A stretch of DNA of 64,000 bases, taken from assembly GCF_018860385.1 (NCBI RefSeq), contig NZ_JAHKPH010000008.1:386080-450079 (forward strand), in the 5' to 3' direction. The notes under the pieces were generated by a model, which saw only the letters and a program-made list of their open reading frames with translations, did no database searches and had not been told where the DNA came from. Both the position numbers and the translations under genes were made by a program. Each line of letters starts with the position of its first letter. The stretch's first letter is position 1. The stretch comes from Reinekea forsetii (GTDB lineage Bacteria; Pseudomonadota; Gammaproteobacteria; Pseudomonadales; Natronospirillaceae). Positions 1 through 64,000 of this stretch are shown in pieces.

Positions 1-90
1 AGTGTGTGTCCTGTTAAGTTGATTGGGGTTGGTTATGCTGCCAACTGGGCTGGAAGTAAAGCCTATAATTACTTAACTGCAGATTACTAA
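1..90 (+). CDS. C-terminal end of an unidentified protein (partial)
   Basis: Frame 1 is open from the first base and ends at TAA 88-90, giving 29 residues that finish with the sequence YNYLTADY. The small, glycine-, alanine- and tyrosine-rich tail shows no recognisable motif. The stop lies 15 bp before the next start codon, so this gene may be cotranscribed with the small membrane protein that follows. Too little remains to name a family. Confidence 0.45.
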   Translation, partial: SVCPVKLIGVGYAANWAGSKAYNYLTADY

Positions 91-105
91 ATACAGGTAG
101 ATTCT

Positions 106-375
106 ATGAAGTGTATAAATTGCAAATCAAAGATTCATAAGAAAGAGTTTATCTTGGCTATTTACAACGGAAAACATCGATGTAAAAAATGTGGGGATGT
201 TTACAGTTTAAGTTTTTCTCAATTTATGGCCATATATTTACCAATAATATTTTTATCGAGCTACACTTTTTCTTTTTATCGGGAATATACCTTGATAGTA
301 ACAGGGCTATATCTATGCTGTGCATTCTTGTTAACTGCAATAATTATAAGGAAAAAGCTTGAACAGGATAAGTGA
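106..375 (+). CDS. Small zinc-ribbon membrane protein (hypothetical)
   Basis: This is an 89-aa protein. It starts with two CxxC pairs (CINC at residues 3-6 and CKKCG around 26-30), the spacing of a small zinc ribbon. Two hydrophobic segments follow, at about residues 41-57 and 62-81, and the protein ends in a short basic tail. The likely topology is a cytoplasmic zinc ribbon with a two-helix membrane hairpin. The function is not recognisable. The region is AT-rich and its downstream flank is gene-poor, as expected of accessory DNA. Confidence 0.6.
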   Translation: MKCINCKSKIHKKEFILAIYNGKHRCKKCGDVYSLSFSQFMAIYLPIIFLSSYTFSFYREYTLIVTGLYLCCAFLLTAIIIRKKLEQDK

Positions 376-944
376 GCCAAATTGAAAATTGATGTGTATT
401 CTAACGTTATCAAAAATAACCGATCGCCTTTGTTGGTTTAATCACGCAATCGTTAAAATGTAGCAGCGTTAATTAACAAATAGGACAAGCAATTAAATTA
501 TATGTAGGGTAATTGTGTATATTTTGTCTAGTTTACCGAAGGTGTAATTATACGGACAGTCACTTTAAAAATAATACGCTGTCCACAACGCCCAAAATAG
601 CAACTAAGTGTAAACCAGCCTGTTCGATGGCCGACAAGAGCTCGCACAATACGCAACCAGCTCCATCAAACGTACCGTCAGCTAACCTATTTGCCGAACC
701 AAGTAGCCTAACTAATATGAACGCACTTTAACTGCAATAGTAAAGAGAATTAAGCTTGAGCAAAAAAAAGTGAACCTGAAATACAAATTTATTAATGATT
801 ACGCCGCTGAATTTGAACGATTTCAGGGCAATACTTATAAAAAACTAATTAGGGCATACTCTAATTTGGTGGAGTTTCAGTGTGTGCCCCTTTCAGTTCA
901 TGTTTTAGGCATTGATGAGATTCAATAGTTAACGCTCGTTAATT
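376..944. other. Gene-poor, AT-rich spacer; possible degraded coding DNA
   Basis: There is no convincing gene in these 569 bases. A forward 72-codon frame at 513-731 has low-complexity Ser/Pro/Asn composition and no ribosome-binding site. A 52-codon frame from GTG 770 to TAG 928 encodes a more protein-like sequence (residues such as NDYAAEFERFQG), with no family recognised; it could be a gene remnant. I see no tRNA, no clear attC site and no terminator. Confidence 0.4.
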
Positions 945-1337
945 CTATTGCTGCTCTAACCAACTTGCTAATGGCTCCCAGTACATTTTATGCCAGCCTC
1001 CGTTTAGGTGTTCAGCTGAACCTTCTGGGCACCCTGTATGATTCAATGTAATGGTGCATTCGCCGTTAGCTTCAGAAAACTCTAGCTTAACAATTGAATA
1101 TGTATTTTCAGGCCAATTTGCTGGGCGCCATGCTTGTACGATGAGTGCGTTAGGCTGTATGTCGATAAATCGTCCTTCAATTTTGCCGCCATGCACACTG
1201 AAGGGTTCTCCGGCTTTAGGCGTTATCTTTGCGCCGTCATTGGTAAAGGCTGCATGTTTTTCTGGGTTTATGTAGGCATCAAATACTTCGCTTAGCGATG
1301 CTTTAAAAGTGACTTCTTGAGTGAATGCTGTTGTCAT
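945..1337 (-). CDS. SRPBCC/AHSA1-type START-like domain protein
   Basis: This 130-aa protein has the AHSA1-like (activator of Hsp90 ATPase homolog 1-like) SRPBCC fold. It opens with a beta strand and helix (FTQEVTFKASLSEVFDAYIN), continues with the glycine turn GKIEGRFIDIQPN and the WRPANWPE strand, and closes with a C-terminal helix containing HLNGGWHKMYWEPLASWL. The fold forms a hydrophobic ligand cavity; the ligand is unknown. The start is supported by AGGAG six bases upstream. It is divergent from the arsR-type gene and shares a control region with palindromes at 1363 and 1419, so it is probably under the same repressor. Confidence 0.85.
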   Translation of the reverse strand: MTTAFTQEVTFKASLSEVFDAYINPEKHAAFTNDGAKITPKAGEPFSVHGGKIEGRFIDIQPNALIVQAWRPANWPENTYSIVKLEFSEANGECTITLNHTGCPEGSAEHLNGGWHKMYWEPLASWLEQQ

Positions 1338-1362
1338 GTGGGGCTCCTAGTGATTAATACAG

Positions 1363-1378
1363 TTAACCAAATGGTTAA
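1363..1378. promoter_or_regulatory. Palindromic operator 1 of the divergent ArsR control region
   Basis: This is a 7-2-7 inverted repeat, TTAACCA-AA-TGGTTAA, lying 26 bp upstream of the start codon of the minus-strand SRPBCC gene. It has the size and symmetry of a dimeric winged-helix (ArsR) operator. A second, weaker copy lies 56 bp away near the regulator's own start, which suggests autoregulation and control of both directions. The regulatory role is inferred. Confidence 0.6.
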
Positions 1379-1418
1379 GTGTTGTCAGGATAGTCGATGC
1401 AATCAGAATTTGCAATAC

Positions 1419-1434
1419 TAAACTAAATGGTTAA
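1419..1434. promoter_or_regulatory. Palindromic operator 2 near the arsR-type gene start
   Basis: The sequence TAAACTA-AA-TGGTTAA keeps the right half of operator 1 exactly and has two mismatches in the left arm. It ends 10 bp before the regulator's start codon, so a bound repressor would block transcription or early elongation of the regulator operon. Confidence 0.5.
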
Positions 1435-1444
1435 TCATTGAGGA

Positions 1445-1798
1445 ATGCAAAAAAATACCGTATTACCCAAAAATGATGAACTCGATCTAGTGTTCAAAGC
1501 GTTGGCAGACCCAACACGTAGGCACTTTATTGAAGTGCTGAAGCAAGCAGACGCAACCGTTGGCGAGCTAGCCGAGCCTTTGGCTATGTCACTTCCGGCA
1601 GCCTCAAAGCACATTAGTGTATTAACGGCAGCAGGGCTGGTCTCTAAAACTAAGGTTGGCCGAGTATATCGTTGCCATTTCCAGCCAGAAGCCATGCTGA
1701 CGGCAAATGAATGGCTTGAGCAGAATAGAGAGGCTTGGAATGATCGCTTAGACGCGCTTTCGGATTTTCTTGAATCAAACACTAATGAGGCCACATGA
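1445..1798 (+). CDS. ArsR-family winged-helix transcriptional regulator
   Basis: This 117-aa ArsR/SmtB-type regulator shows the canonical core: LDLVFKALADPTRRHFIEVL (helices 1-2), then the recognition region LAMSLPAASKHISVLTAAGLV, then the wing KTKVGRVYRCHF. It lacks the metal-binding cysteine motif (CxC) of true arsenic or cadmium sensors. It fits the subgroup of ArsR regulators that are operonic with SRPBCC proteins. Its stop overlaps the next start (ATGA), implying translational coupling. The ribosome-binding site (GAGGA) is very close to the ATG, so initiation may be weak. Confidence 0.9.
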   Translation: MQKNTVLPKNDELDLVFKALADPTRRHFIEVLKQADATVGELAEPLAMSLPAASKHISVLTAAGLVSKTKVGRVYRCHFQPEAMLTANEWLEQNREAWNDRLDALSDFLESNTNEAT

Positions 1799-2235
1799 CA
1801 AACACCAGTTTAGCATTAGTCGTTAAGAAAACCTTGGCGGCATCACCAGAGCGGGTTTTTAATGCCTGGACTCATAAAGAAGCGCTGAAAAAGTGGTGGG
1901 GTCCTAAAGGGGTGACATGCCATGATGCCGATATAGACTTACGCGTAGGTGGGAAATACCAAATAGGTAATACACTGCCAGATGGGAATGTTGTATGGAT
2001 ACGTGGGCAATTCGTGGCGATCGAAACCAACAAAAAGCTCGTTTATACCTGGGGAACTGACGCTGAAAACTCAGACTCAGAGCGGGTAACCGTGAAGTTT
2101 AAGCCAATGGGCGAAACCACAGAAGTTACCGTTATTCATGAAAAAATCGCCACACAAGCTTTGTTGGAGCAGCACACCCAAGGTTGGGAGGGTTGTTTGG
2201 CTGGGTTGGCAGGTTATGAGTTTGAGAGTGCTTAG
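1795..2235 (+). CDS. SRPBCC/AHSA1-type START-like domain protein, coupled to ArsR regulator
   Basis: This 146-aa protein is of the AHSA1-like SRPBCC family. The N-terminal strand is followed by the helix SPERVFNAWTHKEALKKWWGPKG, then the turn DIDLRVGGKYQIG, the strand ANSDSERVTVKF-like region and the C-terminal helix TQGWEGCLAGLAGYE. The WWGPKG motif is typical of the family. It overlaps the arsR-type gene by 4 bp and is a paralog of the divergent gene at 945-1337, so one regulator appears to control two START-like proteins. The substrate is unknown. Confidence 0.88.
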   Translation: MTNTSLALVVKKTLAASPERVFNAWTHKEALKKWWGPKGVTCHDADIDLRVGGKYQIGNTLPDGNVVWIRGQFVAIETNKKLVYTWGTDAENSDSERVTVKFKPMGETTEVTVIHEKIATQALLEQHTQGWEGCLAGLAGYEFESA

Positions 2236-2259
2236 AATTGTGATGTAGAGACGAATCTG

Positions 2260-2293
2260 TTCGCCTACTTTTCTTGGCGAATTTTTGTTTTTT
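2260..2293 (+). terminator. Rho-independent terminator after the arsR-SRPBCC operon
   Basis: The stem TTCGCC/GGCGAA with a 10-nt loop is followed by a T-rich run (TTTTTGTTTTTT), 25 bp after the SRPBCC stop codon. Confidence 0.85.
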
Positions 2294-2513
2294 AAGTTGA
2301 AATGGCTTTTCCCCTAAAAGTGAATTTTGTAGGTAGATATTACTCGGCTTTCACTGCTCGTTGTATTCAATATAACCGAGATGGCTAAGGTTTCAGTAAT
2401 GCATTGAATTGAACAAGTTCCTTTTTGGTGATATGGTCAAAAAATTGTTGAAAAAAATAATTAAACAGTAATAAGCGCTAAAACAAAACGATATTACCTC
2501 TCTATTAGGAGTA

Positions 2514-3413
2514 ATGAAGTCCGTGAAAAGAATATTATTAGTTGTTGGTTTAATCGTACTTATAGGTTGTGCACCCGAAACAGACAAGTCAAATAAAAAT
2601 ACCTCGATTGATTGCACAAATCCTTCTGATACAAATGGCTATGTGTTAGGCGTAGATACCATTATTAATAGCCACTCAGCTGGTCTAAACGCCAGTCATC
2701 CACTTGATATGGGTTTATATGTTGGAGTTTCATTTCAGGGTTTTGAGGAAAGTGAAATTGAAACAGCAAAATTATACTATCCAAACAATTTAGAATCTTC
2801 TGCTCCTTATTTAGTTACTTCTCATTCTTACGGAACTCAAATTCATTTCTATAACGCATTCTTCGAATCATATTCTAAAACTAACGGTCTTCGTATAGCC
2901 CCAATGACTGGATATTGTGTTCAAATAGTGCTGACTAATGGTATTACTTTTGCTAAAAAGTTTGACCTTGAACGTCCAGATGGATCTACTCCAATTATCG
3001 GTGAAAAGCTTGTGCATTTTGATGATTTCGATTCAATTACTTCTGGTGGCGATTATACTCGTGGATTGGCACTTCCAAGTCTAAGCTCAGCGAGTATAAC
3101 GGAAACTGAGTTAACTTTTTCGATGACTATTAACGACAGTCGAACGACGGAATACGCAATTAATATCCGTGACTCTGATGGATATCTAATCGCTGAGTAC
3201 TTCACAGATGATGCATTAAATATAAAAAATGATGGGCAAAAGAATTATGTCATTAATTTTGGAAATATAGATACCGATTTATCGCCGGCTGAATTGGTCC
3301 TTAGATCAAACTATATGTTTGTAATGACATACGATACAGGAAACATAGGCGACAGCTACAACCCATCTTGGTCTGAAATAAAGGCTACTTCAAAAGCAAT
3401 ATTTTTCAAATGA
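2514..3413 (+). CDS. Hypothetical lipoprotein
   Basis: This 299-aa protein has a lipoprotein signal: basic MKSVKR, a hydrophobic stretch, then a lipobox ending LIGC at about residue 19. The mature part is acidic, serine- and threonine-rich and predicted to be mostly beta, with no recognised domain. AGGAG lies only two bases before the annotated ATG, so a GTG at 2523 is an alternative start. The gene stands alone, is AT-richer than its neighbours and looks like accessory DNA. The function is unknown. Confidence 0.7.
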   Translation: MKSVKRILLVVGLIVLIGCAPETDKSNKNTSIDCTNPSDTNGYVLGVDTIINSHSAGLNASHPLDMGLYVGVSFQGFEESEIETAKLYYPNNLESSAPYLVTSHSYGTQIHFYNAFFESYSKTNGLRIAPMTGYCVQIVLTNGITFAKKFDLERPDGSTPIIGEKLVHFDDFDSITSGGDYTRGLALPSLSSASITETELTFSMTINDSRTTEYAINIRDSDGYLIAEYFTDDALNIKNDGQKNYVINFGNIDTDLSPAELVLRSNYMFVMTYDTGNIGDSYNPSWSEIKATSKAIFFK

Positions 3414-3419
3414 ATGAAG

Positions 3420-3440
3420 GGGGTTGTTAAAATCAACCCC
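3420..3440 (+). terminator. Stem-loop after the lipoprotein gene
   Basis: The perfect 7-bp stem GGGGTTG/CAACCCC with a 7-nt loop starts 7 bp after the stop codon. No strong T tract follows directly, so termination is plausible but not certain. Confidence 0.45.
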
Positions 3441-3919
3441 AAATAGACTTTCAACTTGAATGTAAAAAACGCCTAGCTTGGCATTTTTTGTAGCCCGAGA
3501 AAATTTACAGGCCTATTTCCTCTTTGAATTAGAACATTCTCCAAAGTCGTTGAGTATTATGATGAACATGCGGTTAAACCGCCCTAGCTAAATTGGCCGC
3601 TAGGGCTTAATCGTCTAATAAAGCTTGGGATTTGAATCCCTGGTTAGCATCCAGTTCCCAGAACATACCAGTATAAGCATTTTCACGATTCGCCTCACGA
3701 GCAATATGTTCATTCAGCACCTTCATGAACCAGCTGATTTTGCCTAGCCATGACGGTGTTCGTTGTTTATGTTCGAAAAGCTACTTTCTCTATATTGTAT
3801 GCATTTCAGCCAATTAACGGGACAATTCTTAAGTGGCTGCCCCATGTTGGCTTTACTGAATTTTTTGACCCCGATTTTTTTTCAGGGTCTGCGCTAATGG
3901 GTTAGTTCAGCTGTTCTTA
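3441..3919. other. Spacer with hairpins and a transposase remnant
   Basis: The spacer between convergent genes holds a short hairpin GCGGTT-A-AACCGC (3570-3582), the hairpin CCCTAGC/GCTAGGG (3582-3605) and the decayed transposase fragment annotated separately. The two hairpins lie immediately 3' of the fragment on its own strand, where the end structure of an IS200-like element would be expected. Nothing else is recognised up to 3919. Confidence 0.5.
3607..3780 (-). pseudogene. Remnant of a REP-associated tyrosine (Y1, IS200-like) transposase
   Basis: Read on the minus strand, this frame gives WLGKISWFMKVLNEHIAR, then EANRENAYTGMFWE, then GFKSQALLDD and a stop. It matches, from recalled family patterns, the central part of the long RAYT/COG1943 transposases (SWFMR.LNE.IAR.AN.ED..TGRFWEGRFKSQALLDE). 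A 5-residue insertion disrupts FWEGRFKSQ. Both the catalytic HUH half and the C-terminus are missing, and the frame closes at a TAG at 3781. It is a non-functional fossil. It is relevant because REP-like repeats of several families occur later in the window. Confidence 0.75.
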
Positions 3920-5920
3920 TTATTTACCAACCACTCGCGTGATTTGCGTAAGTATTGCAGGCTCTAGTATCAATGACTTTGCGGTAGCTAATGTTTTCAG
4001 TGAAACAGATCTTACATCAGCCGTAACGGGCGTCGAAGTCGCCCCACCTTGTTCCATAACCTTGAATATCAATTCATCGTCAGCCGTCCAAATGATATCC
4101 GTACTTACCCATTTTAAAGCGGAATTATCAAACCCAGGTTGAGCAGAGAAAACTCCTTCACTTATTGGAGCATCGTACGAATCATAAAGTTTACTTAAGT
4201 TGTGATTATCTGCTGTTTCAATGTTGTATGCCCACAAGTCTGTGTGATCACTATTTTCTATATCAACTGCCCAGTACAACTGCCATTGCCCTGTTGGAGA
4301 ACGCTCTATATTTGTTTCAAGGTTGGTTGGAATGTTCGTCCCGGTCGTGTCTCTATTTACGATGTTTTGGACTACAGACGCGGCGATTGCTTCTTCGTTC
4401 GCTTGGTTTGTATTTGCAGTATTTACATGAAGTAAATTATCTTTCAAATCGGCTGCGGAGTCAGAGCTTAACACCGATATGGAACTGTTGTTTGTATTCC
4501 AGTTCCAATTGTCGATGTCATAATTTACAGTGCCTTCTAACCATTCAATATTAGTGGTTACAACGTCATTGGGCGACCATGTTGCAAATCGCCAATAACC
4601 TGATGAAGCGTTGTCAGGAACGTTCGAATGAGTAGAGCTTAGTCCCAGTAACCGACCATCAGGTGACCATTCATATTTAGACGTTGATGTACTAGCTGTA
4701 TCAATCGGTAAATCCAATATAGATTGATCAACGCCATTAAAGTAATACATAGCAGAAGAGTCTGTAAAAACTATCTGAGTGGCAACATAGGGTGAAAAGG
4801 AGGTTATGCCGGGGGCTGCAATCGGGCTGTTTATTTTTTGAGTAGTATCAGAACTCGGGCGCCAGTTAAATAGGTCATAAGTGTAGGGGGTTGAAGATGG
4901 GTCTGATGTGACTGTTGTAGAGCCGATAAAAAACAATTGGTTAGTGGCCCATTTCGCACTTCCTACTTTTATAGAAGTGAGCGCATTGTCTGCGGAGCTA
5001 TTGTCCACTAATGTTGAAATAGCCGAGTCTGCAGTCGGGTCAAAAATAGAGGCAGATGTGGTTGTTAAAAGTGACGCAAATGGTTTCTCCTCTAAAAATG
5101 TATTGTTGTCACTCCAAGTCAATGTGTCAAAAAATACTGATGTTTCGTTTGGGGTAATATCAACGTTCGTTAAACTGTTTGTATCAACCCAATACAGCTT
5201 ATCTTGCGAAGTATCGCTACTATGAGGCGCTTCAATGGCCAATACTGTACTATCGTTACTCCAGTAACTCGCCACGGCATTTTGATCTCTGTTTTCAAAA
5301 CCCATCTTAACCTTATGATTGATGCCCGTTTCAGAATCATATAAGTTTGCTTGCCAGACTGAGTTATTAAATTGTTGTGTATAGAATACAAAACGACCAT
5401 TAGGCGAAATGTCGATTATGTGGTTAGAACTTGCACGAGAGTCCGCACTTTTTAGGTTAATCTGCTTTGCACTATAAGTTCCGGTTAAATAGAGGGGGCT
5501 CGTATTCGGCGTTTGTATTTCAGCGGTTCCACCATCAATAATTACAAAAGGCTCGGCTTTAATCTCGACGGTAATAGACTTTGTTGTAGTGTTGCCAACT
5601 TCATCAGTGACTGTAGAGGTTAGCTTCGTTGTTTGGTTGGGTGCAATGTCTAGGTTAAAGTTAAATAGGGCATGCTCATTGCTGCTTTCAGATAGTGTTA
5701 CGCCAGCCATATCACTCTTCCAAGTGACTTCTAAATCATCTAACTGGCTAATGTCATCATCAATAATAGAGTTTACTCGGAAAGTTGATCCTGGGAATGC
5801 CGTAATTGCAGGTGTTTGCAGTTGTAGGCTCGGTGCGTTTTTATCAGCACTCTGATCTGGCAGCTTTACGCATGCCGATAAAGTAAGTGCAGCAACCGCA
5901 CTCCATAGCAGTTTATTCAT
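3920..5920 (-). CDS. Lipoprotein with Ig-like N-terminus and TolB-like beta-propeller repeats
   Basis: This 666-aa protein has a clear lipoprotein signal (MNKLLWSAVAALTLSAC, lipobox LSAC). Residues about 30-120 look like an Ig-like/cadherin-like domain (DDISQLDDLEVTWKSD, TSTVTDEVGNTTTKS). The rest contains WD40/TolB-type strand repeats with the signature S-P-[DNT]-G: SPNGRFVFYTQQ, SPDGRLLGLSS and SPTGQWQLYW. Such lipoproteins are usually periplasmic or outer-membrane scaffolds. The gene is followed in the transcript direction by no clear terminator. It sits 44 bp downstream of the next-listed outer-membrane protein and is probably in one operon with it. Confidence 0.8.
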   Translation of the reverse strand: MNKLLWSAVAALTLSACVKLPDQSADKNAPSLQLQTPAITAFPGSTFRVNSIIDDDISQLDDLEVTWKSDMAGVTLSESSNEHALFNFNLDIAPNQTTKLTSTVTDEVGNTTTKSITVEIKAEPFVIIDGGTAEIQTPNTSPLYLTGTYSAKQINLKSADSRASSNHIIDISPNGRFVFYTQQFNNSVWQANLYDSETGINHKVKMGFENRDQNAVASYWSNDSTVLAIEAPHSSDTSQDKLYWVDTNSLTNVDITPNETSVFFDTLTWSDNNTFLEEKPFASLLTTTSASIFDPTADSAISTLVDNSSADNALTSIKVGSAKWATNQLFFIGSTTVTSDPSSTPYTYDLFNWRPSSDTTQKINSPIAAPGITSFSPYVATQIVFTDSSAMYYFNGVDQSILDLPIDTASTSTSKYEWSPDGRLLGLSSTHSNVPDNASSGYWRFATWSPNDVVTTNIEWLEGTVNYDIDNWNWNTNNSSISVLSSDSAADLKDNLLHVNTANTNQANEEAIAASVVQNIVNRDTTGTNIPTNLETNIERSPTGQWQLYWAVDIENSDHTDLWAYNIETADNHNLSKLYDSYDAPISEGVFSAQPGFDNSALKWVSTDIIWTADDELIFKVMEQGGATSTPVTADVRSVSLKTLATAKSLILEPAILTQITRVVGK

Positions 5921-5964
5921 CCTAATCTCCTTGGATGTAGTAGATTTATATCTTTTAACTTGAA

Positions 5965-6540
5965 TTAATATTGAATGGAAAGTTGGCCCGATATAGCCGA
6001 AAAAGAATCAGAAAGTGGCGCAAGTTGGCCGGCCACCACAAATGACATACGTTGGTTTATTGGAACTTCTATCTTTGCTAAGAATTCTGCTGAAAGGGCT
6101 AGTGTACTCGGAGTCGCTATCGCTTTGAGGACAGAGCCATTTTTTTGCCATTGAAACTGGTTCGATACAAAACTCATAGACCCTTGAATGCCTGCCCCAA
6201 GCCATATTTTTTTGTCACCCATGATTAAATCGTGCTCTAAAACACCAGAAACACCAGCAGACATGAAGTTGCCACCAAACATACCTTCTTCTGCGGTTGG
6301 TACCGTTGGAATATAATTAAGTTGCAAGGCAGTCGTTGCGCGTAAATGTTGTTCGACCAGAAGTGGCACACTGAAGCCGCCAGCAAGAGATAATAAAGGG
6401 CCTGTTTCAAATGAGTCTGTACTGATCGAAGCGTAACCAACTCCAGCAGTCACGAACGTCTGTTTTGCATCCCATTCTGCTGCATAGCAAACGTGAGTGA
6501 AAAGCAGTGCGCAAAGACAGATTAAATTAGAAGTTTTCAT
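5965..6540 (-). CDS. Outer-membrane beta-barrel-like protein with signal peptide
   Basis: The preferred start is ATG at 6540, preceded by AAAGGA; a longer frame starting at 6561 has no ribosome-binding site. The 191-aa product begins with a cleavable signal peptide (MKTSNLICLCALLFTHVCYA). It continues with alternating amphipathic strands rich in glycine (AGVGYASIST, LSLAGGFSVPLL, IWLGAGIQGSMSFV) and ends in SGQLSIQY, a terminal aromatic residue typical of BAM substrates. This suggests a small 8-10 strand barrel. It probably forms an operon with the lipoprotein downstream. The specific function is unknown. Confidence 0.7.
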   Translation of the reverse strand: MKTSNLICLCALLFTHVCYAAEWDAKQTFVTAGVGYASISTDSFETGPLLSLAGGFSVPLLVEQHLRATTALQLNYIPTVPTAEEGMFGGNFMSAGVSGVLEHDLIMGDKKIWLGAGIQGSMSFVSNQFQWQKNGSVLKAIATPSTLALSAEFLAKIEVPINQRMSFVVAGQLAPLSDSFSAISGQLSIQY

Positions 6541-6912
6541 AATTTCCTTTAGGTGCATCAAAAGTCCATTTATATCGAAGAATCCTGCCTCTATTTTTCG
6601 TAACTAGCAATGTTGTGTGGCTGAAAATGAGAACGAGTGCAATAAATTATTGAATTGAGAGTAAACTTAAAGTTGACTGAGAAATATTCTTTGCCATAGG
6701 AGTTTAGTTAAATCAAAGGTGTTTATGACCTACTTAGGCTTTGGTTTTATCAACTCGGTCGTATTTGGCGTGTTATTTTCGTAGGTTGCCCAATACATTA
6801 GTCTTTGATAGCTCTACCTTCGCTCTCTGATTTCCTGTAAAATGCGCTCCCTTTGATTTTTTCGCTAAACCGATGTTTGATGTGAGCGGTTTAGCCTGTA
6901 GCGGGAGCTAAC
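6541..6912. other. Divergent promoter region before prfB, with a leader hairpin
   Basis: No gene is seen. A perfect 9-bp inverted repeat, GCTAAACCG (6864-6872) and CGGTTTAGC (6887-6895), lies 17 bp before the prfB GTG start and would form a stem-loop in the prfB leader. A possible -10 box TAAAAT is at 6838-6843 without a well-spaced -35. The rest is AT-rich. Confidence 0.5.
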
Positions 6913-8008
6913 GTGGAAGTAAACCCAATTCGAGAGCTGATTAAAGACCTAGACGCACGTACCGATGTGCTTCGGGGGTACCTTTGACTACGCCATTAAG
7001 AAAGAGCGCCTAGACGAAGTAGAGCGCGAACTCGCCCAACCTGAAGTGTGGAACAAGCCTGAACGTGCGCAAGCACTGGGGCAAGAGCGATCTTCATTAG
7101 AGCATGTTGTGCAGACCATTGATAACCTAGATTCTGGCTTAGCCGATGCTTCCGATTTATTGGAAATGGCGGTTGAAGAAGAAGATGTCGATTCTGTTGC
7201 TGAGGTTGAAGCTGAATTAGCCGATTTAAAGCAGCAGCTTGAAGTGCTTGAGTTCCGCCGTATGTTCAGTGGCGAAATGGACGAAAACAACGCTTACCTA
7301 GATATTCAGGCAGGCTCGGGCGGAACAGAGGCGCAAGATTGGGCTGAAATGCTGCTTCGTATGTATTTGCGTTGGGGTGAAGAAAAGGGCTTTAAAACCG
7401 AGTTGATGGAAGCATCGGCCGGTGATGTAGCGGGTATTAAGTCGGCTACGATTCGCTTTGAAGGCGAATACGCCTTTGGTTGGTTACGTACTGAAACCGG
7501 GGTTCACCGTTTGGTGCGCAAGTCTCCATTCGATTCAGGTAACCGTCGTCATACTTCATTCAGCTCAGTGTTCGTTTCTCCTGAGATAGACGATAACGTT
7601 GAAATTGAGATCAACCCGGCCGATTTACGCATAGATGTTTACCGTGCCTCAGGGGCAGGTGGTCAGCACGTTAACCGAACAGAGTCGGCGGTGCGTATTA
7701 CCCATAACCCAACGGGTATTGTGACGCAGTGTCAAAATGATCGATCTCAGCACAAAAACAAAGACCAGGCCATGAAACAGCTTAAAGCCAAGCTGTATGA
7801 GCATGAAATGAGCATTCGTAACGAAGCCGCTCAACTAGTAGAAGACAATAAGTCTGATATTGGTTGGGGCAGCCAAATTCGTTCTTACGTGCTAGATGAT
7901 TCGCGCATTAAAGATTTAAGAACCGGTGTAGAGAACCGCAATACCCAAAGTGTATTAGACGGTAACTTAGACGCTTTTATCGAAGCCTCATTGAAAAAAG
8001 GGCTATAA
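6913..8008 (+). CDS. prfB: Peptide chain release factor 2, with programmed +1 frameshift
   Basis: RF2 recognises UAA and UGA stops and triggers peptidyl-tRNA hydrolysis. The first 24 codons run from GTG 6913 ([20 protein letters not shown]...) to CTT 6982-6984, followed by an in-frame TGA at 6985-6987. Reading resumes in the +1 frame at GAC 6986. The site has the family layout: a purine-rich SD-like CGGGGGT shortly before CTT-TGA-C. The total is 364 aa, normal for RF2. The product carries the RF2 tripeptide SPF ([15 protein letters not shown]) and the catalytic GGQ ([18 protein letters not shown]). Low RF2 lets the ribosome pause at UGA and shift, an autoregulatory loop. lysS follows downstream, as in many Gammaproteobacteria. 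Confidence 0.97.
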
Positions 8009-8027
8009 AGCTAAATTATTTTTAGCG

Positions 8028-8149
8028 CGGTGGCAGAGTTTAACGAACTGGCTACTTGACTAAGAAGGACGCTGTGAACCCATCCGTGGGCACTCAAAGA
8101 CGACATCCATGTCGTCAAATGCCTTCTAACTCAAGCATCCAATCCGTTT
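8028..8149 (+). repeat. Structured repeat element, copy 1 of a tandem pair
   Basis: This is the first of two near-identical units with a 128-bp period. Each has outer arms CTTGA.TAAGAAGG and CCTTCTAACTCAAG. Between them are a core with a CCCATCCGTGGG hairpin and the palindrome GACGACAT-CC-ATGTCGTC. It lies 20 bp after the prfB stop and contains no reading frame. Confidence 0.85.
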
Positions 8150-8155
8150 TTAATA

Positions 8156-8277
8156 CGGTGGCAGAGTTTAACGAACTGGCTACTTGAGTAAGAAGGACGC
8201 TGTAAACCCGTCCGTGGGCGCTCAAAGACGACATCCATGTCGTCTCATGCCTTCTAACTCAAGCACCCAATCCGTTT
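8156..8277 (+). repeat. Structured repeat element, copy 2 of a tandem pair
   Basis: This is the second unit, with the same outer arms (13 of 14 positions complementary), the same GGACGCTGTAAACCC start of the core and the GACGACAT/ATGTCGTC palindrome. Differences from copy 1 are scattered single bases, several of them in loops (for example CCCATCC to CCCGTCC). Confidence 0.85.
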
Positions 8278-8353
8278 CAGAATGTGGCACAATTGACTGT
8301 GTTATAGAAAAATTAAAGCAGTTAAGTAAGTTTTAAAAGTAATACTGAATTAA

Positions 8354-8460
8354 GAAGGGTGGTGGGTTGTTTTAAAAAGACGTGAGATCACATGGATGTG
8401 ATCTTCGAGCGCCCATGGATGGGTTTACAGCGTTCTTTTTAAAACAATCCACCACCCTTC
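8354..8460 (-). repeat. Third copy of the structured core, inverted and with different outer arms
   Basis: On the minus strand the core reads ACGCTGTAAACCCATCC, then TGGGCGCTCGAAGATC, then ACATCCATGT, matching the core of the two upstream copies. The outer arms are unrelated in sequence but form their own long stem: about 27 bp pair GAAGGGTGGTGGGTTG... with ...CAATCCACCACCCTTC. So the core is conserved and the flanking stem is not. It lies 65 bp before lysS. Confidence 0.8.
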
Positions 8461-8525
8461 GAACAGAACAACCGAATAACCGAACAACCAAAGAAACAAA
8501 CCAACCAATAACGTGGAAATGAACT

Positions 8526-10040
8526 ATGAGCGATAACCCAGTAGACAACAATTTGCCAAATGCTTCAGAAGATAATCATATTATTACTGAACGAAAACAG
8601 AAGTTGGCAGAATTGCAGGAAAAACGGGGTATTGCGTTTCCTAATGACTTCCGAGTTGAGCACAAAGCGGGTGACTTACAAGCCGCTTATGGCGAGTTGG
8701 AAAAAGAAGAAATAGAGAGCAAAGAGCTTAATATTGCAATTGCGGGCAGAGTCATGCGTCGCGGTGGGCCATTTGTAGGCATTCGTGATGTTACTGGCAG
8801 CATTCAGTTTTATTTAGGTAAGCCACTGCAAAAAGAAAGTGACGACTGGAAGTTGTTAGACATAGGCGATGTTGTTGGTGTTAAAGGTAAGTTGTGTAAA
8901 TCGGGTAAAGGCGAGTTGTACGTTAACGTTGAAAGCCTTGACGATGTGCGCATTCTGACTAAATCATTGCGCCCATTGCCTGATAAGTTCCATGGCTTGG
9001 CCGATCAAGAAGCAAAATACCGTCAGCGCTACGTTGATCTAATCGTCAGCCAAGAAACGCGTAACGTGTTTGAAGTGCGTTCTAAAGTGATCAGTGGTAT
9101 TCGTAACTACCTCACAGAACGTTCGTTCATGGAAGTAGAAACGCCCATGTTGCAGGTGATTCCGGGCGGTGCAACGGCACGTCCATTCATTACTCACCAC
9201 AATGCGATGGATCGTGACTTATATTTGCGAATTGCACCTGAGCTTTACTTAAAGCGTTTGGTTGTGGGTGGCTTTGAGCGCGTATTCGAAATTAACCGTT
9301 CTTACCGTAATGAAGGTGTTTCTACGCGTCATAACCCAGAGTTCACTATGCTTGAGTGGTACCAAGCTTACGCTAACTACCACGACTTAATGGACACCAC
9401 CGAAGAAATGTTACGTGAAGTAGCCACTAATGTACTGGGCACTACTGAAATACATTACCAGGGCCGCGATTACGATTTTGCTAAGCCGTTTGAGCGTTTA
9501 TCGATGTTTGATTCAATATTGAAGTACAACAGCGATTTAACCGCAGACAACATTAATACCCTAGAAGCTGCAACAGCGACCGCTCAAAAGCTAGGCATTC
9601 ATGTTAAAGATTCTTGGGGCTTAGGTAAGGTTCAAACTGAAATCTTTGAAGAAACAGTAGAAGAGAAGTTGTTTGACCCTGTGTTCATTACTGATTACCC
9701 AGCCGAAATCTCTCCATTGGCGCGTCGTAACGATGAAAACCCAGAAATCACCGATCGATTTGAGTTCTTCTTAGGTGGCCGTGAAATCGCTAATGGTTTC
9801 TCGGAGTTGAACGACCCAATCGACCAAGCTGAGCGTTTCCAAGCGCAAGTGGCCGAAAAAGAGTCGGGCGATGATGAAGCCATGTTCTACGATGCCGATT
9901 ACATTAACGCATTAGAGTACGGTATGCCGCCTACGGCCGGTGAAGGTATCGGTATTGACCGTTTAGTTATGTTCTTAACCGACTCACCTTCGATTAAAGA
10001 TGTCATTTTGTTCCCGCACATGAAACCAAAAGCCGATTAA
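8526..10040 (+). CDS. lysS: Lysyl-tRNA synthetase, class II
   Basis: This 504-aa protein charges tRNA-Lys. It has the N-terminal OB-fold anticodon-binding domain at residues about 60-170 ([22 protein letters not shown]). The class II catalytic core follows: motif 1 region [21 protein letters not shown], motif 2 [26 protein letters not shown], and motif 3 [26 protein letters not shown]. The length and order are those of bacterial LysRS. It is downstream of prfB but separated by 517 bp of repeat elements, which may isolate its expression from prfB. A strong terminator follows. Confidence 0.97.
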
Positions 10041-10061
10041 TTAGGCGTAAGGTTTTATATT

Positions 10062-10087
10062 AGCCAAGCGATTGCTTGGCTTTTTTT
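10062..10087 (+). terminator. Rho-independent terminator of lysS
   Basis: The stem AGCCAAGC/GCTTGGCT with a 3-nt loop (GAT) is followed by seven T residues, 21 bp after the lysS stop. Confidence 0.93.
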
Positions 10088-10500
10088 ATGGGTGTTCAAA
10101 AATGCCGCGAAGGTATGGCGTAGCAGATGTTTTTGTTTTTGCACAATTTTGAACGTTCAGAAGCTGAAAAGCACTCAGACTGTGCAGTAATTTTCCAAAT
10201 TTGGTCAAGAAATTACAAACTGTAACAATATTGTTATTAGAAAATATTGCCTAGAAAAATTAAACACTGTAGGCGAAATATCCCCAGCGATAATTCTAAG
10301 TCAAATAGTAGGTCGATTTGATAGGATTTTCTGAAGGCGTGTCAAAAAGCACTATAAAAATCCTTTAAGTTATTGAATTCATAGGGTTTTTATTTGCTGG
10401 TTAAAAATTGATCAGTTTGTAACGTTGCGTCTATTATGCACCCTAGATGACAATTCTAATTGATTACTAACAGACTTATCCACAGAAATTGTGGACACTG

Positions 10501-10532
10501 TTTGCAAAGTCAAGCGCCGTGCGGTTTGCAAA
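10501..10532. promoter_or_regulatory. Pair of TTTGCAAA palindromes, candidate operator
   Basis: Two exact copies of TTTGCAAA lie 24 bp apart, about 235 bp before the acyl-CoA synthetase start. This octamer is the core recognised by RamB/PrpR-type short-chain acyl-CoA regulators in actinobacteria. Finding it upstream of a propionate-activating enzyme gene is suggestive, but no such regulator is in the window. Confidence 0.4.
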
Positions 10533-10544
10533 CCTATTGACCTA

Positions 10545-10590
10545 AAGTGACAATTTATCGGCGTAAAAATAATTATAAAAATTGTCGCTT
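10545..10590. promoter_or_regulatory. 12-bp inverted repeat, candidate operator
   Basis: Arms AAGTGACAATTT and AAATTGTCGCTT are complementary except for one position, with a 22-bp spacer. This is too widely spaced for a good terminator and fits a dimeric or looping regulator site. No T tract follows. Confidence 0.35.
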
Positions 10591-10765
10591 CTGCGTAGGT
10601 TTTGGCACGGAAAAAAACCTCTAAACCCCCTTGAGTTGATCAAAATACAGTCACTTTCGACCTTAGTCTTAAAGACTAAATGCCTATAGCTTAAGCCGAT
10701 GTTTCGCTTTTAAATCATTGTTTAAAACGCCCGAAACAATAAAAGCAACAATTAGGAGCGAACGC

Positions 10766-12640
10766 ATGAGTTATAAAAATGTGCATTTGGCCGCGACATC
10801 AAACCCTGATCAGTTTTGGTTAGAACAAGCCAAGCAAATTGCTTGGTTTAAGAAGCCCAGTCTTGGTTATCAACAAAACAGCGATGGTAGTGACAGTTGG
10901 TTTGCCGATGGTGAGCTGAATACGGCCTATTTAGCTTTAGATGCTCACGTTGAAGCCGGACGCGGTCAACAAACGGCATTGATTTATGATTCACCCTTAA
11001 CGAAAACAAAGAAACAATACAGTTACCAACAGCTTTTAGATGAAGTGGCACTGTGTGCCGGTATGCTAACAAACTACGGTGTGCAAAAAGGCGATCGGGT
11101 GGTGGTGTACCTGCCTATGATTCCAGAAGCGGTGATTGCCATGTTGGCTTGTGCTCGCATAGGGGCTATACACTCAGTCGTATTTGGTGGTTTTGCGGCT
11201 AAAGAGTTGGCGGTGCGGTTAGATGACGCAACGCCGAAGTTATTGTTAACCGCCACCGGGGGCCTTGAGCCGAATAAAACAATCGATTATCAGCCACTTA
11301 TTCGAGAAGCACTTGATCTTGCTCAGCATCAGCCAAGCGCGGTACTTATTTGGTCGCGACCAGAAATCCCACTCACCGCTGCATTTGATCTTTGGCAAGA
11401 TGCCTTGCAGCAAGCCTCACCGGCAAGTTTTGTCAGGCTACAATCAACGGATCCACTTTATATACTTTATACATCAGGTACGACCGGTACTCCTAAAGGC
11501 GTAGTGAGAGATAACGGCGGGCATGCCGTTGCAATGGCATATTCAATGAGCGCTTTGTATAACTGCCATGTAGGTGATGTTTATTGGGCCGCTTCAGATG
11601 TTGGTTGGGTGGTAGGTCATTCGTATATTGTGTACGCGCCGTTAATTAAAGGGTGTACTACGGTTTTGTATGAAGGCAAACCTGTTGGCACGCCCGATGC
11701 TGGCGCGTTCTGGCGTGTGTGTGAAGAGTATAACGTTAAGCTGCTGTTTGCCGCACCAACCGCCTTTAGAGCTATTAAAAAAGCCGATCCAGAAGGCCAG
11801 TTGGTATCGAAATTTAACTTAGCATCTCTAAATACCATTTTTATGGCGGGCGAACGGTTAGACCCGGCCACCTTAGCCTGGACTCAACAACATACGAACA
11901 AGCTTGTGGTTGATCATTGGTGGCAAACAGAAACCGGTTGGGCAATTGCTGGCAATCCATTAGGGATAGAGCCGTTTCCGGTAAAGCCTGGCAGTTCAAG
12001 CTTGCCTTTGCCTGGCTATAAAGTAGAGATACTCAATCATGTCGGGCAGCCATGCCAGGCCATGGAGCAAGGTTTTATTGCCTTAAAGCGCCCATTACCG
12101 CCAGGTTGCTTGCAAACAATCTGGAAAAACTCCGCACGTTTTGAATCTTCTTATTTAACCCAATTTCCAGGCTACTATGCCTCGGGCGATGGGGGTTATT
12201 TAGATGAAGAAGGCTATTTGTTTGTAATGGGTCGCATAGATGATGTGATAAATGTGGCTGGGCATCGATTGTCGACTGGTGAAATGGAAGCCGTTTTAAG
12301 TGAGCATCCTTCAGTGGCTGAGTGTGCTGTGATAGGGGTTCAAGATGAACTCAAAGGGCAAGTACCATTAGCGCTGGTGGTGTTAAAAGACGGCGTCTAT
12401 ACCAGCGCTGAAACGCTAGAGCATGAGCTCATTGCCCAAGTTCGGGCCGAAATAGGCGCCATTGCTTGTTTAAAACAAGCCCATATTGTTGACCGGCTTC
12501 CCAAAACACGTTCAGGGAAAATACTGCGCGCAACGTTGAGAAAAGTGGCCAATAATGAAGCTTATTCAGTGCCCTCTACCATTGATGATCCTGCCATTCT
12601 TGAGGAAATTAAACATCAGCTAACTGGCGCAAGCGCGTAA
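10766..12640 (+). CDS. prpE: Propionyl-CoA synthetase-like (PrpE/ACSS3-type) acyl-CoA synthetase
   Basis: This 624-aa ANL-superfamily enzyme forms acyl-AMP and then acyl-CoA from a short-chain acid, ATP and CoA. The start is ATG 10766, with AGGAG eight bases upstream; an upstream TTG frame is not needed. Visible motifs are the P-loop YTSGTTGTPKGVVRD, WWQTETGW, GRIDDVINVAGHR, and the C-terminal catalytic lysine in KTRSGKILR (K585), the site of Pat-type acetylation. The segment GLEPNKTIDYQPLIREAL, and a length below that of AcsA, point to the propionyl-CoA synthetase branch. Acetate cannot be excluded as substrate. No prpBCD genes are adjacent. It is probably monocistronic, with a complex upstream region. 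Confidence 0.85.
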   Translation: MSYKNVHLAATSNPDQFWLEQAKQIAWFKKPSLGYQQNSDGSDSWFADGELNTAYLALDAHVEAGRGQQTALIYDSPLTKTKKQYSYQQLLDEVALCAGMLTNYGVQKGDRVVVYLPMIPEAVIAMLACARIGAIHSVVFGGFAAKELAVRLDDATPKLLLTATGGLEPNKTIDYQPLIREALDLAQHQPSAVLIWSRPEIPLTAAFDLWQDALQQASPASFVRLQSTDPLYILYTSGTTGTPKGVVRDNGGHAVAMAYSMSALYNCHVGDVYWAASDVGWVVGHSYIVYAPLIKGCTTVLYEGKPVGTPDAGAFWRVCEEYNVKLLFAAPTAFRAIKKADPEGQLVSKFNLASLNTIFMAGERLDPATLAWTQQHTNKLVVDHWWQTETGWAIAGNPLGIEPFPVKPGSSSLPLPGYKVEILNHVGQPCQAMEQGFIALKRPLPPGCLQTIWKNSARFESSYLTQFPGYYASGDGGYLDEEGYLFVMGRIDDVINVAGHRLSTGEMEAVLSEHPSVAECAVIGVQDELKGQVPLALVVLKDGVYTSAETLEHELIAQVRAEIGAIACLKQAHIVDRLPKTRSGKILRATLRKVANNEAYSVPSTIDDPAILEEIKHQLTGASA

Positions 12641-12742
12641 ACCTTATAAACACCGTTTGGCACTCAATTGGTGGCATTTGATTCAGCTAGAGTTCATGCT
12701 ACTAGGGTTAATCTTTCTGCAATGTTACGAAGGAGACCAGCC

Positions 12743-13357
12743 ATGAGTGTCAAACATACCCTTGCAGCGATTGCGATGAGCGCAATAGCCGCTGCAACTA
12801 TTGCCGATTCTGATCGCTATGACGATGATTATAAAAAGGCTAAAAAGCTACGCTATAACAACAGCCATACTATTTATGTAGAAGGGCGAGTGATCAGTGC
12901 AACCCCAATATATGATACCTACTGGTACTACCGCTCACGTGGTGACAGTCATCGCTCCGATCGTTACGATGAAGTGTGTCGTATTCGCGATGTAGAAGTG
13001 TATCGAGAATCACGAAGTACCGGTGGCAACCCAGCCGCGGGGGCCATTATAGGTGGCGCTATTGGCGCACACGTGGGTAATTCCGCTGGACATAGCCGAG
13101 ACTCTGCCGTAATTGGTGCAATTGCCGGTGGGGTTATTGGCAGCGTCATTGGCAGTGAGGCCAGCCGAGGTCGAGAAACAACGGTTCACTACCGAGTAGA
13201 ACGCGATTGCGATACTCGCTATCGACAAGAGTATCGTGAACTAATAGGCTATGACGTTCGCTACCGATATAATGGTCGTGAATTTACCATGCAAACGCAG
13301 CAGCATCCTGGCCGATACGTTCAATTGAAAGTGGAGGTGCAGCCTACTGCGCGTTAG
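12743..13357 (+). CDS. Glycine-zipper 2TM-domain surface protein (17-kDa antigen type)
   Basis: The start ATG 12743 is preceded by GAAGGAGA; a longer frame from 12668 lacks a ribosome-binding site. The 204-aa product has an N-terminal signal-like segment (MSVKHTLAAIAMSAIAAATIA). A charged, tyrosine- and arginine-rich region follows (VEGRVISATPIYDTYWYY), then a glycine-zipper pair at about residues 95-140 (AAGAIIGGAIGAHVG and AVIGAIAGGVIGSVIG). This matches the Rickettsia 17-kDa antigen/glycine-zipper 2TM family of envelope proteins. The C-terminal part is rich in basic and aromatic residues. It lies 21 bp before the PepSY gene and may be the first gene of the two-component operon. Confidence 0.8.
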   Translation: MSVKHTLAAIAMSAIAAATIADSDRYDDDYKKAKKLRYNNSHTIYVEGRVISATPIYDTYWYYRSRGDSHRSDRYDEVCRIRDVEVYRESRSTGGNPAAGAIIGGAIGAHVGNSAGHSRDSAVIGAIAGGVIGSVIGSEASRGRETTVHYRVERDCDTRYRQEYRELIGYDVRYRYNGREFTMQTQQHPGRYVQLKVEVQPTAR

Positions 13358-13378
13358 TTTTCGTATTTAGGGGCTGCA

Positions 13379-13708
13379 ATGAAAAAAATGATTCTAGGGG
13401 TGTTTTTATCGATGTGGGTGTCTTGGGTCGCGGCGAGCGACGACTGGCCCGATACACACCCCTGTACCCACGAACCCATACCGCTCACCTCAGAAAACCA
13501 AGTGGTGGCTGCGGTTGAATGTATTTATCAGGGGCGTGTGGCTAAAGTGACTAAAAAAACAGGGTCTAACCCAAGCTGGTATTACCAGTTGCGGGTGTTA
13601 GATTCCGGTGGGCGTATCAAGGAAGTAGATATTCATCCCCAAACAGGGTTACCTATAAATAAAGCAGAAAGGGAGGCCGTGTATGAGGCTCTTAATCGTC
13701 GAGGATGA
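13379..13708 (+). CDS. Small periplasmic PepSY-like protein
   Basis: This 109-aa protein has a signal peptide (MKKMILGVFLSMWVSWVAAS). A PepSY-like region follows: LTSENQVVAAVECIYQGRVAKVTKKTG, then YYQLRVLDSGGRIKEVDIHPQTG, with two cysteines (HPCTHE and VECIY) that could pair. Such proteins often precede PhoPQ-like two-component genes and are thought to modulate the sensor or periplasmic proteases. Its last 26 bp overlap the response-regulator gene in another frame, so translation is likely coupled. Confidence 0.78.
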   Translation: MKKMILGVFLSMWVSWVAASDDWPDTHPCTHEPIPLTSENQVVAAVECIYQGRVAKVTKKTGSNPSWYYQLRVLDSGGRIKEVDIHPQTGLPINKAEREAVYEALNRRG

Positions 13709-14363
13709 AGCAGGCTTACGCGAGCATTTGCACGCAGGATTTAAAAAAGAAGGCTTTGCCGTAGATGCCAGCGGCGATGGCAAAGAAGGGTTGTTCTTTG
13801 GTTTAGAAACTGATTACGACGCAGCAATCATAGACATTGGTTTGCCCAGTTTAGATGGTTTAGAGCTGATTAAACAACTTCGTGAAAATGATAAAAATTA
13901 CCCAGTAATTGTGCTCACCGCGCGAGGGCACTGGAAAGATAAAGTAGAAGGCTTAGAGTCTGGAGCCGATGATTACTTGGCCAAACCCTTTGTTTTTGAT
14001 GAGTTATTGGCCCGAGTAAAAGCTCTAGTTCGCCGCAGCGTCGGTATGTCGAGCGCGACATTACAATTAGGTGATTATCAGTTAGATACTTCTGCAAAAG
14101 CCGTGTCGGTAGCTGGGCAGCAAGTAGAGTTAACGAGCTATGAATACAATACACTTGAGTACTTGATGACCCACAAAGACAAGGTGGTGTCTAAAACTGA
14201 GCTAACTGCACATTTATATGAACAAGATTATGATCGAGACAGCAATGTCATTGAAGTGTTTGTAAGAAGGTTGCGTAAAAAGCTCGATCCTACTGGTGAT
14301 CGTAACCCTATTGTTACTCAGCGTGGGCAAGGTTATCGTTTTAATCAAGGCGAAAACGCTTAG
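13683..14363 (+). CDS. OmpR/PhoP-family response regulator
   Basis: This 226-aa regulator has a receiver domain with acidic pocket ED at residues 7-8, phosphoacceptor D51 (AAIIDIGLP), T79 (VIVLTARG) and K101 (DDYLAKPF). The C-terminal winged helix carries ELTSYEYNTLEYLMTHKDKVVSKTEL and the DRDSNVIEVFVRRLRKKLD wing. It is closest in pattern to PhoP/QseB. Phosphorylation should come from the kinase encoded 5 bp downstream. The gene overlaps the PepSY gene upstream. The target genes are unknown; a PhoPQ-like envelope or cation-stress role is inferred only from type. Confidence 0.93.
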   Translation: MRLLIVEDEAGLREHLHAGFKKEGFAVDASGDGKEGLFFGLETDYDAAIIDIGLPSLDGLELIKQLRENDKNYPVIVLTARGHWKDKVEGLESGADDYLAKPFVFDELLARVKALVRRSVGMSSATLQLGDYQLDTSAKAVSVAGQQVELTSYEYNTLEYLMTHKDKVVSKTELTAHLYEQDYDRDSNVIEVFVRRLRKKLDPTGDRNPIVTQRGQGYRFNQGENA

Positions 14364-14368
14364 CGCCT

Positions 14369-15724
14369 ATGTCTGCAAAACAACCGTTATCGTTAACAAA
14401 GCGCCTGATCGGCTCGGCGGCGTTTTTTATCCTCTTTTTTCTAGGTATAACCGGCTTTGCGCTCGATCGTGCTTTTGTGCAGAGCCAAACTGCAGCACAA
14501 GCCGAGCGTTTGTTTATTAGAACGTTTAGCCTGTTGTCTTTGGCTGAATTAGAAGATCAAACACTCAGATTACCAAGAATGCTCCGCGAAGAGCGTTTTA
14601 ACAGCCCAGAATCAGGGTTAATCGGTTTGGTATTAAATGCACAGCGCCAATCAGTATGGGAAAGCCTTTCTAGCGAATGGTTTACCGAGGGCGATTGGGT
14701 GCGTAGCCAACCCAACCTTAACCCTGGTGATGAGCAGTTTGGGCAACACCGAGGGTTTGTTTATCAGCGCAACGGCTTTGTATGGGAAGACTCTAATAAT
14801 CAAGATCGTTATTTTGAGTTTTGGGTATTAGAAGATGCCACGCCTTTAAACGAATCAATCGCAACATATCGCCAACAATTATGGGGTGGATTAGTGGCTG
14901 CTTCTGTTGCTTTACTTTTGGTGCTGTCGCTAATAACAAAATGGGGCTTAGCGCCGCTGCATTTGTTGGCTGCGCAGCTAACCAAAATAAGACAAGGCGA
15001 TGCGGATGAATTAACTGGTCGGTATCCAAGTGAATTGACCCCGCTAACCGATAGCTTGAATCAGTTGCTGAGCGCCGAGCAAGGCCAGCGTGAACGATAT
15101 CGCAAAGCCATGGGCGATTTAGCGCACAGTTTAAAAACACCCTTGGCCGTGATGAAAACATTGCAATGCGATGATCAAACAACCTTGAACGAGCAAGTAG
15201 ATCGAATGAGTCAAATAGTGCGTTACCAATTACAACGCTCTGTGACCGACGCGCGGCAAGGCCCAGTGTTAGGGCAAACGTGTGATTTAATGGCCGCATT
15301 AGAACGCTTAGGCCGTGCACTTGATAAAGCCTTTTTAGAAGAAGATAAAGTGCTCGATTTACCGCAAACAGATCGACCATTGCTCTTGTCAATGGACAAT
15401 AATGATGTCTTAGAAATTTTGGGGAACTTGATTGAAAATGCCTTTAAATATGGCCGTTCGGTAATAAGTGTCGACATTGACGACGATGAAAAATCAGAGC
15501 AAGTGTGGGTGCATATCGATGACGATGGTAAAGGCGTCGCGCCTGAAGCCACAGCCCATATCATGCAACGGGGAAAACGTTTAGATACCTTACAGCCTGG
15601 GCAAGGCATAGGTTTAGCCATGACTCTGGACATTCTGCAAAGCTACAACGCAGCCATTGAAATAACCACTAGCCCGTTTGGTGGTGCTCGGTTTTCAGTG
15701 CAGTTGCCAAAGGCGCATCATTAA
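14369..15724 (+). CDS. PhoQ-like sensor histidine kinase
   Basis: This is a 451-aa membrane kinase. TM1 is at residues about 13-33 and TM2 at about 172-190, flanking a periplasmic sensor of about 138 residues. It then has a HAMP-like segment, an H box with H253 (MGDLAHSLKTPLAVMK), an N box (EILGNLIENAFKYG), a G1 box (DDDGKGVAPE) and a G2 box (GQGIGLAMTLDIL). The H-box form and the short sensor resemble PhoQ, but I see no run of acidic residues like the Mg-sensing patch. It is cognate to the upstream regulator. Its stop overlaps the convergent gene's stop by 4 bp. Confidence 0.92.
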   Translation: MSAKQPLSLTKRLIGSAAFFILFFLGITGFALDRAFVQSQTAAQAERLFIRTFSLLSLAELEDQTLRLPRMLREERFNSPESGLIGLVLNAQRQSVWESLSSEWFTEGDWVRSQPNLNPGDEQFGQHRGFVYQRNGFVWEDSNNQDRYFEFWVLEDATPLNESIATYRQQLWGGLVAASVALLLVLSLITKWGLAPLHLLAAQLTKIRQGDADELTGRYPSELTPLTDSLNQLLSAEQGQRERYRKAMGDLAHSLKTPLAVMKTLQCDDQTTLNEQVDRMSQIVRYQLQRSVTDARQGPVLGQTCDLMAALERLGRALDKAFLEEDKVLDLPQTDRPLLLSMDNNDVLEILGNLIENAFKYGRSVISVDIDDDEKSEQVWVHIDDDGKGVAPEATAHIMQRGKRLDTLQPGQGIGLAMTLDILQSYNAAIEITTSPFGGARFSVQLPKAHH

Positions 15725-16086
15725 ACCGCTAAATTAGTGGCGATTTTTGCCCAGTAAAACCAAAAACCAAAGAGTGTGATAGCCAATAAAAATAACAAGT
15801 GAATGCGTTTAGGGTCGCTTTTACGACGAGATCGGAACGGCGAGCAAAACAACGCCGCTAATGTAAATAACGTACAAACGCCCAAAGCCCAAGGTAATCG
15901 ATTTACCCATTTTTCTAGCCAGTATTCACGCAATTCTAATTCATGATAGCGGGCAATAATGGTGCTTTGTTCCGGAGCGGCGAGCCAAATTATGACTTGC
16001 CATGCAATTAAGCTGAGCCACGCTAAAGAAGCCAATACTCGGATGGTTAAAACCAGTTTGTCTTGATGGTACCGCCGTTCTTTCAA
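15721..16086 (-). CDS. Hypothetical small membrane protein
   Basis: This 121-aa protein has three hydrophobic segments (about residues 11-32, 63-82 and 93-116). A basic cytoplasmic loop, SPFRSRRKSDPKR, separates the last two. No family is recognised. It is convergent with the histidine kinase gene, sharing 4 bp, and lies 12 bp after the metallopeptidase gene in the same direction, so it is probably the last gene of that small operon. Confidence 0.65.
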   Translation of the reverse strand: MKERRYHQDKLVLTIRVLASLAWLSLIAWQVIIWLAAPEQSTIIARYHELELREYWLEKWVNRLPWALGVCTLFTLAALFCSPFRSRRKSDPKRIHLLFLLAITLFGFWFYWAKIATNLAV

Positions 16087-16098
16087 AAAATATCTCGC

Positions 16099-16791
16099 TT
16101 ACAATATTAAGTTATGGCCATTATCTGAGAGCCATTGTTTATCTTTTTTATAAGTTGGGTGAATGGCTTCTACTTGCTGCCAAAATAAAGCCGAGTGGTT
16201 TAAATGCTTTAAATGACTCACCTCATGAGCAATAAGATAATCGATTACTGACTCAGGTGCCATGAGAATTAACCAGTTATATTGGATACGGCCTTGTGCT
16301 GTACAATGCCCCCATTTGGTTTTGGTTCGCCGAAATCGAATGTCAGTGAGCTTATGTTGCCAACCTTGCTGGGTGACAAGATCGATGGTTTTATTGTGTA
16401 AAACAGACTTAGCCTTGGTGAGATAAAAATCGGCTAAAACGGCGTGGGTTGAAGCTTTATCTGAGTTCTGGGTGAAAATCTGAATCGCTTCGGGGGTGTC
16501 ACGCCAGCCCGTTTTCGTACTTTGAATGATATGCAGGGGTTTTTGAACGCCCATAAAGGGTAAATAGTTCAGTTGACTGAAATCTGGCTGCTCAAGCTTA
16601 AGTTGGGCTTGTTCGTTGAGAGTTTTTGTCAGCCAAGCCTGTTTGGATTGAACAAAATCCGTTAATTCGTTAATAGATACATGCTTGGGCGCTCTTAGCT
16701 CAATACTCTGCTCTTTAACGTACAAGCCAATGGTTTTGCGTTTAGAGCGAACCAGTTTAATTGGGTGCTGTTGCCAGTTTAAAGCGGTCAT
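16099..16791 (-). CDS. YgjP-type (UTP pyrophosphatase-associated, M48-like) metal-dependent hydrolase
   Basis: This 230-aa protein belongs to the DUF45/YgjP family. It has the zinc motif HEVSH (IAHEVSHLKHLNHSALFW), with a third ligand candidate in the LNHS segment. Upstream of it is the family hallmark IRFRRTKTKWGHCTAQGRIQYNWLLI-like strand. Family members are zinc-dependent metalloproteins of uncertain substrate. The gene overlaps the DUF3820 gene by 4 bp (ATGA), so the two are translationally coupled. Confidence 0.88.
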   Translation of the reverse strand: MTALNWQQHPIKLVRSKRKTIGLYVKEQSIELRAPKHVSINELTDFVQSKQAWLTKTLNEQAQLKLEQPDFSQLNYLPFMGVQKPLHIIQSTKTGWRDTPEAIQIFTQNSDKASTHAVLADFYLTKAKSVLHNKTIDLVTQQGWQHKLTDIRFRRTKTKWGHCTAQGRIQYNWLILMAPESVIDYLIAHEVSHLKHLNHSALFWQQVEAIHPTYKKDKQWLSDNGHNLIL

Positions 16792-17033
16792 TGAATAAGC
16801 GAGCTGGGTGGCATAGTCTGTTTGGTGATCGGGTCGAGTAGGTGTTCAAGCCCTTCGCTTCTTAACAATAAAGCTAAGGCAAGCAGTTCGCCTAATCGAC
16901 CATTAGGGAAACCCTTGGTTTGGAACCACAGCAAGTACTCTTCAGGCAGTTTGATTAACTTGCGCCCTTGATATTTGCCAAAGGGCATTGAGGTGTGGGC
17001 CAGTTCAATTAAATCGTTAGGTTCGAGGTTCAT
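16788..17033 (-). CDS. DUF3820 family small protein
   Basis: This 81-aa protein shows the DUF3820 pattern MPFGKYQGRKLIKLPEEYLLWF, followed by a basic/leucine-rich helix (GRLGELLALALLL). The family has been annotated as putative quorum-sensing-regulated virulence factors and is suspected to bind nucleic acid; the actual role is unproven. No good ribosome-binding site precedes the ATG. Only 14 bp separate it from the divergent start at 17048, so both promoters must lie within coding sequence or overlap. Confidence 0.85.
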   Translation of the reverse strand: MNLEPNDLIELAHTSMPFGKYQGRKLIKLPEEYLLWFQTKGFPNGRLGELLALALLLRSEGLEHLLDPITKQTMPPSSLIQ

Positions 17034-17047
17034 GAAATCGTAGTCTT

Positions 17048-17374
17048 ATGTCTAAAGGTAATGAAATACCGCCGCTTCTAAAAAAGCAGGCAGAGCAATC
17101 ACTCGCTAAATTTGTGGATCAAGCGCCAAAGGGTAAGGTATTCATAGCCACTTTTAAAGGTGCGCTTGTGCTTATTCAAGAACAGGTGCCACACCCTAAG
17201 AATGCCAAGCCATTAAACCTGCCTTATGCACTATTAGATTACACCGATCAGGGGTGGCAGTTATTGTTTCGAGGCAATAGCGGCCAGTGGCAGTTAATGC
17301 CAGGCGATCTACCCAGTGCTCATATTGAAGAAAAGCTTGAGCAGATACGGGTAGACGCGTTTGGGGTGTTTTAA
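17048..17374 (+). CDS. Hypothetical protein
   Basis: This 108-aa soluble protein has an N-terminal amphipathic helix (LLKKQAEQSLAKFVDQAP). Beta strands follow (KVFIATFKGALVLIQEQV, WQLLFRGNSGQWQLMPG), and a short C-terminal helix ends the protein. No family is recognised and there is no signal or membrane segment. It is divergent from the DUF3820 gene with a 14-bp gap and convergent with the aminotransferase gene, 2 bp from its end. A real gene is supported by balanced composition and a tight fit between neighbours. Confidence 0.6.
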   Translation: MSKGNEIPPLLKKQAEQSLAKFVDQAPKGKVFIATFKGALVLIQEQVPHPKNAKPLNLPYALLDYTDQGWQLLFRGNSGQWQLMPGDLPSAHIEEKLEQIRVDAFGVF

Positions 17375-17376
17375 CG

Positions 17377-18501
17377 TTAAGCTTTTTGCTGCCAATACGA
17401 ACGTATCATGGCTAAGCCGTGGTCTAGTGATTCCACATCGGTTCCAAAATTTAACCGCACATTTAATGGGTTGCCAAAAAACACACCTTCGCTTGGCATT
17501 ACACCGGCTTTAATAAAATGAGGCGCTAACGGTGTTTTTAGATCTGTGCTTTCAATCCAAGCTAAAAAGGTTGCTGCTTGAGGCTTAAATGACAGCCCCT
17601 CAAGGTTGTTGATAACGTCTGCGACTCGTTTCTGATTGTTTTTTAAATGCGTTAATAGGGCTTTATGCCAATCGTGGCACTCAGTAAAAGCCACTTCGGC
17701 CGCTAGCATGCCGGCAAAATTAGGATCAGGCATGATTCCGTTAGCTCGTGCTTGCCATGCGCGGCGCATACTGGCATTCGGAATAATAGCAAATGAGCAA
17801 CCAAATCCAGCAACATTAAATGTTTTGCTGGCCGCCATCAGTGTAACGCTTTGGTCTTTAATGGCCTCTATAGAACTGACCGGTACATGAGGTGTGCCAT
17901 CTAGAATTAGATCGCAATGAATCTCATCGCTACACAAAACTACCTCGTATTGCTGACACAGTTGCGCCAATTTATGAATGTCTTCAGCGCTTAATACAGC
18001 TCCATGGGGGTTCATTGGGTTGCACAGCAAAAACAAATGACAATCAGGGTGGCTGAGTTCTGTTTCGAGTGTTTGCCAATCCCATTGCCATTGCGCGTTT
18101 TGCCAGGTAACAGGGAGTTCTACCGATTCGCAGCCCTGTAGCTTAGCGGCTTGCAACATTGGTGGATAATTTGGTGTTTGTACAATGACGCGTCCTTTTT
18201 TGCCATATACCTCGCAGGCTAAATTAAAGCTTGGCACTACGCCAGGCATCCAAACGATCCACTCTGGGTCTATGCTCCAGTTGTACTGCTTTGCACACCA
18301 GTTCACTACCGATTCGTTGAGCGAAGCCCAAGGATGAGCATAACCATAAACTGGATGATTCATCCGTTCTACTAAGGCATTTTGTATCGGCTCTGGGGAA
18401 GCAAGGTCCATGTCGGCCACCCACATGGGGAATAAGCTTTGTTGTTTGTACTTTTCCCATTTTATCGCGTGAGTATTTTCGCGATTTACCTTAGAAAACA
18501 T
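17377..18501 (-). CDS. MalY/PatB-family PLP-dependent aminotransferase / C-S lyase
   Basis: This 374-aa fold-type I PLP enzyme has the MalY/PatB opening (WEKYKQQSLFPMWVADMDLASPEPI). It continues with the substrate-entry motif HPVYGYAHP, the NPMNPHG segment, the PLP-phosphate region CSDEIHCDLIL, and the Schiff-base lysine in MAASKTFNVAGFGCSF. Relatives cleave cystathionine or cysteine C-S bonds, yielding ammonia and pyruvate, and some act as aminotransferases. It is slightly shorter than the usual 385-390 residues. It is monocistronic and divergent from tcdA. Confidence 0.88.
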   Translation of the reverse strand: MFSKVNRENTHAIKWEKYKQQSLFPMWVADMDLASPEPIQNALVERMNHPVYGYAHPWASLNESVVNWCAKQYNWSIDPEWIVWMPGVVPSFNLACEVYGKKGRVIVQTPNYPPMLQAAKLQGCESVELPVTWQNAQWQWDWQTLETELSHPDCHLFLLCNPMNPHGAVLSAEDIHKLAQLCQQYEVVLCSDEIHCDLILDGTPHVPVSSIEAIKDQSVTLMAASKTFNVAGFGCSFAIIPNASMRRAWQARANGIMPDPNFAGMLAAEVAFTECHDWHKALLTHLKNNQKRVADVINNLEGLSFKPQAATFLAWIESTDLKTPLAPHFIKAGVMPSEGVFFGNPLNVRLNFGTDVESLDHGLAMIRSYWQQKA

Positions 18502-18570
18502 GAATCACCTCTCTATTCAGCGGCTTAGGCTGTTATAATATGTCGTTTTTAAATTGTGCGGATTATAAAA

Positions 18571-19368
18571 ATGGACAGTGTGGCAGAACGTTTCGGTGGA
18601 ACGCAACGTTTGTTTGGCATAGAGCCGACCTTATGGCTTACCCAAGGTAAATTTGTGGTAGTCGGTATTGGTGGTGTTGGCAGTTGGGCTGCAGAAGCGC
18701 TTGCTCGTACGGCTGTAGGGCATATTGTTTTGATCGATCTCGATGATATCTGTGTGAGCAATACGAATCGCCAAATTCACGCGCTTTCTGGTAATGTCGG
18801 CAAAATGAAAGTCGATGCCATGGCCGACCGTATTCGGTTAATAAACCCTGAGTGCCAAGTCGATGCTATACACAGCTTTATTACGCCAGAGAATATTTCC
18901 GAGTTGATTACAAGTGATGTAAATGGCGTCATTGATGCCATCGACAGTTTAAAGCCAAAAGCGGCATTAATTGCGCATTGTCGGCGTCAAAAAATTAATT
19001 TAGTCATGACCGGCGGAGCCGGTGGGCAAACAGACCCGACCCGCATTCAGGTCGATGATTTAAGCCGCACCTATCAAGACCCATTAGCGGCCAAAACGCG
19101 TAACTATTTGAGAAGAAATTACGGCTTTCCAAAAGCAGACAAAGGTAAATTCGGGGTCGATTGTGTGTATTCTACCGAAGCACTCGTTTATCCTCAGGCT
19201 AATGGTACTGTGTGTGCTGCAAAGCCAGGTGCAGGTAACAGCACTCGGTTAGATTGCGCTACCGGATTTGGCGCATCTATGATGGTGACAGCCACATTCG
19301 GCATGACAGCCGCCGCACGTGTGATTGATAAATATATAGCAAAGCAACAACGTAACAAGGAGGCTTAA
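18571..19368 (+). CDS. tcdA: tRNA threonylcarbamoyladenosine dehydratase (E1-like)
   Basis: This enzyme cyclises t6A37 to ct6A37 in ANN-decoding tRNAs. I take ATG 18571 as start (265 aa) because MDSVAERFGGTQRLFG matches the family N-terminus; a GTG at 18556 adds five residues. Visible are the ThiF-type nucleotide-binding segment VVVGIGGVGSWAAEALARTAVG, the DLDDICVSNTNRQIHAL motif (Asp and Arg for ATP), and a conserved cysteine region FGVDCVYSTEA near residues 195-205. It probably uses the CsdA-CsdE system or another persulfide donor. It is followed immediately by the TIGR03546 gene, whose strong AAGGAGG site overlaps the tcdA end. Confidence 0.93.
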   Translation: MDSVAERFGGTQRLFGIEPTLWLTQGKFVVVGIGGVGSWAAEALARTAVGHIVLIDLDDICVSNTNRQIHALSGNVGKMKVDAMADRIRLINPECQVDAIHSFITPENISELITSDVNGVIDAIDSLKPKAALIAHCRRQKINLVMTGGAGGQTDPTRIQVDDLSRTYQDPLAAKTRNYLRRNYGFPKADKGKFGVDCVYSTEALVYPQANGTVCAAKPGAGNSTRLDCATGFGASMMVTATFGMTAAARVIDKYIAKQQRNKEA

Positions 19369-19369
19369 T

Positions 19370-19873
19370 GTGATTGACCCCATTTTAAAGGTTTTTAAAG
19401 CACTGAATTCAGATGTTGGCCCTTGGCAGCTTTCATTTGCTGTCGCATTAGGTTTGGTTATTGGCTTAACGCCACTTTGGTCTGTTCATAATATTATTGT
19501 ATTACTCTTGGCTTTTATTTTACGCGTTCATATATCTACCTTTTTTGTGTTTTGGGCCGTATTTTCTGGCTTAGCCTATTTACTCGACCCTTGGTTCCAC
19601 CAATTAGGGTTCGCTTGGTTAACCGCACCCAATTTAACGCCAATGTGGACTCAACTGTATCAATCACAGTGGTGGCAAGTGGCTCACTTTAATCACACCA
19701 TTACGCTCGGTAGCCTAGCGGTTTCTTTAGCTGCGTTTTTCCCGGTAGCGGTACTGTTTCGCCTAAGCGTGGTCAAATATCGAGCATCCATGATGCCTTG
19801 GGTGAACAAGTTGAAGGTAGTCCAGGTACTCAAAGGCAGTAAATTGTACGAACTTTATAGTCGCGCAGGGTAA
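19370..19873 (+). CDS. TIGR03546 family inner-membrane protein (DUF2062-like)
   Basis: The start is GTG 19370, with an excellent AAGGAGG site at 19357-19363. The 167-aa protein has an N-terminal DUF2062-like stretch (LSFAVALGLVIGLTPLWSVHNIIVLLLAFIL) and several membrane segments (about residues 18-45, 50-70 and 112-135). It matches what I recall as TIGR03546, a family almost always paired with TIGR03545, as here with 9 bp between the genes. The function is undefined; the pair is thought to act in the envelope. Confidence 0.8.
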   Translation: MIDPILKVFKALNSDVGPWQLSFAVALGLVIGLTPLWSVHNIIVLLLAFILRVHISTFFVFWAVFSGLAYLLDPWFHQLGFAWLTAPNLTPMWTQLYQSQWWQVAHFNHTITLGSLAVSLAAFFPVAVLFRLSVVKYRASMMPWVNKLKVVQVLKGSKLYELYSRAG

Positions 19874-19882
19874 GAGGGTAAA

Positions 19883-21826
19883 ATGAAATTATTTCGAATA
19901 AGTGGCTTAATTGGTTTTGTCGTTTTTTCAGCGTTGCTATTGGTCGTTGGATTTTTGTTTATCGATGTCTGGGCTAAAAAGGGCATCGAATTGTCGGCAA
20001 CCAACATCAACGGTGCCGAAGTGAATGTCGATGACGTTGACCTAACCTTATCACCCATCGGTTTTAGAATTGAGAAGATTCAAGTTACCGATAAAGCCAA
20101 GCCAAGCCATAATCGGTTGGTTATTGAGCAGGCAGTTTTAGACATTAATTTAGCCCAGCTATTTCTAGGGCGAGTACGCATAAATGATATGCATGTAGTC
20201 GGCCTAGCTACCAATGTAGAAAGAAGCCAACCTGGTAAGTTAGTAGAAAAACCGGTAGAGGAATCTTCGGCATTCAGTGCAGCAAGCGAAGCTTTAGTGG
20301 AAGATCGAAAAGAATCACTAGGGAGTGCATTTCCCTCGCCGAGCGAAGTTGTAGCGGATTCTACAGCTGAAACAAAGGCCGCCATTGCCAATGCCCAACT
20401 TGTTATAAGCAATGCTAAATCTACCGTAGAAGCATCGGCCGCTAAGTTACCAGGCGAAGACGATTTAGCCGAATATCAGCGTAAAATTGCTGCGTTGAAA
20501 GCTCAAAAAATAGATTCTTTGGAGTCTGTTAAGCAAATGCAAACAGACATACAAGGTTTAACAAAGCAGGTTGCAACCGATAAGTTGGCCATAGAAAAGT
20601 TAAAGTTATCGATAGATCTTTCGGTTAAACAAGCTAAAGAGGCTGTGAGTAACATTAAAGATGCACCCGCTAAAGATTGGCAAACCTTGTTATCTAATAA
20701 CCCTATTAATGCTGAAACGGCTATTGAAGTTTCTAAAATATTACTAGGGGAAGAGTTAGTTAATAAGTTTGAACAGTATCAGGGGTATTACGAAACAGCG
20801 CAGCCTTGGCTAAAGCGATTATCAAAACTGCGCGGAGAAAAAGAAGCAGAAGACCCTAGCAAAGCTCGGCTAGATGGGACCTATATTCGCTTCGAACACC
20901 CAGATCCAACGCCTAACTTTCTAATTGATCGTGGCGGCATCAGTTTCGAAGCCGATGGTTGGCCTTGGCAAGTTGAAATGACTAGCGTGACGGGAGAGCA
21001 AACTATTACCGGTAAACCTGCTGAGTTTTCAATAAAGCGTGGAGAAGGTGATAACACGGCCATGCAAGTTGGTATTACGATTGACCGCCGCGAGTCTACC
21101 GCGGTTGATACCATCAACATGATAGGTCGCGGTATTGCATTTTCAGAACAAACCGCATCTGTATCGGGTGCCGATTTAACTTGGTCGCCTGCCCCGGCGA
21201 ATTTAGATGGCAAAATTGTGGTGACCGATGGTGAGTTAAATGGCCAAATCACATTAAGTTTTGATAAAAATACGTTTGACTATTCAGGGTCCAGCAAAGC
21301 CGACGGGTTTATAAAAAAGGCTTTAGCTCAAGTGGCAGAATTTAAAGTATTTATCGATGTAACTGGCAAAGCCTTAAAACCCAGCATTGCCGTCAGTTCT
21401 ACGCTCGATAACCAAGTCGGCGAGGCATTCAGTGCTATTGCAAAAGCTGAATATGAAAAATGGCTCGACAGTGTACGAGCTCAATTAGAAGCCGAAGTGG
21501 CCAAGCTTCGCGCACCTGTAGATGAAACGCTTGGTTCTGTGTTCGATTTGCAACAGCAGGCTAAACAGAAGGCTGATGAGTTTGAACAAAAAGTTGTTGC
21601 TCAATTAAAAGAGCTTGAAGATAAACTCTCAGCTGAGATGAAGCGGTTAGAAGAGCAAGCCAGTGCCGCTGTCGCTGCCGAGTTAAAAGCCGCGCAAGAA
21701 AAAATTGCCGCCGAAAAAGCGCGTTTAGAAGCTGAGCGCAAAGCCGCCGAAGCCGCGGCTAAAAAAGCAGCAGAAGAAAAAGCCAAAGAAGAGTTAGAAA
21801 AGCTCAAAGGCAAATTAAAATTTTAA
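19883..21826 (+). CDS. TIGR03545 family AsmA/DUF748-like envelope protein with long coiled coil
   Basis: This 647-aa protein has one N-terminal TM helix (residues about 9-29). An AsmA-like opening follows (GIELSATNINGAEVNVDDVDLTLSPIGFRIEKIQV), then a helical segment at about 170-240, then a beta-rich AsmA-like domain (about 330-500). The strongly charged Ala/Lys/Glu coiled coil (about 530-647) ends in KLKGKLKF. AsmA-like proteins bridge the inner and outer membranes for lipid transport, so a similar role is plausible for this pair but not shown. It is cotranscribed with TIGR03546. Confidence 0.82.
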   Translation: MKLFRISGLIGFVVFSALLLVVGFLFIDVWAKKGIELSATNINGAEVNVDDVDLTLSPIGFRIEKIQVTDKAKPSHNRLVIEQAVLDINLAQLFLGRVRINDMHVVGLATNVERSQPGKLVEKPVEESSAFSAASEALVEDRKESLGSAFPSPSEVVADSTAETKAAIANAQLVISNAKSTVEASAAKLPGEDDLAEYQRKIAALKAQKIDSLESVKQMQTDIQGLTKQVATDKLAIEKLKLSIDLSVKQAKEAVSNIKDAPAKDWQTLLSNNPINAETAIEVSKILLGEELVNKFEQYQGYYETAQPWLKRLSKLRGEKEAEDPSKARLDGTYIRFEHPDPTPNFLIDRGGISFEADGWPWQVEMTSVTGEQTITGKPAEFSIKRGEGDNTAMQVGITIDRRESTAVDTINMIGRGIAFSEQTASVSGADLTWSPAPANLDGKIVVTDGELNGQITLSFDKNTFDYSGSSKADGFIKKALAQVAEFKVFIDVTGKALKPSIAVSSTLDNQVGEAFSAIAKAEYEKWLDSVRAQLEAEVAKLRAPVDETLGSVFDLQQQAKQKADEFEQKVVAQLKELEDKLSAEMKRLEEQASAAVAAELKAAQEKIAAEKARLEAERKAAEAAAKKAAEEKAKEELEKLKGKLKF

Positions 21827-21839
21827 GGGTTTAACCAAA

Positions 21840-22679
21840 ATGAAGATTGATGCCGTATTAGAAGTAGAAGCGGGTGATCCCCAGATTTTAATCGACTTCC
21901 TGTTAAGTAATGTCAATTTGTCAAAGTCGCGCTTAAAAGATGTCATGAGTAAAGGCGGTATTTGGCGTGTTGATAACAATGGCGAGCGTAACCGCGTGCG
22001 ACGCGCCATGACTGACATCTTCGTGGGTGAACAAATTGAAATTTTTTACGATGAAGCGCTGATGTCTGCCAAACCTATTCGCCCAGGGTTGATCGAGGAT
22101 TACGGCCAATACAGTGTATGGCAAAAACCATTCGGCATGCCATTTCAGGGAGACGATTGGGGCGATTACAACTCTTTTTTGCGTAACCTTTCATTCGCTT
22201 TCGACGAACCACGCGATACTGTGCTGCTTTCGAGCTTAGATTACAGCGCTTCAGGATTAGTGCTCGTGCCTCATACTCGAAAAGCCGCTGCAGCGATCAG
22301 TGAATCTATTGGTGTTGATTATATTGAAGACTCGGCCGTGCATTACCGAGTGGATGTGGAAGGTGATATCGGTCAGTTAGACAGTATTGAAGTTGACATC
22401 GAAGGCGAGAAGGCCATCACCAACATTGAAAAAGTGAAATACGACGAACGTCCAAATAGATCGGTTGTCGATGTATGGCCCCAAACAGGTCGACTAAACC
22501 AAGTTAGAACACATTTCAGAGCCATAGGGCACCCGATCATTGGTGATATTGATCCGAGCCGTGAAATAGACGATACCGTTCGACCCGATCCAGTCAGGCT
22601 AAAGTTAGTGGAGTTGACGTTTCTTTGCCCCGTGACCAAAGTTTTGAAATCTTATTCAACTATTGGCGCAAATGCATAA
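21840..22679 (+). CDS. Divergent RluA-family RNA pseudouridine synthase-like protein
   Basis: This is a 279-aa protein. The N-terminal S4-like region (LSKSRLKDVMSKGGIWRVDNNGERNRVRRAM) is followed by the pseudouridine-synthase core. The catalytic aspartate is kept in SSLDYSASGLVLV, but the normal HRLDxxTSG motif has lost its H and R. The C-terminal signature is intact (TGRLNQVRTHFRAIGHPIIGD; usually GRxHQIRxH). It is probably an RNA-uridine isomerase with altered motif II chemistry, or an RNA-binding paralog. It starts 13 bp after the TIGR03545 gene, so it may be the operon's last gene. Confidence 0.82.
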   Translation: MKIDAVLEVEAGDPQILIDFLLSNVNLSKSRLKDVMSKGGIWRVDNNGERNRVRRAMTDIFVGEQIEIFYDEALMSAKPIRPGLIEDYGQYSVWQKPFGMPFQGDDWGDYNSFLRNLSFAFDEPRDTVLLSSLDYSASGLVLVPHTRKAAAAISESIGVDYIEDSAVHYRVDVEGDIGQLDSIEVDIEGEKAITNIEKVKYDERPNRSVVDVWPQTGRLNQVRTHFRAIGHPIIGDIDPSREIDDTVRPDPVRLKLVELTFLCPVTKVLKSYSTIGANA

Positions 22680-22692
22680 GTTAATTGCCAAA

Positions 22693-22713
22693 TTTGCCAC
22701 TGCCAAAGGCAAA
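22693..22713. promoter_or_regulatory. Inverted repeat in the tyrB-type gene promoter region
   Basis: TTTGCC and GGCAAA arms enclose a nested TGCC-AAA-GGCA palindrome. A good -10 hexamer TATACT lies 11 bp downstream (22724-22729). It could be an operator, or a weak terminator for the upstream gene. Confidence 0.35.
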
Positions 22714-22766
22714 CTAGGCCATGTATACTTACTATTCTCATTCTAGACAGTCAGAAGGACTCCTCC

Positions 22767-23957
22767 ATGTTCGAACGTGTTGTTGCCGCGCCCGCAGATC
22801 CAATTCTTGGGCTGAATGATTCATTTAATAAAGACGACCGAGCTACTAAAGTAAATTTAGGGGTGGGCGTATTTAAAGATGAAAATGGAAACACACCCAT
22901 TTTGGCTACCGTTAAAGAAGCTGAACGCAGATTGGTTGAGCAAGAAACGTCTAAAAGTTATTTAGCCATTGGCGGAGACCTCGAATATGGCAAGCAAGTA
23001 CAGGCATTACTTTTTGGAAACGATCACACCATTGTGACTAACCAATTAGCCCGAACGGCTCAAACACCTGGCGGAACGGGAGCATTGCGCATAGCGGCCG
23101 ATTTTATGGCGAGCCAACTTAACGTAGATAAAATTTGGATCAGTAATCCAACCTGGGCTAACCACAACAGCGTGTTCAAAAGCGCAGGCTTACAAACAGC
23201 CGCATACAGTTACTATGATCCTCAGACACATGGTCTAGATTTCGATGGCATGAAAGCCGATTTAAACCGCGCCGAAGCAGGCGATGCTGTTTTATTGCAC
23301 GGTTGTTGCCATAACCCAACGGGAATTGACCCAACACTTGAGCAATGGAAAGAATTAGCGACTATCGCCAAAGATCTTGGCCTAATTGTACTGTTCGATT
23401 TTGCCTATCAAGGTTTTGCCCAAGGTATCGAAGAAGATGCTGCAGGCTTGCGTGCATTTACAGAAGTGGTTCCTGAATTATTAGTGGCAAGTTCTTTCAG
23501 TAAAAACTTTGGTTTGTATAATGAACGTGTCGGTGCCTTTACATTGGTTGGCAGTAATGGTGAAGTTGCCGATAACGCATTCAGCCAAGTAAAAACCATT
23601 ATTCGCTCTAATTACTCAAACCCGCCTGCCCATGGTGCAAAAGTTGTGGCGACCGTATTGGGAGACGCTTCACTTAAAGCACAGTGGATAGAAGAAGTGG
23701 CTTATATGCGTCAGCACATTCATCAGTTGCGTGGTAAGTTTGTAACCGCACTGGCCAAGCTGGGTGTCGCGCAAGATTTCAGTTTTATTGAGCAACAAAA
23801 CGGCATGTTTTCGTTTTCAGGGCTAACACCGGAGCAAGTCGAAACGCTTAAAACTGACTATGGCATTTACATTGTCAGCAGCGGGCGCATTAACGTTGCT
23901 GGGTTGTCCGATAAAAATATTGAGTATGTGTGCGAATCAATCGCCAAGGTTTTATAA
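22767..23957 (+). CDS. Aromatic-amino-acid/aspartate aminotransferase (AspC/TyrB type)
   Basis: This 396-aa class I aminotransferase has the standard family length. Visible are the PADPILGLNDSFNKD opening, the cofactor tyrosine/proline region (HGCCHNPTGIDPTLEQW), PLP N1 contact FDFAYQGFAQG, the Schiff-base lysine SSFSKNFGLYNERVGAF, and the substrate-carboxylate arginine in YIVSSGRINVAGL. It transfers amino groups between aspartate, glutamate or aromatic amino acids and 2-oxo acids. AspC and TyrB cannot be separated by sequence reading alone. The ribosome-binding site is AAGGAC. It is monocistronic, with a hairpin after it. Confidence 0.92.
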   Translation: MFERVVAAPADPILGLNDSFNKDDRATKVNLGVGVFKDENGNTPILATVKEAERRLVEQETSKSYLAIGGDLEYGKQVQALLFGNDHTIVTNQLARTAQTPGGTGALRIAADFMASQLNVDKIWISNPTWANHNSVFKSAGLQTAAYSYYDPQTHGLDFDGMKADLNRAEAGDAVLLHGCCHNPTGIDPTLEQWKELATIAKDLGLIVLFDFAYQGFAQGIEEDAAGLRAFTEVVPELLVASSFSKNFGLYNERVGAFTLVGSNGEVADNAFSQVKTIIRSNYSNPPAHGAKVVATVLGDASLKAQWIEEVAYMRQHIHQLRGKFVTALAKLGVAQDFSFIEQQNGMFSFSGLTPEQVETLKTDYGIYIVSSGRINVAGLSDKNIEYVCESIAKVL

Positions 23958-23976
23958 ACCGAATTTACACACCATT

Positions 23977-23998
23977 AAAGGTCAGCTTGCTGGCCTTT
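23977..23998 (+). terminator. Stem-loop between the aminotransferase gene and uvrB
   Basis: A 10-bp stem AAAGGTCAGC/GCTGGCCTTT (one G-U pair) with a 2-nt loop lies 20 bp after the stop. The 5' A run and 3' T run make it terminator-like in both directions. Confidence 0.7.
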
Positions 23999-24040
23999 AT
24001 GCTATTCGCATGCTGCAATTTGTAAGTAATAGGAGAGGGC

Positions 24041-26068
24041 ATGAAGCCGTTCAAGGTTGTATCTGATTATGAACCAGCTGGTGATCAACCCGCGGCCATT
24101 AAAGCATTAGTCGATGGCTTAAACTCTGGGCTTGCCGCCCAAACTTTATTGGGCGTCACGGGCTCCGGTAAAACCTTTACCATGGCCAAAGTGGTGGAAG
24201 CCGTAAACAGACCCACCATAGTCATGGTGCACAATAAAACCTTAGCCGCACAGCTTTACTCTGAGTTCAGAGAGTTTTTCCCTAACAACGCAGTAGAGTA
24301 CTTTGTATCGTATTACGACTACTACCAGCCTGAAGCTTATGTACCTTCCTCTGATACTTTTATTGATAAAGACTCATCGGTAAACGAACACATTGAACAA
24401 ATGCGTCTGTCGGCCACTAAGGCATTGTTAGAGCGAAAAGATGTTTTAATTGTTGCAACGGTGTCGGCTATTTACGGTTTAGGCTCACCCGAAGGTTATT
24501 TAAAAATGGTTTTGCATTTGCGAAAAGGCGACACCATTAATCAACGTGAAGTGCTCAGACGATTAGCCGAGCTGCAATACACCCGCAACGATATAGACTT
24601 TGCACGAGGCAGTTATCGGGTGCGCGGTGATATCATAGATATATTTCCCGCCGAATCAGAACTAGAAGCAGTTCGCTTAGAATTGTTTGATGAAGAAGTC
24701 GAAAAACTCAGTTTGTTTGACCCATTAACGGGTGAAGTATTGCAAAAGCTGAACCGATTCACCATTTACCCGAAAACGCACTACGTCACGCCACGAGAGA
24801 CTATTTTAGAAGCCGTTGATCAAATAGAAGTAGAATTAAAAGAACGGCTAACCATTTTAGAGCAGAATAATCGCTTAGTTGAGGCGCAACGCTTAGAGCA
24901 GCGCACTAAATACGATTTAGAAATGATGCGAGAGCTTGGCTACTGCAACGGTATTGAAAACTATTCCCGATTTTTATCAGGCTCAGCACCGGGAGCACCA
25001 CCGCCAACCTTGTTCCAGTACTTTCCTAAAGAAACCCTAATGCTGATCGATGAATCGCATGTGACCATTCCACAAATTGGTGCCATGTACAAAGGTGACC
25101 GATCTCGTAAAGAAACCTTAGTGGAGTATGGCTTCCGGTTACCATCAGCGCTTGATAATCGGCCTCTTAAGTTTGAAGAATGGGAGCGGTTTGCACCTCA
25201 AGCCATTTATGTTTCAGCAACCCCAAGCAAATACGAAGCCGCTAATGCTCAACAAATAGTTGAGCAGGTCGTTAGGCCGACAGGCTTAATTGATCCAGTA
25301 ATAGAAATTCGTCCTGCCCAATCTCAAGTAGACGATGTCTTAGAAGAAATTCGTTTACGTACGGCTGTAAACGAACGAGTGTTGATAACGACGCTGACAA
25401 AACGTATGGCCGAAGATTTAACCGATTACCTGCAAGACAATGGCGTGAGAGTGCGTTATTTGCATTCCGATATCGACACCGTAGAACGGGTTGAAATTAT
25501 TCGTGATTTGCGAAAGGGCGAATTTGACGTGCTGGTGGGTATTAACCTATTGAGAGAAGGGTTAGATATGCCTGAGGTATCGTTAGTCGCCATTTTAGAT
25601 GCAGATAAAGAAGGCTTTTTACGCAGTGATCGATCCTTAATTCAGACCATTGGTCGTGCCGCGCGTAACTTAAACGGTAAAGCCATTTTATACGCCGACA
25701 GAATGACGGGCTCTATGGAGCGTGCCATTGCAGAGACGGAACGTCGACGTAAAACCCAGGTTGCGCACAATGAAAAAATGGGCATTACGCCTCAAGCATT
25801 GAATAAAACCATTAACGATATAATCGACGGTGCGCAAAAAGCTCCTGGTCGTTCAGGGGCTATGGCTAAGAAGCGCCAAAAAGTAGAAAAAATTGGCGAA
25901 GAAGCCAAAACAACCAGTTACTTGCAAATGAGTGTTGCTGAACTGTCGAAAGAAATGATCAAAATAGAAGACAACATGCACAAGGCGGCGAAAGATATGA
26001 AGTTTGAACAAGCTGCAGCGCTGCGAGATCAGCTAATGGAATTAAAAGACATACTAAGGGCCCGATAA
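24041..26068 (+). CDS. uvrB: Excinuclease ABC subunit B
   Basis: UvrB (675 aa) is the damage-verification helicase of nucleotide-excision repair. It binds UvrA during scanning and recruits UvrC for incision. Seen in order are the Walker [15 protein letters not shown], the beta-hairpin [21 protein letters not shown] that probes damage, DESHVTIPQ (Walker B), the helicase motif VI region [19 protein letters not shown], and the C-terminal UVR domain ([27 protein letters not shown]). The length is normal. A ribosome-binding site (GGAGAGG) precedes the ATG. No CTGT-N8-ACAG LexA box is visible in the 83-bp spacer upstream. pyrC follows 1 bp later. Confidence 0.97.
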
Positions 26069-26069
26069 C

Positions 26070-27107
26070 ATGACTGAACAGCTAACTCTCATTGCACCCG
26101 ATGATTGGCATTTGCATTTCCGAGATGGCGATATGCTTAAGGAAACGGTGCCCGCCACGGCTCGCTGCTTTAAACGAGCTGTTGTAATGCCCAACTTAGT
26201 GCCACCCGTTACCAACGCCAAGTTGGCAATGGAGTACCGAGACCGTATAAGCAACGCAACCCCTGCGAGCGTTGACTTCACCCCCATTATGACGATCTAT
26301 CTAACAAATCAGACAACCGCTGAAGATATTAAAGAAGCGAAAGAGGCCGGAGTGTTAGCCGCAAAGCTATACCCAGCCGGCGCGACAACAAATTCTAGTG
26401 CAGCCGTAAGCTCTTTGAACAGTTTACGGCCAGTTTTTGAAGTCATGGCAGAGCAGGGCATGTTGCTTTTGATTCATGGTGAAGTGACTGAATCGCATAT
26501 TGATATATTTGATCGAGAAAAAGTCTTTATTGATCAACATCTTAAGCCCATCGTGGCCAATAACCCTAATTTAAAAGTCGTACTTGAGCACATTACAACA
26601 AAAGACGCCGTTGATTTCGTTCTTCAAGCTTCAAGCAATGTTGCCGCGACGGTAACGCCACAGCACCTTATGCTTAATCGCAACGACCTACTCGTTGGTG
26701 GTGTTCGGCCTCATAATTTTTGTTTGCCCGTTCTAAAGCGTAATACACACCAGCAGGCATTAAGGGAGGCCGTAGCCTCAGGAACGCCTAAAATATTTTT
26801 AGGAACCGATTCGGCACCGCATGAAAAGCGCAATAAAGAAAGCGCCTGCGGTTGTGCAGGGTGTTATTCGGCCTGGAGTGCCATTGAATTGTACGCGCAA
26901 GTGTTCGAGGAACTCGGTTGTTTAGATAAACTTGAGAATTTTGCCAGTGTCTTTGGTGCTGATTTTTATGGGCTACCCGTAAATACATCAACGATCACGT
27001 TGGTCAAGCAACCATGGCAAATCCCCAGTGAAATTGAATTGCCAAATGGCGAACCAATTGTACCTTTCTTTGCTAATGAAACCGTTGCCTGGCGCCTTAA
27101 ACTGTAA
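26070..27107 (+). CDS. pyrC: Dihydroorotase
   Basis: This enzyme closes N-carbamoyl-aspartate to dihydroorotate in de novo pyrimidine synthesis. The 345-aa, type II PyrC has the binuclear zinc ligands: [10 protein letters not shown] (H-x-H), the carboxylated lysine in [28 protein letters not shown], and the aspartate in [21 protein letters not shown]. Start and stop are tightly packed: 1 bp after uvrB and overlapping the next gene (TAATG), so all three may be one transcript. Confidence 0.96.
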
Positions 27108-27430
27108 TGAGCAGTGAACCCACCTTACCCGCTCAACGCGTGGGCATAGTAGCCCGCGCGATGCTGAACGGTACCCTACATTATTTGTTGGGTGCTCTTG
27201 AATTGGAACAGTTGCGGCATGAGGTGGGTGCCTACGAAAACGACCCAGATTTTTTGCCGTTCATAGCCATAAAAATGGACATCGAACAGATGTCCATTTC
27301 ACCTCAAATGCTTAAAAAAACAAACAATCAATCAGCACTAGAAGTTCAAAAAATAACTGAATCTACTCAGTGGGCGAAAGCAATTTCTTTACAGCAATGT
27401 GCAACACTTGCCGAACGATTTTCTAACTGA
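27107..27430 (+). CDS. Hypothetical protein downstream of pyrC
   Basis: This 107-aa soluble protein starts inside the pyrC stop codon (TAATG), implying translational coupling. The sequence is mostly helical (ARAMLNGTLHYLLGALELEQLRHEVGAYENDPDF) with no signal peptide and no recognised domain. A good terminator overlaps its stop, so it ends the uvrB-pyrC unit. Confidence 0.7.
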   Translation: MSSEPTLPAQRVGIVARAMLNGTLHYLLGALELEQLRHEVGAYENDPDFLPFIAIKMDIEQMSISPQMLKKTNNQSALEVQKITESTQWAKAISLQQCATLAERFSN

Positions 27431-27445
27431 TACCTCAGTTTTTTT
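27425..27445 (+). terminator. Rho-independent terminator closing the uvrB-pyrC unit
   Basis: The stem AACTGA/TCAGTT with a 4-nt loop is followed by a run of T. It overlaps the TGA stop of the preceding gene. Confidence 0.85.
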
Positions 27446-27649
27446 CGATCTACCTAAACCAAGATGCTCAGTTCTAAAGTCACTGGCAGGTTTCCTCCCT
27501 GCTGGAGCGCTTTAAGCGAAGTTTTTAAATTTACCCTAAGCTAGCCGCCCGTAGCCCAATGCATTCCTTCACTAACCGCTTTGCCGCCAAATTCCGCCTT
27601 TGTTAAACCAAAAATACCGTAACCCATTGATTCTAAACAAAAAATAAAC

Positions 27650-27666
27650 TTGGCATTGTGTTTGCA
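27650..27666 (+). promoter_or_regulatory. Sigma-54 promoter of the flgB operon
   Basis: TTGGCATTGTGTTTGCA has GG (27652-27653) and GC (27664-27665) separated by exactly 10 bp, the sigma-54 -24/-12 geometry. It lies 44 bp before the flgB ATG. Class II flagellar genes in polar flagellates are controlled by sigma-54 with a FleQ/FlrC-type activator. Confidence 0.85.
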
Positions 27667-27709
27667 ATATTCCATGTAAATACGCAAAAAGCGGAAATAG
27701 GGGAAAGGT

Positions 27710-28108
27710 ATGTCGGCATTAGGTTTTAATAATTCACTAGGTATTCACGATAATGCGTTGCTGATTCGTTCTGAGCGGTCGTCAATTCTGGCGAATAACC
27801 TTGCGAATGCCGATACCCCTGGATACAAGGCCCGCGATATTGATTTTAAAGCAATTTTAGCCGGTGAGGTAAAACAAACCTCTAGTTTAAAAGTGGCTAA
27901 AACAGATTCGGCGCACATTCAGGGGCGCGAATCGGATGGGTGGGAAAAACTTTACCGCAATCCGCTTCAGCCTTCCATCGATGGCAATACAGTTGAAGAG
28001 CATGTTGAAAATACAGAATTTACTGGCAATGCCATGCAATACAACTCCAGTTTTGAGTTTTTGAATCGTAAGTTCACTGGCTTAACCGGTGCAATTAGAG
28101 GCGAATAA
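27710..28108 (+). CDS. flgB: Flagellar proximal rod protein FlgB
   Basis: This 132-aa rod subunit joins the MS ring/FliE to the rod. It has the N-terminal rod motif RSERSSILANNLANADTPGYKARDIDF and the C-terminal helical D0 segment NAMQYNSSFEFLNRKFTGLTGAIRGE. The length is normal. It is the first gene of flgBCDE, 2 bp before flgC, and follows the sigma-54 promoter. GGGGAAAGG precedes the ATG. Confidence 0.95.
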   Translation: MSALGFNNSLGIHDNALLIRSERSSILANNLANADTPGYKARDIDFKAILAGEVKQTSSLKVAKTDSAHIQGRESDGWEKLYRNPLQPSIDGNTVEEHVENTEFTGNAMQYNSSFEFLNRKFTGLTGAIRGE

Positions 28109-28110
28109 TT

Positions 28111-28551
28111 ATGAGCTTAGGAAATATTTTCGACATTTCAGGGTCGGGCATGAATGCCCAGTCGATTCGCTTAAATACGACGGCCAGTAACCTTGCAAAC
28201 GCTCAATCGGTGAGCTCAAGTATTGAAGACACGTACCGCGCACGTAAGCCCGTATTTCAGCAACTTCACGCTTCCTATGTCGATCGTGATCTAGTGCCGG
28301 TAGATTTAGCTCACGATGTTGGCAGCGGAGTCAAAGTGCAAGCCATTGTGGAAAAACAAGATCCACTGGATATTCGATTTGATCCAACGCACCCAATGGC
28401 CGATGAAGACGGTTATGTGTATTACCCAAACGTCAACGTAGTTGAGGAAATGGCCGATATGATGTCTGCCTCACGCTCTTTCACTGTCAACGTTGAAGTG
28501 TTTAATACGGCTAAAACCTTGATGCAAAAAACCTTAACGTTGGGCAAATAG
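28111..28551 (+). CDS. flgC: Flagellar proximal rod protein FlgC
   Basis: This 146-aa rod protein has the N-terminal motif ISGSGMNAQSIRLNTTASNLANAQSVSS and the central DPLDIRFDPTHPMADEDGYVYYPNVNVVEEM stretch diagnostic of FlgC. The C-terminal helix is MMSASRSFTVNVEVFNTAKTLMQKTLTLGK. The length is normal. It sits between flgB and flgD with 2- and 12-bp gaps. Confidence 0.96.
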   Translation: MSLGNIFDISGSGMNAQSIRLNTTASNLANAQSVSSSIEDTYRARKPVFQQLHASYVDRDLVPVDLAHDVGSGVKVQAIVEKQDPLDIRFDPTHPMADEDGYVYYPNVNVVEEMADMMSASRSFTVNVEVFNTAKTLMQKTLTLGK

Positions 28552-28563
28552 GAGTAGGCGACC

Positions 28564-29316
28564 ATGACCGACATTAACAACAACGTTACCAATGTGTTGG
28601 GCAGTAATTACAGTAAAGATCGTAATGCCACAGAAACGCCAGACAACGGCGAGTTAGGTAAAAGTGAATTCTTAGAATTGATGATTGCTCAGCTCAATAA
28701 TCAAAACCCGCTAGAGCCTCAAGATAACGGCCAGTTTATTGCCGAGCTCGCTCAGTTTTCAACCGTGGAAGGCATTCAAAATATGTCCTCTGGTTTTGAA
28801 GATTTAGCGGTGTCCTATAAGTCATCGCAAGCTTTGCAAGCAAGCGCCCTTGTGGGAGGTGCTGTAACCATTGATGGAAATCAATCCAGTACCTTGCGCC
28901 ACGGTGAATTGGTGTTTGGTATGGCTGAGATCCCTGCGGCATCAGAAGGTTTAACGTTACAAATTACCAACGAGACTGGGCAAATAGTAGAAAGCGTAGC
29001 GTTAGGTTATCAGCCAAATGGTCAGTTAACGTTTAAATGGGATGGTGCGAATTTAGAAGTGAACGGTGAAATTGCAGACATCGATTACGATAAATTCCAG
29101 ACCGATGAAAACGGCAACATTATTCCGCATCCCGCCGGTAACTATGATTTCCAAGTGAGCGGAAGCGTGCTTGGACAACAGCAAGTATTTGATACCAGTT
29201 TATCGCAGCGTGTCGATTCGGTCACGATTGGTGATAACAACGATATTCAATTGAATTTAGCCGGTGGTGGCTCTGCAACCATGGCGCAAGTTAAGCAAAT
29301 TAATGCAGTTTATTAA
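28564..29316 (+). CDS. flgD: Flagellar hook assembly scaffold protein FlgD
   Basis: This 250-aa hook cap assembles FlgE subunits at the growing tip and is later discarded. The N-terminal signature is ELGKSEFLELMIAQLNNQNPLEPQDNGQFIAELAQFSTVEGIQNM. An Ig-like/tudor-like C-terminal half follows (ALVGGAVTIDG, GQLTFKWDGAN, AGNYDFQVSGSVLG). The length is only slightly above usual even though the hook protein it handles is about three times normal size. Confidence 0.95.
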   Translation: MTDINNNVTNVLGSNYSKDRNATETPDNGELGKSEFLELMIAQLNNQNPLEPQDNGQFIAELAQFSTVEGIQNMSSGFEDLAVSYKSSQALQASALVGGAVTIDGNQSSTLRHGELVFGMAEIPAASEGLTLQITNETGQIVESVALGYQPNGQLTFKWDGANLEVNGEIADIDYDKFQTDENGNIIPHPAGNYDFQVSGSVLGQQQVFDTSLSQRVDSVTIGDNNDIQLNLAGGGSATMAQVKQINAVY

Positions 29317-29327
29317 GTGACAGTATC

Positions 29328-29373
29328 GTCATTCCCAATGACTGGGAATTAAACCCCGCACAGCGGGAATGAC
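29328..29373. repeat. GTCATTCCC/GGGAATGAC inverted repeat
   Basis: Nine-base perfect terminal arms GTCATTCCC and GGGAATGAC, with internal sub-hairpins, lie between flgD and flgE. This is the widespread small palindromic repeat type seen in many proteobacteria. It may act as an mRNA processing or attenuation hairpin. It is different from the repeat families found after flgE. Confidence 0.75.
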
Positions 29374-29391
29374 ATAGAAGAGGGTCAGTTT

Positions 29392-32300
29392 ATGAGTTTC
29401 GGTTCAGGATTAAGCGGTGTAGCCGCAGCCAACAAAGACTTAAATATCACCGGTAATAACATCGCCAACGCAAGCACGACCGGCTTTAAAGCCAGTCGAG
29501 CCGAATTTGGCGATGCCTATACCACTTCCATCATGGGCATGGGTCAAGACCCTATTGGTTCCGGTGTTAATGTAACCAATGTCGGGCAAAAATTTGAGCA
29601 AGGTAATATTTCGCAAACCAACTCTGTGCTCGATTTAGCGATCGACGGAAACGGTTTTTTTGTGACCGAGTACCCTAATAATTCAGTGACTTATACACGA
29701 TCAGGTATCTTTCACGTTAATAAGCAAGGCTTTATTGAAAGTAATCAAGGCGCAGTGTTGCAGGGCTATGGTGTAGATCAAAATGGAATTGTAACGGGTA
29801 TTTTGCAAGACTTACGTGTAGATGCTGGTAACCAACCACCCCGTGGTACCCATACTATTGATGCGCGTTTAAATGTACCCGCGGGTGCTCAAGTGTTGCA
29901 ACAAATTGGCTCTACCACTCGCACCAATGGTTTAGCTGTAGGGGTTGCTCAAGTTGGGCCTTCGGATGATGTGACCACCACACTAGATTCAATCAGTTAC
30001 CCAACCACTGCCGGTACGCCTGCGCAAATCGTGGGTGGTGCCATTGGCTTTACAGGAACAACACCGGGTATAAACTTTCCTTGGCAGCCCAATGCTTCAG
30101 AAGCGTCATCTACGTTAGATTTTACACTGCAAGGGCCCAACATAAATGGTGGGTTAAATCCTTTAACCGTTACCATTCAGCCATTCACCGATACCGTAAT
30201 ATATGACGATGTCGATGATTTAGTCTCATCGATCAATGCGAATATCAATGGCGACCCTGATTTAGCGGGCAAAGTTCAAGCGGTAGCGAATAGCTTCGGT
30301 GGTATCACCTTTGAAACTGCAGGCCCTTATGCTACAGATGGCACTGCGATCATTGGCATTGTGAATAACGTGAATAGTTTATCTGATCGTAACTATTTAA
30401 ACTTCGGTTCCCATGGTATTACTTTGGCGGGTGATGCTGCTTCGGGATTAAACATTACAGCAGTCAATACAGGAACCACGCTTACAAGTCGCATTGATTT
30501 AGATTCTCTCGATTCCACAAGCCCATTTTACGATGATCCAACAGTTGCCGGCTCTAATATGGTGTTTAATGCCAATGTCGGTGGCACCGTATACTCGAAT
30601 CAATCTTTTACATATAACCCTGCAGGTTATGCTTCACAAGCGGCGTTTGTTGCAGATTTAAACGCACAAGTAGCGGGTGGTATAGGGACTGAAGGTTCAT
30701 TCCAGTTGAACGCTAACCGATTGGAGTTTGTAGTAACGGCTGGGGGCAGTTTAGGCCCTACCAATGTCTCATTTACGAGCGTCAGTTCAACCACCACCAG
30801 CTCAGTTGGCATGAATGAACTAGGTATGACAGCTAACTCTTCATTCGCGCCGATTCAAACCTTAGGTCAAGTGCAAAACAACCAACTAGATTTCTCGGTT
30901 GATGGTGCTCCTGCAGTGACCGTAACTTTGACAGGGACTAATCACTTAGATGCGGATTCGCTCGTTGCCGATATTAATGCTCAGATTGCTGCCACTTCGG
31001 CAGCGCTTGACGCCGCGGTAACGGCCTATCATGTCGGTGGAGTCCTACATTTTGCAAGAATCGATACTACAGCGGCTGGTGATACTTTAAGTGTAACGTC
31101 GAATTCTGCCACATCGGATACTTACCTAGGAATCAGCTCGACTACGTCCTTGATTACACCTGAGCCTTTCTCTCCGATAGCCGGTACTGACTTATTCGCA
31201 AATAATGGCTTTATAGATTTATCAAGCGATCCAGGCAGTAATGCAACCGTACAAGGTAATAATACCTCTGGACTCACCTTTACTGATTTTGTCCCAGGAA
31301 CAGCAACCGAGCTTACAGGTGCTCCAATACCAGCAGGCGCAATTGCAAATGGCGATGATGGATTGTCGATCAACTTTACTGTAAACCTTGGAGGTGATTC
31401 GCAACCCGGAACGCTCATTGTTCCTGTCGGCGGATGGGCCAACATAGCTGCGCTTGCGACCGATCTTGAAAATGAAATTAACGCACAATATGTGGGTACT
31501 TATGGACCTAATGCGGTAACGATTACCACCAATGCAAGCCGTTTGGTAATAACGTCCAATGATATGGGCATTGGTCCACAAACAATTTCGTTTACACCAT
31601 CGACCTCTACGGCATCTACTTCAGTGGTAAACTTCGGTATTGCTACAACATCGGTGCCTGCACCAACCACGGTGTTAGGTAGTCCAGACGTTCCGTTTGA
31701 TAATCAAATTGAAATTTCTATAGATGGCGGTACTGCACAACGCATTACTATCCCGCAAGGTACCTATACAACGAATAACGAGTTGGTCGACCAGATCAAT
31801 AGCCTGATTGCCTCAAATCCAACGCTTTCGGGTGAAGTCAATGTTTCGCATGTTAACGGACGCCTTATTTTTGAACGTGCCGATACAGGTGCCTTCCCAT
31901 TAGACATTGATGTATCGGGTACAACGGCTTCTCAGGCTAACTTTGGTTTAACCAGTACAACTAAAACCTTAGGTGAAGAGCCAATTGATCGCACCCATTC
32001 ATTCCGTGTGAACTTAGCCGTTCCATTGCCGGATGAAGAAGGGCGCTCGGGTTCAGTGGCCATTTCGTTAGAAGAAAAAATATACTCTGTCGATCAACTT
32101 GCCGCGGCCATTAACCGTGAATTAGCGGCGGTACCAGAAGACGAATACATTGGCGTTAGGGCGGTCGTTGGGCGTGATGCAGACGACAACGAAGTCCTGC
32201 AGTTTATGGCAACAGAAGGCGGCGAAGCGTCACAAATTTCCATTACCAATGTGCAAGCGCCGGGCGATGATTTAGATGTCAACGCGCTGCATGCTTTGCT

Positions 32301-33777
32301 GCAAGCCGACCAATATGAAGCTGAGTTGTTGACTATAGGTGAGCCGGCTATAACCAACGGTTATCCGGAGCAGAGTTTTGTCATTTATGATGAAGAAAAT
32401 GACGAGCGTACAAATGTTACTATCCCAGAAGGAACGCAAGCATCCGAGATTGCCAGTCAATTAAGTTCCTATGCAGGAGTGACCGCAACCGCTGAAACTA
32501 ACCTTACCCTACGCGCCGAAGATTACGTTAACGGTGGCGATATGAATTTATACATAAATGGGCAAGTGATTACTGCAAACGATTTCCAGGGCATAGTGGA
32601 TGAGATTAATTCATACTCTGGAACTTCGCTCAATAGTATCAAGGCCGATCTAAATGCAGATACTGGAAATATTGAAATCACCTCAAGTATCGGTATTGAT
32701 ATCTCAGTTTCTATTGAAACAACCAACGATTTAGATGGTTTGACAATTCAAGGCTACACCAGCACGGCGCCGGTGACTCTAGGGCGAGGCGTGGACGCAG
32801 AAACCAACGCACGCGTGGGCGGCTATGTTGATATCGTATTGAACGAAGGCATTACCATGATCGAGCCAGACCCACGTGTGGCAGGCTTGTTCAATGGTTT
32901 AAACGATGCCAGCTTTGAACCGTTTGTGATTAATGAGTTTGATCCTGACGATCCTGAATCCTACAACGAAACTGCATCGTTAACGGTTTACGATTCGTTA
33001 GGTAACCAGCATCAATTACAAATGTACTACGTGAAAGACCCTGATGACCCGGTGCGTCCACAAGCGTTAAACAGCTGGACGGTATATGCGTTAATTGATG
33101 GTGAGCCAATTGGTGATCCGGATGCGTCATTGCCGTTCCCTCAAAACATTGAGCCAACGCATGCGTCATTTAAACTGCACTTTAATGCCGATGGCACCAT
33201 CGATGAAGAAAACACGGGTGAGTTCTTAATCTCGAATTGGGACCCTGTGGATTCTGAAGGAAATGGAAACGGTGCTTACACATCACTGAATGTGGCAGAA
33301 GGGGGTGTTTCACCCGTACCCGATCCGAACACGAACTCGAACTTTTCGATTTCGTTTGGTGGAACGACACAATACGGTGGTCCTTTTGCTCGTTACGATT
33401 TCCAGCAAGATGGCTATTCAAGTGGCCGACTCAAAGACTTAGAGATCAATGACGACGGAACCATATTCGCACGTTACACCAATGGTGAAGCACAGGTACT
33501 TGGGCAAGTCGCGTTGGCCTCTTTTGCCAACATGGAAGGGTTAACACCTGTTGGCCAAACGGAGTGGCAAGAAAGCTTTGAATCGGGCGATGCCACCATT
33601 GGTGAAGCCGGAACAGGCTTGCTTGGCACATTACGATCGGCCGCACTCGAAGACTCGACCGTCGACTTATCGGAACAACTGGTTCATTTGATCATCGCAC
33701 AACGGAACTACCAAGCCAGTGCGAAGACCATTGAGACAGCGAATGCCGTGACTCAGACGATCATTAATTTGAGGTAG
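29392..33777 (+). CDS. flgE: Flagellar hook protein FlgE, giant variant
   Basis: This 1461-aa hook subunit compares with about 400-460 aa usually. The ends are canonical: N-terminal D0 (FGSGLSGVAAANKDLNITGNNIANASTTGFKASRAEF), the FlgE/F/G core around residues 80-130 (LAIDGNGFFVTE, YTRSGIFHVNKQGFI) and C-terminal D0 (LSEQLVHLIIAQRNYQASAKTIETANAVTQTIINLR). The normal D2 region reappears at about residue 1155 (PDPRVAGLFNGLND, SLTVYDSLGNQHQLQMYYV). About 950 residues between are extra, made of repeated beta-rich modules (starts near 240, 400, 500, 770) resembling Flagellin_IN motifs (VDG, TIPQGTYTTNNELVDQIN, RLIFERAD). They should project outward from the hook surface. Confidence 0.95.
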   Translation: MSFGSGLSGVAAANKDLNITGNNIANASTTGFKASRAEFGDAYTTSIMGMGQDPIGSGVNVTNVGQKFEQGNISQTNSVLDLAIDGNGFFVTEYPNNSVTYTRSGIFHVNKQGFIESNQGAVLQGYGVDQNGIVTGILQDLRVDAGNQPPRGTHTIDARLNVPAGAQVLQQIGSTTRTNGLAVGVAQVGPSDDVTTTLDSISYPTTAGTPAQIVGGAIGFTGTTPGINFPWQPNASEASSTLDFTLQGPNINGGLNPLTVTIQPFTDTVIYDDVDDLVSSINANINGDPDLAGKVQAVANSFGGITFETAGPYATDGTAIIGIVNNVNSLSDRNYLNFGSHGITLAGDAASGLNITAVNTGTTLTSRIDLDSLDSTSPFYDDPTVAGSNMVFNANVGGTVYSNQSFTYNPAGYASQAAFVADLNAQVAGGIGTEGSFQLNANRLEFVVTAGGSLGPTNVSFTSVSSTTTSSVGMNELGMTANSSFAPIQTLGQVQNNQLDFSVDGAPAVTVTLTGTNHLDADSLVADINAQIAATSAALDAAVTAYHVGGVLHFARIDTTAAGDTLSVTSNSATSDTYLGISSTTSLITPEPFSPIAGTDLFANNGFIDLSSDPGSNATVQGNNTSGLTFTDFVPGTATELTGAPIPAGAIANGDDGLSINFTVNLGGDSQPGTLIVPVGGWANIAALATDLENEINAQYVGTYGPNAVTITTNASRLVITSNDMGIGPQTISFTPSTSTASTSVVNFGIATTSVPAPTTVLGSPDVPFDNQIEISIDGGTAQRITIPQGTYTTNNELVDQINSLIASNPTLSGEVNVSHVNGRLIFERADTGAFPLDIDVSGTTASQANFGLTSTTKTLGEEPIDRTHSFRVNLAVPLPDEEGRSGSVAISLEEKIYSVDQLAAAINRELAAVPEDEYIGVRAVVGRDADDNEVLQFMATEGGEASQISITNVQAPGDDLDVNALHALLQADQYEAELLTIGEPAITNGYPEQSFVIYDEENDERTNVTIPEGTQASEIASQLSSYAGVTATAETNLTLRAEDYVNGGDMNLYINGQVITANDFQGIVDEINSYSGTSLNSIKADLNADTGNIEITSSIGIDISVSIETTNDLDGLTIQGYTSTAPVTLGRGVDAETNARVGGYVDIVLNEGITMIEPDPRVAGLFNGLNDASFEPFVINEFDPDDPESYNETASLTVYDSLGNQHQLQMYYVKDPDDPVRPQALNSWTVYALIDGEPIGDPDASLPFPQNIEPTHASFKLHFNADGTIDEENTGEFLISNWDPVDSEGNGNGAYTSLNVAEGGVSPVPDPNTNSNFSISFGGTTQYGGPFARYDFQQDGYSSGRLKDLEINDDGTIFARYTNGEAQVLGQVALASFANMEGLTPVGQTEWQESFESGDATIGEAGTGLLGTLRSAALEDSTVDLSEQLVHLIIAQRNYQASAKTIETANAVTQTIINLR

Positions 33778-33919
33778 TAAAAAGATAGCTGAAAGTTTTT
33801 AGCTGTAAGCTGCTAGTAAGGGCAAGGTTAAAACATAGATTTTGGCTGCGGGCTTTGGGCTGCGGGTTATTAGAAAAACCCAAAAACCAAACCGCTACTG
33901 TTGGTGGTTTAGCCATACT

Positions 33920-34002
33920 TGTAGGAGCCTTCGGAACGCAGTGGAGAGGCGATGGTGTAGTACAAAGCAATCGCGTCTTCGCAAGCTTCGAACACCCCTA
34001 CA
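33920..34002. repeat. GTAGGAG-type REP pair (BIME-like), copy 1
   Basis: The left arm starts TGTAGGAGCCTTCGGAACG followed by AGTGGAGAGGCGA. The right arm, in inverted orientation, ends TCGAACACCCCTACA. The sequence and the leading GTAG are typical of REP sequences mobilised by RAYT transposases. Further copies are at 36658 and 42357, with half copies at 44352, 44468 and 44584. Confidence 0.8.
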
Positions 34003-34304
34003 AGAAAGGCGGTTGTGTGACGGGTTTATGATATTGAACTTACTCGCAGCACGCAGCTCGCAGCCCAAAACCGAACTTAGCCTCCTCCATGCACCTGAAA
34101 TCGGGTGGTGATGCGGTTGCTTTATGGCAACCGTTCACCGCTTTTTACTGCTAATCCTTACCGCCAAAACCGTCTGCGTTCTTATATTTGAAATTAAATA
34201 AAAACAGTCACTTACCCAATGATTGTCATAAAACTTCATATAAATCAGTAGCTTGCAGCTTATAGCTTGCAGCTAGCCGCTCAAAAAACCTCCTTCAGAG
34301 GTTG

Positions 34305-34322
34305 TTGGCACACCTTTCGCAT
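34305..34322 (+). promoter_or_regulatory. Sigma-54 promoter of the flgFGH(I) operon
   Basis: TTGGCACACCTTTCGCAT has GG (34307-34308), N10 and GC (34319-34320), matching the -24/-12 consensus very well. It lies 37 bp before the flgF ATG. Confidence 0.9.
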
Positions 34323-34358
34323 TACCAAACCTAAAGCAACACTATTAGGATAAAGAAA

Positions 34359-35102
34359 ATGGATCGTGCGATATATATTGCGATGACCGGTGCGAAGAAC
34401 AACATGCTTTCGCAAACCTCTCATTCGAACAACATGGCGAATGCTCGTACCTATGGTTTTAAAGCCGACTGGGCGCAAGCGCGTGCTATTCCTGTTTGGG
34501 GTGAGCATCATCCTTCACGCGCCTTTGCTTTAACCGAACGTCCTGCTTCCGATTTTAACGACGGCGCATTGATAGAAACCGGCAACGAGCTAGATACCGC
34601 TATCACTGGCGATGGTTTCTTCGCCACTCTCGATGCCAACGGGCAAGAAGCTTATTCGCGTCGAGGTGATTTTTCCGTCACACCATTGGGTGAACTGATC
34701 AATGGCAGTGGTCAGCCTATTTTAGGCGAGGGCGGTCCTATTGTTTTACCTCCTTATCAAAAAGTAGAAATTGGGACCGATGGTGTTATTTCTATTCGCC
34801 CGCCAGGTGCAGGGCCTCAAGGCATGATTGCGGTTGATACCTTAAAAATAGTAAACCCTGATTTTCAAAATTTTGAAAAAGGCACAGATGGTTTATTCCG
34901 CCCCGTGCAAGGGCCTGCCGTTTTACCAGCCGATCCATTGATGACCGTGATCACGGGGTTTGTTGAAGGCAGTAACGTGAACTCCGTTGCTGAGCTGACC
35001 AATTTATTATCGCTCAATCGTCAATACGAAACACAAGTGAAGATGATGAAAACCGCCGACGACATGTCACGTTCATCTGAACGTGTGTTGCAAATGAGTT
35101 AA
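34359..35102 (+). CDS. flgF: Flagellar proximal/basal rod protein FlgF
   Basis: This 247-aa rod protein has N-terminal D0 (MDRAIYIAMTGAKNNMLSQTSHSNNMANARTYGFKADWAQ), the core GNELDTAITGDGFFATLDANGQEAYSRRGDFSV, and C-terminal D0 (TNLLSLNRQYETQVKMMKTADDMSRSSERVLQMS). The length is normal, in contrast to the external axial proteins. It is first in the flgFGHI group with its own sigma-54 promoter, 27 bp before flgG. Confidence 0.95.
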   Translation: MDRAIYIAMTGAKNNMLSQTSHSNNMANARTYGFKADWAQARAIPVWGEHHPSRAFALTERPASDFNDGALIETGNELDTAITGDGFFATLDANGQEAYSRRGDFSVTPLGELINGSGQPILGEGGPIVLPPYQKVEIGTDGVISIRPPGAGPQGMIAVDTLKIVNPDFQNFEKGTDGLFRPVQGPAVLPADPLMTVITGFVEGSNVNSVAELTNLLSLNRQYETQVKMMKTADDMSRSSERVLQMS

Positions 35103-35129
35103 TCACCAACCAATTAAGAGGATAACAGT

Positions 35130-35915
35130 ATGCATAAGGCACTTTGGGTTGGTAAAACCGGCTTAGAAGCACAAGATATTTCACTCGCTACTATTTCAAA
35201 TAATATGGCGAACGCTTCAACGACCGGCTTTAAAAAAGAACGCGCTGTTTTTGAAGATTTAATTTATCAAGTTCAACGTCAGCCAGGCGCGCAAAGTTCA
35301 CAAAATACGCAACTGCCGTCGGGCTTACAATTAGGTACCGGTGTTCGTACCGTAGGTACGCAAAAGGTATTCATGCAAGGTGATTTAAATATGACCGAGC
35401 AACCACTTGATATGGCAATAAATGGGCGGGGATTCTTTCAAATATTAATGCCAGATGGCACCATCAGCTACACCCGAGATGGCACTTTTCATTTAGATTC
35501 TGAAGGCAATGTGGTGACGGCAAATGGCTACCCACTAGAGCCAAACATTCAAGTACCCGAGCAAACCAAAACCATCACTGTAGGTACCGATGGCATCGTA
35601 TCCGCAGTATCAGAAGGCGATAACTTACCCGTAGAAATTGGCAACGTAGAAGTGGTCGATTTTGTAAACTCGGCTGGTTTGCAGGCTATTGGTAATAACC
35701 TTTATTTAGAAACGGCTGCCAGCGGTGCGCCAGCGGTTGGTGTACCTAGTTTGGATGGCTTTGGTTCTATTGTTCAAGGCGCATTGGAAAATTCGAACGT
35801 GACCATTGTAGAAGAGATGGTTGATATGATCGCAACGCAGCGCGCCTACGAAATGAACTCGAAAGTAGTGAGTACCGCCGACCAAATGCTCGGTTTCATT
35901 ACGTCGAATTTGTAA
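35130..35915 (+). CDS. flgG: Flagellar distal rod protein FlgG
   Basis: This 261-aa rod protein is of canonical length. The N-terminus MHKALWVGKTGLEAQDISLATISNNMANASTTGFKKERAVFEDL is typical. The FlgG-specific segment is QLPSGLQLGTGVRTVGTQKVFMQGDLNMTEQPLDMAINGRGFFQI, and the C-terminal helix is EMVDMIATQRAYEMNSKVVSTADQMLGFITSNL. It builds the distal rod that passes through the P and L rings encoded just downstream. Confidence 0.97.
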   Translation: MHKALWVGKTGLEAQDISLATISNNMANASTTGFKKERAVFEDLIYQVQRQPGAQSSQNTQLPSGLQLGTGVRTVGTQKVFMQGDLNMTEQPLDMAINGRGFFQILMPDGTISYTRDGTFHLDSEGNVVTANGYPLEPNIQVPEQTKTITVGTDGIVSAVSEGDNLPVEIGNVEVVDFVNSAGLQAIGNNLYLETAASGAPAVGVPSLDGFGSIVQGALENSNVTIVEEMVDMIATQRAYEMNSKVVSTADQMLGFITSNL

Positions 35916-35943
35916 TAAATTAAAGTTAGAAGAGGCAATCGTG

Positions 35944-36633
35944 ATGACGCATCTTAAAATTGTAATGGTAGTGATCGCCGCTTTGTTGGTATCGGCTTGT
36001 GGCGGGATGCAAATTTCTTCACTGCCGCAAGCGCCAAAGCCGGGTGATCCAGAATTCGCGCCGGTACCGTCTGAATCTTTACGACCACCCCCTAATTCTG
36101 GCGGTTCTTTATTTGTCGATAATTATGGCATAAGCCTATATGGCGATAAAAAAGCTCGCCGAGTCGGTGACATTATTACGGTTGTTTTATCTGAAAGTAC
36201 GCAAGGTAAAAAGTCATCGCAATCTAAAACCAGTAAGTCATCAAACGCTACTTTGACAGCGCCTGTATTAGGTGGAGGCGATCCAATAGAGGCGCTCAGT
36301 GGCACCATTGGAGGCGATCGTAGTTTTTCAGGTAAAGGCGATGCCGATCAATCGAACTCTTTAAGCGGTAATATCACTGTGACCGTATCAGAAGTGTTAC
36401 CCAACGGCGTCTTGCGAGTTAGGGGCGAGAAGTGGATCACCCTAAATACCGGTGCTGAGTTTATTCGTATTCAAGGCATGTTGCGCCCTGATGACATTAA
36501 CTTAGACAACACCGTAGAAAGCCAAAAGTTAGCCGACGCTCGCATTACTTACAGTGGCGCAGGCGCTGTCGCCAGTGCAGCCAAACAAGGTTGGCTAACG
36601 GCCTTTGTTAATTCATCTTGGTTTCCATTTTAG
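35944..36633 (+). CDS. flgH: Flagellar L-ring protein FlgH (lipoprotein)
   Basis: This 229-aa protein starts at ATG 35944, eight bases after AGAGG; a GTG directly in front is an alternative. It has a lipoprotein signal with lipobox VSAC near residue 20. The FlgH core is NYGISLYGDKKARRVGDIITVVLSESTQGKKSSQSKTSKSS, followed by GNITVTVSEVLPNGVLRVRGEKWITLNTGAEFIRIQGMLRPDDI, and the C-terminus GWLTAFVNSSWFPF. It forms the outer-membrane bushing. Confidence 0.96.
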   Translation: MTHLKIVMVVIAALLVSACGGMQISSLPQAPKPGDPEFAPVPSESLRPPPNSGGSLFVDNYGISLYGDKKARRVGDIITVVLSESTQGKKSSQSKTSKSSNATLTAPVLGGGDPIEALSGTIGGDRSFSGKGDADQSNSLSGNITVTVSEVLPNGVLRVRGEKWITLNTGAEFIRIQGMLRPDDINLDNTVESQKLADARITYSGAGAVASAAKQGWLTAFVNSSWFPF

Positions 36634-36826
36634 GCCAGGGGCTGTATGTATTAATTCGTAGGAGCCTTCGGAACAAAGTGGAGAGGCGATTGACCGGCAC
36701 CATGCTATCGCGTATCCGCGTTGCTTCGGGCGCTCCTACCATTGAGGTTTTTACAACGGCAGTTGTGCGGCATAAAGTTTGCAGAACAGAAGTATTAATT
36801 TAATTATCGTCAACGAGATGACACAT
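36634..36826. repeat. flgH-flgI spacer with a GTAGGAG REP pair
   Basis: The 193-bp spacer is mostly occupied by the second full GTAGGAG pair, at 36658-36739 (CGTAGGAGCCTTCGGAAC ... GGGCGCTCCTACC). The remaining 87 bp lead into flgI without an obvious sigma-54 site, so flgI likely relies on read-through from the flgF promoter. Confidence 0.75.
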
Positions 36827-37912
36827 ATGAAACCAATCATTGCACTTGCATTAATACTGTTTACCAGCAGTGTTTGGGCTGACCGAATTAAAGATTTATC
36901 GGCTGTTCAAGGCGTTCGAAATAACCAGTTGGTGGGTTATGGTCTTGTTGTGGGGCTGGATGGTACCGGCGATAAAGCGCCGTTTACCAATCAAACGTTC
37001 ACTAACATGATGGAGCAATTTGGCATTACCATTCCAGAAGGCGAAGACCCAAAATTAAAGAACGTAGCCGCCGTGAGTATTCATGCAACCTTGCCTGCCT
37101 TTGCTAAGCCAGGGCAAGAAATTGACATTACAGTGTCGAGTTTGGGTAACGCTAAAAGCTTACGCGGGGGTAGCTTATTGCTTGCCCCATTAAGAGGGGC
37201 AGACGGTAATGTGTATGCGGTAGCCCAAGGTAATTTGGTGGTTGGCGGCTTTGGTGCCGAAGGTGAAGATGGCTCTTCCATTAAAGTGAACATCCAATCG
37301 GCTGGGCGCATTCCTAATGGAGCTATCGTCGAAAGAGCGGTGCCAAATACTTTTTCACAAGGTGATTATCTAACCTTTAACTTGCACCGCCCCGATTTCA
37401 CCACCGCTAAAAGAATGTCTGAAACAATTAATACCTTGCTTGGCCCAGACGCGGCTTATGCGGTAGATGCGGCCTCGGTTAGAGTTACCGCACCGCGCGA
37501 TGCAAACCAGCGAGTGAGTTTTTTAAGCGTGCTCGAAAACTTAGAAGTTGATCCAGGTGAAGGTGCTGCAAAAGTAATCATCAACAGCCGCACTGGTACT
37601 ATCGTGGTTGGAAAGCATGTAAAAATTGAATCCGTAGCCATCACGCATGGTGACCTAACCGTAACCGTACAAAATGATATGGTGATCGATCAGCCAGAAG
37701 GATTATCGGCAGGTGAAACCGTAGTGGTACCGGACGCCAACTTAAATGTAGAAGAAGAAAAAGGACCCATGTTCCTATTCGGACCAACCGTAACATTGAA
37801 CGATCTGGTCAATGCCGTAAACGAAGTAGGCGCAGCCCCAGGCGACTTAATGGCGATTTTAGAAGCACTGAAAAGTGCCGGCGCGTTAAAAGCGGAATTG
37901 ATAGTTATTTAG
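36827..37912 (+). CDS. flgI: Flagellar P-ring protein FlgI
   Basis: This 361-aa periplasmic ring protein starts at ATG 36827 ([18 protein letters not shown] is a clean Sec signal peptide); a longer frame from 36779 would bury the signal. The signature stretch is [44 protein letters not shown], with the C-terminal [38 protein letters not shown]. The length is normal. The stop is followed by the heptamer-repeat spacer. Confidence 0.97.
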
Positions 37913-37915
37913 AAA

Positions 37916-38128
37916 AGCTACAAGTTTTGAGCTGCAAGCTTCAAGCAAGTACAAAAGAAAAGACTTGACGCCTGCCATTAGCCCACGCAAATTTTTTTTG
38001 CTTGCAGCTTGCAGCTTGCAGCTTGCAGCTTGCAGCTTGCAGCTTGCAGCTTGCAGCTTGCAGCTTGCAGCTTGCAGCTTGCAGCTTGCAGCTTGCAGCT
38101 TGCAGCTTGCAGCTTGCAGCTTGCAGCC
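37916..38128. repeat. flgI-flgJ spacer: inverted arms with an expanded CTTGCAG heptamer array
   Basis: The left arm (AGCTACAAGTTTTGAGCTGC followed by AAGCTTCAAGCAAG, 37916-37950) corresponds to the GCTGCAAG arm seen in other spacers. The right arm, elsewhere two or three CTTGCAGC units, is here 18 perfect tandem copies of the 7-mer CTTGCAG (38001-38126). An eight-T run lies just before it. Each junction contains the palindromes TGCA and AGCT. Reading frames across the array encode only LAACSLQ-like artefacts. Confidence 0.95.
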
Positions 38129-38142
38129 CAAAACCCACCATT

Positions 38143-38160
38143 CTGGCACACTTCTCGCAT
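38143..38160 (+). promoter_or_regulatory. Sigma-54 promoter of flgJK
   Basis: The sequence CTGGCACACTTCTCGCAT has GG (38145-38146), N10 and GC (38157-38158), almost identical to the flgF promoter. It lies 60 bp before flgJ and only 18 bp after the last heptamer repeat, so the array occupies the region just upstream of -24. Confidence 0.9.
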
Positions 38161-38219
38161 TAACTTTAACAATGACAACAAATTGATTAAAGCGGCAATT
38201 CCTTGCCGATGAGGCGATT

Positions 38220-39203
38220 ATGACAGCGCAACTTGATGCAGCGTTTAACTACAACGATTTACAAGGTTTAAACACCTTGAAACGTGGTGCGCAGAAGGAT
38301 GATCCTGAAGCGTTAAAGGCGGTTGCGCAGCAGTTTGAATCTATGTTTATGAACCTCATTATGAAAAGCATGCGCGATGCGACGGATGTGTTAGCTTCCG
38401 ATCTAGAAAGTAGCTATCAAACCAAATTTTACCGAGACATGAGTGATCAACAAATGGCGTTGTCTATGTCGCGTGATGGTGGCTTTGGCTTAGCGGAAGT
38501 GCTTTACGAGCAATTGTTAAGTGATAAAAACCCACAGCGTGAAAATTATTTTGACAACAACATAAAGCCATTAAACGAATCTATTCGCCCAATTTTAAAT
38601 GCCTCGCCTTGGTCATTTGGTGAAGCTTCAATTCAATCAGTGCCAGAATCAAACCCAGAAAATCTTAAAAGTACAGAAGGCGACATTGAAGAGGTTTATA
38701 GCTCGCCTTCATACAAATCACTTGATAAAAATTCCTTTTCGTCACCTGAAAGTTTTATTAAACAGATTATGCCCATTGCTGAACAAACTGCAAAACTCTT
38801 GGGCGTTCAGCCTCAGGTATTAGTTGCTCAGGCCGCGCTAGAAACAGGCTGGGGTAAAAAGTTAATTACAAACGAAAGCGGTGAAGTCGCTAATAATTTC
38901 TTTGGCATAAAAGCCGATCAACGCTGGAATGGGCAAGTGGCTATGACGACTACCCATGAATATATTGATGGCAACAAACTAACCGTTAAAGCACCATTTA
39001 GAGCGTATGGAAGCATTGAAGAATCATTTAACGATTACGCACAGTTTTTAAAAAGCTCTTCTCGCTATCAGACTGCTTTAGAACAGGCGAAAGACCCAGA
39101 AGTCTACCTCAATGAATTGCAAACGGCCGGTTACGCAACCGACCCGCAGTATGCAGAAAAAATTATTCGAATCGTTAACAGCGATTGGTTTAAACAGGCG
39201 TAA
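38220..39203 (+). CDS. flgJ: Flagellar rod-cap protein / peptidoglycan hydrolase FlgJ
   Basis: This 327-aa bifunctional protein has an N-terminal rod-cap domain (EALKAVAQQFESMFMNLIMKSMRDA, then YRDMSDQQMALSMS). The C-terminal glucosaminidase domain is at about residues 175-325 (LGVQPQVLVAQAALETGWGKKLI, NNFFGIKAD, FRAYGSIEESFNDYAQFL, YATDPQYAEKI). It caps the growing rod and opens the peptidoglycan. The catalytic glutamate is the E of ALETGWG. It is transcribed from its own sigma-54 promoter with flgK 12 bp downstream. Confidence 0.95.
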   Translation: MTAQLDAAFNYNDLQGLNTLKRGAQKDDPEALKAVAQQFESMFMNLIMKSMRDATDVLASDLESSYQTKFYRDMSDQQMALSMSRDGGFGLAEVLYEQLLSDKNPQRENYFDNNIKPLNESIRPILNASPWSFGEASIQSVPESNPENLKSTEGDIEEVYSSPSYKSLDKNSFSSPESFIKQIMPIAEQTAKLLGVQPQVLVAQAALETGWGKKLITNESGEVANNFFGIKADQRWNGQVAMTTTHEYIDGNKLTVKAPFRAYGSIEESFNDYAQFLKSSSRYQTALEQAKDPEVYLNELQTAGYATDPQYAEKIIRIVNSDWFKQA

Positions 39204-39215
39204 GGCAGCAATATT

Positions 39216-42200
39216 ATGAGCATACTAGGCACAGCGATTACAGGTTTAAAAGCGCATCAAGAAGCTTTGAAAACGACAGGGCATAACATCAGTAATGCCA
39301 ATACTCCTGGTTATTCACGCCAAGAAGTGGTGATGAGCAGTGCAACACCTTTATATAGAGGTTTTGGTTACGTTGGCCAAGGCGTTAATGTGGACACCGT
39401 TCGCCGCATTGAAAACCAGTTTTTACAAGGGCAATTGAACTCCGATACTTCTGCTTTTAATCACCTACAAACTTACCGTGAGCAGATAGAACAGGTTGAC
39501 CGAATTCTTGCCGACGATAGAACCGGCCTACAGCCCCAGTTAGATAGATACTTTGCCGCCTTACAAGGCGCTGCCGATAACCCTGCGTATGTGCCTTCGC
39601 GTGATGTTGTATTAGGGGAAGCGCAAGGATTAGTTGATAGATTCGAAACCATTAGCCGCTATTTAGCCGATCAAGAAAGTGTCGTTAACAGTCAAATTGA
39701 AGCCGCCGTCGCGCAAGTAAACGCTATAGCGAATGGTATTGCTCAGTTGAATGAAAAAATAGTTACCGCGCAGGGCTCAGCTACATCGGCACCGCCAAAT
39801 GATTTGTACGATAAGCGAGAAGAGTTAGTTCGACAGTTGGCCGAATTTGTAGACATAGATGTAATCGACGTGGGTGCAACCGTTAACATCGCCATCGGCA
39901 ATGGCAACCCTTTGGTCATGAAGTATGAGGCGGCGAAATTAGAAGCAGCGCCTGGGTTACAAGACCCTTTTCGCGTGGGTATTAAATTTGTCAGTAAAGT
40001 GGAAAACGTTGAAATTACGGATTCTTTAAATAAGGGCTCTATCGCTGGCTTCTTAGACTTTAGAGAAGAGGGGTTATCAACGGCCATTAACAGCTTGGGC
40101 AGGCTTGCCGTTGCCTTTACTCAAGAAACCAATAAAACCCATAAATTGGGTGTTGATTTAGAAGGGCGATTTGGAAATGATTTTTTCCAAGACCTTAATG
40201 ACCCTTCTTTAACAACGCGTCGAGTATTTGCGTTTGGTGATAATGCCTTACCCAACGACAACCTATTTAACGTTTACTTTAAAGACAGCGAACAGCTAAC
40301 GACTTCCGACTACACTTTTCATGTGCCGGGCCCTGAAAACAGCCGCTATGAAATTACCCGAAACGATACCGGAGAGGTTATAAAGGAAGGCGGTTTAAGC
40401 AATGAGTATCCACAATCGTTTGAGTTTGATGGACTAGAACTTGTATTAGAAGCCGGAACCTTTTCAGAAGGAGACAGCTTTACCATCGCGCCTCTACGTG
40501 ATGTTGCGCAGCAAATGGAGCTGCTCATTCGTCAACCTTCGGAACTGGCATTAGCTTACCCAATTAAAGCCAATACAAGCCTTAGCAATCAAGGCAGTGG
40601 ATTAATTAATCAAGGCGCAATGTTGAGCCGAGATTCCAATGCATTCGCAGTAGATGGCAAGTTAAGCCCGCCATTATTAGTGCAGTTTGAAAGTGAAAAT
40701 CGATATTCTGTTTTAGATAATTCTGACCCAGGTAACCCAAGACCACTTAGACCGCCAATGGAAAATCTGATGTTCGTTCCTGGCGCTGTCAATACGATTT
40801 TTACTGATGACCCTGGCCAAACCATGGTAAATAGCTGGCGCGCAAGGCTACCTTACCAGCCAACCATTGGTTATGGTGGCCCATCAACAGCATCACTTAA
40901 TAATGGTATTAACCCAGAGCGTTTTACTTTTTATCAAACAGACCCTGTGACCGGCAAAGAAACGGCTTTACCAACCATATCGACACCCGGCAGTGCGAGC
41001 GCAAAAGATATTGTGCAGGAATTAAATTTGGTTGAGGGGGTAGAGGCGCGCGCCTATACCGAAGTGCAGTTGGCTAATTTCACCAATTCAGGTACACCCT
41101 ACGACCCCGACAACCCTTTTGAAATTTGGGTCAACGGCAAAGAGATCACACAAACGCTCACTAGTTTGAATCAAACAACATATATGGAAGGCTACCCTGA
41201 AGAAGTGCCTGAAGAAATGGGTCCTAACTTTTTAGCCGACCGTATTAATCATCATTACGAGCTGCAGCAAATGGGTATTCGTGCAAAAAGTGATGGTGAA
41301 ACGCTGACCATTATTGATGAAAGCGGAAACGATATTTTAGTTGAGATGCGTGGTGACAAACCTCAGCCGGTGATCACCGGTGCGCCGATATTGCCGCCAG
41401 GCATTCCAGCCAATGTAAATGCCTACATAGACCCTGGTGATACCTTCATGTTGTCTACGGGTGAGCAATGGTCCGTGGATGTTGTTCAAGGAGACACTCA
41501 AGGGAAAATAAGTAATTTAACGGGTTATGATTTTTCGAGTGATGGTCCTTATGAATTTAAAATGTACTTACCCGATGGCCGTACAGGCTATGTCGAGCTA
41601 ACCGGTAATCACGCAACGGGTGAAGATGTAAAAGCTGAATTAGCCGCAAAAATTCAAGCGCAGTTAGATAGCCCGGGTTACGTTAAAGCCGAAATTGATG
41701 AGCGTGGAAATTTTAGTTATCAAATTTTTATGAGTGTTGAAGGTACTGGTAATAACGATGTATCTCGGGTGAATGTTGGTGGGCAAGTTGATATCACCAT
41801 GGCCGATGGCATTCGATTAAAAACCGACCCAACCGTAGGCGGCATTTTTAATGGAACTCCAGAAGCTAAATCAACCTACATGGGGTTTCAATTTGAAATC
41901 AGTGGACGACCCGTCGCTGGAGATGAATTCGCCATAGGCTGGAATGAAAACGGCGTGTCTGATAACCGAAATGCCCTAGACCTTGTTGCTATTGAAACAA
42001 CTGATACCGTTAATGTAGAAGATGGCGGAATGACACTGACTGAAAGTTACAGTCAAACCGTAGAGCAAATAGGGACGCTGACCAGCCAAGCGCAAATTCG
42101 AAGCGATTCAGCAAAAGCCGTATTAGACAAAACCACCGAAGAGCTTACCGATATTAAAGGCGTAAACCTAGATGAAGAAGCCGCAAGATTAATTGAGTTT

Positions 42201-42278
42201 CAAGCCGCGTATAACGCTAATGCGAAAGTAATTTCGATAGCGCAGGAATTGTTTGATTCATTGTTAGCGGCGTTTTAG
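39216..42278 (+). CDS. flgK: Flagellar hook-filament junction protein 1 FlgK, giant variant
   Basis: This 1020-aa protein compares with about 550-680 aa usually. N-terminal D0/D1 is canonical (MSILGTAITGLKAHQEALKTTGHNISNANTPGYSRQEV, then DRILADDRTGLQPQLDRYFAALQGAADNPAYVPSRDVVL). So is C-terminal D0 (GVNLDEEAARLIEFQAAYNANAKVISIAQELFDSLLAAF). The central part, about residues 350-900, is enlarged by beta-rich domains (DSEQLTTSDYTFHVPGPENSRYEITRND, FEIWVNGKEITQTLTSLNQ, PYEFKMYLPDGRTGYVEL). The extra mass should face the solvent at the hook-filament junction, matching the other enlarged parts. Confidence 0.95.
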   Translation: MSILGTAITGLKAHQEALKTTGHNISNANTPGYSRQEVVMSSATPLYRGFGYVGQGVNVDTVRRIENQFLQGQLNSDTSAFNHLQTYREQIEQVDRILADDRTGLQPQLDRYFAALQGAADNPAYVPSRDVVLGEAQGLVDRFETISRYLADQESVVNSQIEAAVAQVNAIANGIAQLNEKIVTAQGSATSAPPNDLYDKREELVRQLAEFVDIDVIDVGATVNIAIGNGNPLVMKYEAAKLEAAPGLQDPFRVGIKFVSKVENVEITDSLNKGSIAGFLDFREEGLSTAINSLGRLAVAFTQETNKTHKLGVDLEGRFGNDFFQDLNDPSLTTRRVFAFGDNALPNDNLFNVYFKDSEQLTTSDYTFHVPGPENSRYEITRNDTGEVIKEGGLSNEYPQSFEFDGLELVLEAGTFSEGDSFTIAPLRDVAQQMELLIRQPSELALAYPIKANTSLSNQGSGLINQGAMLSRDSNAFAVDGKLSPPLLVQFESENRYSVLDNSDPGNPRPLRPPMENLMFVPGAVNTIFTDDPGQTMVNSWRARLPYQPTIGYGGPSTASLNNGINPERFTFYQTDPVTGKETALPTISTPGSASAKDIVQELNLVEGVEARAYTEVQLANFTNSGTPYDPDNPFEIWVNGKEITQTLTSLNQTTYMEGYPEEVPEEMGPNFLADRINHHYELQQMGIRAKSDGETLTIIDESGNDILVEMRGDKPQPVITGAPILPPGIPANVNAYIDPGDTFMLSTGEQWSVDVVQGDTQGKISNLTGYDFSSDGPYEFKMYLPDGRTGYVELTGNHATGEDVKAELAAKIQAQLDSPGYVKAEIDERGNFSYQIFMSVEGTGNNDVSRVNVGGQVDITMADGIRLKTDPTVGGIFNGTPEAKSTYMGFQFEISGRPVAGDEFAIGWNENGVSDNRNALDLVAIETTDTVNVEDGGMTLTESYSQTVEQIGTLTSQAQIRSDSAKAVLDKTTEELTDIKGVNLDEEAARLIEFQAAYNANAKVISIAQELFDSLLAAF

Positions 42279-42575
42279 GTGGGGCGGTTTTGGGTTTTAG
42301 GCTGCGGGCTTCGGGTTAAGAGATTAAAGGCCAAAGTGCGGCGGCCGAATAGTATTTGTAGGAGCGTTCGAAACGAAGTGGAGACGCGAAAAGGGTGGCA
42401 ACAAAGGTTCGCGTCTCCGCAAGCTCCGAGCGCTCCTACAAGAATGTTTAATGTAATGTACAAAATTGAAAAAATGTTTTTAGCAAAAAGGCAATCAGCG
42501 CGGCTTTACATTATTTAAACTCGCAGCTCGAAGCCCGCAGCTCAAAACCAATCAAAACTTAAGGGGTGACATAAA
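42279..42575. repeat. flgK-flgL spacer: GCTGCGGGC arms around a GTAGGAG REP pair
   Basis: There is no gene and no sigma-54 or sigma-28 match seen. GGCTGCGGGCTTCGGGTTAA (42300-42319) pairs in inverted orientation with GCAGCTCGAAGCCCGCAGC (42523-42541). Between them is the third full REP pair (42357-42440): TGTAGGAGCGTTCG and AGACGCGAA against TTCGCGTCT and CGAGCGCTCCTACA. flgL follows 34 bp later with an AAGGGG ribosome-binding site. Confidence 0.8.
42357..42440. repeat. GTAGGAG-type REP pair (BIME-like), copy 3
   Basis: This is the most symmetric copy. TGTAGGAGCGTTCG pairs with CGAGCGCTCCTACA, and an inner stem GAGACGCGAA pairs with TTCGCGTCTC. In RNA this gives a long, bulged hairpin between flgK and flgL. 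Confidence 0.85.
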
Positions 42576-43832
42576 ATGGCCGATAGAGTTTCCAGTTACT
42601 GGATCTACCAACGCCCTGTAAACGATATGATGACGCTGCAAGCGAATCTGAACCGTACACAGGAACAGTTGAGCACGGGCAAAAAACTTTTATCACCTTC
42701 GGATGATCCAGTAGGTGCTGCTCGTGTGTTGCAGCTCGATCAAGAAATTGCTTTGCTCGACCAATATGAACGCAACATTACCCTGCTCGATTCTCGTTTA
42801 GAAGCCGAAGAAAGTGTGTTAAACGGCATTACCAGTACCATTCAACGAGTACGCGAGTTAACCGTGCAAGCTGGTAACGCTGCTGTTTATAGTACCTCTG
42901 AGCGTATCGCCATTGGCGAAGAAATTAGTCAGCGCGTCAAAGAGATGTACGATCTCATGAACAGTAAAGATGGCGGTGGCGAATACATTTTCTCTGGCTT
43001 TGCGGGTGATCAACAGCCGTTTGTGAAAAATCCTGGTGGCGGATACAGCTATCAGGGCGATGAAGGCGTTCGGTTTTTACAAATCAGCCGGTCTATTACC
43101 ATAGCATCGAGCGACAGCGGTAAAGACGCTTTTTTAGACGTCGATGCCAATGTGCCTTCTTTTTTTACGTCGGCCAGTTCTGAAAACCGGGGCAACCCGC
43201 CTGCGGTTATTTCTGCCGGTATCACCGTAGATCAAGAAGCCTTGAACGACTTCTTCCCAGAAAACGCGGTCATTACTTTTAACAATGAACTCGACGTAGA
43301 TCCACCTGGCCCTAATTACACCATTCGGCAAAAATCGGATGGTCGGCCAGTCGATACTTTCGAAAATGTCCCCTATACGCCCGGTGCGTCCATTCAATTT
43401 AAAGGTATTAATGTCAATGTAACTGGAAAGCCTTACCCTGGTGATAAATTCGTAATTGAAACGTCACCGAAACAAGGTTTGTTAGTCACCACTGAAAAAT
43501 TAGAATACGCACTGAATAACTTCAGTGATGCACCAGAATTCAGTGACGCCTATGACGAGGCTATATTCAACACACTCGAAAATTTAGACGCCGCCTTAGA
43601 AAAAGTAGCGCTTGTGCGCGCAAGAATTGGTTCAAGGCTGAATACCACCGAAACCACCATGAACCAGCACGCCGATAACAAATTGGCCGCGCAAGATATT
43701 CGTTCAAGCATTCGAGATTTAGATTACGCAGAAGCCATCAGCCGACTACAGCTGGAAGAATTTGTATTACAAGCCTCACAACAAACCTTCGCCAAAGTCA
43801 CCTCGCAGAGTTTGTTTGACTTCATCCGCTAA
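42576..43832 (+). CDS. flgL: Flagellar hook-filament junction protein 3 FlgL
   Basis: This 418-aa protein is modestly larger than the usual 300-420 aa range. The N-terminal flagellin-like D0/D1 is VSSYWIYQRPVNDMMTLQANLNRTQEQLSTGKKLLSPSDDPVGAARVLQLDQEI. The C-terminal helix is ARIGSRLNTTETTMNQHADNKLAAQDIRSSIRDLDYAEAISRLQLEEFVLQASQQTFAKVTSQSLFDFIR. The middle, about residues 140-310, is a beta-rich insert. A 6-bp hairpin with GAA loop (CTAACC-GAA-GGTTAG) overlaps its stop. Confidence 0.96.
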   Translation: MADRVSSYWIYQRPVNDMMTLQANLNRTQEQLSTGKKLLSPSDDPVGAARVLQLDQEIALLDQYERNITLLDSRLEAEESVLNGITSTIQRVRELTVQAGNAAVYSTSERIAIGEEISQRVKEMYDLMNSKDGGGEYIFSGFAGDQQPFVKNPGGGYSYQGDEGVRFLQISRSITIASSDSGKDAFLDVDANVPSFFTSASSENRGNPPAVISAGITVDQEALNDFFPENAVITFNNELDVDPPGPNYTIRQKSDGRPVDTFENVPYTPGASIQFKGINVNVTGKPYPGDKFVIETSPKQGLLVTTEKLEYALNNFSDAPEFSDAYDEAIFNTLENLDAALEKVALVRARIGSRLNTTETTMNQHADNKLAAQDIRSSIRDLDYAEAISRLQLEEFVLQASQQTFAKVTSQSLFDFIR

Positions 43833-43983
43833 CCGAAGGTTAGTGGATAGAACTGTTGCCCGAAGGGCAACAGCTGGCTGCAAGCTGCAAGTAAGGTCAA
43901 ATCCCCAATACCTTGCTATACTTTGTCTCAATAACTTTTTACATACTTGCAGCTATAAACTTGCAGCTCAAAACGAGGTTCCA
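43833..43983. repeat. Spacer after flgL with GTTGCCC hairpin and GCTGCAAG/CTTGCAGC arms
   Basis: The hairpin TGTTGCCC-GAA-GGGCAACA (43854-43872) is followed by the arm GCTGGCTGCAAGCTGCAAGT (43873-43892). Its inverted partner is ACTTGCAGCTATAAACTTGC (43946-43965). This is the unexpanded version of the structure in the flgI-flgJ spacer. Confidence 0.75.
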
Positions 43984-44277
43984 ATGCCCACCCTCAAACA
44001 ACTCGATACCGCCTTCAACGACCTATGGCTCCACACTGAACAACTTCCAACATTATTAGATAAATGGCAAGAAATGGTCAGCGAACACCTTTCAACCCTG
44101 GGCGACACTAAAGAAGACTTAGACGCTTTCGAAGAACGCATGAATTTTTGGCACTCTGTACTAGAAGAAAACCGCAGCCTAATCCAAGCCCATCAAGCCA
44201 CGTTGAAAGAAACCATCAAAACGGGTGAGCCAAGCCCTAAGAAAGATGAGCAGACGCGGGCTTATAGGAAGAATTAA
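43984..44277 (+). CDS. Small helical protein between flgL and fliC (hypothetical)
   Basis: The start is ATG 43984 after GAGG; the frame continues upstream to 43762 but there overlaps flgL and the repeats. The 97-aa product is entirely helical and heptad-rich (MPTLKQLDTAFNDLWLHT, LLDKWQEMVSEHLSTLG, LDAFEERMNFWHSVLEENRSLIQAH) with a basic tail. The size, helicity and position suggest an export chaperone of FlgN/FliT type or a filament accessory protein. No family was recognised, so the role is conjecture. Confidence 0.65.
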   Translation: MPTLKQLDTAFNDLWLHTEQLPTLLDKWQEMVSEHLSTLGDTKEDLDAFEERMNFWHSVLEENRSLIQAHQATLKETIKTGEPSPKKDEQTRAYRKN

Positions 44278-44700
44278 AGAAAGCTGCAAGTTTTGAGCTG
44301 CAAGCTGCAAGTAAGATCAAAAATAAAAATATCCTGTTTCGTAACTCTTTTTGTAGGAGTCATCGGAACGCAGTGGAGAAGCGACAAGAGAGAAGGTAGC
44401 TGCAAGTTTTGAGCTGCATGCTGCAAGTAAGTTCAAAAACCAAAATATCTTGTTTCGTAACTCTTTTTGTTGGAGTCATCTGAACGCAGTGGAGAGGCGA
44501 CAAGAGAGAAGATAGCTGCATGTTTTAAGCTGCAAGCTGCAAGAAAGTTCAAAAACCAAAATATCTTGTTTCGTAACTCTTTTTGTAGGAGTCTTCGGAA
44601 CGTAGTGGAGAGGCGACAGGTGAGAAGATAGCTGCAAGTTTTAAGCTGCAAGAAAAGTTTAAAGGAGGTTTTAGCAGCAAGTTGCAAGAAAAAGGAGTAA
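44278..44700. repeat. Tandem array of a 116-bp composite repeat between the 97-aa gene and fliC
   Basis: There are three units, with GTAGGAG-type boxes at 44352, 44468 and 44584 (exactly 116 bp apart), and a partial fourth start near 44630. Each unit joins AGCTGCAAG-TTTTGAGCTGC-AAGCTGCAAG, a TTTCGTAACTCTTTTTGT linker and a half REP (TGTAGGAGTCATCGGAACG and AGTGGAG.GGCGACA). Units differ by a few substitutions, for example GTAGGAG to GTTGGAG in unit 2. No real coding frame crosses it. Confidence 0.9.
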
Positions 44701-44989
44701 AACAAACCCAATTCAAAGGTTTACACTTAAACCATTACATCTAACCCGCTGTTTGCCTTTTTACCTTGCACGAAGCATAAAACCCGTACCCAATCAAAAC
44801 CGTTGACCCAACTTGCAGCTTGCAGCTCAAAACTTGCAGCTGTTTTTATAGTAATAAAAAACAACCCGATTATTCCAAAAAACTATAAAAGATTCTCAAA
44901 ACTCGGCCGCTATAGTAATTGTGAATGAGCAACGTCGCTAAACCATGTCGCAATAGGGCGGTACGGAAGAAAGCGAAGGAGAATTACAT
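44701..44989. promoter_or_regulatory. fliC upstream region with sigma-28-type promoter
   Basis: The right-hand arms CTTGCAGCTTGCAGC (44814-44828) and ACTTGCAGCTG (44832-44842) close the repeat region. A sigma-28-like promoter follows: TAAAA at 44886-44890, about 15-16 bp, and GCCGCTAT at 44906-44913 (consensus TAAA-N15-GCCGATAA). fliC starts 77 bp later behind GAAGGAGA. Confidence 0.75.
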
Positions 44990-47455
44990 ATGCCTCAAAT
45001 TATTAATAGTAACATCGCTTCGTTAACGGCTCAGCGTAACCTAAACAGTTCGCAGAGCGCTAACTCTACTGCCTTAGAGCGTTTGTCATCTGGTCTTCGT
45101 ATTAACAGTGCGAAAGACGATGCGGCGGGCTTGGCAATTTCTACTAAATTCGAATCTCAGGTTAAAGGCTTGAACGTCGCCATCCGTAACGCGGGTGATG
45201 GTATCTCTCTAGCGCAAACCGCTGAAGGTGCCCTAGGCGCAATGACTGAAAACCTACAACGTATTCGTGAGCTTGCGGTTCAGTCTTCTAACGCAACTAA
45301 CTCAGACGATGACCGAGTTGCACTTCAGCAAGAAGTTCAGCAGTTAATGGCTGAAGTGACGCGTACAGCTGAAGAGACTAACTTCAACGGCCGTAACCTG
45401 TTAGATGGTTCTTTTGAAGGAACATTCCAGATTGGTTCTAACGCCGGTAACACTGTTGAAGTGAAAATCAGTGAGTTAACTGCAGACAAATTAGGCTCAA
45501 GTGCTCAAGCTGGTGTTAGTGCTTCTGGCAACTCTTCGCAGTTAGGAAATGGTGATTTAGTCATAAATGGAGAGTCAATTAGGGCCTCTGTTTCTGGTGA
45601 TGATACGCTTTCCTTTGAAGGTAAAGAGTATTCAGGTATATCAAAAGCCGCAGCGATCAATTCTGTCTCTGATCAAACTGGTGTTGTTGCCACGGTAGAT
45701 GAGAACATTGTTCTTGGTTCAGATATGGCAACTTCAACCGCAACAGGTTCAGCGGCTGCTGCTGCAACTATATCGTTGAACGGAGTCTCAATTGATATCG
45801 AAGGTACTGATAATGCTGATGATTCGGCAAAGGCAGCAACTCGAGGATCTGTAATTGAATCAATAAACGCTAAATCCGAGCAAACAGGTGTTGTTGCTAG
45901 CGATGGCGGTAATGACGGCGGCGTAATCTTAACTGCTTCAGATGGCCGAAATATTACTGTGACTAGTGCAGCAACGAATAACCTGAGTGTTTATGGTTTG
46001 GCAGATTCAGATACGGCTGGTACAGCTGCAGTTCAATCTCAAGCAGGCTTTACGTTGACGTCTAAAAACTCAAGTATTGATATCGAGATTTCAGGCGGTA
46101 ACGGAACTGGTAATGGTGATATTACTAACTCTGGTTTAACTGCAGGTACTTATACCGCGCAAACTGCCGCTACTTCGAGCACCAAGCAAGAAGTAAATGG
46201 TGTAGATGGTGCTTGGGTAACGGTTAATACAACTAATGGTACAGCCGCATTATTGACTGCTGCTGCTACCGCGGGTAGTTTAACAATTGGTACAGCAGCA
46301 GGAGATACGTTAGCTGATCTTCAAGCTGCATTCGATGACGCTGGGTTTGACGTAACGGTTGCTGCAGATACACAGGAAGGTATAGCCGTTGCCGTGAACG
46401 AAGCAAAAGCTTCAGAAAAAAGAATTGGTGATGGTGATTTAGTTATCAATGGTGTAGCGATCAAGGCATCTTCAAGTTTAGACGATACGGCCTCTGATAC
46501 TACTGCAGGCTCTTCAGATGGTGCTGCCTCTGCTATCGCAATTGCAGCAACAATTAATAAGGCTTCAGGTGATACAGGTGTTACTGCAGAGGTAAACGCT
46601 ACTGAAGTGGTTGGTGGCGCTAAAAATGCATTAGGTCTTGTTGAATCAGACGGCACCGCAGGTGTTCTTGGGACTGATGTTGTTGCCGGAGCTAGTATTC
46701 AGTTGACAGTTAACGGGGTGAATGTCTCGTTAGTGGAAACAGAAGACTATGAAAAAAATAAAGCGGGAGCTATTACAGCTATTAACGAAGTATCAGGCCA
46801 AACTGGCGTGATAGCCACTGACAATGGTGAAACATTGACATTAACTGCAGCGGATGGTCGAAATATATCGTTGTTTGCTGATTCGGCCGATGCAGGTGAG
46901 TCGTTGATAGATCTAAATACTCATATCAACAACTTTGGTTTAAGCGCAGATAATGTTGGCCAAAATACAGGTACTACAGGCGTTAAAGCATTTACATATG
47001 CAAGTGGTGCGGAAACAACATATGGTACAGTGACCCTTTCATCTGCTAAGTCTTTTGATGTGAGTTTCGGTACTGCTGGTGCTCAAGCTCTAGAAGACTC
47101 TGGTTTAACAGCTGGCACTTTTGGTGGTGGTCAAGATGGAACATTCTTAAAAGATGTTGATATCTCTACTTTCCAGGGCGCTCAGGATGCTATTACAGCA
47201 ATTGATAATGCGCTAAGCACAGTAACTAGCCAGCGTGCAGAGCTCGGTGCATTGCAAAACCGTTTCGAGTCTACCAGCTCAAACCTTCAGATTACTTCTG
47301 AAAACTTGTCCGCTGCAAACTCTCGAATCCGTGATGCGGACTTCGCAGCCGAAACGGCCGAACTGTCTCGTACCCAGGTACTACAGCAGGCCGGTATTTC
47401 GATCTTGGCTCAGGCTAACCAGCGTCCACAGCAGGTATTATCACTACTCGGTTAA
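44990..47455 (+). CDS. fliC: Flagellin FliC, enlarged with internal duplication
   Basis: This 821-aa filament subunit compares with about 280-500 aa usually. N-terminal D0/D1 is canonical (IINSNIASLTAQRNLNSSQSANSTALERLSSGLRINSAKDDAAGLAIS). So is C-terminal D1/D0 (LQITSENLSAANSRIRDADFAAETAELSRTQVLQQAGISILAQANQRPQQVLSLLG). Residues about 186-730 form a large variable D2/D3 region. It contains two related blocks starting GDLVINGESIRAS (near 187) and GDLVINGVAIKAS (near 481). Each block has an INSVSDQTGVVA/INEVSGQTGVIA-type Flagellin_IN motif and a (S/A)DGRNI(T/S) turn. A sigma-28-type promoter precedes it. Confidence 0.96.
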   Translation: MPQIINSNIASLTAQRNLNSSQSANSTALERLSSGLRINSAKDDAAGLAISTKFESQVKGLNVAIRNAGDGISLAQTAEGALGAMTENLQRIRELAVQSSNATNSDDDRVALQQEVQQLMAEVTRTAEETNFNGRNLLDGSFEGTFQIGSNAGNTVEVKISELTADKLGSSAQAGVSASGNSSQLGNGDLVINGESIRASVSGDDTLSFEGKEYSGISKAAAINSVSDQTGVVATVDENIVLGSDMATSTATGSAAAAATISLNGVSIDIEGTDNADDSAKAATRGSVIESINAKSEQTGVVASDGGNDGGVILTASDGRNITVTSAATNNLSVYGLADSDTAGTAAVQSQAGFTLTSKNSSIDIEISGGNGTGNGDITNSGLTAGTYTAQTAATSSTKQEVNGVDGAWVTVNTTNGTAALLTAAATAGSLTIGTAAGDTLADLQAAFDDAGFDVTVAADTQEGIAVAVNEAKASEKRIGDGDLVINGVAIKASSSLDDTASDTTAGSSDGAASAIAIAATINKASGDTGVTAEVNATEVVGGAKNALGLVESDGTAGVLGTDVVAGASIQLTVNGVNVSLVETEDYEKNKAGAITAINEVSGQTGVIATDNGETLTLTAADGRNISLFADSADAGESLIDLNTHINNFGLSADNVGQNTGTTGVKAFTYASGAETTYGTVTLSSAKSFDVSFGTAGAQALEDSGLTAGTFGGGQDGTFLKDVDISTFQGAQDAITAIDNALSTVTSQRAELGALQNRFESTSSNLQITSENLSAANSRIRDADFAAETAELSRTQVLQQAGISILAQANQRPQQVLSLLG

Positions 47456-47473
47456 TAGCGTAAAAACGGGAAG

Positions 47474-47488
47474 GGCCGCTTAGCGGCC
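47474..47488 (+). terminator. GC-rich hairpin after fliC
   Basis: The hairpin GGCCGC-TTA-GCGGCC lies 18 bp after the fliC stop. No T tract follows, so it is more likely a partial terminator or an mRNA-stabilising 3' structure that limits read-through to flaG. Confidence 0.55.
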
Positions 47489-47558
47489 TAACCCAACGCT
47501 AACGCTTTTAAGTTTTAATGTTTAAAAGCAATCGAAAGGTGAACGGAGGTGTTAAAGT

Positions 47559-47969
47559 ATGAATGAAATTAGTATGCAGCCAACGCTAAATGCTAAGCCT
47601 TCCGCACCAACGCGCGACACTGGAAAGTCGGGGTTTAATGGAATAGAGCCCACGGTAGAGCAAGCGGAAGCACGCCAGGCCGAGAAAAGTGACTCAGTAA
47701 CTTCATATGCATCACAGCAAAAAGAAGCCACCGAGAAACCTAAAGAAGAAAACGTTGAGCAAGCTGTAGCGAAACTTAACGATTATGTTCAAAACACAGA
47801 GCGCAAGCTTGAGTTTCAGCTAGATGAAGATTCTGGCAAAACGGTGATAAGAGTTTACGATAAAGTATCAGATGAGTTGATTCGTCAGATGCCGAATGAA
47901 GAAGCCTTAGAACTGGCTCAACGCTTAAGTCAAGAAGAGCCGCTGATGTTGTTTAGTGCGCAGGTCTGA
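47559..47969 (+). CDS. flaG: FlaG family flagellar protein
   Basis: This 136-aa protein has a disordered, charged N-terminal half (about residues 1-68). The FlaG domain follows: VAKLNDYVQNTERKLEFQLDEDSGKTVIRVYDKVSDELIRQMPNEEALELAQRL. FlaG proteins affect filament length in polar flagellates such as Pseudomonas and Vibrio. The ribosome-binding site is GGAGG about 10 bp upstream. It sits between fliC and fliD, the usual place. A strong terminator follows. Confidence 0.92.
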   Translation: MNEISMQPTLNAKPSAPTRDTGKSGFNGIEPTVEQAEARQAEKSDSVTSYASQQKEATEKPKEENVEQAVAKLNDYVQNTERKLEFQLDEDSGKTVIRVYDKVSDELIRQMPNEEALELAQRLSQEEPLMLFSAQV

Positions 47970-47971
47970 TA

Positions 47972-47999
47972 AAAAAACCGCCTTTGGCGGTTTTTTTTG
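47972..47999 (+). terminator. Rho-independent terminator after flaG
   Basis: The stem ACCGCC/GGCGGT with a 3-nt TTT loop is flanked by A7 and T8 runs, giving extended pairing and a bidirectional shape. It begins 3 bp after the flaG stop. Confidence 0.95.
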
Positions 48000-48059
48000 T
48001 TTTGGGCTTCGGGCTTCGAGCTTCGGGTTTGAACCTAAAACTTAAAACCTACAAGCTAA

Positions 48060-48407
48060 TTATGTGCTCTCGGTGAGCGATCTTGAAAGGCCTGTTAACA
48101 TTCTTGATATAATATCTAATTGATTGATCCATTTCGTACCTAATTCTTTGTCTAAATAATTTACCTTCTGACCAATCCATATTTGTGTTTTAAGTTCAGC
48201 TGCTGAACTATAGGCAATGTTTAAAAATCGTTTCTTTTCTGAAGAACTCGTTCGGGACATGCCTTCGGCGATATTCGAAGGGATAGACAGGCCGGATCGG
48301 GTTGCTTGGTCTTTAAAGCCCCAGTCCCTTAAATCCTTTAATTCTATGTATAATTCGGCACTCAATTGAGCAGAAGCTTTCCAAACGTCTAGCTTTTCAA
48401 AATTCAT
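48060..48407 (-). CDS. Four-helix-bundle protein (23S rRNA intervening-sequence protein family)
   Basis: This 115-aa protein is of the S23/IVP family, with the signature NFEKLDVWKASAQLSAELY, the RDWGFKDQATRSGLSIPSNIAEGMSR turn, SSSEKKRFLNIAYSSAAELKTQIWIG and a final long helix. Members were first found inside 23S rRNA intervening sequences but many are free-standing, including next to retron- or DGR-like elements. Here it lies alone on the minus strand between flaG and fliD, bounded by repeat-rich spacers. The function is unknown; it is presumably a recent insertion. Confidence 0.9.
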   Translation of the reverse strand: MNFEKLDVWKASAQLSAELYIELKDLRDWGFKDQATRSGLSIPSNIAEGMSRTSSSEKKRFLNIAYSSAAELKTQIWIGQKVNYLDKELGTKWINQLDIISRMLTGLSRSLTEST

Positions 48408-48500
48408 ATAATCATCCTTGATTAGTTTTTCAGAATCTAAACGTTACAGGAGTTTTGAAACCTTGAACGTAAACTGAGTCACAGGGTGGGGATAGTTTTG

Positions 48501-48560
48501 AGCGGCGGGCTATGGGCTGCGGGTATCAATCTTTAAACCAGAAGCTCGCAGCCCGCAGCC
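48501..48560. repeat. GCTGCGGGC inverted-repeat hairpin before the fliD promoter
   Basis: AGCGGCGGGCTATGGGCTGC followed by GGGT (48501-48524) faces GCTCGCAGCCCGCAGCC (48544-48560), pairing over GGGCTGCGGG/CCCGCAGCC-type arms. It is the same arm family as in the flgE-flgF and flgK-flgL spacers. It ends 32 bp before the sigma-28 -35 element. Confidence 0.75.
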
Positions 48561-48592
48561 AAAAACTGCTCTCCAAAACCCCTAAAGTTTTA

Positions 48593-48609
48593 ACCAAATC
48601 GGCCGATAC
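48593..48609 (+). promoter_or_regulatory. Sigma-28 (FliA) promoter of fliD
   Basis: TAAAGTTT begins at 48593 and GCCGATAC spans 48602-48609 on the next line of sequence; the TAAA-to-GCCGATA spacing is about 15 bp as in the enterobacterial FliA consensus (TAAAGTTT-N11-GCCGATAA). It is the best sigma-28 match in the window, about 80 bp before the fliD start. The exact -10 coordinate may be off by a few bases. Confidence 0.8.
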
Positions 48610-48691
48610 AATAATCAACCCATGGTCTATCCTAAAATCATGGTTTGGTTTTTGCATTAAGACACTGTTCAACGTTTAAAGGTTATCGGTT

Positions 48692-51600
48692 ATGGCGGGC
48701 ATACAATCACTGGGTATCGGTTCTGGGTTGCTAACTTCAGACTTAGTCGATCAATTAGTGGCTGCGGAAAGGGCGGCAAGTGATCTCCGTTTGGATTCAA
48801 AAACGGCCCGTGTTGAGGCGAAAATTTCCGCTTATGCTGAAGTTCGAACAGTGATGGATGGCTTGCAATCTAGTATTGGAAGCCTTGCCCAAGCCAGTAC
48901 TATTCAGAGTAGTTCAGCCAGTTCTTCCGATGAATCTGTGCTTACTGCAACCACCTCTAGCCTTGCCGAACCAGGTTCTTACCGTATCGAGGTAGATGAA
49001 ATCGCTAAAGCGCACTCATTGGCGAGTATGCAATTCAGTTCCGTGGATGACACGGTGGGTACGGGCACGTTAACCTTTAAGTTTGGTACCACCACCTATG
49101 ACGGTTCTGATGAATATTTAGCGTTTGAGCAAGATGCCGACAGTGCAGTAACCTCTATTGATATTACATCTGAAAATAACACCTTAGGCGGCATACGTGA
49201 TGCCATCAATAATGAAGACTTTGGTGTGTCGGCTTCAGTGGTGTACGACGGTACGGGTTACCGGTTGTTGTTAACCAGTGAAGAGACGGGTGAAGAAACC
49301 AGTATGGAAATTCAAGTCTCGGGTGATGCTGGCTTGCAATCTTTAGCGTATAACAGTGCTCAGCATGATCCTGCCAGTAACATGACCGAAACACAATCGG
49401 GTTCGGATGCACTGATACGAATCAACGGGCTAACCGTTACAAGTGCAACGAATAAATTGGATCAGGTTGTGCGCGGCGTGACCATTAACCTCAATGAAAG
49501 CAGTTTAACGGGTGTCATGCTAAACGTAACCCGTGATACCGATGAAATTGCCGATAAGCTTGAAGGGTTCGTCGAAAAGTATAATGAGTACAAAACCATT
49601 TACGATGAACTAACCAAATACAATCCAGATGATGAAATTGGCGGTATTTTGTTAGGTGATAACGTATTGCGTACCGTGCAATCACAATTGCGTGCGGGTA
49701 TCACTGAAATTATTTCTGGTGTTACAGGCTCTACCTATAAATCACTTATTGAAATTGGCATCAGTACCGACCAAAACGATAATTTTAATTTAAAATTTGA
49801 TCGAGCTGAATTCAAAAAAGCGATGGAAACCGACGCTCAAAGTTTGGTTGGGTTACTCGCTACCGATAACCAAACATCGGATGCTCAAGTTAAAGTAGTC
49901 AACGTGGGTCCAAATACCAAGCCTGGCACCTATGATGTTAATGTTACTCAAGTTGCCACACAGGGCACTTTTAAAGGTCTAACAACACCGGCGTTAAGTT
50001 TTGCAAGCGATGTTGTGGTATCGGATGTAAACGATGAGTTCTCTATGACGGTAGACGGAAAAACGCAATCCGTAACGTTAGAGCAGGGAACTTACAGCAC
50101 CGGTGAAGATTTAGCCTTGATGCTGCAAAACAGTATTAACAGTGCATTTAGTGGTCAAAGCGTGACGGTTACTTTTGATGATGCTAACGATCGCTTTGAT
50201 ATAACTTCAAGCAAGTTTGGCAGCAGTTCAGAAGTTACCATTGGCTCGGGTGATGCGCTTGTAGCAAATACTTTTGGCTTTGCCAGTTCCGGCACCGGCC
50301 AATTTGCAGGTAGCTTTTTTAATACCTTAAATGATGCGGCTTTTGCAGCGTCTACCAACCCAGGTACGCAAGCCTTTACCGGTGAATCGGGAGCCGATTT
50401 TTCGGCTAGTCCTGTAACGTTTGATTTAACACTGGCGGGTACAACGGCTGATGGAACCTATGCAATATCATTGGATGAGAACTGGGCCGACGTAGTCGAT
50501 ACCGATGGAAACATTACTACCGATAGAGATCGTTCTGATGTGTTAACTTACATTCAAAGCGAACTTAACAATGCTGGTTTAGCGGGAGTCGTGACGGCTG
50601 AATTTAATAGCAGTGATCGGCTGGTCATGCGTACGGAGCCAACCGCTGGTACTAGCCAAACCATCACCGTAGCGAATACCAATGTGACCGGTTTTGATTA
50701 TTTAGGCATCACCGATGGTGCAAACAGCTCAGGGTTTGCCATGTCTGGCGCCGACTTTGAATTGGCTTATTCCAATCGTCAGGGCAGTGTCAGTGGCGCA
50801 GCGCCGATTAGTGTACCTGCAGGTACCTATGAAACCGCAGAAGAATTAGCTACGGCAATAGAAACCGCTATTAATGCCGATGCAAACATTAGCGCTGGAG
50901 CAAAAGGTGCGGCTACAGAAGCAGGGTCTAGAAGCTTAGCCAGCGCTGTAGATTTTACCAGCGATCCTGCCCAGTTTGAATTTGATCTAAACGGGACTAA
51001 CTTCGTTGTAGATGTTAACGCAAACGGCGCCAATAACCTTGCCAGCATTCAAAGTGCACTGGATACCGCATTGGCCGCCGGTGGAGCGAGTGCAGGTGAT
51101 GTTGTTGCGAGTTTAGACAGCAATGGGCTGGTACTCACAACCAATGCAACTGGATCTGCACAAACGCTCGAAATTAAACGAGATGGCATTGGAGCAACCA
51201 CCAATGCGGGTACGGCCGATTTATCTACAGGTGTCGATTTTTCATTGACACCTGCGGCCTTTACCTTGGCTGTTGATGGCATCGATATAGAAGTAACCGT
51301 TGATGGTGATGGTACCGCTAACAGCAACGATGGTGAATCTAACCTTGCGGTGATACAAAGTGCCTTAGATACCGCCTTAACAGCGGCTGGCGGAGGCGGT
51401 GAATTCCAAGCTGGCGATGTAGTGGCTAAGCTCAATGCCAGTAATCAAGTGTACTTCGAAACCGTGTCAAAAAACGGTGTGCAAACTGAAGCGACATTTG
51501 GCGCGGATGCGACTATCCAAATCACGGCGGCAGATGCCAACGCTAACTCAACATTGGGTATTACTAACGGCGCACTCAATATTAATGGCTTAGACGGCTT

Positions 51601-52597
51601 TGGTTTAGATAAAGGTGTGTATAACGGTTTTGATTCGCAAAGTACCGTCAGCTACGAAAAAGATGAAGACGGCAAAGGCCGTTTTGTTATTGCATTCGAT
51701 AACAGCACTAATATCACTATCAGCAACCCATCGGTTTCTGCTATTGCTCAATTAGGCCTTTCTGCTACCAACCAAAGCACGGCCGACACAGCAACCGGAG
51801 TTGATGTTGAAGGTACAATTAACGGCGTAGCAGCCACTGGTCGCGGCCAATACTTAACCGCCTCTGAAGGCAACTCGGCTGCAACAAACGGCTATTTGCT
51901 GGGTGGAACAGGTTCCGATTTTTCAAGCGCTGAAATTATAGACGGTACTAATAACACCTTAAAGGTTGTGATTGATGGAACAGAATCGGGCACTATTACA
52001 TTGGCCTCAGGTGCTTATGCCTCAGGTAATGAATTAGCCGCTGAGCTTAAAGCACAAATTAACGCCGATGCAACGCTTAAAGGCGCAAATAAAGCTGTAG
52101 ATGTGCAATACGATGCTGACACCAATACCTTTGGTATTTTTTCAGTATCTAAGGGTTCCGAGTCGACCGTAAAAGTAAGTGAAATCGCTTCGGGTGCAAT
52201 TGATATTTTTGGTTTCACAACAACGACACAAGGTGTCAAAGGTAAAGACACCCAAGGCTCAGTAGATGAGGCCGCGGGACTCATGCTTAAAATCGGCGGC
52301 ACACGAACAGGCGACAGAGGCACCGTAACCTATGTGCAAGGGGTCATGTCAAAGTTAGATGAATTGTTTGACAGCATGTTGTCATCAAAAGGATTATTAA
52401 CTGAAAAAGAAAGTAACCTAGTCGATGACCAAGAAGCAATAGAAGCCGAACGCAAAGAGATTGATGAAAAAACATCAGTGTTTGAAGCCAGGTTAAGAGC
52501 AAAGTTTTTATTTAACGATAAATTAATCAGCTCACTTAAAGTGACAGAAGATTTCTTGAAGAGCCAATTTGAAGCGATGAATGCTTCGAAAGAATAA
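48692..52597 (+). CDS. fliD: Flagellar filament capping protein FliD, giant variant
   Basis: This 1301-aa cap protein compares with about 450-700 aa usually. The N-terminal FliD_N is GIQSLGIGSGLLTSDLVDQLVAAERAASDLRLDSKTARVEAKISAYAEVRTVMDGLQ. The classic FliD core follows (KLDQVVRGVTINLNESS, then DEIADKLEGFVEKYNEY). The C-terminal coiled coil is LLTEKESNLVDDQEAIEAERKEIDEKTSVFEARLRAKFLFNDKLISSLKVTEDFLKSQF. In between, residues about 400-1180 hold at least four Flagellin_IN-like modules (starts near 447, 758, 853 and 1087). It is normally followed by fliS; here a convergent nuclease gene follows instead. Confidence 0.95.
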   Translation: MAGIQSLGIGSGLLTSDLVDQLVAAERAASDLRLDSKTARVEAKISAYAEVRTVMDGLQSSIGSLAQASTIQSSSASSSDESVLTATTSSLAEPGSYRIEVDEIAKAHSLASMQFSSVDDTVGTGTLTFKFGTTTYDGSDEYLAFEQDADSAVTSIDITSENNTLGGIRDAINNEDFGVSASVVYDGTGYRLLLTSEETGEETSMEIQVSGDAGLQSLAYNSAQHDPASNMTETQSGSDALIRINGLTVTSATNKLDQVVRGVTINLNESSLTGVMLNVTRDTDEIADKLEGFVEKYNEYKTIYDELTKYNPDDEIGGILLGDNVLRTVQSQLRAGITEIISGVTGSTYKSLIEIGISTDQNDNFNLKFDRAEFKKAMETDAQSLVGLLATDNQTSDAQVKVVNVGPNTKPGTYDVNVTQVATQGTFKGLTTPALSFASDVVVSDVNDEFSMTVDGKTQSVTLEQGTYSTGEDLALMLQNSINSAFSGQSVTVTFDDANDRFDITSSKFGSSSEVTIGSGDALVANTFGFASSGTGQFAGSFFNTLNDAAFAASTNPGTQAFTGESGADFSASPVTFDLTLAGTTADGTYAISLDENWADVVDTDGNITTDRDRSDVLTYIQSELNNAGLAGVVTAEFNSSDRLVMRTEPTAGTSQTITVANTNVTGFDYLGITDGANSSGFAMSGADFELAYSNRQGSVSGAAPISVPAGTYETAEELATAIETAINADANISAGAKGAATEAGSRSLASAVDFTSDPAQFEFDLNGTNFVVDVNANGANNLASIQSALDTALAAGGASAGDVVASLDSNGLVLTTNATGSAQTLEIKRDGIGATTNAGTADLSTGVDFSLTPAAFTLAVDGIDIEVTVDGDGTANSNDGESNLAVIQSALDTALTAAGGGGEFQAGDVVAKLNASNQVYFETVSKNGVQTEATFGADATIQITAADANANSTLGITNGALNINGLDGFGLDKGVYNGFDSQSTVSYEKDEDGKGRFVIAFDNSTNITISNPSVSAIAQLGLSATNQSTADTATGVDVEGTINGVAATGRGQYLTASEGNSAATNGYLLGGTGSDFSSAEIIDGTNNTLKVVIDGTESGTITLASGAYASGNELAAELKAQINADATLKGANKAVDVQYDADTNTFGIFSVSKGSESTVKVSEIASGAIDIFGFTTTTQGVKGKDTQGSVDEAAGLMLKIGGTRTGDRGTVTYVQGVMSKLDELFDSMLSSKGLLTEKESNLVDDQEAIEAERKEIDEKTSVFEARLRAKFLFNDKLISSLKVTEDFLKSQFEAMNASKE

Positions 52598-52599
52598 AA

Positions 52600-52742
52600 G
52601 AAGCTGCAAGTATTTAGCTGCAAGCTGCTAGTAAAAACCGAAGAAAACCCAAGTACTTTAAGTATAAGGTTGCTTCGGTTTTTTTATTGGAACTTACTTG
52701 CAGCTATTAACTTGCAGCCCGCGGTTGCCCAACGGGCAACCG
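52600..52742. repeat. fliD 3' region: repeat arms, terminator and GTTGCCC hairpin
   Basis: AAGCTGCAAG (52601) and AGCTGCAAGCTGCTAGT (52616-52632) face ACTTACTTGCAGC and ACTTGCAGC (52691-52717). The terminator at 52633-52685 lies in the loop between the arms. The hairpin CGGTTGCCC-AAC-GGGCAACCG (52722-52742) follows, 10 bp before the end of the convergent nuclease gene. Confidence 0.8.
52633..52685. terminator. Bidirectional terminator between fliD and the nuclease gene
   Basis: AAAAACCGAAG (52633-52643) pairs with CTTCGG followed by seven T (52673-52685). An inner AACC/GGTT pairing strengthens the stem. The A run and T run make it usable for both convergent genes. Confidence 0.85.
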
Positions 52743-52752
52743 TTCAGTTTCG

Positions 52753-55287
52753 TTACCTAAAACTCTCCGTCACGCTTACTTGGGCGCCTTCATCATCTTC
52801 TACAGTTAGAGAGATTGAATCTAGGTGGTTTTTATGGACGTAGCGTTTTGCTATGAAGAACCACGGTTTGGTGATTTCTAAGTTACCGAGTGTCCACGTA
52901 TGCGATGCAATGTAGCCATCGTTATCATGGCTATCGCTAACAAAGATATACCAAAATAGAAATCGGTAGGCTCTTATGTTTGCGGTAGGCGCTTCGTTTA
53001 GGGTGACATCAATAATCACAGGGTCGTGATCTGATGAGCGATAAGCATCAGGAGCATAGAGGCTGAGTACTTGAGCATCCGATTTATACTCTGTGTTGTA
53101 ATCCAGAATGAGTGGCTCATCGGTATTTATGTGCCAATCTTGAGTGTGAATTACTTTTTCGGCCAATGCATTTGAAGCCAACGCTTGATCAAGGCTGCCG
53201 GTTTCTCCATCGAACACATAAGAATAATCGCCATCTTGTTTCAGTTGGTTAAAGCCTGCTGACTCAATTGCGCGAATAGGGTCTTCTTTGCTGTAAGCGT
53301 TTAAATCACCCATGATCAACACTTTATCGGTCTCAACACCAGTAGGGTTGCTTTCTAACCACTGAGTTAAGGCTAGTGCGGCATTCGTACGCGTTTGGTT
53401 GTATGCACCTTGGCCTTCGTCGCAATCGGCAATGTCGCCACAGTTTCGGCTACCTTTTGACTTAAAGTGATTCACAACCATGGTGATTGCTTCCGCACCG
53501 TCTAGCGATTTAAATGTTTGTGTTAATGCCGGGCGATTTCGAGAGTCATCAAATAATGGCTCACCCAATTCATTTAATGGTGAGTTAGATGAATCCAGTA
53601 TGGCGGTCACACCGGCTGGTTGCACAACAGAAGGTCGGTAAATAATGCCAACGGCAATGGCATCGTCGCCAATCTGTGCCACACCCGGGTTTATGTATTG
53701 ATATTGGTTTTCTGCGCTTTGCTGTGCATTAATGGCGCGAACTAAATCGGCAATGGCGCTGGTATCGGCAAAACCATCGTTTTCAATTTCCATTAAACCA
53801 ATGACATCAGCATCAATGGCTGTCATGGCGGCAACGAGTTTGGCGGTTTGTCGCTCTAATTCGTAGGCGTTATCGGCGCCACGAGGAGTAGGGAAACCAC
53901 CACCTAGGCCATCACCATTGAAGTAGTTTAAAACGTTAAAGCTAGCAATGCGCAAATCGCTTTCCGCCACTTGCGTAGGCTCTAACGTACGAGGGTTGTC
54001 GCCATTAAATACCGGAGCGGTGGTTGGTATTAATTTAAACTTACCGAAATTAAAATTAATAACACCGGTGAGGTTAGTTACCGTGTTGCCAATGCGCAGC
54101 GTGTTGTTGGCATCTAAAGCCGGAGCCGGGAAGATAACCGGGTCAGGGTTTTGCGTTTTAAAACCATCATCCACAATGAGCATGTTAAGGTCGTTGGCGG
54201 CGTGTATCGCATCGGCATCGGGGCCAGGTAGGGCCACGTCGGTTGGGATGCGGCGACGGCCATTGGCAACCATAAATTCGCCATAGCGACCCAATGCATA
54301 TACTTCATTCACCATTAAAGGCGAGCTAGCTGTCACTCTCATGCCTTCAAGTGCTTCTAAATCATCCTCTGAGCTAAACGGCAGGTTGAGAGTAGCCGCC
54401 TTGGGCAAGCTGTTGCCGCTGCTGCAAATAGTAATATCAGAAACACTGGTTAATTGCGTTAAGCCATAAAATTCATCGGCTTCGCCCCGCACGCGTACTT
54501 TATCGCCAACAGCGACATCGGTACTGTAGTGGTAAATAAACAAGCCTTCAGAGGTTTGAGGGTCGGCATCAACATCCGTATCTAAAGATTGTACGAAGAA
54601 GCCTTTGGCTTGATTACTGGCTTGTAAGTCAGCCACGACAATCGCTTCAATATCAACTACCTGGCCTAAAATTGGCGAAGCAGAGCCATTGCCTTGTACT
54701 TCAGAAATTTTAGTCGCTGGGTCGGCGCAATTAAACGCACTCGGTGGCTCTACAGGGTCTTCACCCGGTGCCCCATTGCCTAAATAAGTAAATGTATCAC
54801 TGGGATGCTCATTCCAAGAAGTCGAATAGTCAAAAGAATCGCTTGGGTTGGCATCACCTAGGGTGTCGCTTTTGCGAGTTAACGTCACATTGGCTGCAAA
54901 GGTAGTGCTATTGCCGAGTTGCCCAATGCTGTCAACGACAATGCCATTTTTCTTTAGTAAAACAACATCATTGCCATTAAAGTTTGCAACGCCATCGGTA
55001 ATATCAGCAACGTTTAAAATTTGAGACACGGCACGGCTATTGGCAACCACATAGGCCGAGTTAGGCGCTAATGCGCCCGAAAGCGTGAGAATATTAGTGG
55101 CTGTCGTTGCGCCATTGGAATATAGCTCTATTGAATACGGGCTTAGATCTGCCGGATTAGAATCGAAATTAGTGAGCTCGAGTGCTTTATTATAACTTGA
55201 GCCCTCGATGTACTCAGTCAGCAACACATCGGCATAGGCTGCGTTTGCAAGCAGTATGCCGACCATTAACGGGGTGCGTAAGGTCAT
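52753..55287 (-). CDS. ExeM-like extracellular nuclease with lamin-tail, OB-fold and EEP domains
   Basis: The start is ATG at 55287 (844 aa), with AGGA upstream and a signal peptide (MTLRTPLMVGILLANAAYA). In order come an LTD domain (VLLTEYIEGSSYNKALELTNF), an OB-fold region (ISEVQGNGSASPILGQVVDIEAIVVAD), and the endonuclease/exonuclease/phosphatase domain. That domain shows RIASFNVLNYF, DVIGLMEIEND (metal-binding Glu), MVVNHFKSKGS, ILMGDLNAYSKEDPI (catalytic Asp/Asn) and RSSDHDPVIIDV (catalytic His). A PKD-like C-terminal domain ends the protein. ExeM-type enzymes degrade extracellular DNA for biofilm release or phosphate gain. It is convergent with fliD. Confidence 0.9.
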   Translation of the reverse strand: MTLRTPLMVGILLANAAYADVLLTEYIEGSSYNKALELTNFDSNPADLSPYSIELYSNGATTATNILTLSGALAPNSAYVVANSRAVSQILNVADITDGVANFNGNDVVLLKKNGIVVDSIGQLGNSTTFAANVTLTRKSDTLGDANPSDSFDYSTSWNEHPSDTFTYLGNGAPGEDPVEPPSAFNCADPATKISEVQGNGSASPILGQVVDIEAIVVADLQASNQAKGFFVQSLDTDVDADPQTSEGLFIYHYSTDVAVGDKVRVRGEADEFYGLTQLTSVSDITICSSGNSLPKAATLNLPFSSEDDLEALEGMRVTASSPLMVNEVYALGRYGEFMVANGRRRIPTDVALPGPDADAIHAANDLNMLIVDDGFKTQNPDPVIFPAPALDANNTLRIGNTVTNLTGVINFNFGKFKLIPTTAPVFNGDNPRTLEPTQVAESDLRIASFNVLNYFNGDGLGGGFPTPRGADNAYELERQTAKLVAAMTAIDADVIGLMEIENDGFADTSAIADLVRAINAQQSAENQYQYINPGVAQIGDDAIAVGIIYRPSVVQPAGVTAILDSSNSPLNELGEPLFDDSRNRPALTQTFKSLDGAEAITMVVNHFKSKGSRNCGDIADCDEGQGAYNQTRTNAALALTQWLESNPTGVETDKVLIMGDLNAYSKEDPIRAIESAGFNQLKQDGDYSYVFDGETGSLDQALASNALAEKVIHTQDWHINTDEPLILDYNTEYKSDAQVLSLYAPDAYRSSDHDPVIIDVTLNEAPTANIRAYRFLFWYIFVSDSHDNDGYIASHTWTLGNLEITKPWFFIAKRYVHKNHLDSISLTVEDDEGAQVSVTESFR

Positions 55288-55473
55288 AGTGGTAATCCTA
55301 GTGTTATTTATATTTATTATTCTTGGTCTGGCCGAAGCCGACAACACCAAAAAGTTGTTTAGGTGGACAACTTATCATGCGAATATGACACTATTTTTAC
55401 ATGAGATCAAACGAACTACACTATGATAATTGAAATAAATTGAGCGCTGACTGTATAGGGTTAACATTGCATT

Positions 55474-55500
55474 GCGCGATACAGCTGTGTACCATCGCGC
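55474..55500. promoter_or_regulatory. Inverted repeat upstream of the SulP gene
   Basis: GCGCGAT (55474-55480) and ATCGCGC (55494-55500) with a 13-bp spacer lie 59 bp before the SulP start. No T run follows. It is a candidate operator in the otherwise gene-free 271-bp divergent region. Confidence 0.4.
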
Positions 55501-55558
55501 GCGGTCTAAATAGGTAGCTTTCATAGGCTATTCCCTCTAAATAAAAGGTTATTGTTGA

Positions 55559-57043
55559 ATGTTGTTGGCTCAGAAAAAAGAAGATTGGTTTGGAAATATA
55601 CGCGGTGATGTTTTAGCCGGTCTCGTTGTTGCGCTTGCGTTGATCCCTGAAGCCATTGCCTTTTCTATTATTGCAGGTGTAGACCCGAAGGTCGGTTTGT
55701 ATGCTTCATTTTGTATTGCCGTGATTATTTCAGTAGTGGGCGGTCGTCCTGGTATGATCTCCGCTGCTACGGGTGCAATGGCATTGTTAATGGTCGATTT
55801 AGTGGCCGAACACGGCATTCAGTATTTATGGGCGGCCACGCTTTTAACGGGTGTGATTCAAATAGTGGCGGGTTACTTCAAATTAGGCGAACTCATGCGG
55901 TTTGTCTCTCGCTCAGTGGTCACAGGCTTTGTAAACGCTTTGGCTATTCTAATTTTCATGGCCCAGTTGCCCGAGCTGACCAACGTCACTTGGGTCGTAT
56001 ATGCCATGACAGCAGCTGGCTTAGGCATCATCTACTTGTTTCCTTATATCAATAAGACCATTCCATCGCCTTTGGTGACTATTGTGGTGTTGTCGGCGAT
56101 TTCGATAATTTTTGATTTTGATATACGCACCGTCGGTGACATGGGCGATTTGCCCGATACATTGCCTAACTTCTTATTTCCGGATGTACCTCTTAACTTT
56201 GCAACGCTCGCGATTATTTTACCGTACGCTGCGCCTTTAGCCGTAGTAGGGCTGTTGGAATCGTTAATGACGGCAACCATAGTTGATGACCTTACCGATA
56301 CAAGTAGCGATAAAAACCGCGAGTGCAAAGGCCAAGGCATTGCCAATATTGGTGCGGGTTTAATGGGCGGGATGGCCGGTTGTGCAATGATTGGTCAGTC
56401 GGTAATTAACGTGAAGTCCGGCGGCCGTGGCCGATTATCGGCGTTTGTGGCGGGTACTGTTTTGTTGATCATGGTGGTGTTTAGCAGTGAGTGGGTAGCT
56501 AAAATCCCTATGGCGGCGTTGGTCTCTGTAATGATCATGGTCTCCATCGGAACGTTTAATTGGGGGTCTATTCGTGATCTCCGTCAGTTCCCATTATCGA
56601 CAAATTTAGTCATGATAGTGACAGTCGTAGTGGTTGTCTGGACGCACAACCTTGCATATGGTGTGTTTGCGGGTGTGTTACTAGCGGCCTTGTTCTTTGC
56701 TAATAAAATCAGCCACTTCATGTATGTTGACTCAGATTTGAGTGAAGACGAAGATAAGCGCAGTTATAAAGTTGTTGGTCAGGTGTTTTTTAACTCTGCC
56801 GACAAGTTCATTGCGGCTTTTGATTTCAAAGAAGCCATCAGCACTGTCGAAATCGATTTATCAAGGGCGCATTTTTGGGATATTACGGCCGTTGAATCGT
56901 TAGACAAGGTTGTGGTGAAATTTAAGCGCGAAGGCACCGATGTAAATGTTGTGGGTTTAAATGAAGCCAGTGAGACCATTGTGGATCGATTTGGTAAGCT
57001 AGGCAAACCGGAAGAAATCGATAAAGTACTAGGAGGCCACTAA
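55559..57043 (+). CDS. SulP-family anion transporter with STAS domain
   Basis: This 494-aa protein has the SulP signature near the N-terminus ([36 protein letters not shown]). It continues with about ten or more membrane segments, the [12 protein letters not shown] region and the conserved [51 protein letters not shown] motif. A short C-terminal STAS domain follows at about residues 405-490 ([23 protein letters not shown]). SulP members carry sulfate, bicarbonate or other anions. The short form paired with a USP gene resembles BicA-like bicarbonate carriers, but the substrate cannot be read from sequence. Its stop overlaps the next start (TAATG). Confidence 0.9.
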
Positions 57044-57918
57044 TGGCTGATAATAATAACAAAGAACGTACCTGGACAATCGCATGTATTGATGGCTCTA
57101 AGTTTAATGAAGCCGTGAGTGACTACGCAATTTGGCTCACGAAAACCATTGATGCTCCATTAAAGGCGCTGCATGCCATTGAACACAATGCCATCGCTGC
57201 GGTGTCTGATTTTTCTGGTGCCATTGGCATTGGCGCTCAGGAGCACTTACTCAGTGAGCTAACCGAAGTAGAGCAGCAAAGAAATAAACTGGAAATCCAG
57301 AAAGGCAAAGATATTCTCGATACGGTTAAATCACGAGCTAATAAAGCCGGTGTCGAAAATGCCTTTAGTACGCAACGCCACGGGCCGTTAGTCGAGGCGT
57401 TAATCGATTTAGAGCATGAAACAAGAGTAATCGTGCTCGGAATTCGAGGTGAAGCCAACGTTGGTAATACGGAAAATTTAGGGGGTCACCTTGAGACCAT
57501 TGTCCGATCCGTACAACGCCCTATATTCGTCGTTAACAGAGCTTTTGAAGCGCCAAAAGCCGCCATGTTGGCGTTTGATGGCAGTGATTGCAGTCTCAAA
57601 GCATTAGATATGGTCGTCAATAGTCCTTTATTTAATGATTTACCCGTACATATTGTGAACGTTTCTAAGTCTGTCAGCGCAGGTGAAGCATTAATTGCAC
57701 CGGCTCAAGTAAAATTGGAAACAGCCGGAAGATCTGTTTCTTCAGCGGTATTAACTGGCGATCCAGCGCAAGCTTTATGCCAGTATCAAAAGGATCATAA
57801 TATTGGTTTAACCGTGATGGGCTCGTTTAGTCACAACCGGTTACGCGACATGGTATTTGGCAGTTTTACAGCGAAAATGCTGCTGAATACAGAGCAGCCA
57901 CTGTTATTGTTGCGATAA
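57043..57918 (+). CDS. Tandem-domain universal stress protein (UspA family)
   Basis: This 291-aa protein has two UspA folds: residues about 10-150 (TIACIDGSKFNEAVSDYAIWL, then VIVLGIRGEA) and about 165-291 (AMLAFDGSDCSLKALDMVV). The second carries the ATP-binding-type motif VMGSFSHNRLRDMVFGSFTAKMLLNTEQPLLLL (compare G-2x-G-9x-G-S/T). It is translationally coupled to the SulP transporter, so it likely senses nucleotide or energy state to modulate it. A terminator follows. Confidence 0.9.
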   Translation: MADNNNKERTWTIACIDGSKFNEAVSDYAIWLTKTIDAPLKALHAIEHNAIAAVSDFSGAIGIGAQEHLLSELTEVEQQRNKLEIQKGKDILDTVKSRANKAGVENAFSTQRHGPLVEALIDLEHETRVIVLGIRGEANVGNTENLGGHLETIVRSVQRPIFVVNRAFEAPKAAMLAFDGSDCSLKALDMVVNSPLFNDLPVHIVNVSKSVSAGEALIAPAQVKLETAGRSVSSAVLTGDPAQALCQYQKDHNIGLTVMGSFSHNRLRDMVFGSFTAKMLLNTEQPLLLLR

Positions 57919-57935
57919 TATCAAATAGCCACATT

Positions 57936-57958
57936 GGCCGCGTGTAAGCGGCCTTTTT
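57936..57958 (+). terminator. Rho-independent terminator of the SulP-USP operon
   Basis: The stem GGCCGC/GCGGCC with a 6-nt loop is followed by five T, 17 bp after the stop codon. Confidence 0.9.
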
Positions 57959-57998
57959 ATTGTCTTGTAACTGTAGGCAATTTGCACGGAATGGCTCA

Positions 57999-58030
57999 AT
58001 ACTTGACTGTTTTAGTCAGGTATTTATAAT
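57999..58030 (+). promoter_or_regulatory. iscR operon promoter overlapped by a consensus type 1 IscR site
   Basis: The 25-bp site 57999-58023 begins ATACTTGACT, has a TTTT centre and ends AGTCAGGTAT. It agrees at every position with the type 1 IscR consensus ATASYYGACT-RWWWY-AGTCRRSTAT. It overlaps a strong sigma-70 promoter, -35 TTGACT (58003-58008) and -10 TATAAT (58025-58030), spaced 16 bp. Holo-[2Fe-2S] IscR should block RNA polymerase here and give negative feedback on the iscR-iscS-suf operon. Confidence 0.93.
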
Positions 58031-58064
58031 GTACTCACTTTCAAGTCATCCTCAGGCTTAATGT

Positions 58065-58550
58065 ATGAGATTAACTACCAAAGGCCGCTACGCGGTGACA
58101 GCATTGCTAGATTTAGCGCTCAATGAACATAAAGGCCCTATCAATCTAGCGGATATTTCTGAAAGACAGGGTATATCGTTGTCTTACTTAGAACAGCTGT
58201 TCTCTAAATTGAGAAAAAAGTCGCTGGTTGCATCGGTACGTGGACCTGGTGGAGGTTATTTGCTGGGCCGTGAAAAATCCGACATCAGCATCGCTTCTGT
58301 TGTAGACGCTGTTTCTGAGTCTATTGATGCCACAAAATGCCAAGGTAAAACGGGGTGTCAGCAAGGTGAAATATGCTTAACGCATCACCTTTGGCAAGAC
58401 TTGAGCAATCAAATCCACGATTTTCTAGATGATATAACGTTGCAGACATTAGTCGAGCGTGGCGAAATTAAAGCCGTCAGTGCCCGTCAAAATGAAAAAA
58501 TGCTGCAAGCACACCCTGAAAAAACGATTCCAACAGCACAGGTTAATTAA
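58065..58550 (+). CDS. iscR: Fe-S cluster-sensing Rrf2 regulator IscR
   Basis: This 161-aa protein is close to E. coli IscR in length. The N-terminal winged helix is [19 protein letters not shown], then [39 protein letters not shown]. Cluster ligands C92, C98, C104 and H107 are all present at the E. coli positions ([18 protein letters not shown]). It represses its own operon when it holds [2Fe-2S]. It overlaps iscS by 1 bp (TAATG). A second ATG four bases earlier is out of frame with the family start. Confidence 0.97.
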
Positions 58551-59701
58551 TGCGACCGCTTTATTTTGATTATGCTGCCACAACACCGGTTGATGACCGT
58601 GTCGCCAAGGCAATGACCGATTGTTTAACCTTTAAAGGTAACTTTGCGAACCCGGCTTCACGTTCACATGCGCTAGGGTGGTTAGCCGAAGAGGCTGTTG
58701 AAGAAGCTCGTAATGATGTTGCAGATCTTCTTGGAGCCGATTCACGAGAGATTGTTTGGACCAGTGGCGCAACGGAAAGTAATAATTTGGCCATAAAAGG
58801 TGTTGCCGATAATTATGCACCGGAAGCGTGTCATATAATTACCACCAGTATCGAGCATAAGGCGGTTATAGACCCTGTTAAGCATTTGCACTGTAAAGGG
58901 TATCAAACCACCTTTGTCGCACCAGGCTCAAACGGACAAGTCTCTGTCGAGAGTATTGCAGCCGAAATCACTGACAAAACTCGGTTGATCTCGGTAATGG
59001 CAGTAAATAATGAAACGGGTGTCATAAACCCTATCGCTGAAATTGGTAAACTGTGCGAACAAAAAGGCATATTTTTTCATGTTGATGCAGCACAAGCTGT
59101 CGGCAAAATAGCCGTAAACGTTGATGAGTGGAAAGTCACGTTATTGTCTTTATCGGCGCATAAATTCTATGGGCCAAAAGGTATTGGTGCTTTATACGTG
59201 CGTCGCCGAAGTCCACTTGAATTGTCTGCACAAATACACGGTGGCGGTCACGAACGTGGTATGCGTTCGGGCACTTTAGCGACCCATCAGATAGTCGGCA
59301 TTGGAACAGCTGCCGCAATTTTAAATGAAGGGTTTAGCGATGAGCACGATCGTATAGAAGCATTAAAAGAGCGTCTATGGAGCGGTATTGAAACGCTCGG
59401 CGATGTATTCATTAATGGCAAAGGTTCACCTATTACTGCAGGGCATCTGAATGTCTGTTTTAAAGGCTTAGATGGGGAAGCTCTGATGATGGGTGTACGA
59501 AACTTGGCTATTTCATCTGGATCCGCCTGTACATCAGCAACGGTAGAGCCTTCGTTTGTATTAAAAGCAATGGGCTGTAGCGATAAAGATGCTCACAGCT
59601 CATTGAGAATTAGTTTGGGTCGTTTCACTACCGAGAGTGATGTCGATCAGGCGATTGCAAGTTTCTCGCAAGCGGTTAACGCCTTGCGATCTGCCAATTA
59701 A
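58550..59701 (+). CDS. iscS: Cysteine desulfurase, IscS type (class I)
   Basis: This 383-aa class V aminotransferase moves sulfur from L-cysteine to an active-site persulfide. The PLP lysine is in SLSAHKFYGPKGIGALYVRRR. The mobile loop with catalytic cysteine is SSGSACTSATVEPSFVLKAMG, the long-loop class I form. The C-terminus is about 20 residues shorter than E. coli IscS, lacking the last segment used for IscU docking. It sits between iscR and sufB, with no iscU, iscA, hscBA or fdx nearby, so it probably feeds the SUF scaffold. Confidence 0.92.
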   Translation: MRPLYFDYAATTPVDDRVAKAMTDCLTFKGNFANPASRSHALGWLAEEAVEEARNDVADLLGADSREIVWTSGATESNNLAIKGVADNYAPEACHIITTSIEHKAVIDPVKHLHCKGYQTTFVAPGSNGQVSVESIAAEITDKTRLISVMAVNNETGVINPIAEIGKLCEQKGIFFHVDAAQAVGKIAVNVDEWKVTLLSLSAHKFYGPKGIGALYVRRRSPLELSAQIHGGGHERGMRSGTLATHQIVGIGTAAAILNEGFSDEHDRIEALKERLWSGIETLGDVFINGKGSPITAGHLNVCFKGLDGEALMMGVRNLAISSGSACTSATVEPSFVLKAMGCSDKDAHSSLRISLGRFTTESDVDQAIASFSQAVNALRSAN

Positions 59702-59749
59702 ATTTAGTTTAGCGTACGTATTTTGCGCGCAACCTATTAGGGTATCATT

Positions 59750-61189
59750 ATGAGTCAGGAAGTTGAGAAGTATATTAAAACTGAGTACGAGGCTGGGTTT
59801 ATCACTGATGTTGAATCGGCTACGATTCCACCAGGATTAAACGAAGATGTTATTCGGCTAATCTCTGCAAAGAAAAATGAGCCAGAGTGGATGACTGAAT
59901 GGCGCTTAAAAGCGTTTCGTGCTTGGGAAGAAATGGAAGAGCCTGACTGGGCGCATGTAAGTTATCCTAAGCCTGATTTTCAATCGCTTTCTTATTATTC
60001 TTCACCAAAAAGTATTGAAGATGCTCGACCAAAATCGTTAGACGATGTTGATCCTGAGCTATTGGCGACATACGAAAAGCTAGGCATTCCGGTTCACGAA
60101 CACGCTGCATTAGCCGGTGTCGCGGTAGATATGGTATTCGATTCCGTGTCTGTAGGAACCACTTTCCGTAAAAAGTTGGAAGAAGCCGGAATAATTTTCT
60201 GTCCAATTTCTGAGGCTGTTCATGAATACCCAGAGTTAGTGAAAAAATATTTAGGCTCTGTGGTACCGCAAAAAGACAATTACTACGCGGCGCTAAATTC
60301 GGCTGTATTCTCTGATGGATCATTTGTTTATATTCCTAAAGGCGTTCGTAGTCCTATGGAATTATCGACCTATTTCAGAATTAACGAAGCCAACACGGGG
60401 CAGTTTGAACGTACCTTAATTATTGCCGATGAAGGTAGCCATGTTAGCTACTTAGAAGGATGCACGGCACCAATGCGCGATGAGAACCAACTACACGCTG
60501 CCGTTGTAGAGTTAGTGGTTTTAGATGATGCAGAAGTTAAGTATTCAACCGTGCAAAACTGGTACCCCGGTGATGCTGAAGGTAAAGGCGGCATTTATAA
60601 CTTTGTTACCAAACGTGGAATTGCACACGAGCGCGCTAAAATTTCTTGGACACAAGTTGAAACTGGTTCGGCCGTAACTTGGAAGTATCCATCCTGTGTC
60701 TTAAAAGGCGACGACAGCGTTGGTGAATTTTACTCGGTTGCATTAACCAGTAACATGCAGCAAGCAGATACCGGCACGAAGATGATTCACATCGGAAAAA
60801 ATACGCGCTCGACGATTATATCTAAAGGCATCAGCGCGATGAAAAGTGAAAACACTTATCGCGGTTTAGTTAAAATGAATCCTGGTGCCGTCGGTGCTCG
60901 TAACTTTACTCAGTGTGACTCTTTACTCATTGGTGATCAGTGTGGTGCTCATACGTTTCCTTATATAGAAAGCAAAAACCCAAGTGCCATTGTTGAGCAC
61001 GAAGCCACCACCTCCAAAGTGAGCGATGATCAAATGTTTTTGTGCCAACAACGCGGCATTGACCCTGAAAAAGCAGTTTCAATGATCGTAAATGGTTTTT
61101 GTAAAGAAGTTTTTAAAGAGCTGCCCATGGAGTTTGCCGTTGAAGCTGGCAAATTATTGGAAGTATCGCTCGAAGGCGCAGTCGGCTAA
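59750..61189 (+). CDS. sufB: Fe-S cluster assembly scaffold SufB
   Basis: This 479-aa scaffold is of the usual length. The N-terminal [59 protein letters not shown] is characteristic. The beta-helix core includes [44 protein letters not shown] and [39 protein letters not shown]. It forms SufBC2D and builds the nascent cluster. The ribosome-binding site is AGGGT in a 48-bp gap after iscS. Confidence 0.97.
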
Positions 61190-61246
61190 ACCCGACCCTT
61201 GTTGAAACGAAGAATTTAAAACGAATTGTGAAAAGGTTGATAGTCG

Positions 61247-61996
61247 ATGTTAAGTATTAAGAATTTAGCCGCCAAAGTTGAAGAAAAAGACATTCTTAAA
61301 GGCTTGTCTATTGAAGTTAAGCCAGGCGAAGTGCATGCCATTATGGGGCCTAACGGTGCCGGTAAAAGTACCTTAGGTAATGTGTTGGCGGGTCGTGAAG
61401 GTTATGAAGTGACCGGCGGAAGTATTGAGTTTTTAGGCGAAAATATTCTAGATTTCGAAGCACATGAGCGTGCTTGCAAAGGCGTATTCTTAGCATTTCA
61501 ATACCCAGTTGAAATTCCCGGCGTTTCAAACATGGAATTTTTAAAAGCATCGGTAGATGCCGTGCGTGAATCTCGTGGGTTAGAACCTTATAGCTCGGTT
61601 GAATTTATTAAGTTGGCGCGTGAAAAGAGCAAGGCCGTTGACCTTCCAGCCGACTTTTTAAAACGTGGCGTGAATGAAGGCTTTTCTGGCGGTGAGAAAA
61701 AGCGTAACGAATTAATGCAAATGATGTTGCTTGAACCAACCTTATGTATTTTAGATGAAACCGATTCTGGTTTAGATATTGATGCCCTGCAGGTTGTCGC
61801 TGATGGTGTCAATAAACTGCGCGATCCTAATCGTTCTTTTATAGTAGTGACGCATTATCAGCGTTTACTTGATTACATTGTTCCTGATTTTGTTCATGTA
61901 TTGGCCGATGGAAAGATTGTTAAGTCCGGCGGTAAAGAGCTAGCACTTGAACTCGAAAAAGAAGGCTACGGTTGGATCGAGAAGGAGACTGTATAA
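61247..61996 (+). CDS. sufC: Fe-S cluster assembly ATPase SufC
   Basis: This 249-aa ABC-type ATPase has Walker A GPNGAGKSTLGNVLAG, the Q-loop FLAFQYPVEIPGVSN, signature SGGEKKRNELMQMMLLEP, Walker B LCILDETDSGLDIDAL and switch His VVTHYQRLL. It drives conformational change in SufBD. It ends directly at the sufD GTG, with no gap. Confidence 0.97.
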   Translation: MLSIKNLAAKVEEKDILKGLSIEVKPGEVHAIMGPNGAGKSTLGNVLAGREGYEVTGGSIEFLGENILDFEAHERACKGVFLAFQYPVEIPGVSNMEFLKASVDAVRESRGLEPYSSVEFIKLAREKSKAVDLPADFLKRGVNEGFSGGEKKRNELMQMMLLEPTLCILDETDSGLDIDALQVVADGVNKLRDPNRSFIVVTHYQRLLDYIVPDFVHVLADGKIVKSGGKELALELEKEGYGWIEKETV

Positions 61997-63274
61997 GTGA
62001 GCAATCAACTTAACGTCGCTGCCGCAGCCGCGCAAGTTGCCAATGACAACAGCTATGCGAAAAGCTGGTCGCAATCGGCCGGTGAACGATTTGCGCTGCA
62101 GCCTTGGCCAACGCGAAAAACCGAACATTGGAAGTACACGCCGTTAAAATCGTTACTTGATGCTTCATGGTCAAATGCTGTCAGCAGCACTAAAGCAAGC
62201 GGTGTAGCATTTGATGATTTTAACGAAGTGACTCTGACTATTGAAAATGGACAGCTAGTCGATACGTCAACTTTGCCGGAAGGAATAGTGCTTAAAAAAT
62301 TATCGCAATGCGATGAAGCACAAACGGCGGAATTTATCGAGAAAGTTCAGTCTCAACAGACCGACTTTATCTTTGATGATCTTAATGCCGCAAAGTTAGA
62401 TGAAGGTTACTGGATTGTTGTTGCAGAAAATGCTCAGGTTGCTTCGCCTATCCATTTAAACTTTGTGAGCCATGGCGAGCAAGTTATGGTGAATACCCAA
62501 GTACTGGTTGAAGCCAAACGCTCCTCTAACGCAGTAGTTGTTGAAACATTTACACATGATTCAGGTTCGGCATTTGTGAATCCAAACACTACCTTGTATG
62601 TAAATGAAAATGCGCAAGTAACGCATTACCATTTATTGCTTGAAGAAGGTGATATTCGGCACATAGGGCGAGTAGCGGCTGTTTTAGAACGCAGCGCCAA
62701 GCTGTATTCATTTCATATGGCCGTTGGCGGTGTGTTGAAACGAAAGGACATCGTTGTTCGGCATTGTGGCGAAGGCGGTGAGCTCACGTTAAATGGTGTG
62801 TACTTGCCTAAAGGTAAAGAGCACATTGATTATCACACCATCTTAGAGCATGAAGTTGCCCATTGTACGAGCCAAGAGGTCTTTCGTGGCATCATCGGTG
62901 ATTCTGCAACGGCCGTTTTTAATGGTCGAATTCATATTCATAAAGACGCGCAAAAGTCGTTGGCAGAATTAAACAACCGAAACCTGTTATTGAATGATAA
63001 AGCAACCATCTATACAAAGCCTGAGCTTGAAATTTATGCAGACGATGTAAAGTGCGCTCACGGTGCTACGATTGCCCAGTTAGATGACAAGGAGCTTTTT
63101 TACTTTCAAGCTCGTGGTATTTCTAAGGCAGAAGCTGAAGTTATGTTGAGTTTCGGTTTTATCAATGAGCTTTTAGATGCGTTACCTCATGAGCCAGTGC
63201 AATTATTATTGCGCCCATTGTTAGCGCAAGTATTTGCAAGCAAGTCAGCGGAGCTCACGAGGCACTTGGTATGA
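61997..63274 (+). CDS. sufD: Fe-S cluster assembly protein SufD
   Basis: This 425-aa SufB paralog starts at GTG 61997 immediately after the sufC TAA, with GAAGGAGA as ribosome-binding site. Typical segments are LPWPTRKTEHWKYTPLKSLLD-like (ALQPWPTRKTEHWKYTPL), LTLNGVYLPKGKEHIDYHTILEHEVAHCTSQEVFRGIIGDSATAVFNGRIHIHKDAQKS and DKELFYFQARGISKAEAEVMLSFGFINELLDALPHEPV. It is the SufBCD partner for iron entry. The stop overlaps the sufS start (ATGA). Confidence 0.95.
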   Translation: MSNQLNVAAAAAQVANDNSYAKSWSQSAGERFALQPWPTRKTEHWKYTPLKSLLDASWSNAVSSTKASGVAFDDFNEVTLTIENGQLVDTSTLPEGIVLKKLSQCDEAQTAEFIEKVQSQQTDFIFDDLNAAKLDEGYWIVVAENAQVASPIHLNFVSHGEQVMVNTQVLVEAKRSSNAVVVETFTHDSGSAFVNPNTTLYVNENAQVTHYHLLLEEGDIRHIGRVAAVLERSAKLYSFHMAVGGVLKRKDIVVRHCGEGGELTLNGVYLPKGKEHIDYHTILEHEVAHCTSQEVFRGIIGDSATAVFNGRIHIHKDAQKSLAELNNRNLLLNDKATIYTKPELEIYADDVKCAHGATIAQLDDKELFYFQARGISKAEAEVMLSFGFINELLDALPHEPVQLLLRPLLAQVFASKSAELTRHLV

Positions 63275-64000
63275 GTTTTGATGTCGATGCGATAAAAGCT
63301 GACTTTCCAATTTTAGCGCAAGAAGTAAATGGTAAGCCTTTGGTTTATTTAGATAATGGCGCTACGACTCAAAAGCCTAATGCAGTAATCGACGCGATCA
63401 CGCATTTTTATAAAACTGATAACAGTAACGTTCATCGAGGTGCTCATACGCTGAGTGATCGATCTACGTTAAGTTTTGAAAAAGCCCGTTCTACCGTTCA
63501 GACTTTTCTAAATGCTGAGCAGCCGTGTGAAATCATTTGGACTAAAGGAACAACAGAAGCCTTAAACTTAGTTGCATTTAGCTGGGGGTTGCAAAACCTG
63601 AAGCAGGGCGATCAAGTGTTGGTTTCTTACATGGAACACCACGCTAATATTGTTCCTTGGCAAATGGTGTGTGAAAAAACAGGGGCGGAGCTGGTAGCGA
63701 TGCCGGTAACCGATTTAGGCGACATAGACTTAAATCAATTAGACGCACTCCTAACGGAAAAAGTTAAGTTTGTTTCAGTGGGGCATGTATCGAATGCGCT
63801 AGGAACAGTTAACCCCGTTGCTGATATTATTCAAAAAGCACATAAAATTGGCGCAAAGGTACTAATAGACGGTGCTCAGGCGGTTGCTCATTGGCCTATC
63901 GATGTTCAAGCGCTTGATTGTGATTTTTATGCCTTTTCTGGACATAAACTTTATGGTCCGACGGGTATTGGTGTTTTGTATGGGAAAGCAGATTTGCTCA
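63271..64000 (+). CDS. sufS: Cysteine desulfurase SufS (class II), partial at window end
   Basis: The first 243 residues of a SufS/CsdA-type enzyme are present. The family start is FDVDAIKADFPILAQEVNGKPLVYLDNGATTQKP, followed by NVHRGAHTLSDRST, IIWTKGTTEALNLVAFSWG and MEHHANIVPWQMV. The PLP pocket is VLIDGAQAVAHWPIDVQALDCDFYAFSGHKLYGPTGIGVLYG, with the Schiff-base lysine in SGHKLYG. The catalytic cysteine lies beyond the window. With iscS, the operon carries two desulfurases of different classes. sufE/sufU and sufT or sufA may lie downstream. Confidence 0.95.
   Translation, partial: MSFDVDAIKADFPILAQEVNGKPLVYLDNGATTQKPNAVIDAITHFYKTDNSNVHRGAHTLSDRSTLSFEKARSTVQTFLNAEQPCEIIWTKGTTEALNLVAFSWGLQNLKQGDQVLVSYMEHHANIVPWQMVCEKTGAELVAMPVTDLGDIDLNQLDALLTEKVKFVSVGHVSNALGTVNPVADIIQKAHKIGAKVLIDGAQAVAHWPIDVQALDCDFYAFSGHKLYGPTGIGVLYGKADLL

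Follow-up and report, generated by a model that had tools for sequence, protein, structure and literature searches.

The sequences show that in the lineage of Reinekea forsetii the flagellar hook, junction and cap proteins grew in whole-domain steps. A module of ~90 aa is common to the hook protein FlgE (6 copies), the junction protein FlgK (1 copy) and the filament cap protein FliD (7 copies) of the window, and a second domain is common to FlgE and FlgK. The flagellin of the window, FliC, grew separately, through an internal duplication of its own.

Enlarged proteins of the flagellar locus

The window, the whole 64,000-nt stretch of DNA that we analysed, carries all four genes on the forward strand: flgE (1461 aa; 29392..33777), flgK (HAP1, 1020 aa; 39216..42278), fliC (821 aa; 44990..47455) and fliD (1301 aa; 48692..52597). 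They are intact open reading frames of the lengths given by the sequence-only reading, and each was identified with Pfam. FlgE exceeds the cut-offs of PF00460, PF22692, PF07559 and PF06429, and scores 434.5 bits against NF004238 (cut-off 400); FlgK scores 334.9 bits against TIGR02492 (cut-off 170.75). FliC (PF00669, 151.7 bits; PF00700, 96.2 bits) and FliD (PF02465, 80.4 bits; PF07195, 112.4 bits) are likewise above the Pfam cut-offs, but the top NCBIfam models for FliC and the top NCBIfam equivalog for FliD (241.7 versus 387 bits) fell below theirs. The same strand encodes FlaG (136 aa; 47559..47969; Pfam) and FlgL (HAP3; 42576..43832). FlgL sits between FlgK and FliC and, at 418 aa, is of ordinary size.

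As had been claimed, the conserved D0/D1 ends are kept and the middles are enlarged, with Pfam matches to these ends flanking every insert. In FlgE these ends (residues 6-33 and 83-140; 1177-1342 and 1416-1460) flank an insert at about residues 141-1176, between D1 and D2. The corresponding parts are residues 6-33, 92-324 and 350-426, then 982-1017, in FlgK; 5-141 and 735-820 in FliC; and 11-108 and 237-394, plus a second FliD_C stretch, in FliD. The rod and ring proteins and FlgJ match their families and, as the same reading had it, are normal: FlgB, FlgC, FlgF, FlgG, FlgH, FlgI and FlgJ of the window have ordinary lengths. FlgD is of ordinary length too.

Domains shared by hook, junction and cap proteins

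The module was followed with an HMM built with length control, without which the model drifted to 311 positions. In FlgE the copies lie at residues 237-318 (30100..30345), 386-480 (30547..30831), 495-583 (30874..31140), 657-752 (31360..31647), 770-855 (31699..31956) and 866-955 (31987..32256), and the FlgK copy at 775-855 (41538..41780). FliD carries them at residues 148-216 (49133..49339; this first module is also found in the 567-aa FliD of genome G150), 444-532 (50021..50287), 570-675 (50399..50716), 698-736 (50783..50899, a partial match), 755-835 (50954..51196), 852-959 (51245..51568) and 1084-1177 (51941..52222), all on the forward strand. The HMM gave 334 matches in total (FlgE 125, FlgK 25, FliC 11, FliD 173), none in FlgL, FlgG, FlgF or FlgI, and no reversed-decoy match at E < 1e-3. 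A search of the whole genome at E ≤ 0.01 returned 13 matches (6 in FlgE, 1 in FlgK, 6 in FliD) and none in the rest of the genome.

Protein length follows the number of modules. FliD length is described by 440 + 124n for n modules (r 0.999, 27 genomes) and FlgE length by 666 + 127n (r 0.965, 29 genomes from few families), a gain of ~125 aa per module. The same ladder was seen for FliD in 130 genomes, with modules counted by hand among the matches listed, so that the counts are lower bounds: none of the 85 FliD frames below 630 aa had a listed match (G107 has two matches, their places not listed), as against at least one in 23 of 25 frames of 630-760 aa, at least one to two in 4/4 of 760-900 aa, at least two to three in 4/4 of 900-1000 aa, and at least two to six in 12/12 above 1000 aa.

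Each of the seven modules in FliD of the window is matched by one at the same position in family f38 (32-56% identity). These positional counterparts outscore the copies in other proteins, and for FliD no recent transfer of modules from gene to gene within a genome was seen. In the comparison of FlgE with f38, module 6 is clearly matched, but modules 1-5 do not align; these five may have been copied between genes recently.

The module is predicted to fold as beta-beta-alpha-beta-beta-beta (pLDDT 69, moderate). For the stretch of FlgE that holds the insert (residues 130-1190; alignment of 5 rows) the model was poor (mean pLDDT 45), and only the order in which strands and helices repeat was used. 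By Foldseek, 16 of the 25 best rows for the module model carried flagellar titles and two others probably did, although entries recur, none reached E ≤ 0.001 and the top match was a virus capsid protein (E 0.03). As modelled, the module may resemble flagellar outer domains (D2/D3). The likeness of some modules to phage tail-sheath proteins is weak: DUF3383 was matched by three members out of 30 (E 6.5e-5 at best, the first member being under the cut-off), and matches to PDB profiles had E ≥ 0.11. By eye, the module has a motif around 'IN' that we take to be similar to Flagellin_IN (PF07196, the 'flagellin hook IN motif'). Its assignment to PF07196 is unsupported, as 30 copies gave no PF07196 match at E ≤ 1, a search in which the HMMER filters drop most weak matches; residues 220-239 of FliC match PF07196 just under the cut-off (21 versus 22.7 bits).

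The second domain, for which we coined the name EK as it is common to FlgE and FlgK, lies at residues 985-1112 of FlgE (32344..32727, forward strand), where a weak module match (1033-1118, E 0.047) overlaps it, and at residues 559-715 of FlgK (40890..41360, forward strand). The two copies were aligned by hhalign (prob 99.1) and recognized by an HMM trained on the window's family (f1). Counted outside f1, with loci L091, L092 and L095 left out, this HMM found the domain in 15/15 FlgK proteins of at least 860 aa versus 0/70 shorter ones. In FlgE it was found in 0/53 below 600 aa, 9/14 of 600-750 aa and 7/7 of at least 860 aa, and in other proteins in 0/69 FlgL, 0/25 FliD and 2/29 FliC.

FliC of the window has no module match, and FliC of f1 has none save three copies in G011; the filament there, therefore, did not grow by that module. 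Instead, hhalign self-comparison of the f1 alignment revealed an internal duplication (prob 99.9), which BLAST of the single sequence did not find; its halves are residues 178-392 (45521..46165, forward strand), perhaps the published DE region, and 472-715 (46403..47134, forward strand).

Covariation of lengths and its possible causes

We compared protein lengths across the order among the matches listed, taking the longest flagellin listed as FliC and leaving out G130, G109, G179, G065, G031 and G161 as incomplete or unclear. Thresholds for giants (at least 1100 aa for FlgE and FliD, 980 for FlgK, 700 for FliC) were chosen after seeing the data. Among these matches, FlgE is giant in 12 of the 117 genomes with both lengths, and exactly the same 12 have a giant FliD. 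The lengths covary across species, as had been foreseen, also after phylogenetic correction: independent contrasts on a UvrB tree (matches listed) gave 0.75 for FlgE-FlgK, 0.58 for FlgE-FliD, 0.48 for FlgE-FliC, 0.42 for FlgK-FliD, 0.30 for FlgK-FliC and 0.27 for FliC-FliD, all six with p ≤ 0.0065. Rank-based contrasts were weaker (0.20-0.55; FliC-FliD p 0.049). A wider named sample, without loci L095, L167, L154 and L139, gave 0.65 for FlgE-FlgK (n=63) and 0.06 for FlgK-FliD (n=17). Of the proteins intended as controls in it, FlgG gave 0.34 with FlgE and 0.35 with FlgK, FlgL 0.29 and 0.32, and FlgI -0.26 and -0.23.

We give somewhat better than an even chance to an explanation in which growth by domain steps produced a second shell and a thick hook, junction and cap that match the filament. 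The extra domains would form this shell around hook and junction, so that the hook and the FlgK ring would match a filament of ~30 nm; the shell may stiffen the joint and pass torque to the heavy filament. The FlgK ring sits directly upon the hook, and this would explain why FlgE and FlgK have a domain in common and covary most closely. Least firmly, the FliD modules may widen the cap plate over the broad filament tip. A simple estimate from Salmonella at equal density would make the 1461-aa hook ~34 nm (an ordinary hook being about 18-20 nm) and the 821-aa filament ~31 nm wide. It puts the Campylobacter hook at 26.4 nm (25.9 measured) but Caulobacter at just 21.8 nm (24.5 measured); for the two published giant flagellins it yields 34.5 and 37.2 nm, where measurement found 'at least 30'. 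It is also possible, though we hold it rather doubtful, that a common set of outer domains supplies hook, junction and cap alike, the EK domain providing one continuous FlgE-FlgK shell. If so, flagella would thicken in evolution as ring after ring gains these parts, and the presence of an EK domain in both FlgE and FlgK would predict a double-walled hook.

Alternatively, a few ancestral enlargements, each with a cause of its own, may have fallen in the same clades and been inherited since, the sizes of hook, junction and cap having no functional link. Giants in all four proteins are indeed confined to three families among the matches listed. A FlgK-core tree (L039 and L047 left out for a first-ATG start problem) places f1 and f38 together in a clade (support 0.86), with f9 elsewhere, so there may be two origins only; in the UvrB tree these two families are not grouped (support 0.37). 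Within f1, moreover, FlgK and FliD show little variation, and FliC length, 726-1243 aa, shows no significant correlation with FlgE, FlgK or FliD (without G014). Nevertheless, the contrasts remain positive once shared ancestry is taken into account; leaving out the three giant families lowers FliC-FliD to 0.18 (p 0.05), but FlgE-FlgK still reaches 0.69. The EK domain, common to FlgE and FlgK and absent from both when short, also counts against inheritance without a functional link. We consider this alternative unlikely, though to be taken seriously.

A large FlgK or FlgE also occurs without a large FliD, which counts against the proposed explanation. Among the matches listed, the medians in f14 are 1155 aa for FlgK and 454 aa for FliD, f39 has FlgE of 944, FlgK of 1008 and FliD of 517 aa, and G148 has FlgE of 1054 and FliD of 492 aa. 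In f44, FliC is 699 or ~1190 aa with partner proteins nearly unchanged. The sequence-only reading had the parts growing together to stay compatible. Joint enlargement and covariation are supported, but this claim is too strong for FliC, which is not tied to the others within f1, and FlgL did not grow.

A still less probable alternative is that adhesive or phage-facing domains were selected singly (in FliC by phage or grazers, in FliD and FlgE as adhesins), thickness being a by-product. The inserts are acidic, cysteine-free and rich in S, T, G and N. Residues ~350-750 of FlgE and ~200-700 of FliC are variable in f1, and within the species, too, the middle of FliC is hypervariable: a second genome of the species has a FliC of 737 aa that is 71% identical to that of the window, versus 99.0-99.8% for FlgE, FlgK and FliD. 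However, in the inserts of FlgK and FliD, whose length is fixed among f1 members (CV 0.7% and 0.4%, n=17), conservation is about that of the cores, unlike in exposed targets under diversifying pressure, and the lack of any further module match in the genome (E ≤ 0.01) also counts against separate surface functions. Not all middles being variable, their description as decoration is only partly right.

Finally, since similar giant lengths recur in 18-21 genomes of f1 (22 sampled) and FlgE, FlgK and FliD have the same lengths in the second genome of the species, fusion of the frames through assembly error is excluded, and a fusion by annotation is vanishingly improbable too. FlgK is 1005-1032 aa in 21/21 f1 genomes with a match (open frames of 1026 and 1025 aa were used for G008 and G015, where the first-ATG rule gave 953 and 790), and FliD 1293-1340 aa in 18/19, the 19th (804 aa) running past the contig end by coordinates. 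FlgE frames measure 1222-1593 aa in 19 (the G016 gene is divided between two contigs, and G013 has no long frame listed) and those of the main FliC 748-1248 aa in 18 (the G014 copy ends at a contig edge).

Comparison with known flagella

Giant flagellins were described in Bermanella marisrubri and Oleibacter marinus, marine Oceanospirillales whose filaments are at least 30 nm wide versus 24 nm (Thomson et al. 2018, PMC6248924). The relation to them proposed earlier holds: the broad group is the same, and in both the middle is enlarged by internal duplication; the halves of our FliC duplication may correspond to the two tandem DE regions. At 821 aa, and 737 aa in the second genome of the species, the flagellin falls short of the 'giant' class of that paper (>1000 aa), which other f1 members, at up to 1243 aa, enter. 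Flagellins as long as the published ones of Bermanella and Oleibacter (1020 and 1190 aa) occur in family f38, which also has giant FlgE, FlgK and FliD; as a MAG labelled Bermanella (L094) lies in that FlgK clade too, we infer that these species belong to f38. The DE model, as described there, matched annotated flagellins alone, whereas our module is found in FlgE, FlgK and FliD.

That paper closes on the question whether the remaining components are of matching size, and how widespread this is; its main text says nothing of FliD and names FlgE once, in a file title. At the level of sequence the answer on size is yes for hook, junction and cap, whereas FlgL is spared, as are the rod and rings of the window. 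What is new is the mode of growth, the domains involved (the module and the EK domain) being named. Thickness becomes a set of testable parts: the domain that sets hook width, the FlgE-FlgK contacts and the growth of the cap. FlgK of at least 860 aa may serve as a rule of thumb to find such flagella in genomes.

Another parallel is Campylobacter jejuni. Its FlgE, called one of the longest, has 865 aa with D3 and D4 within D2, and a Salmonella hook thickened to 25.1 nm by an inserted domain pair gave near-normal motility (PMC5069557). As in the window, a large insert occupies the D2 region of the hook protein, but FlgE of f1 is longer (1214-1587 aa by first ATG), and the parts of that paper cited here describe for the C. 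jejuni and chimeric hooks no domain common to FlgE and FlgK or FliD. The C. jejuni FliD likewise carries an added outer domain, D4, distant from the cap cavity (PMC12221982), one domain as against the six modules that FliD of the window carries beyond the one present in a short FliD.

The flagellar locus and its four enlarged proteins

The source genome (3.42 Mb, 21 contigs) has in the window the flagellar gene order flgB-C-D-E-F-G-H-I-J-K-L, a small frame, fliC, flaG and fliD. The sequence-only reading had described FlgE (1461 aa), FlgK (1020 aa), FliC (821 aa) and FliD (1301 aa) as jointly enlarged; the frames read in the window bear out all four lengths, and each enlarged middle is flanked on both sides by conserved ends. 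FlgL is of ordinary size despite its place between FlgK and the filament.

The frame between flgL and fliC (43984-44277; 98 codons including the stop) shares 47% identity over 83 aa with a frame that follows flgL in Reinekea blandensis (locus L095); the longer frame containing it has no Pfam match, and it is possibly an export chaperone. A 21-bp motif that looks like a REP-type intergenic element (0-3 mismatches) lies at six sites (33932, 36669, 42369, 44364, 44480 and 44596), each of them between two flagellar genes; 100 shuffles gave 0. 5′ of fliC it belongs to three tandem copies with a period of 116 bp (44277-44650). Directly 3′ of fliD, on the minus strand (52753-55350), is an ExeM/NucH-type extracellular nuclease with a lamin-tail domain.

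Domain-wise growth and shared domains

Profile comparison revealed repeats inside the FlgE and FliD inserts, with the FlgE repeats resembling those of FliD (probability 98.5); the best pairwise BLAST E-values were 1e-6 for FlgE-FliD and 1e-8 for FlgE-FlgK. An HMM of this unit, the module, was grown from one FliD repeat and settled at 87 positions. In the fetched genomes it found 125 copies in FlgE, 25 in FlgK, 11 in FliC and 173 in FliD; their FlgL, FlgG, FlgF and FlgI had no copy, nor had reversed sequences. The window holds six copies plus a weak one in FlgE, one in FlgK and seven in FliD, and a whole-genome profile search (E ≤ 0.01) gave 13 module matches, all inside the FlgE, FlgK and FliD frames.

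The proteins grow domain by domain. Each module adds 124 aa to FliD and 127 aa to FlgE, in a fit drawn from few families, so that its r values overstate independence. Order-wide, among the matches listed, FliD below 630 aa had a module within its frame in 0 of 85 genomes (match places for genome G107 are not given), FliD of 630-760 aa had one module in 23 of 25, and longer FliD (>760 aa) had more.

A second domain, which we call EK, is common to FlgE (985-1112) and FlgK (559-715; probability 99.1), and FliC contains an internal duplication (probability 99.9). With a model trained solely on the window's family and counts taken outside it, EK was found in 15/15 FlgK of at least 860 aa and 0/70 shorter ones; in FlgE it was found in 0/53 below 600 aa, 9/14 of 600-750 aa and 7/7 of at least 860 aa. 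It occurred in 2/29 FliC, and in none of 69 FlgL or 25 FliD. Among the fetched families, EK stands without the module in FlgK of 888-925 aa, and both are present in FlgK of 991-1030 aa; FlgE of ~680 aa often has EK, and longer FlgE has EK plus modules.

The FlgE insert model was weak (pLDDT 45), with a strand-strand-helix-strand-strand-strand order recurring several times; a single-module model from 19 rows reached pLDDT 69. A virus capsid protein was the best PDB match of this single-module model (E 0.03). Of the 25 best structural rows, all with weak E-values, 16 are flagellar by title and two more probably so; the 16 include FliD of Serratia, E. coli, Pseudomonas and Helicobacter, FliC of Pseudomonas and Vibrio, a Campylobacter junction-cap and Helicobacter FlgE2. 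Some phage tail proteins are also among the 25. The module also has a weak similarity, structurally not significant, to components of phage tails and to the proteins of their sheath (DUF3383, Mu sheath).

Within the family, the inserts of FlgK and FliD are conserved to roughly the same degree as the cores (47-71% per 50-residue block), and FlgE residues 851-1180 likewise (60-71%); FlgE ~350-750 and FliC ~200-700 are less conserved. Every FliD module of the window is matched by one at the equivalent position in another family of the order, f38 (32-56% identity), and the FliD duplications therefore predate the split of the two families. Only module 6 of FlgE has a clear positional counterpart there; modules 1-5 are perhaps more recent or faster evolving.

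Covariation of the lengths

We drew 194 genomes evenly from the order and took lengths for 138, with all four available in 94. Spearman correlations between the lengths were 0.61-0.89. Independent contrasts on a single-gene UvrB tree (131 tips, 94-127 used per pair) gave 0.75 for FlgE-FlgK, 0.58 for FlgE-FliD, 0.48 for FlgE-FliC, 0.42 for FlgK-FliD, 0.30 for FlgK-FliC and 0.27 for FliC-FliD, with p ≤ 0.0065 throughout. Leaving out the three giant families brought these to 0.69, 0.32, 0.44, 0.28, 0.24 and 0.18 (the last with p 0.05), and a rank version was weaker (0.20-0.55). With thresholds chosen after the data were seen, all four proteins are giant in 12 of the 94 genomes, from three families (the window's, six; f38, five; f9, one), and FlgE and FliD of at least 1100 aa pick out an identical set of 12 among the 117 genomes with both lengths. 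The proposed covariation of sizes holds across the order (contrasts 0.27-0.75), but not for FliC within the window's family.

There, among 22 genomes compared, FlgK frames are 1005-1032 aa in all 21 with a match, and FliD is 1293-1340 aa in 18 of 19, the remaining one running off its contig. FlgE frames are 1222-1593 aa in 19 genomes (one more is split over two contigs, and one has no long frame listed), and the main flagellin is 748-1248 aa in 18, including one truncated at the end of its contig. Across 17 genomes length varies by 0.7% for FlgK, 0.4% for FliD, 9% for FlgE and 17% for FliC; the sole correlated pair is FlgE-FlgK (0.57, p 0.017), and FliC length correlates with none of the other three. 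These figures count against tight coupling of the lengths, as do several further results. In family f44, flagellins are 699 and ~1190 aa, the longer holding four modules, and the FlgE, FlgK and FliD beside them differ by few residues. FlgK is large and FliD small in families f14 and f39. A broader named sample, the best 80 FlgK matches less four that were dropped, gave 0.65 (n=63) for FlgE-FlgK and 0.06 (n=17) for FlgK-FliD; the intended controls FlgG and FlgL also correlated weakly with FlgE and FlgK there (0.29-0.35).

A second genome of the species, G038, also speaks against tight coupling: it matches the window's at 99.7% in FlgE, 99.8% in FlgK and 99.0% in FliD, and its 737-aa flagellin is 71% identical to the 821-aa one. 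Strong divergence within one species sits in the flagellin middle, the other three giants being nearly identical. An extra short flagellin-like frame (256-291 aa) occurs in 12 of the 22 family genomes (G001, G002, G003, G004, G005, G009, G010, G011, G012, G016, G017 and G019, which has two), sited away from the main locus and with a profile match beginning at position 8-20; none is listed for the window's genome. In another survey genome, G077, FlgE_D2 (PF07559) is matched at least nine further times, in 522-1017-aa frames on C16, C129 and C135, contigs that do not carry its hook gene; some of these frames have two matches.

A proposed thicker hook and junction

The added domains probably give hook and junction a thicker outer layer, which would bear a thick filament; of this picture, the function of the FliD modules is the least secure part. 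Among the records listed in a literature search, judged by title and abstract opening and mostly outside subscription journals, none described FlgE, FlgK and FliD as enlarged together. Whether other components are correspondingly large is a question raised in print in a passage of Thomson et al. (PMC6248924). The Salmonella-Campylobacter chimeric hook (PMC5069557) also shows that a hook can be thick without forcing growth of other parts.
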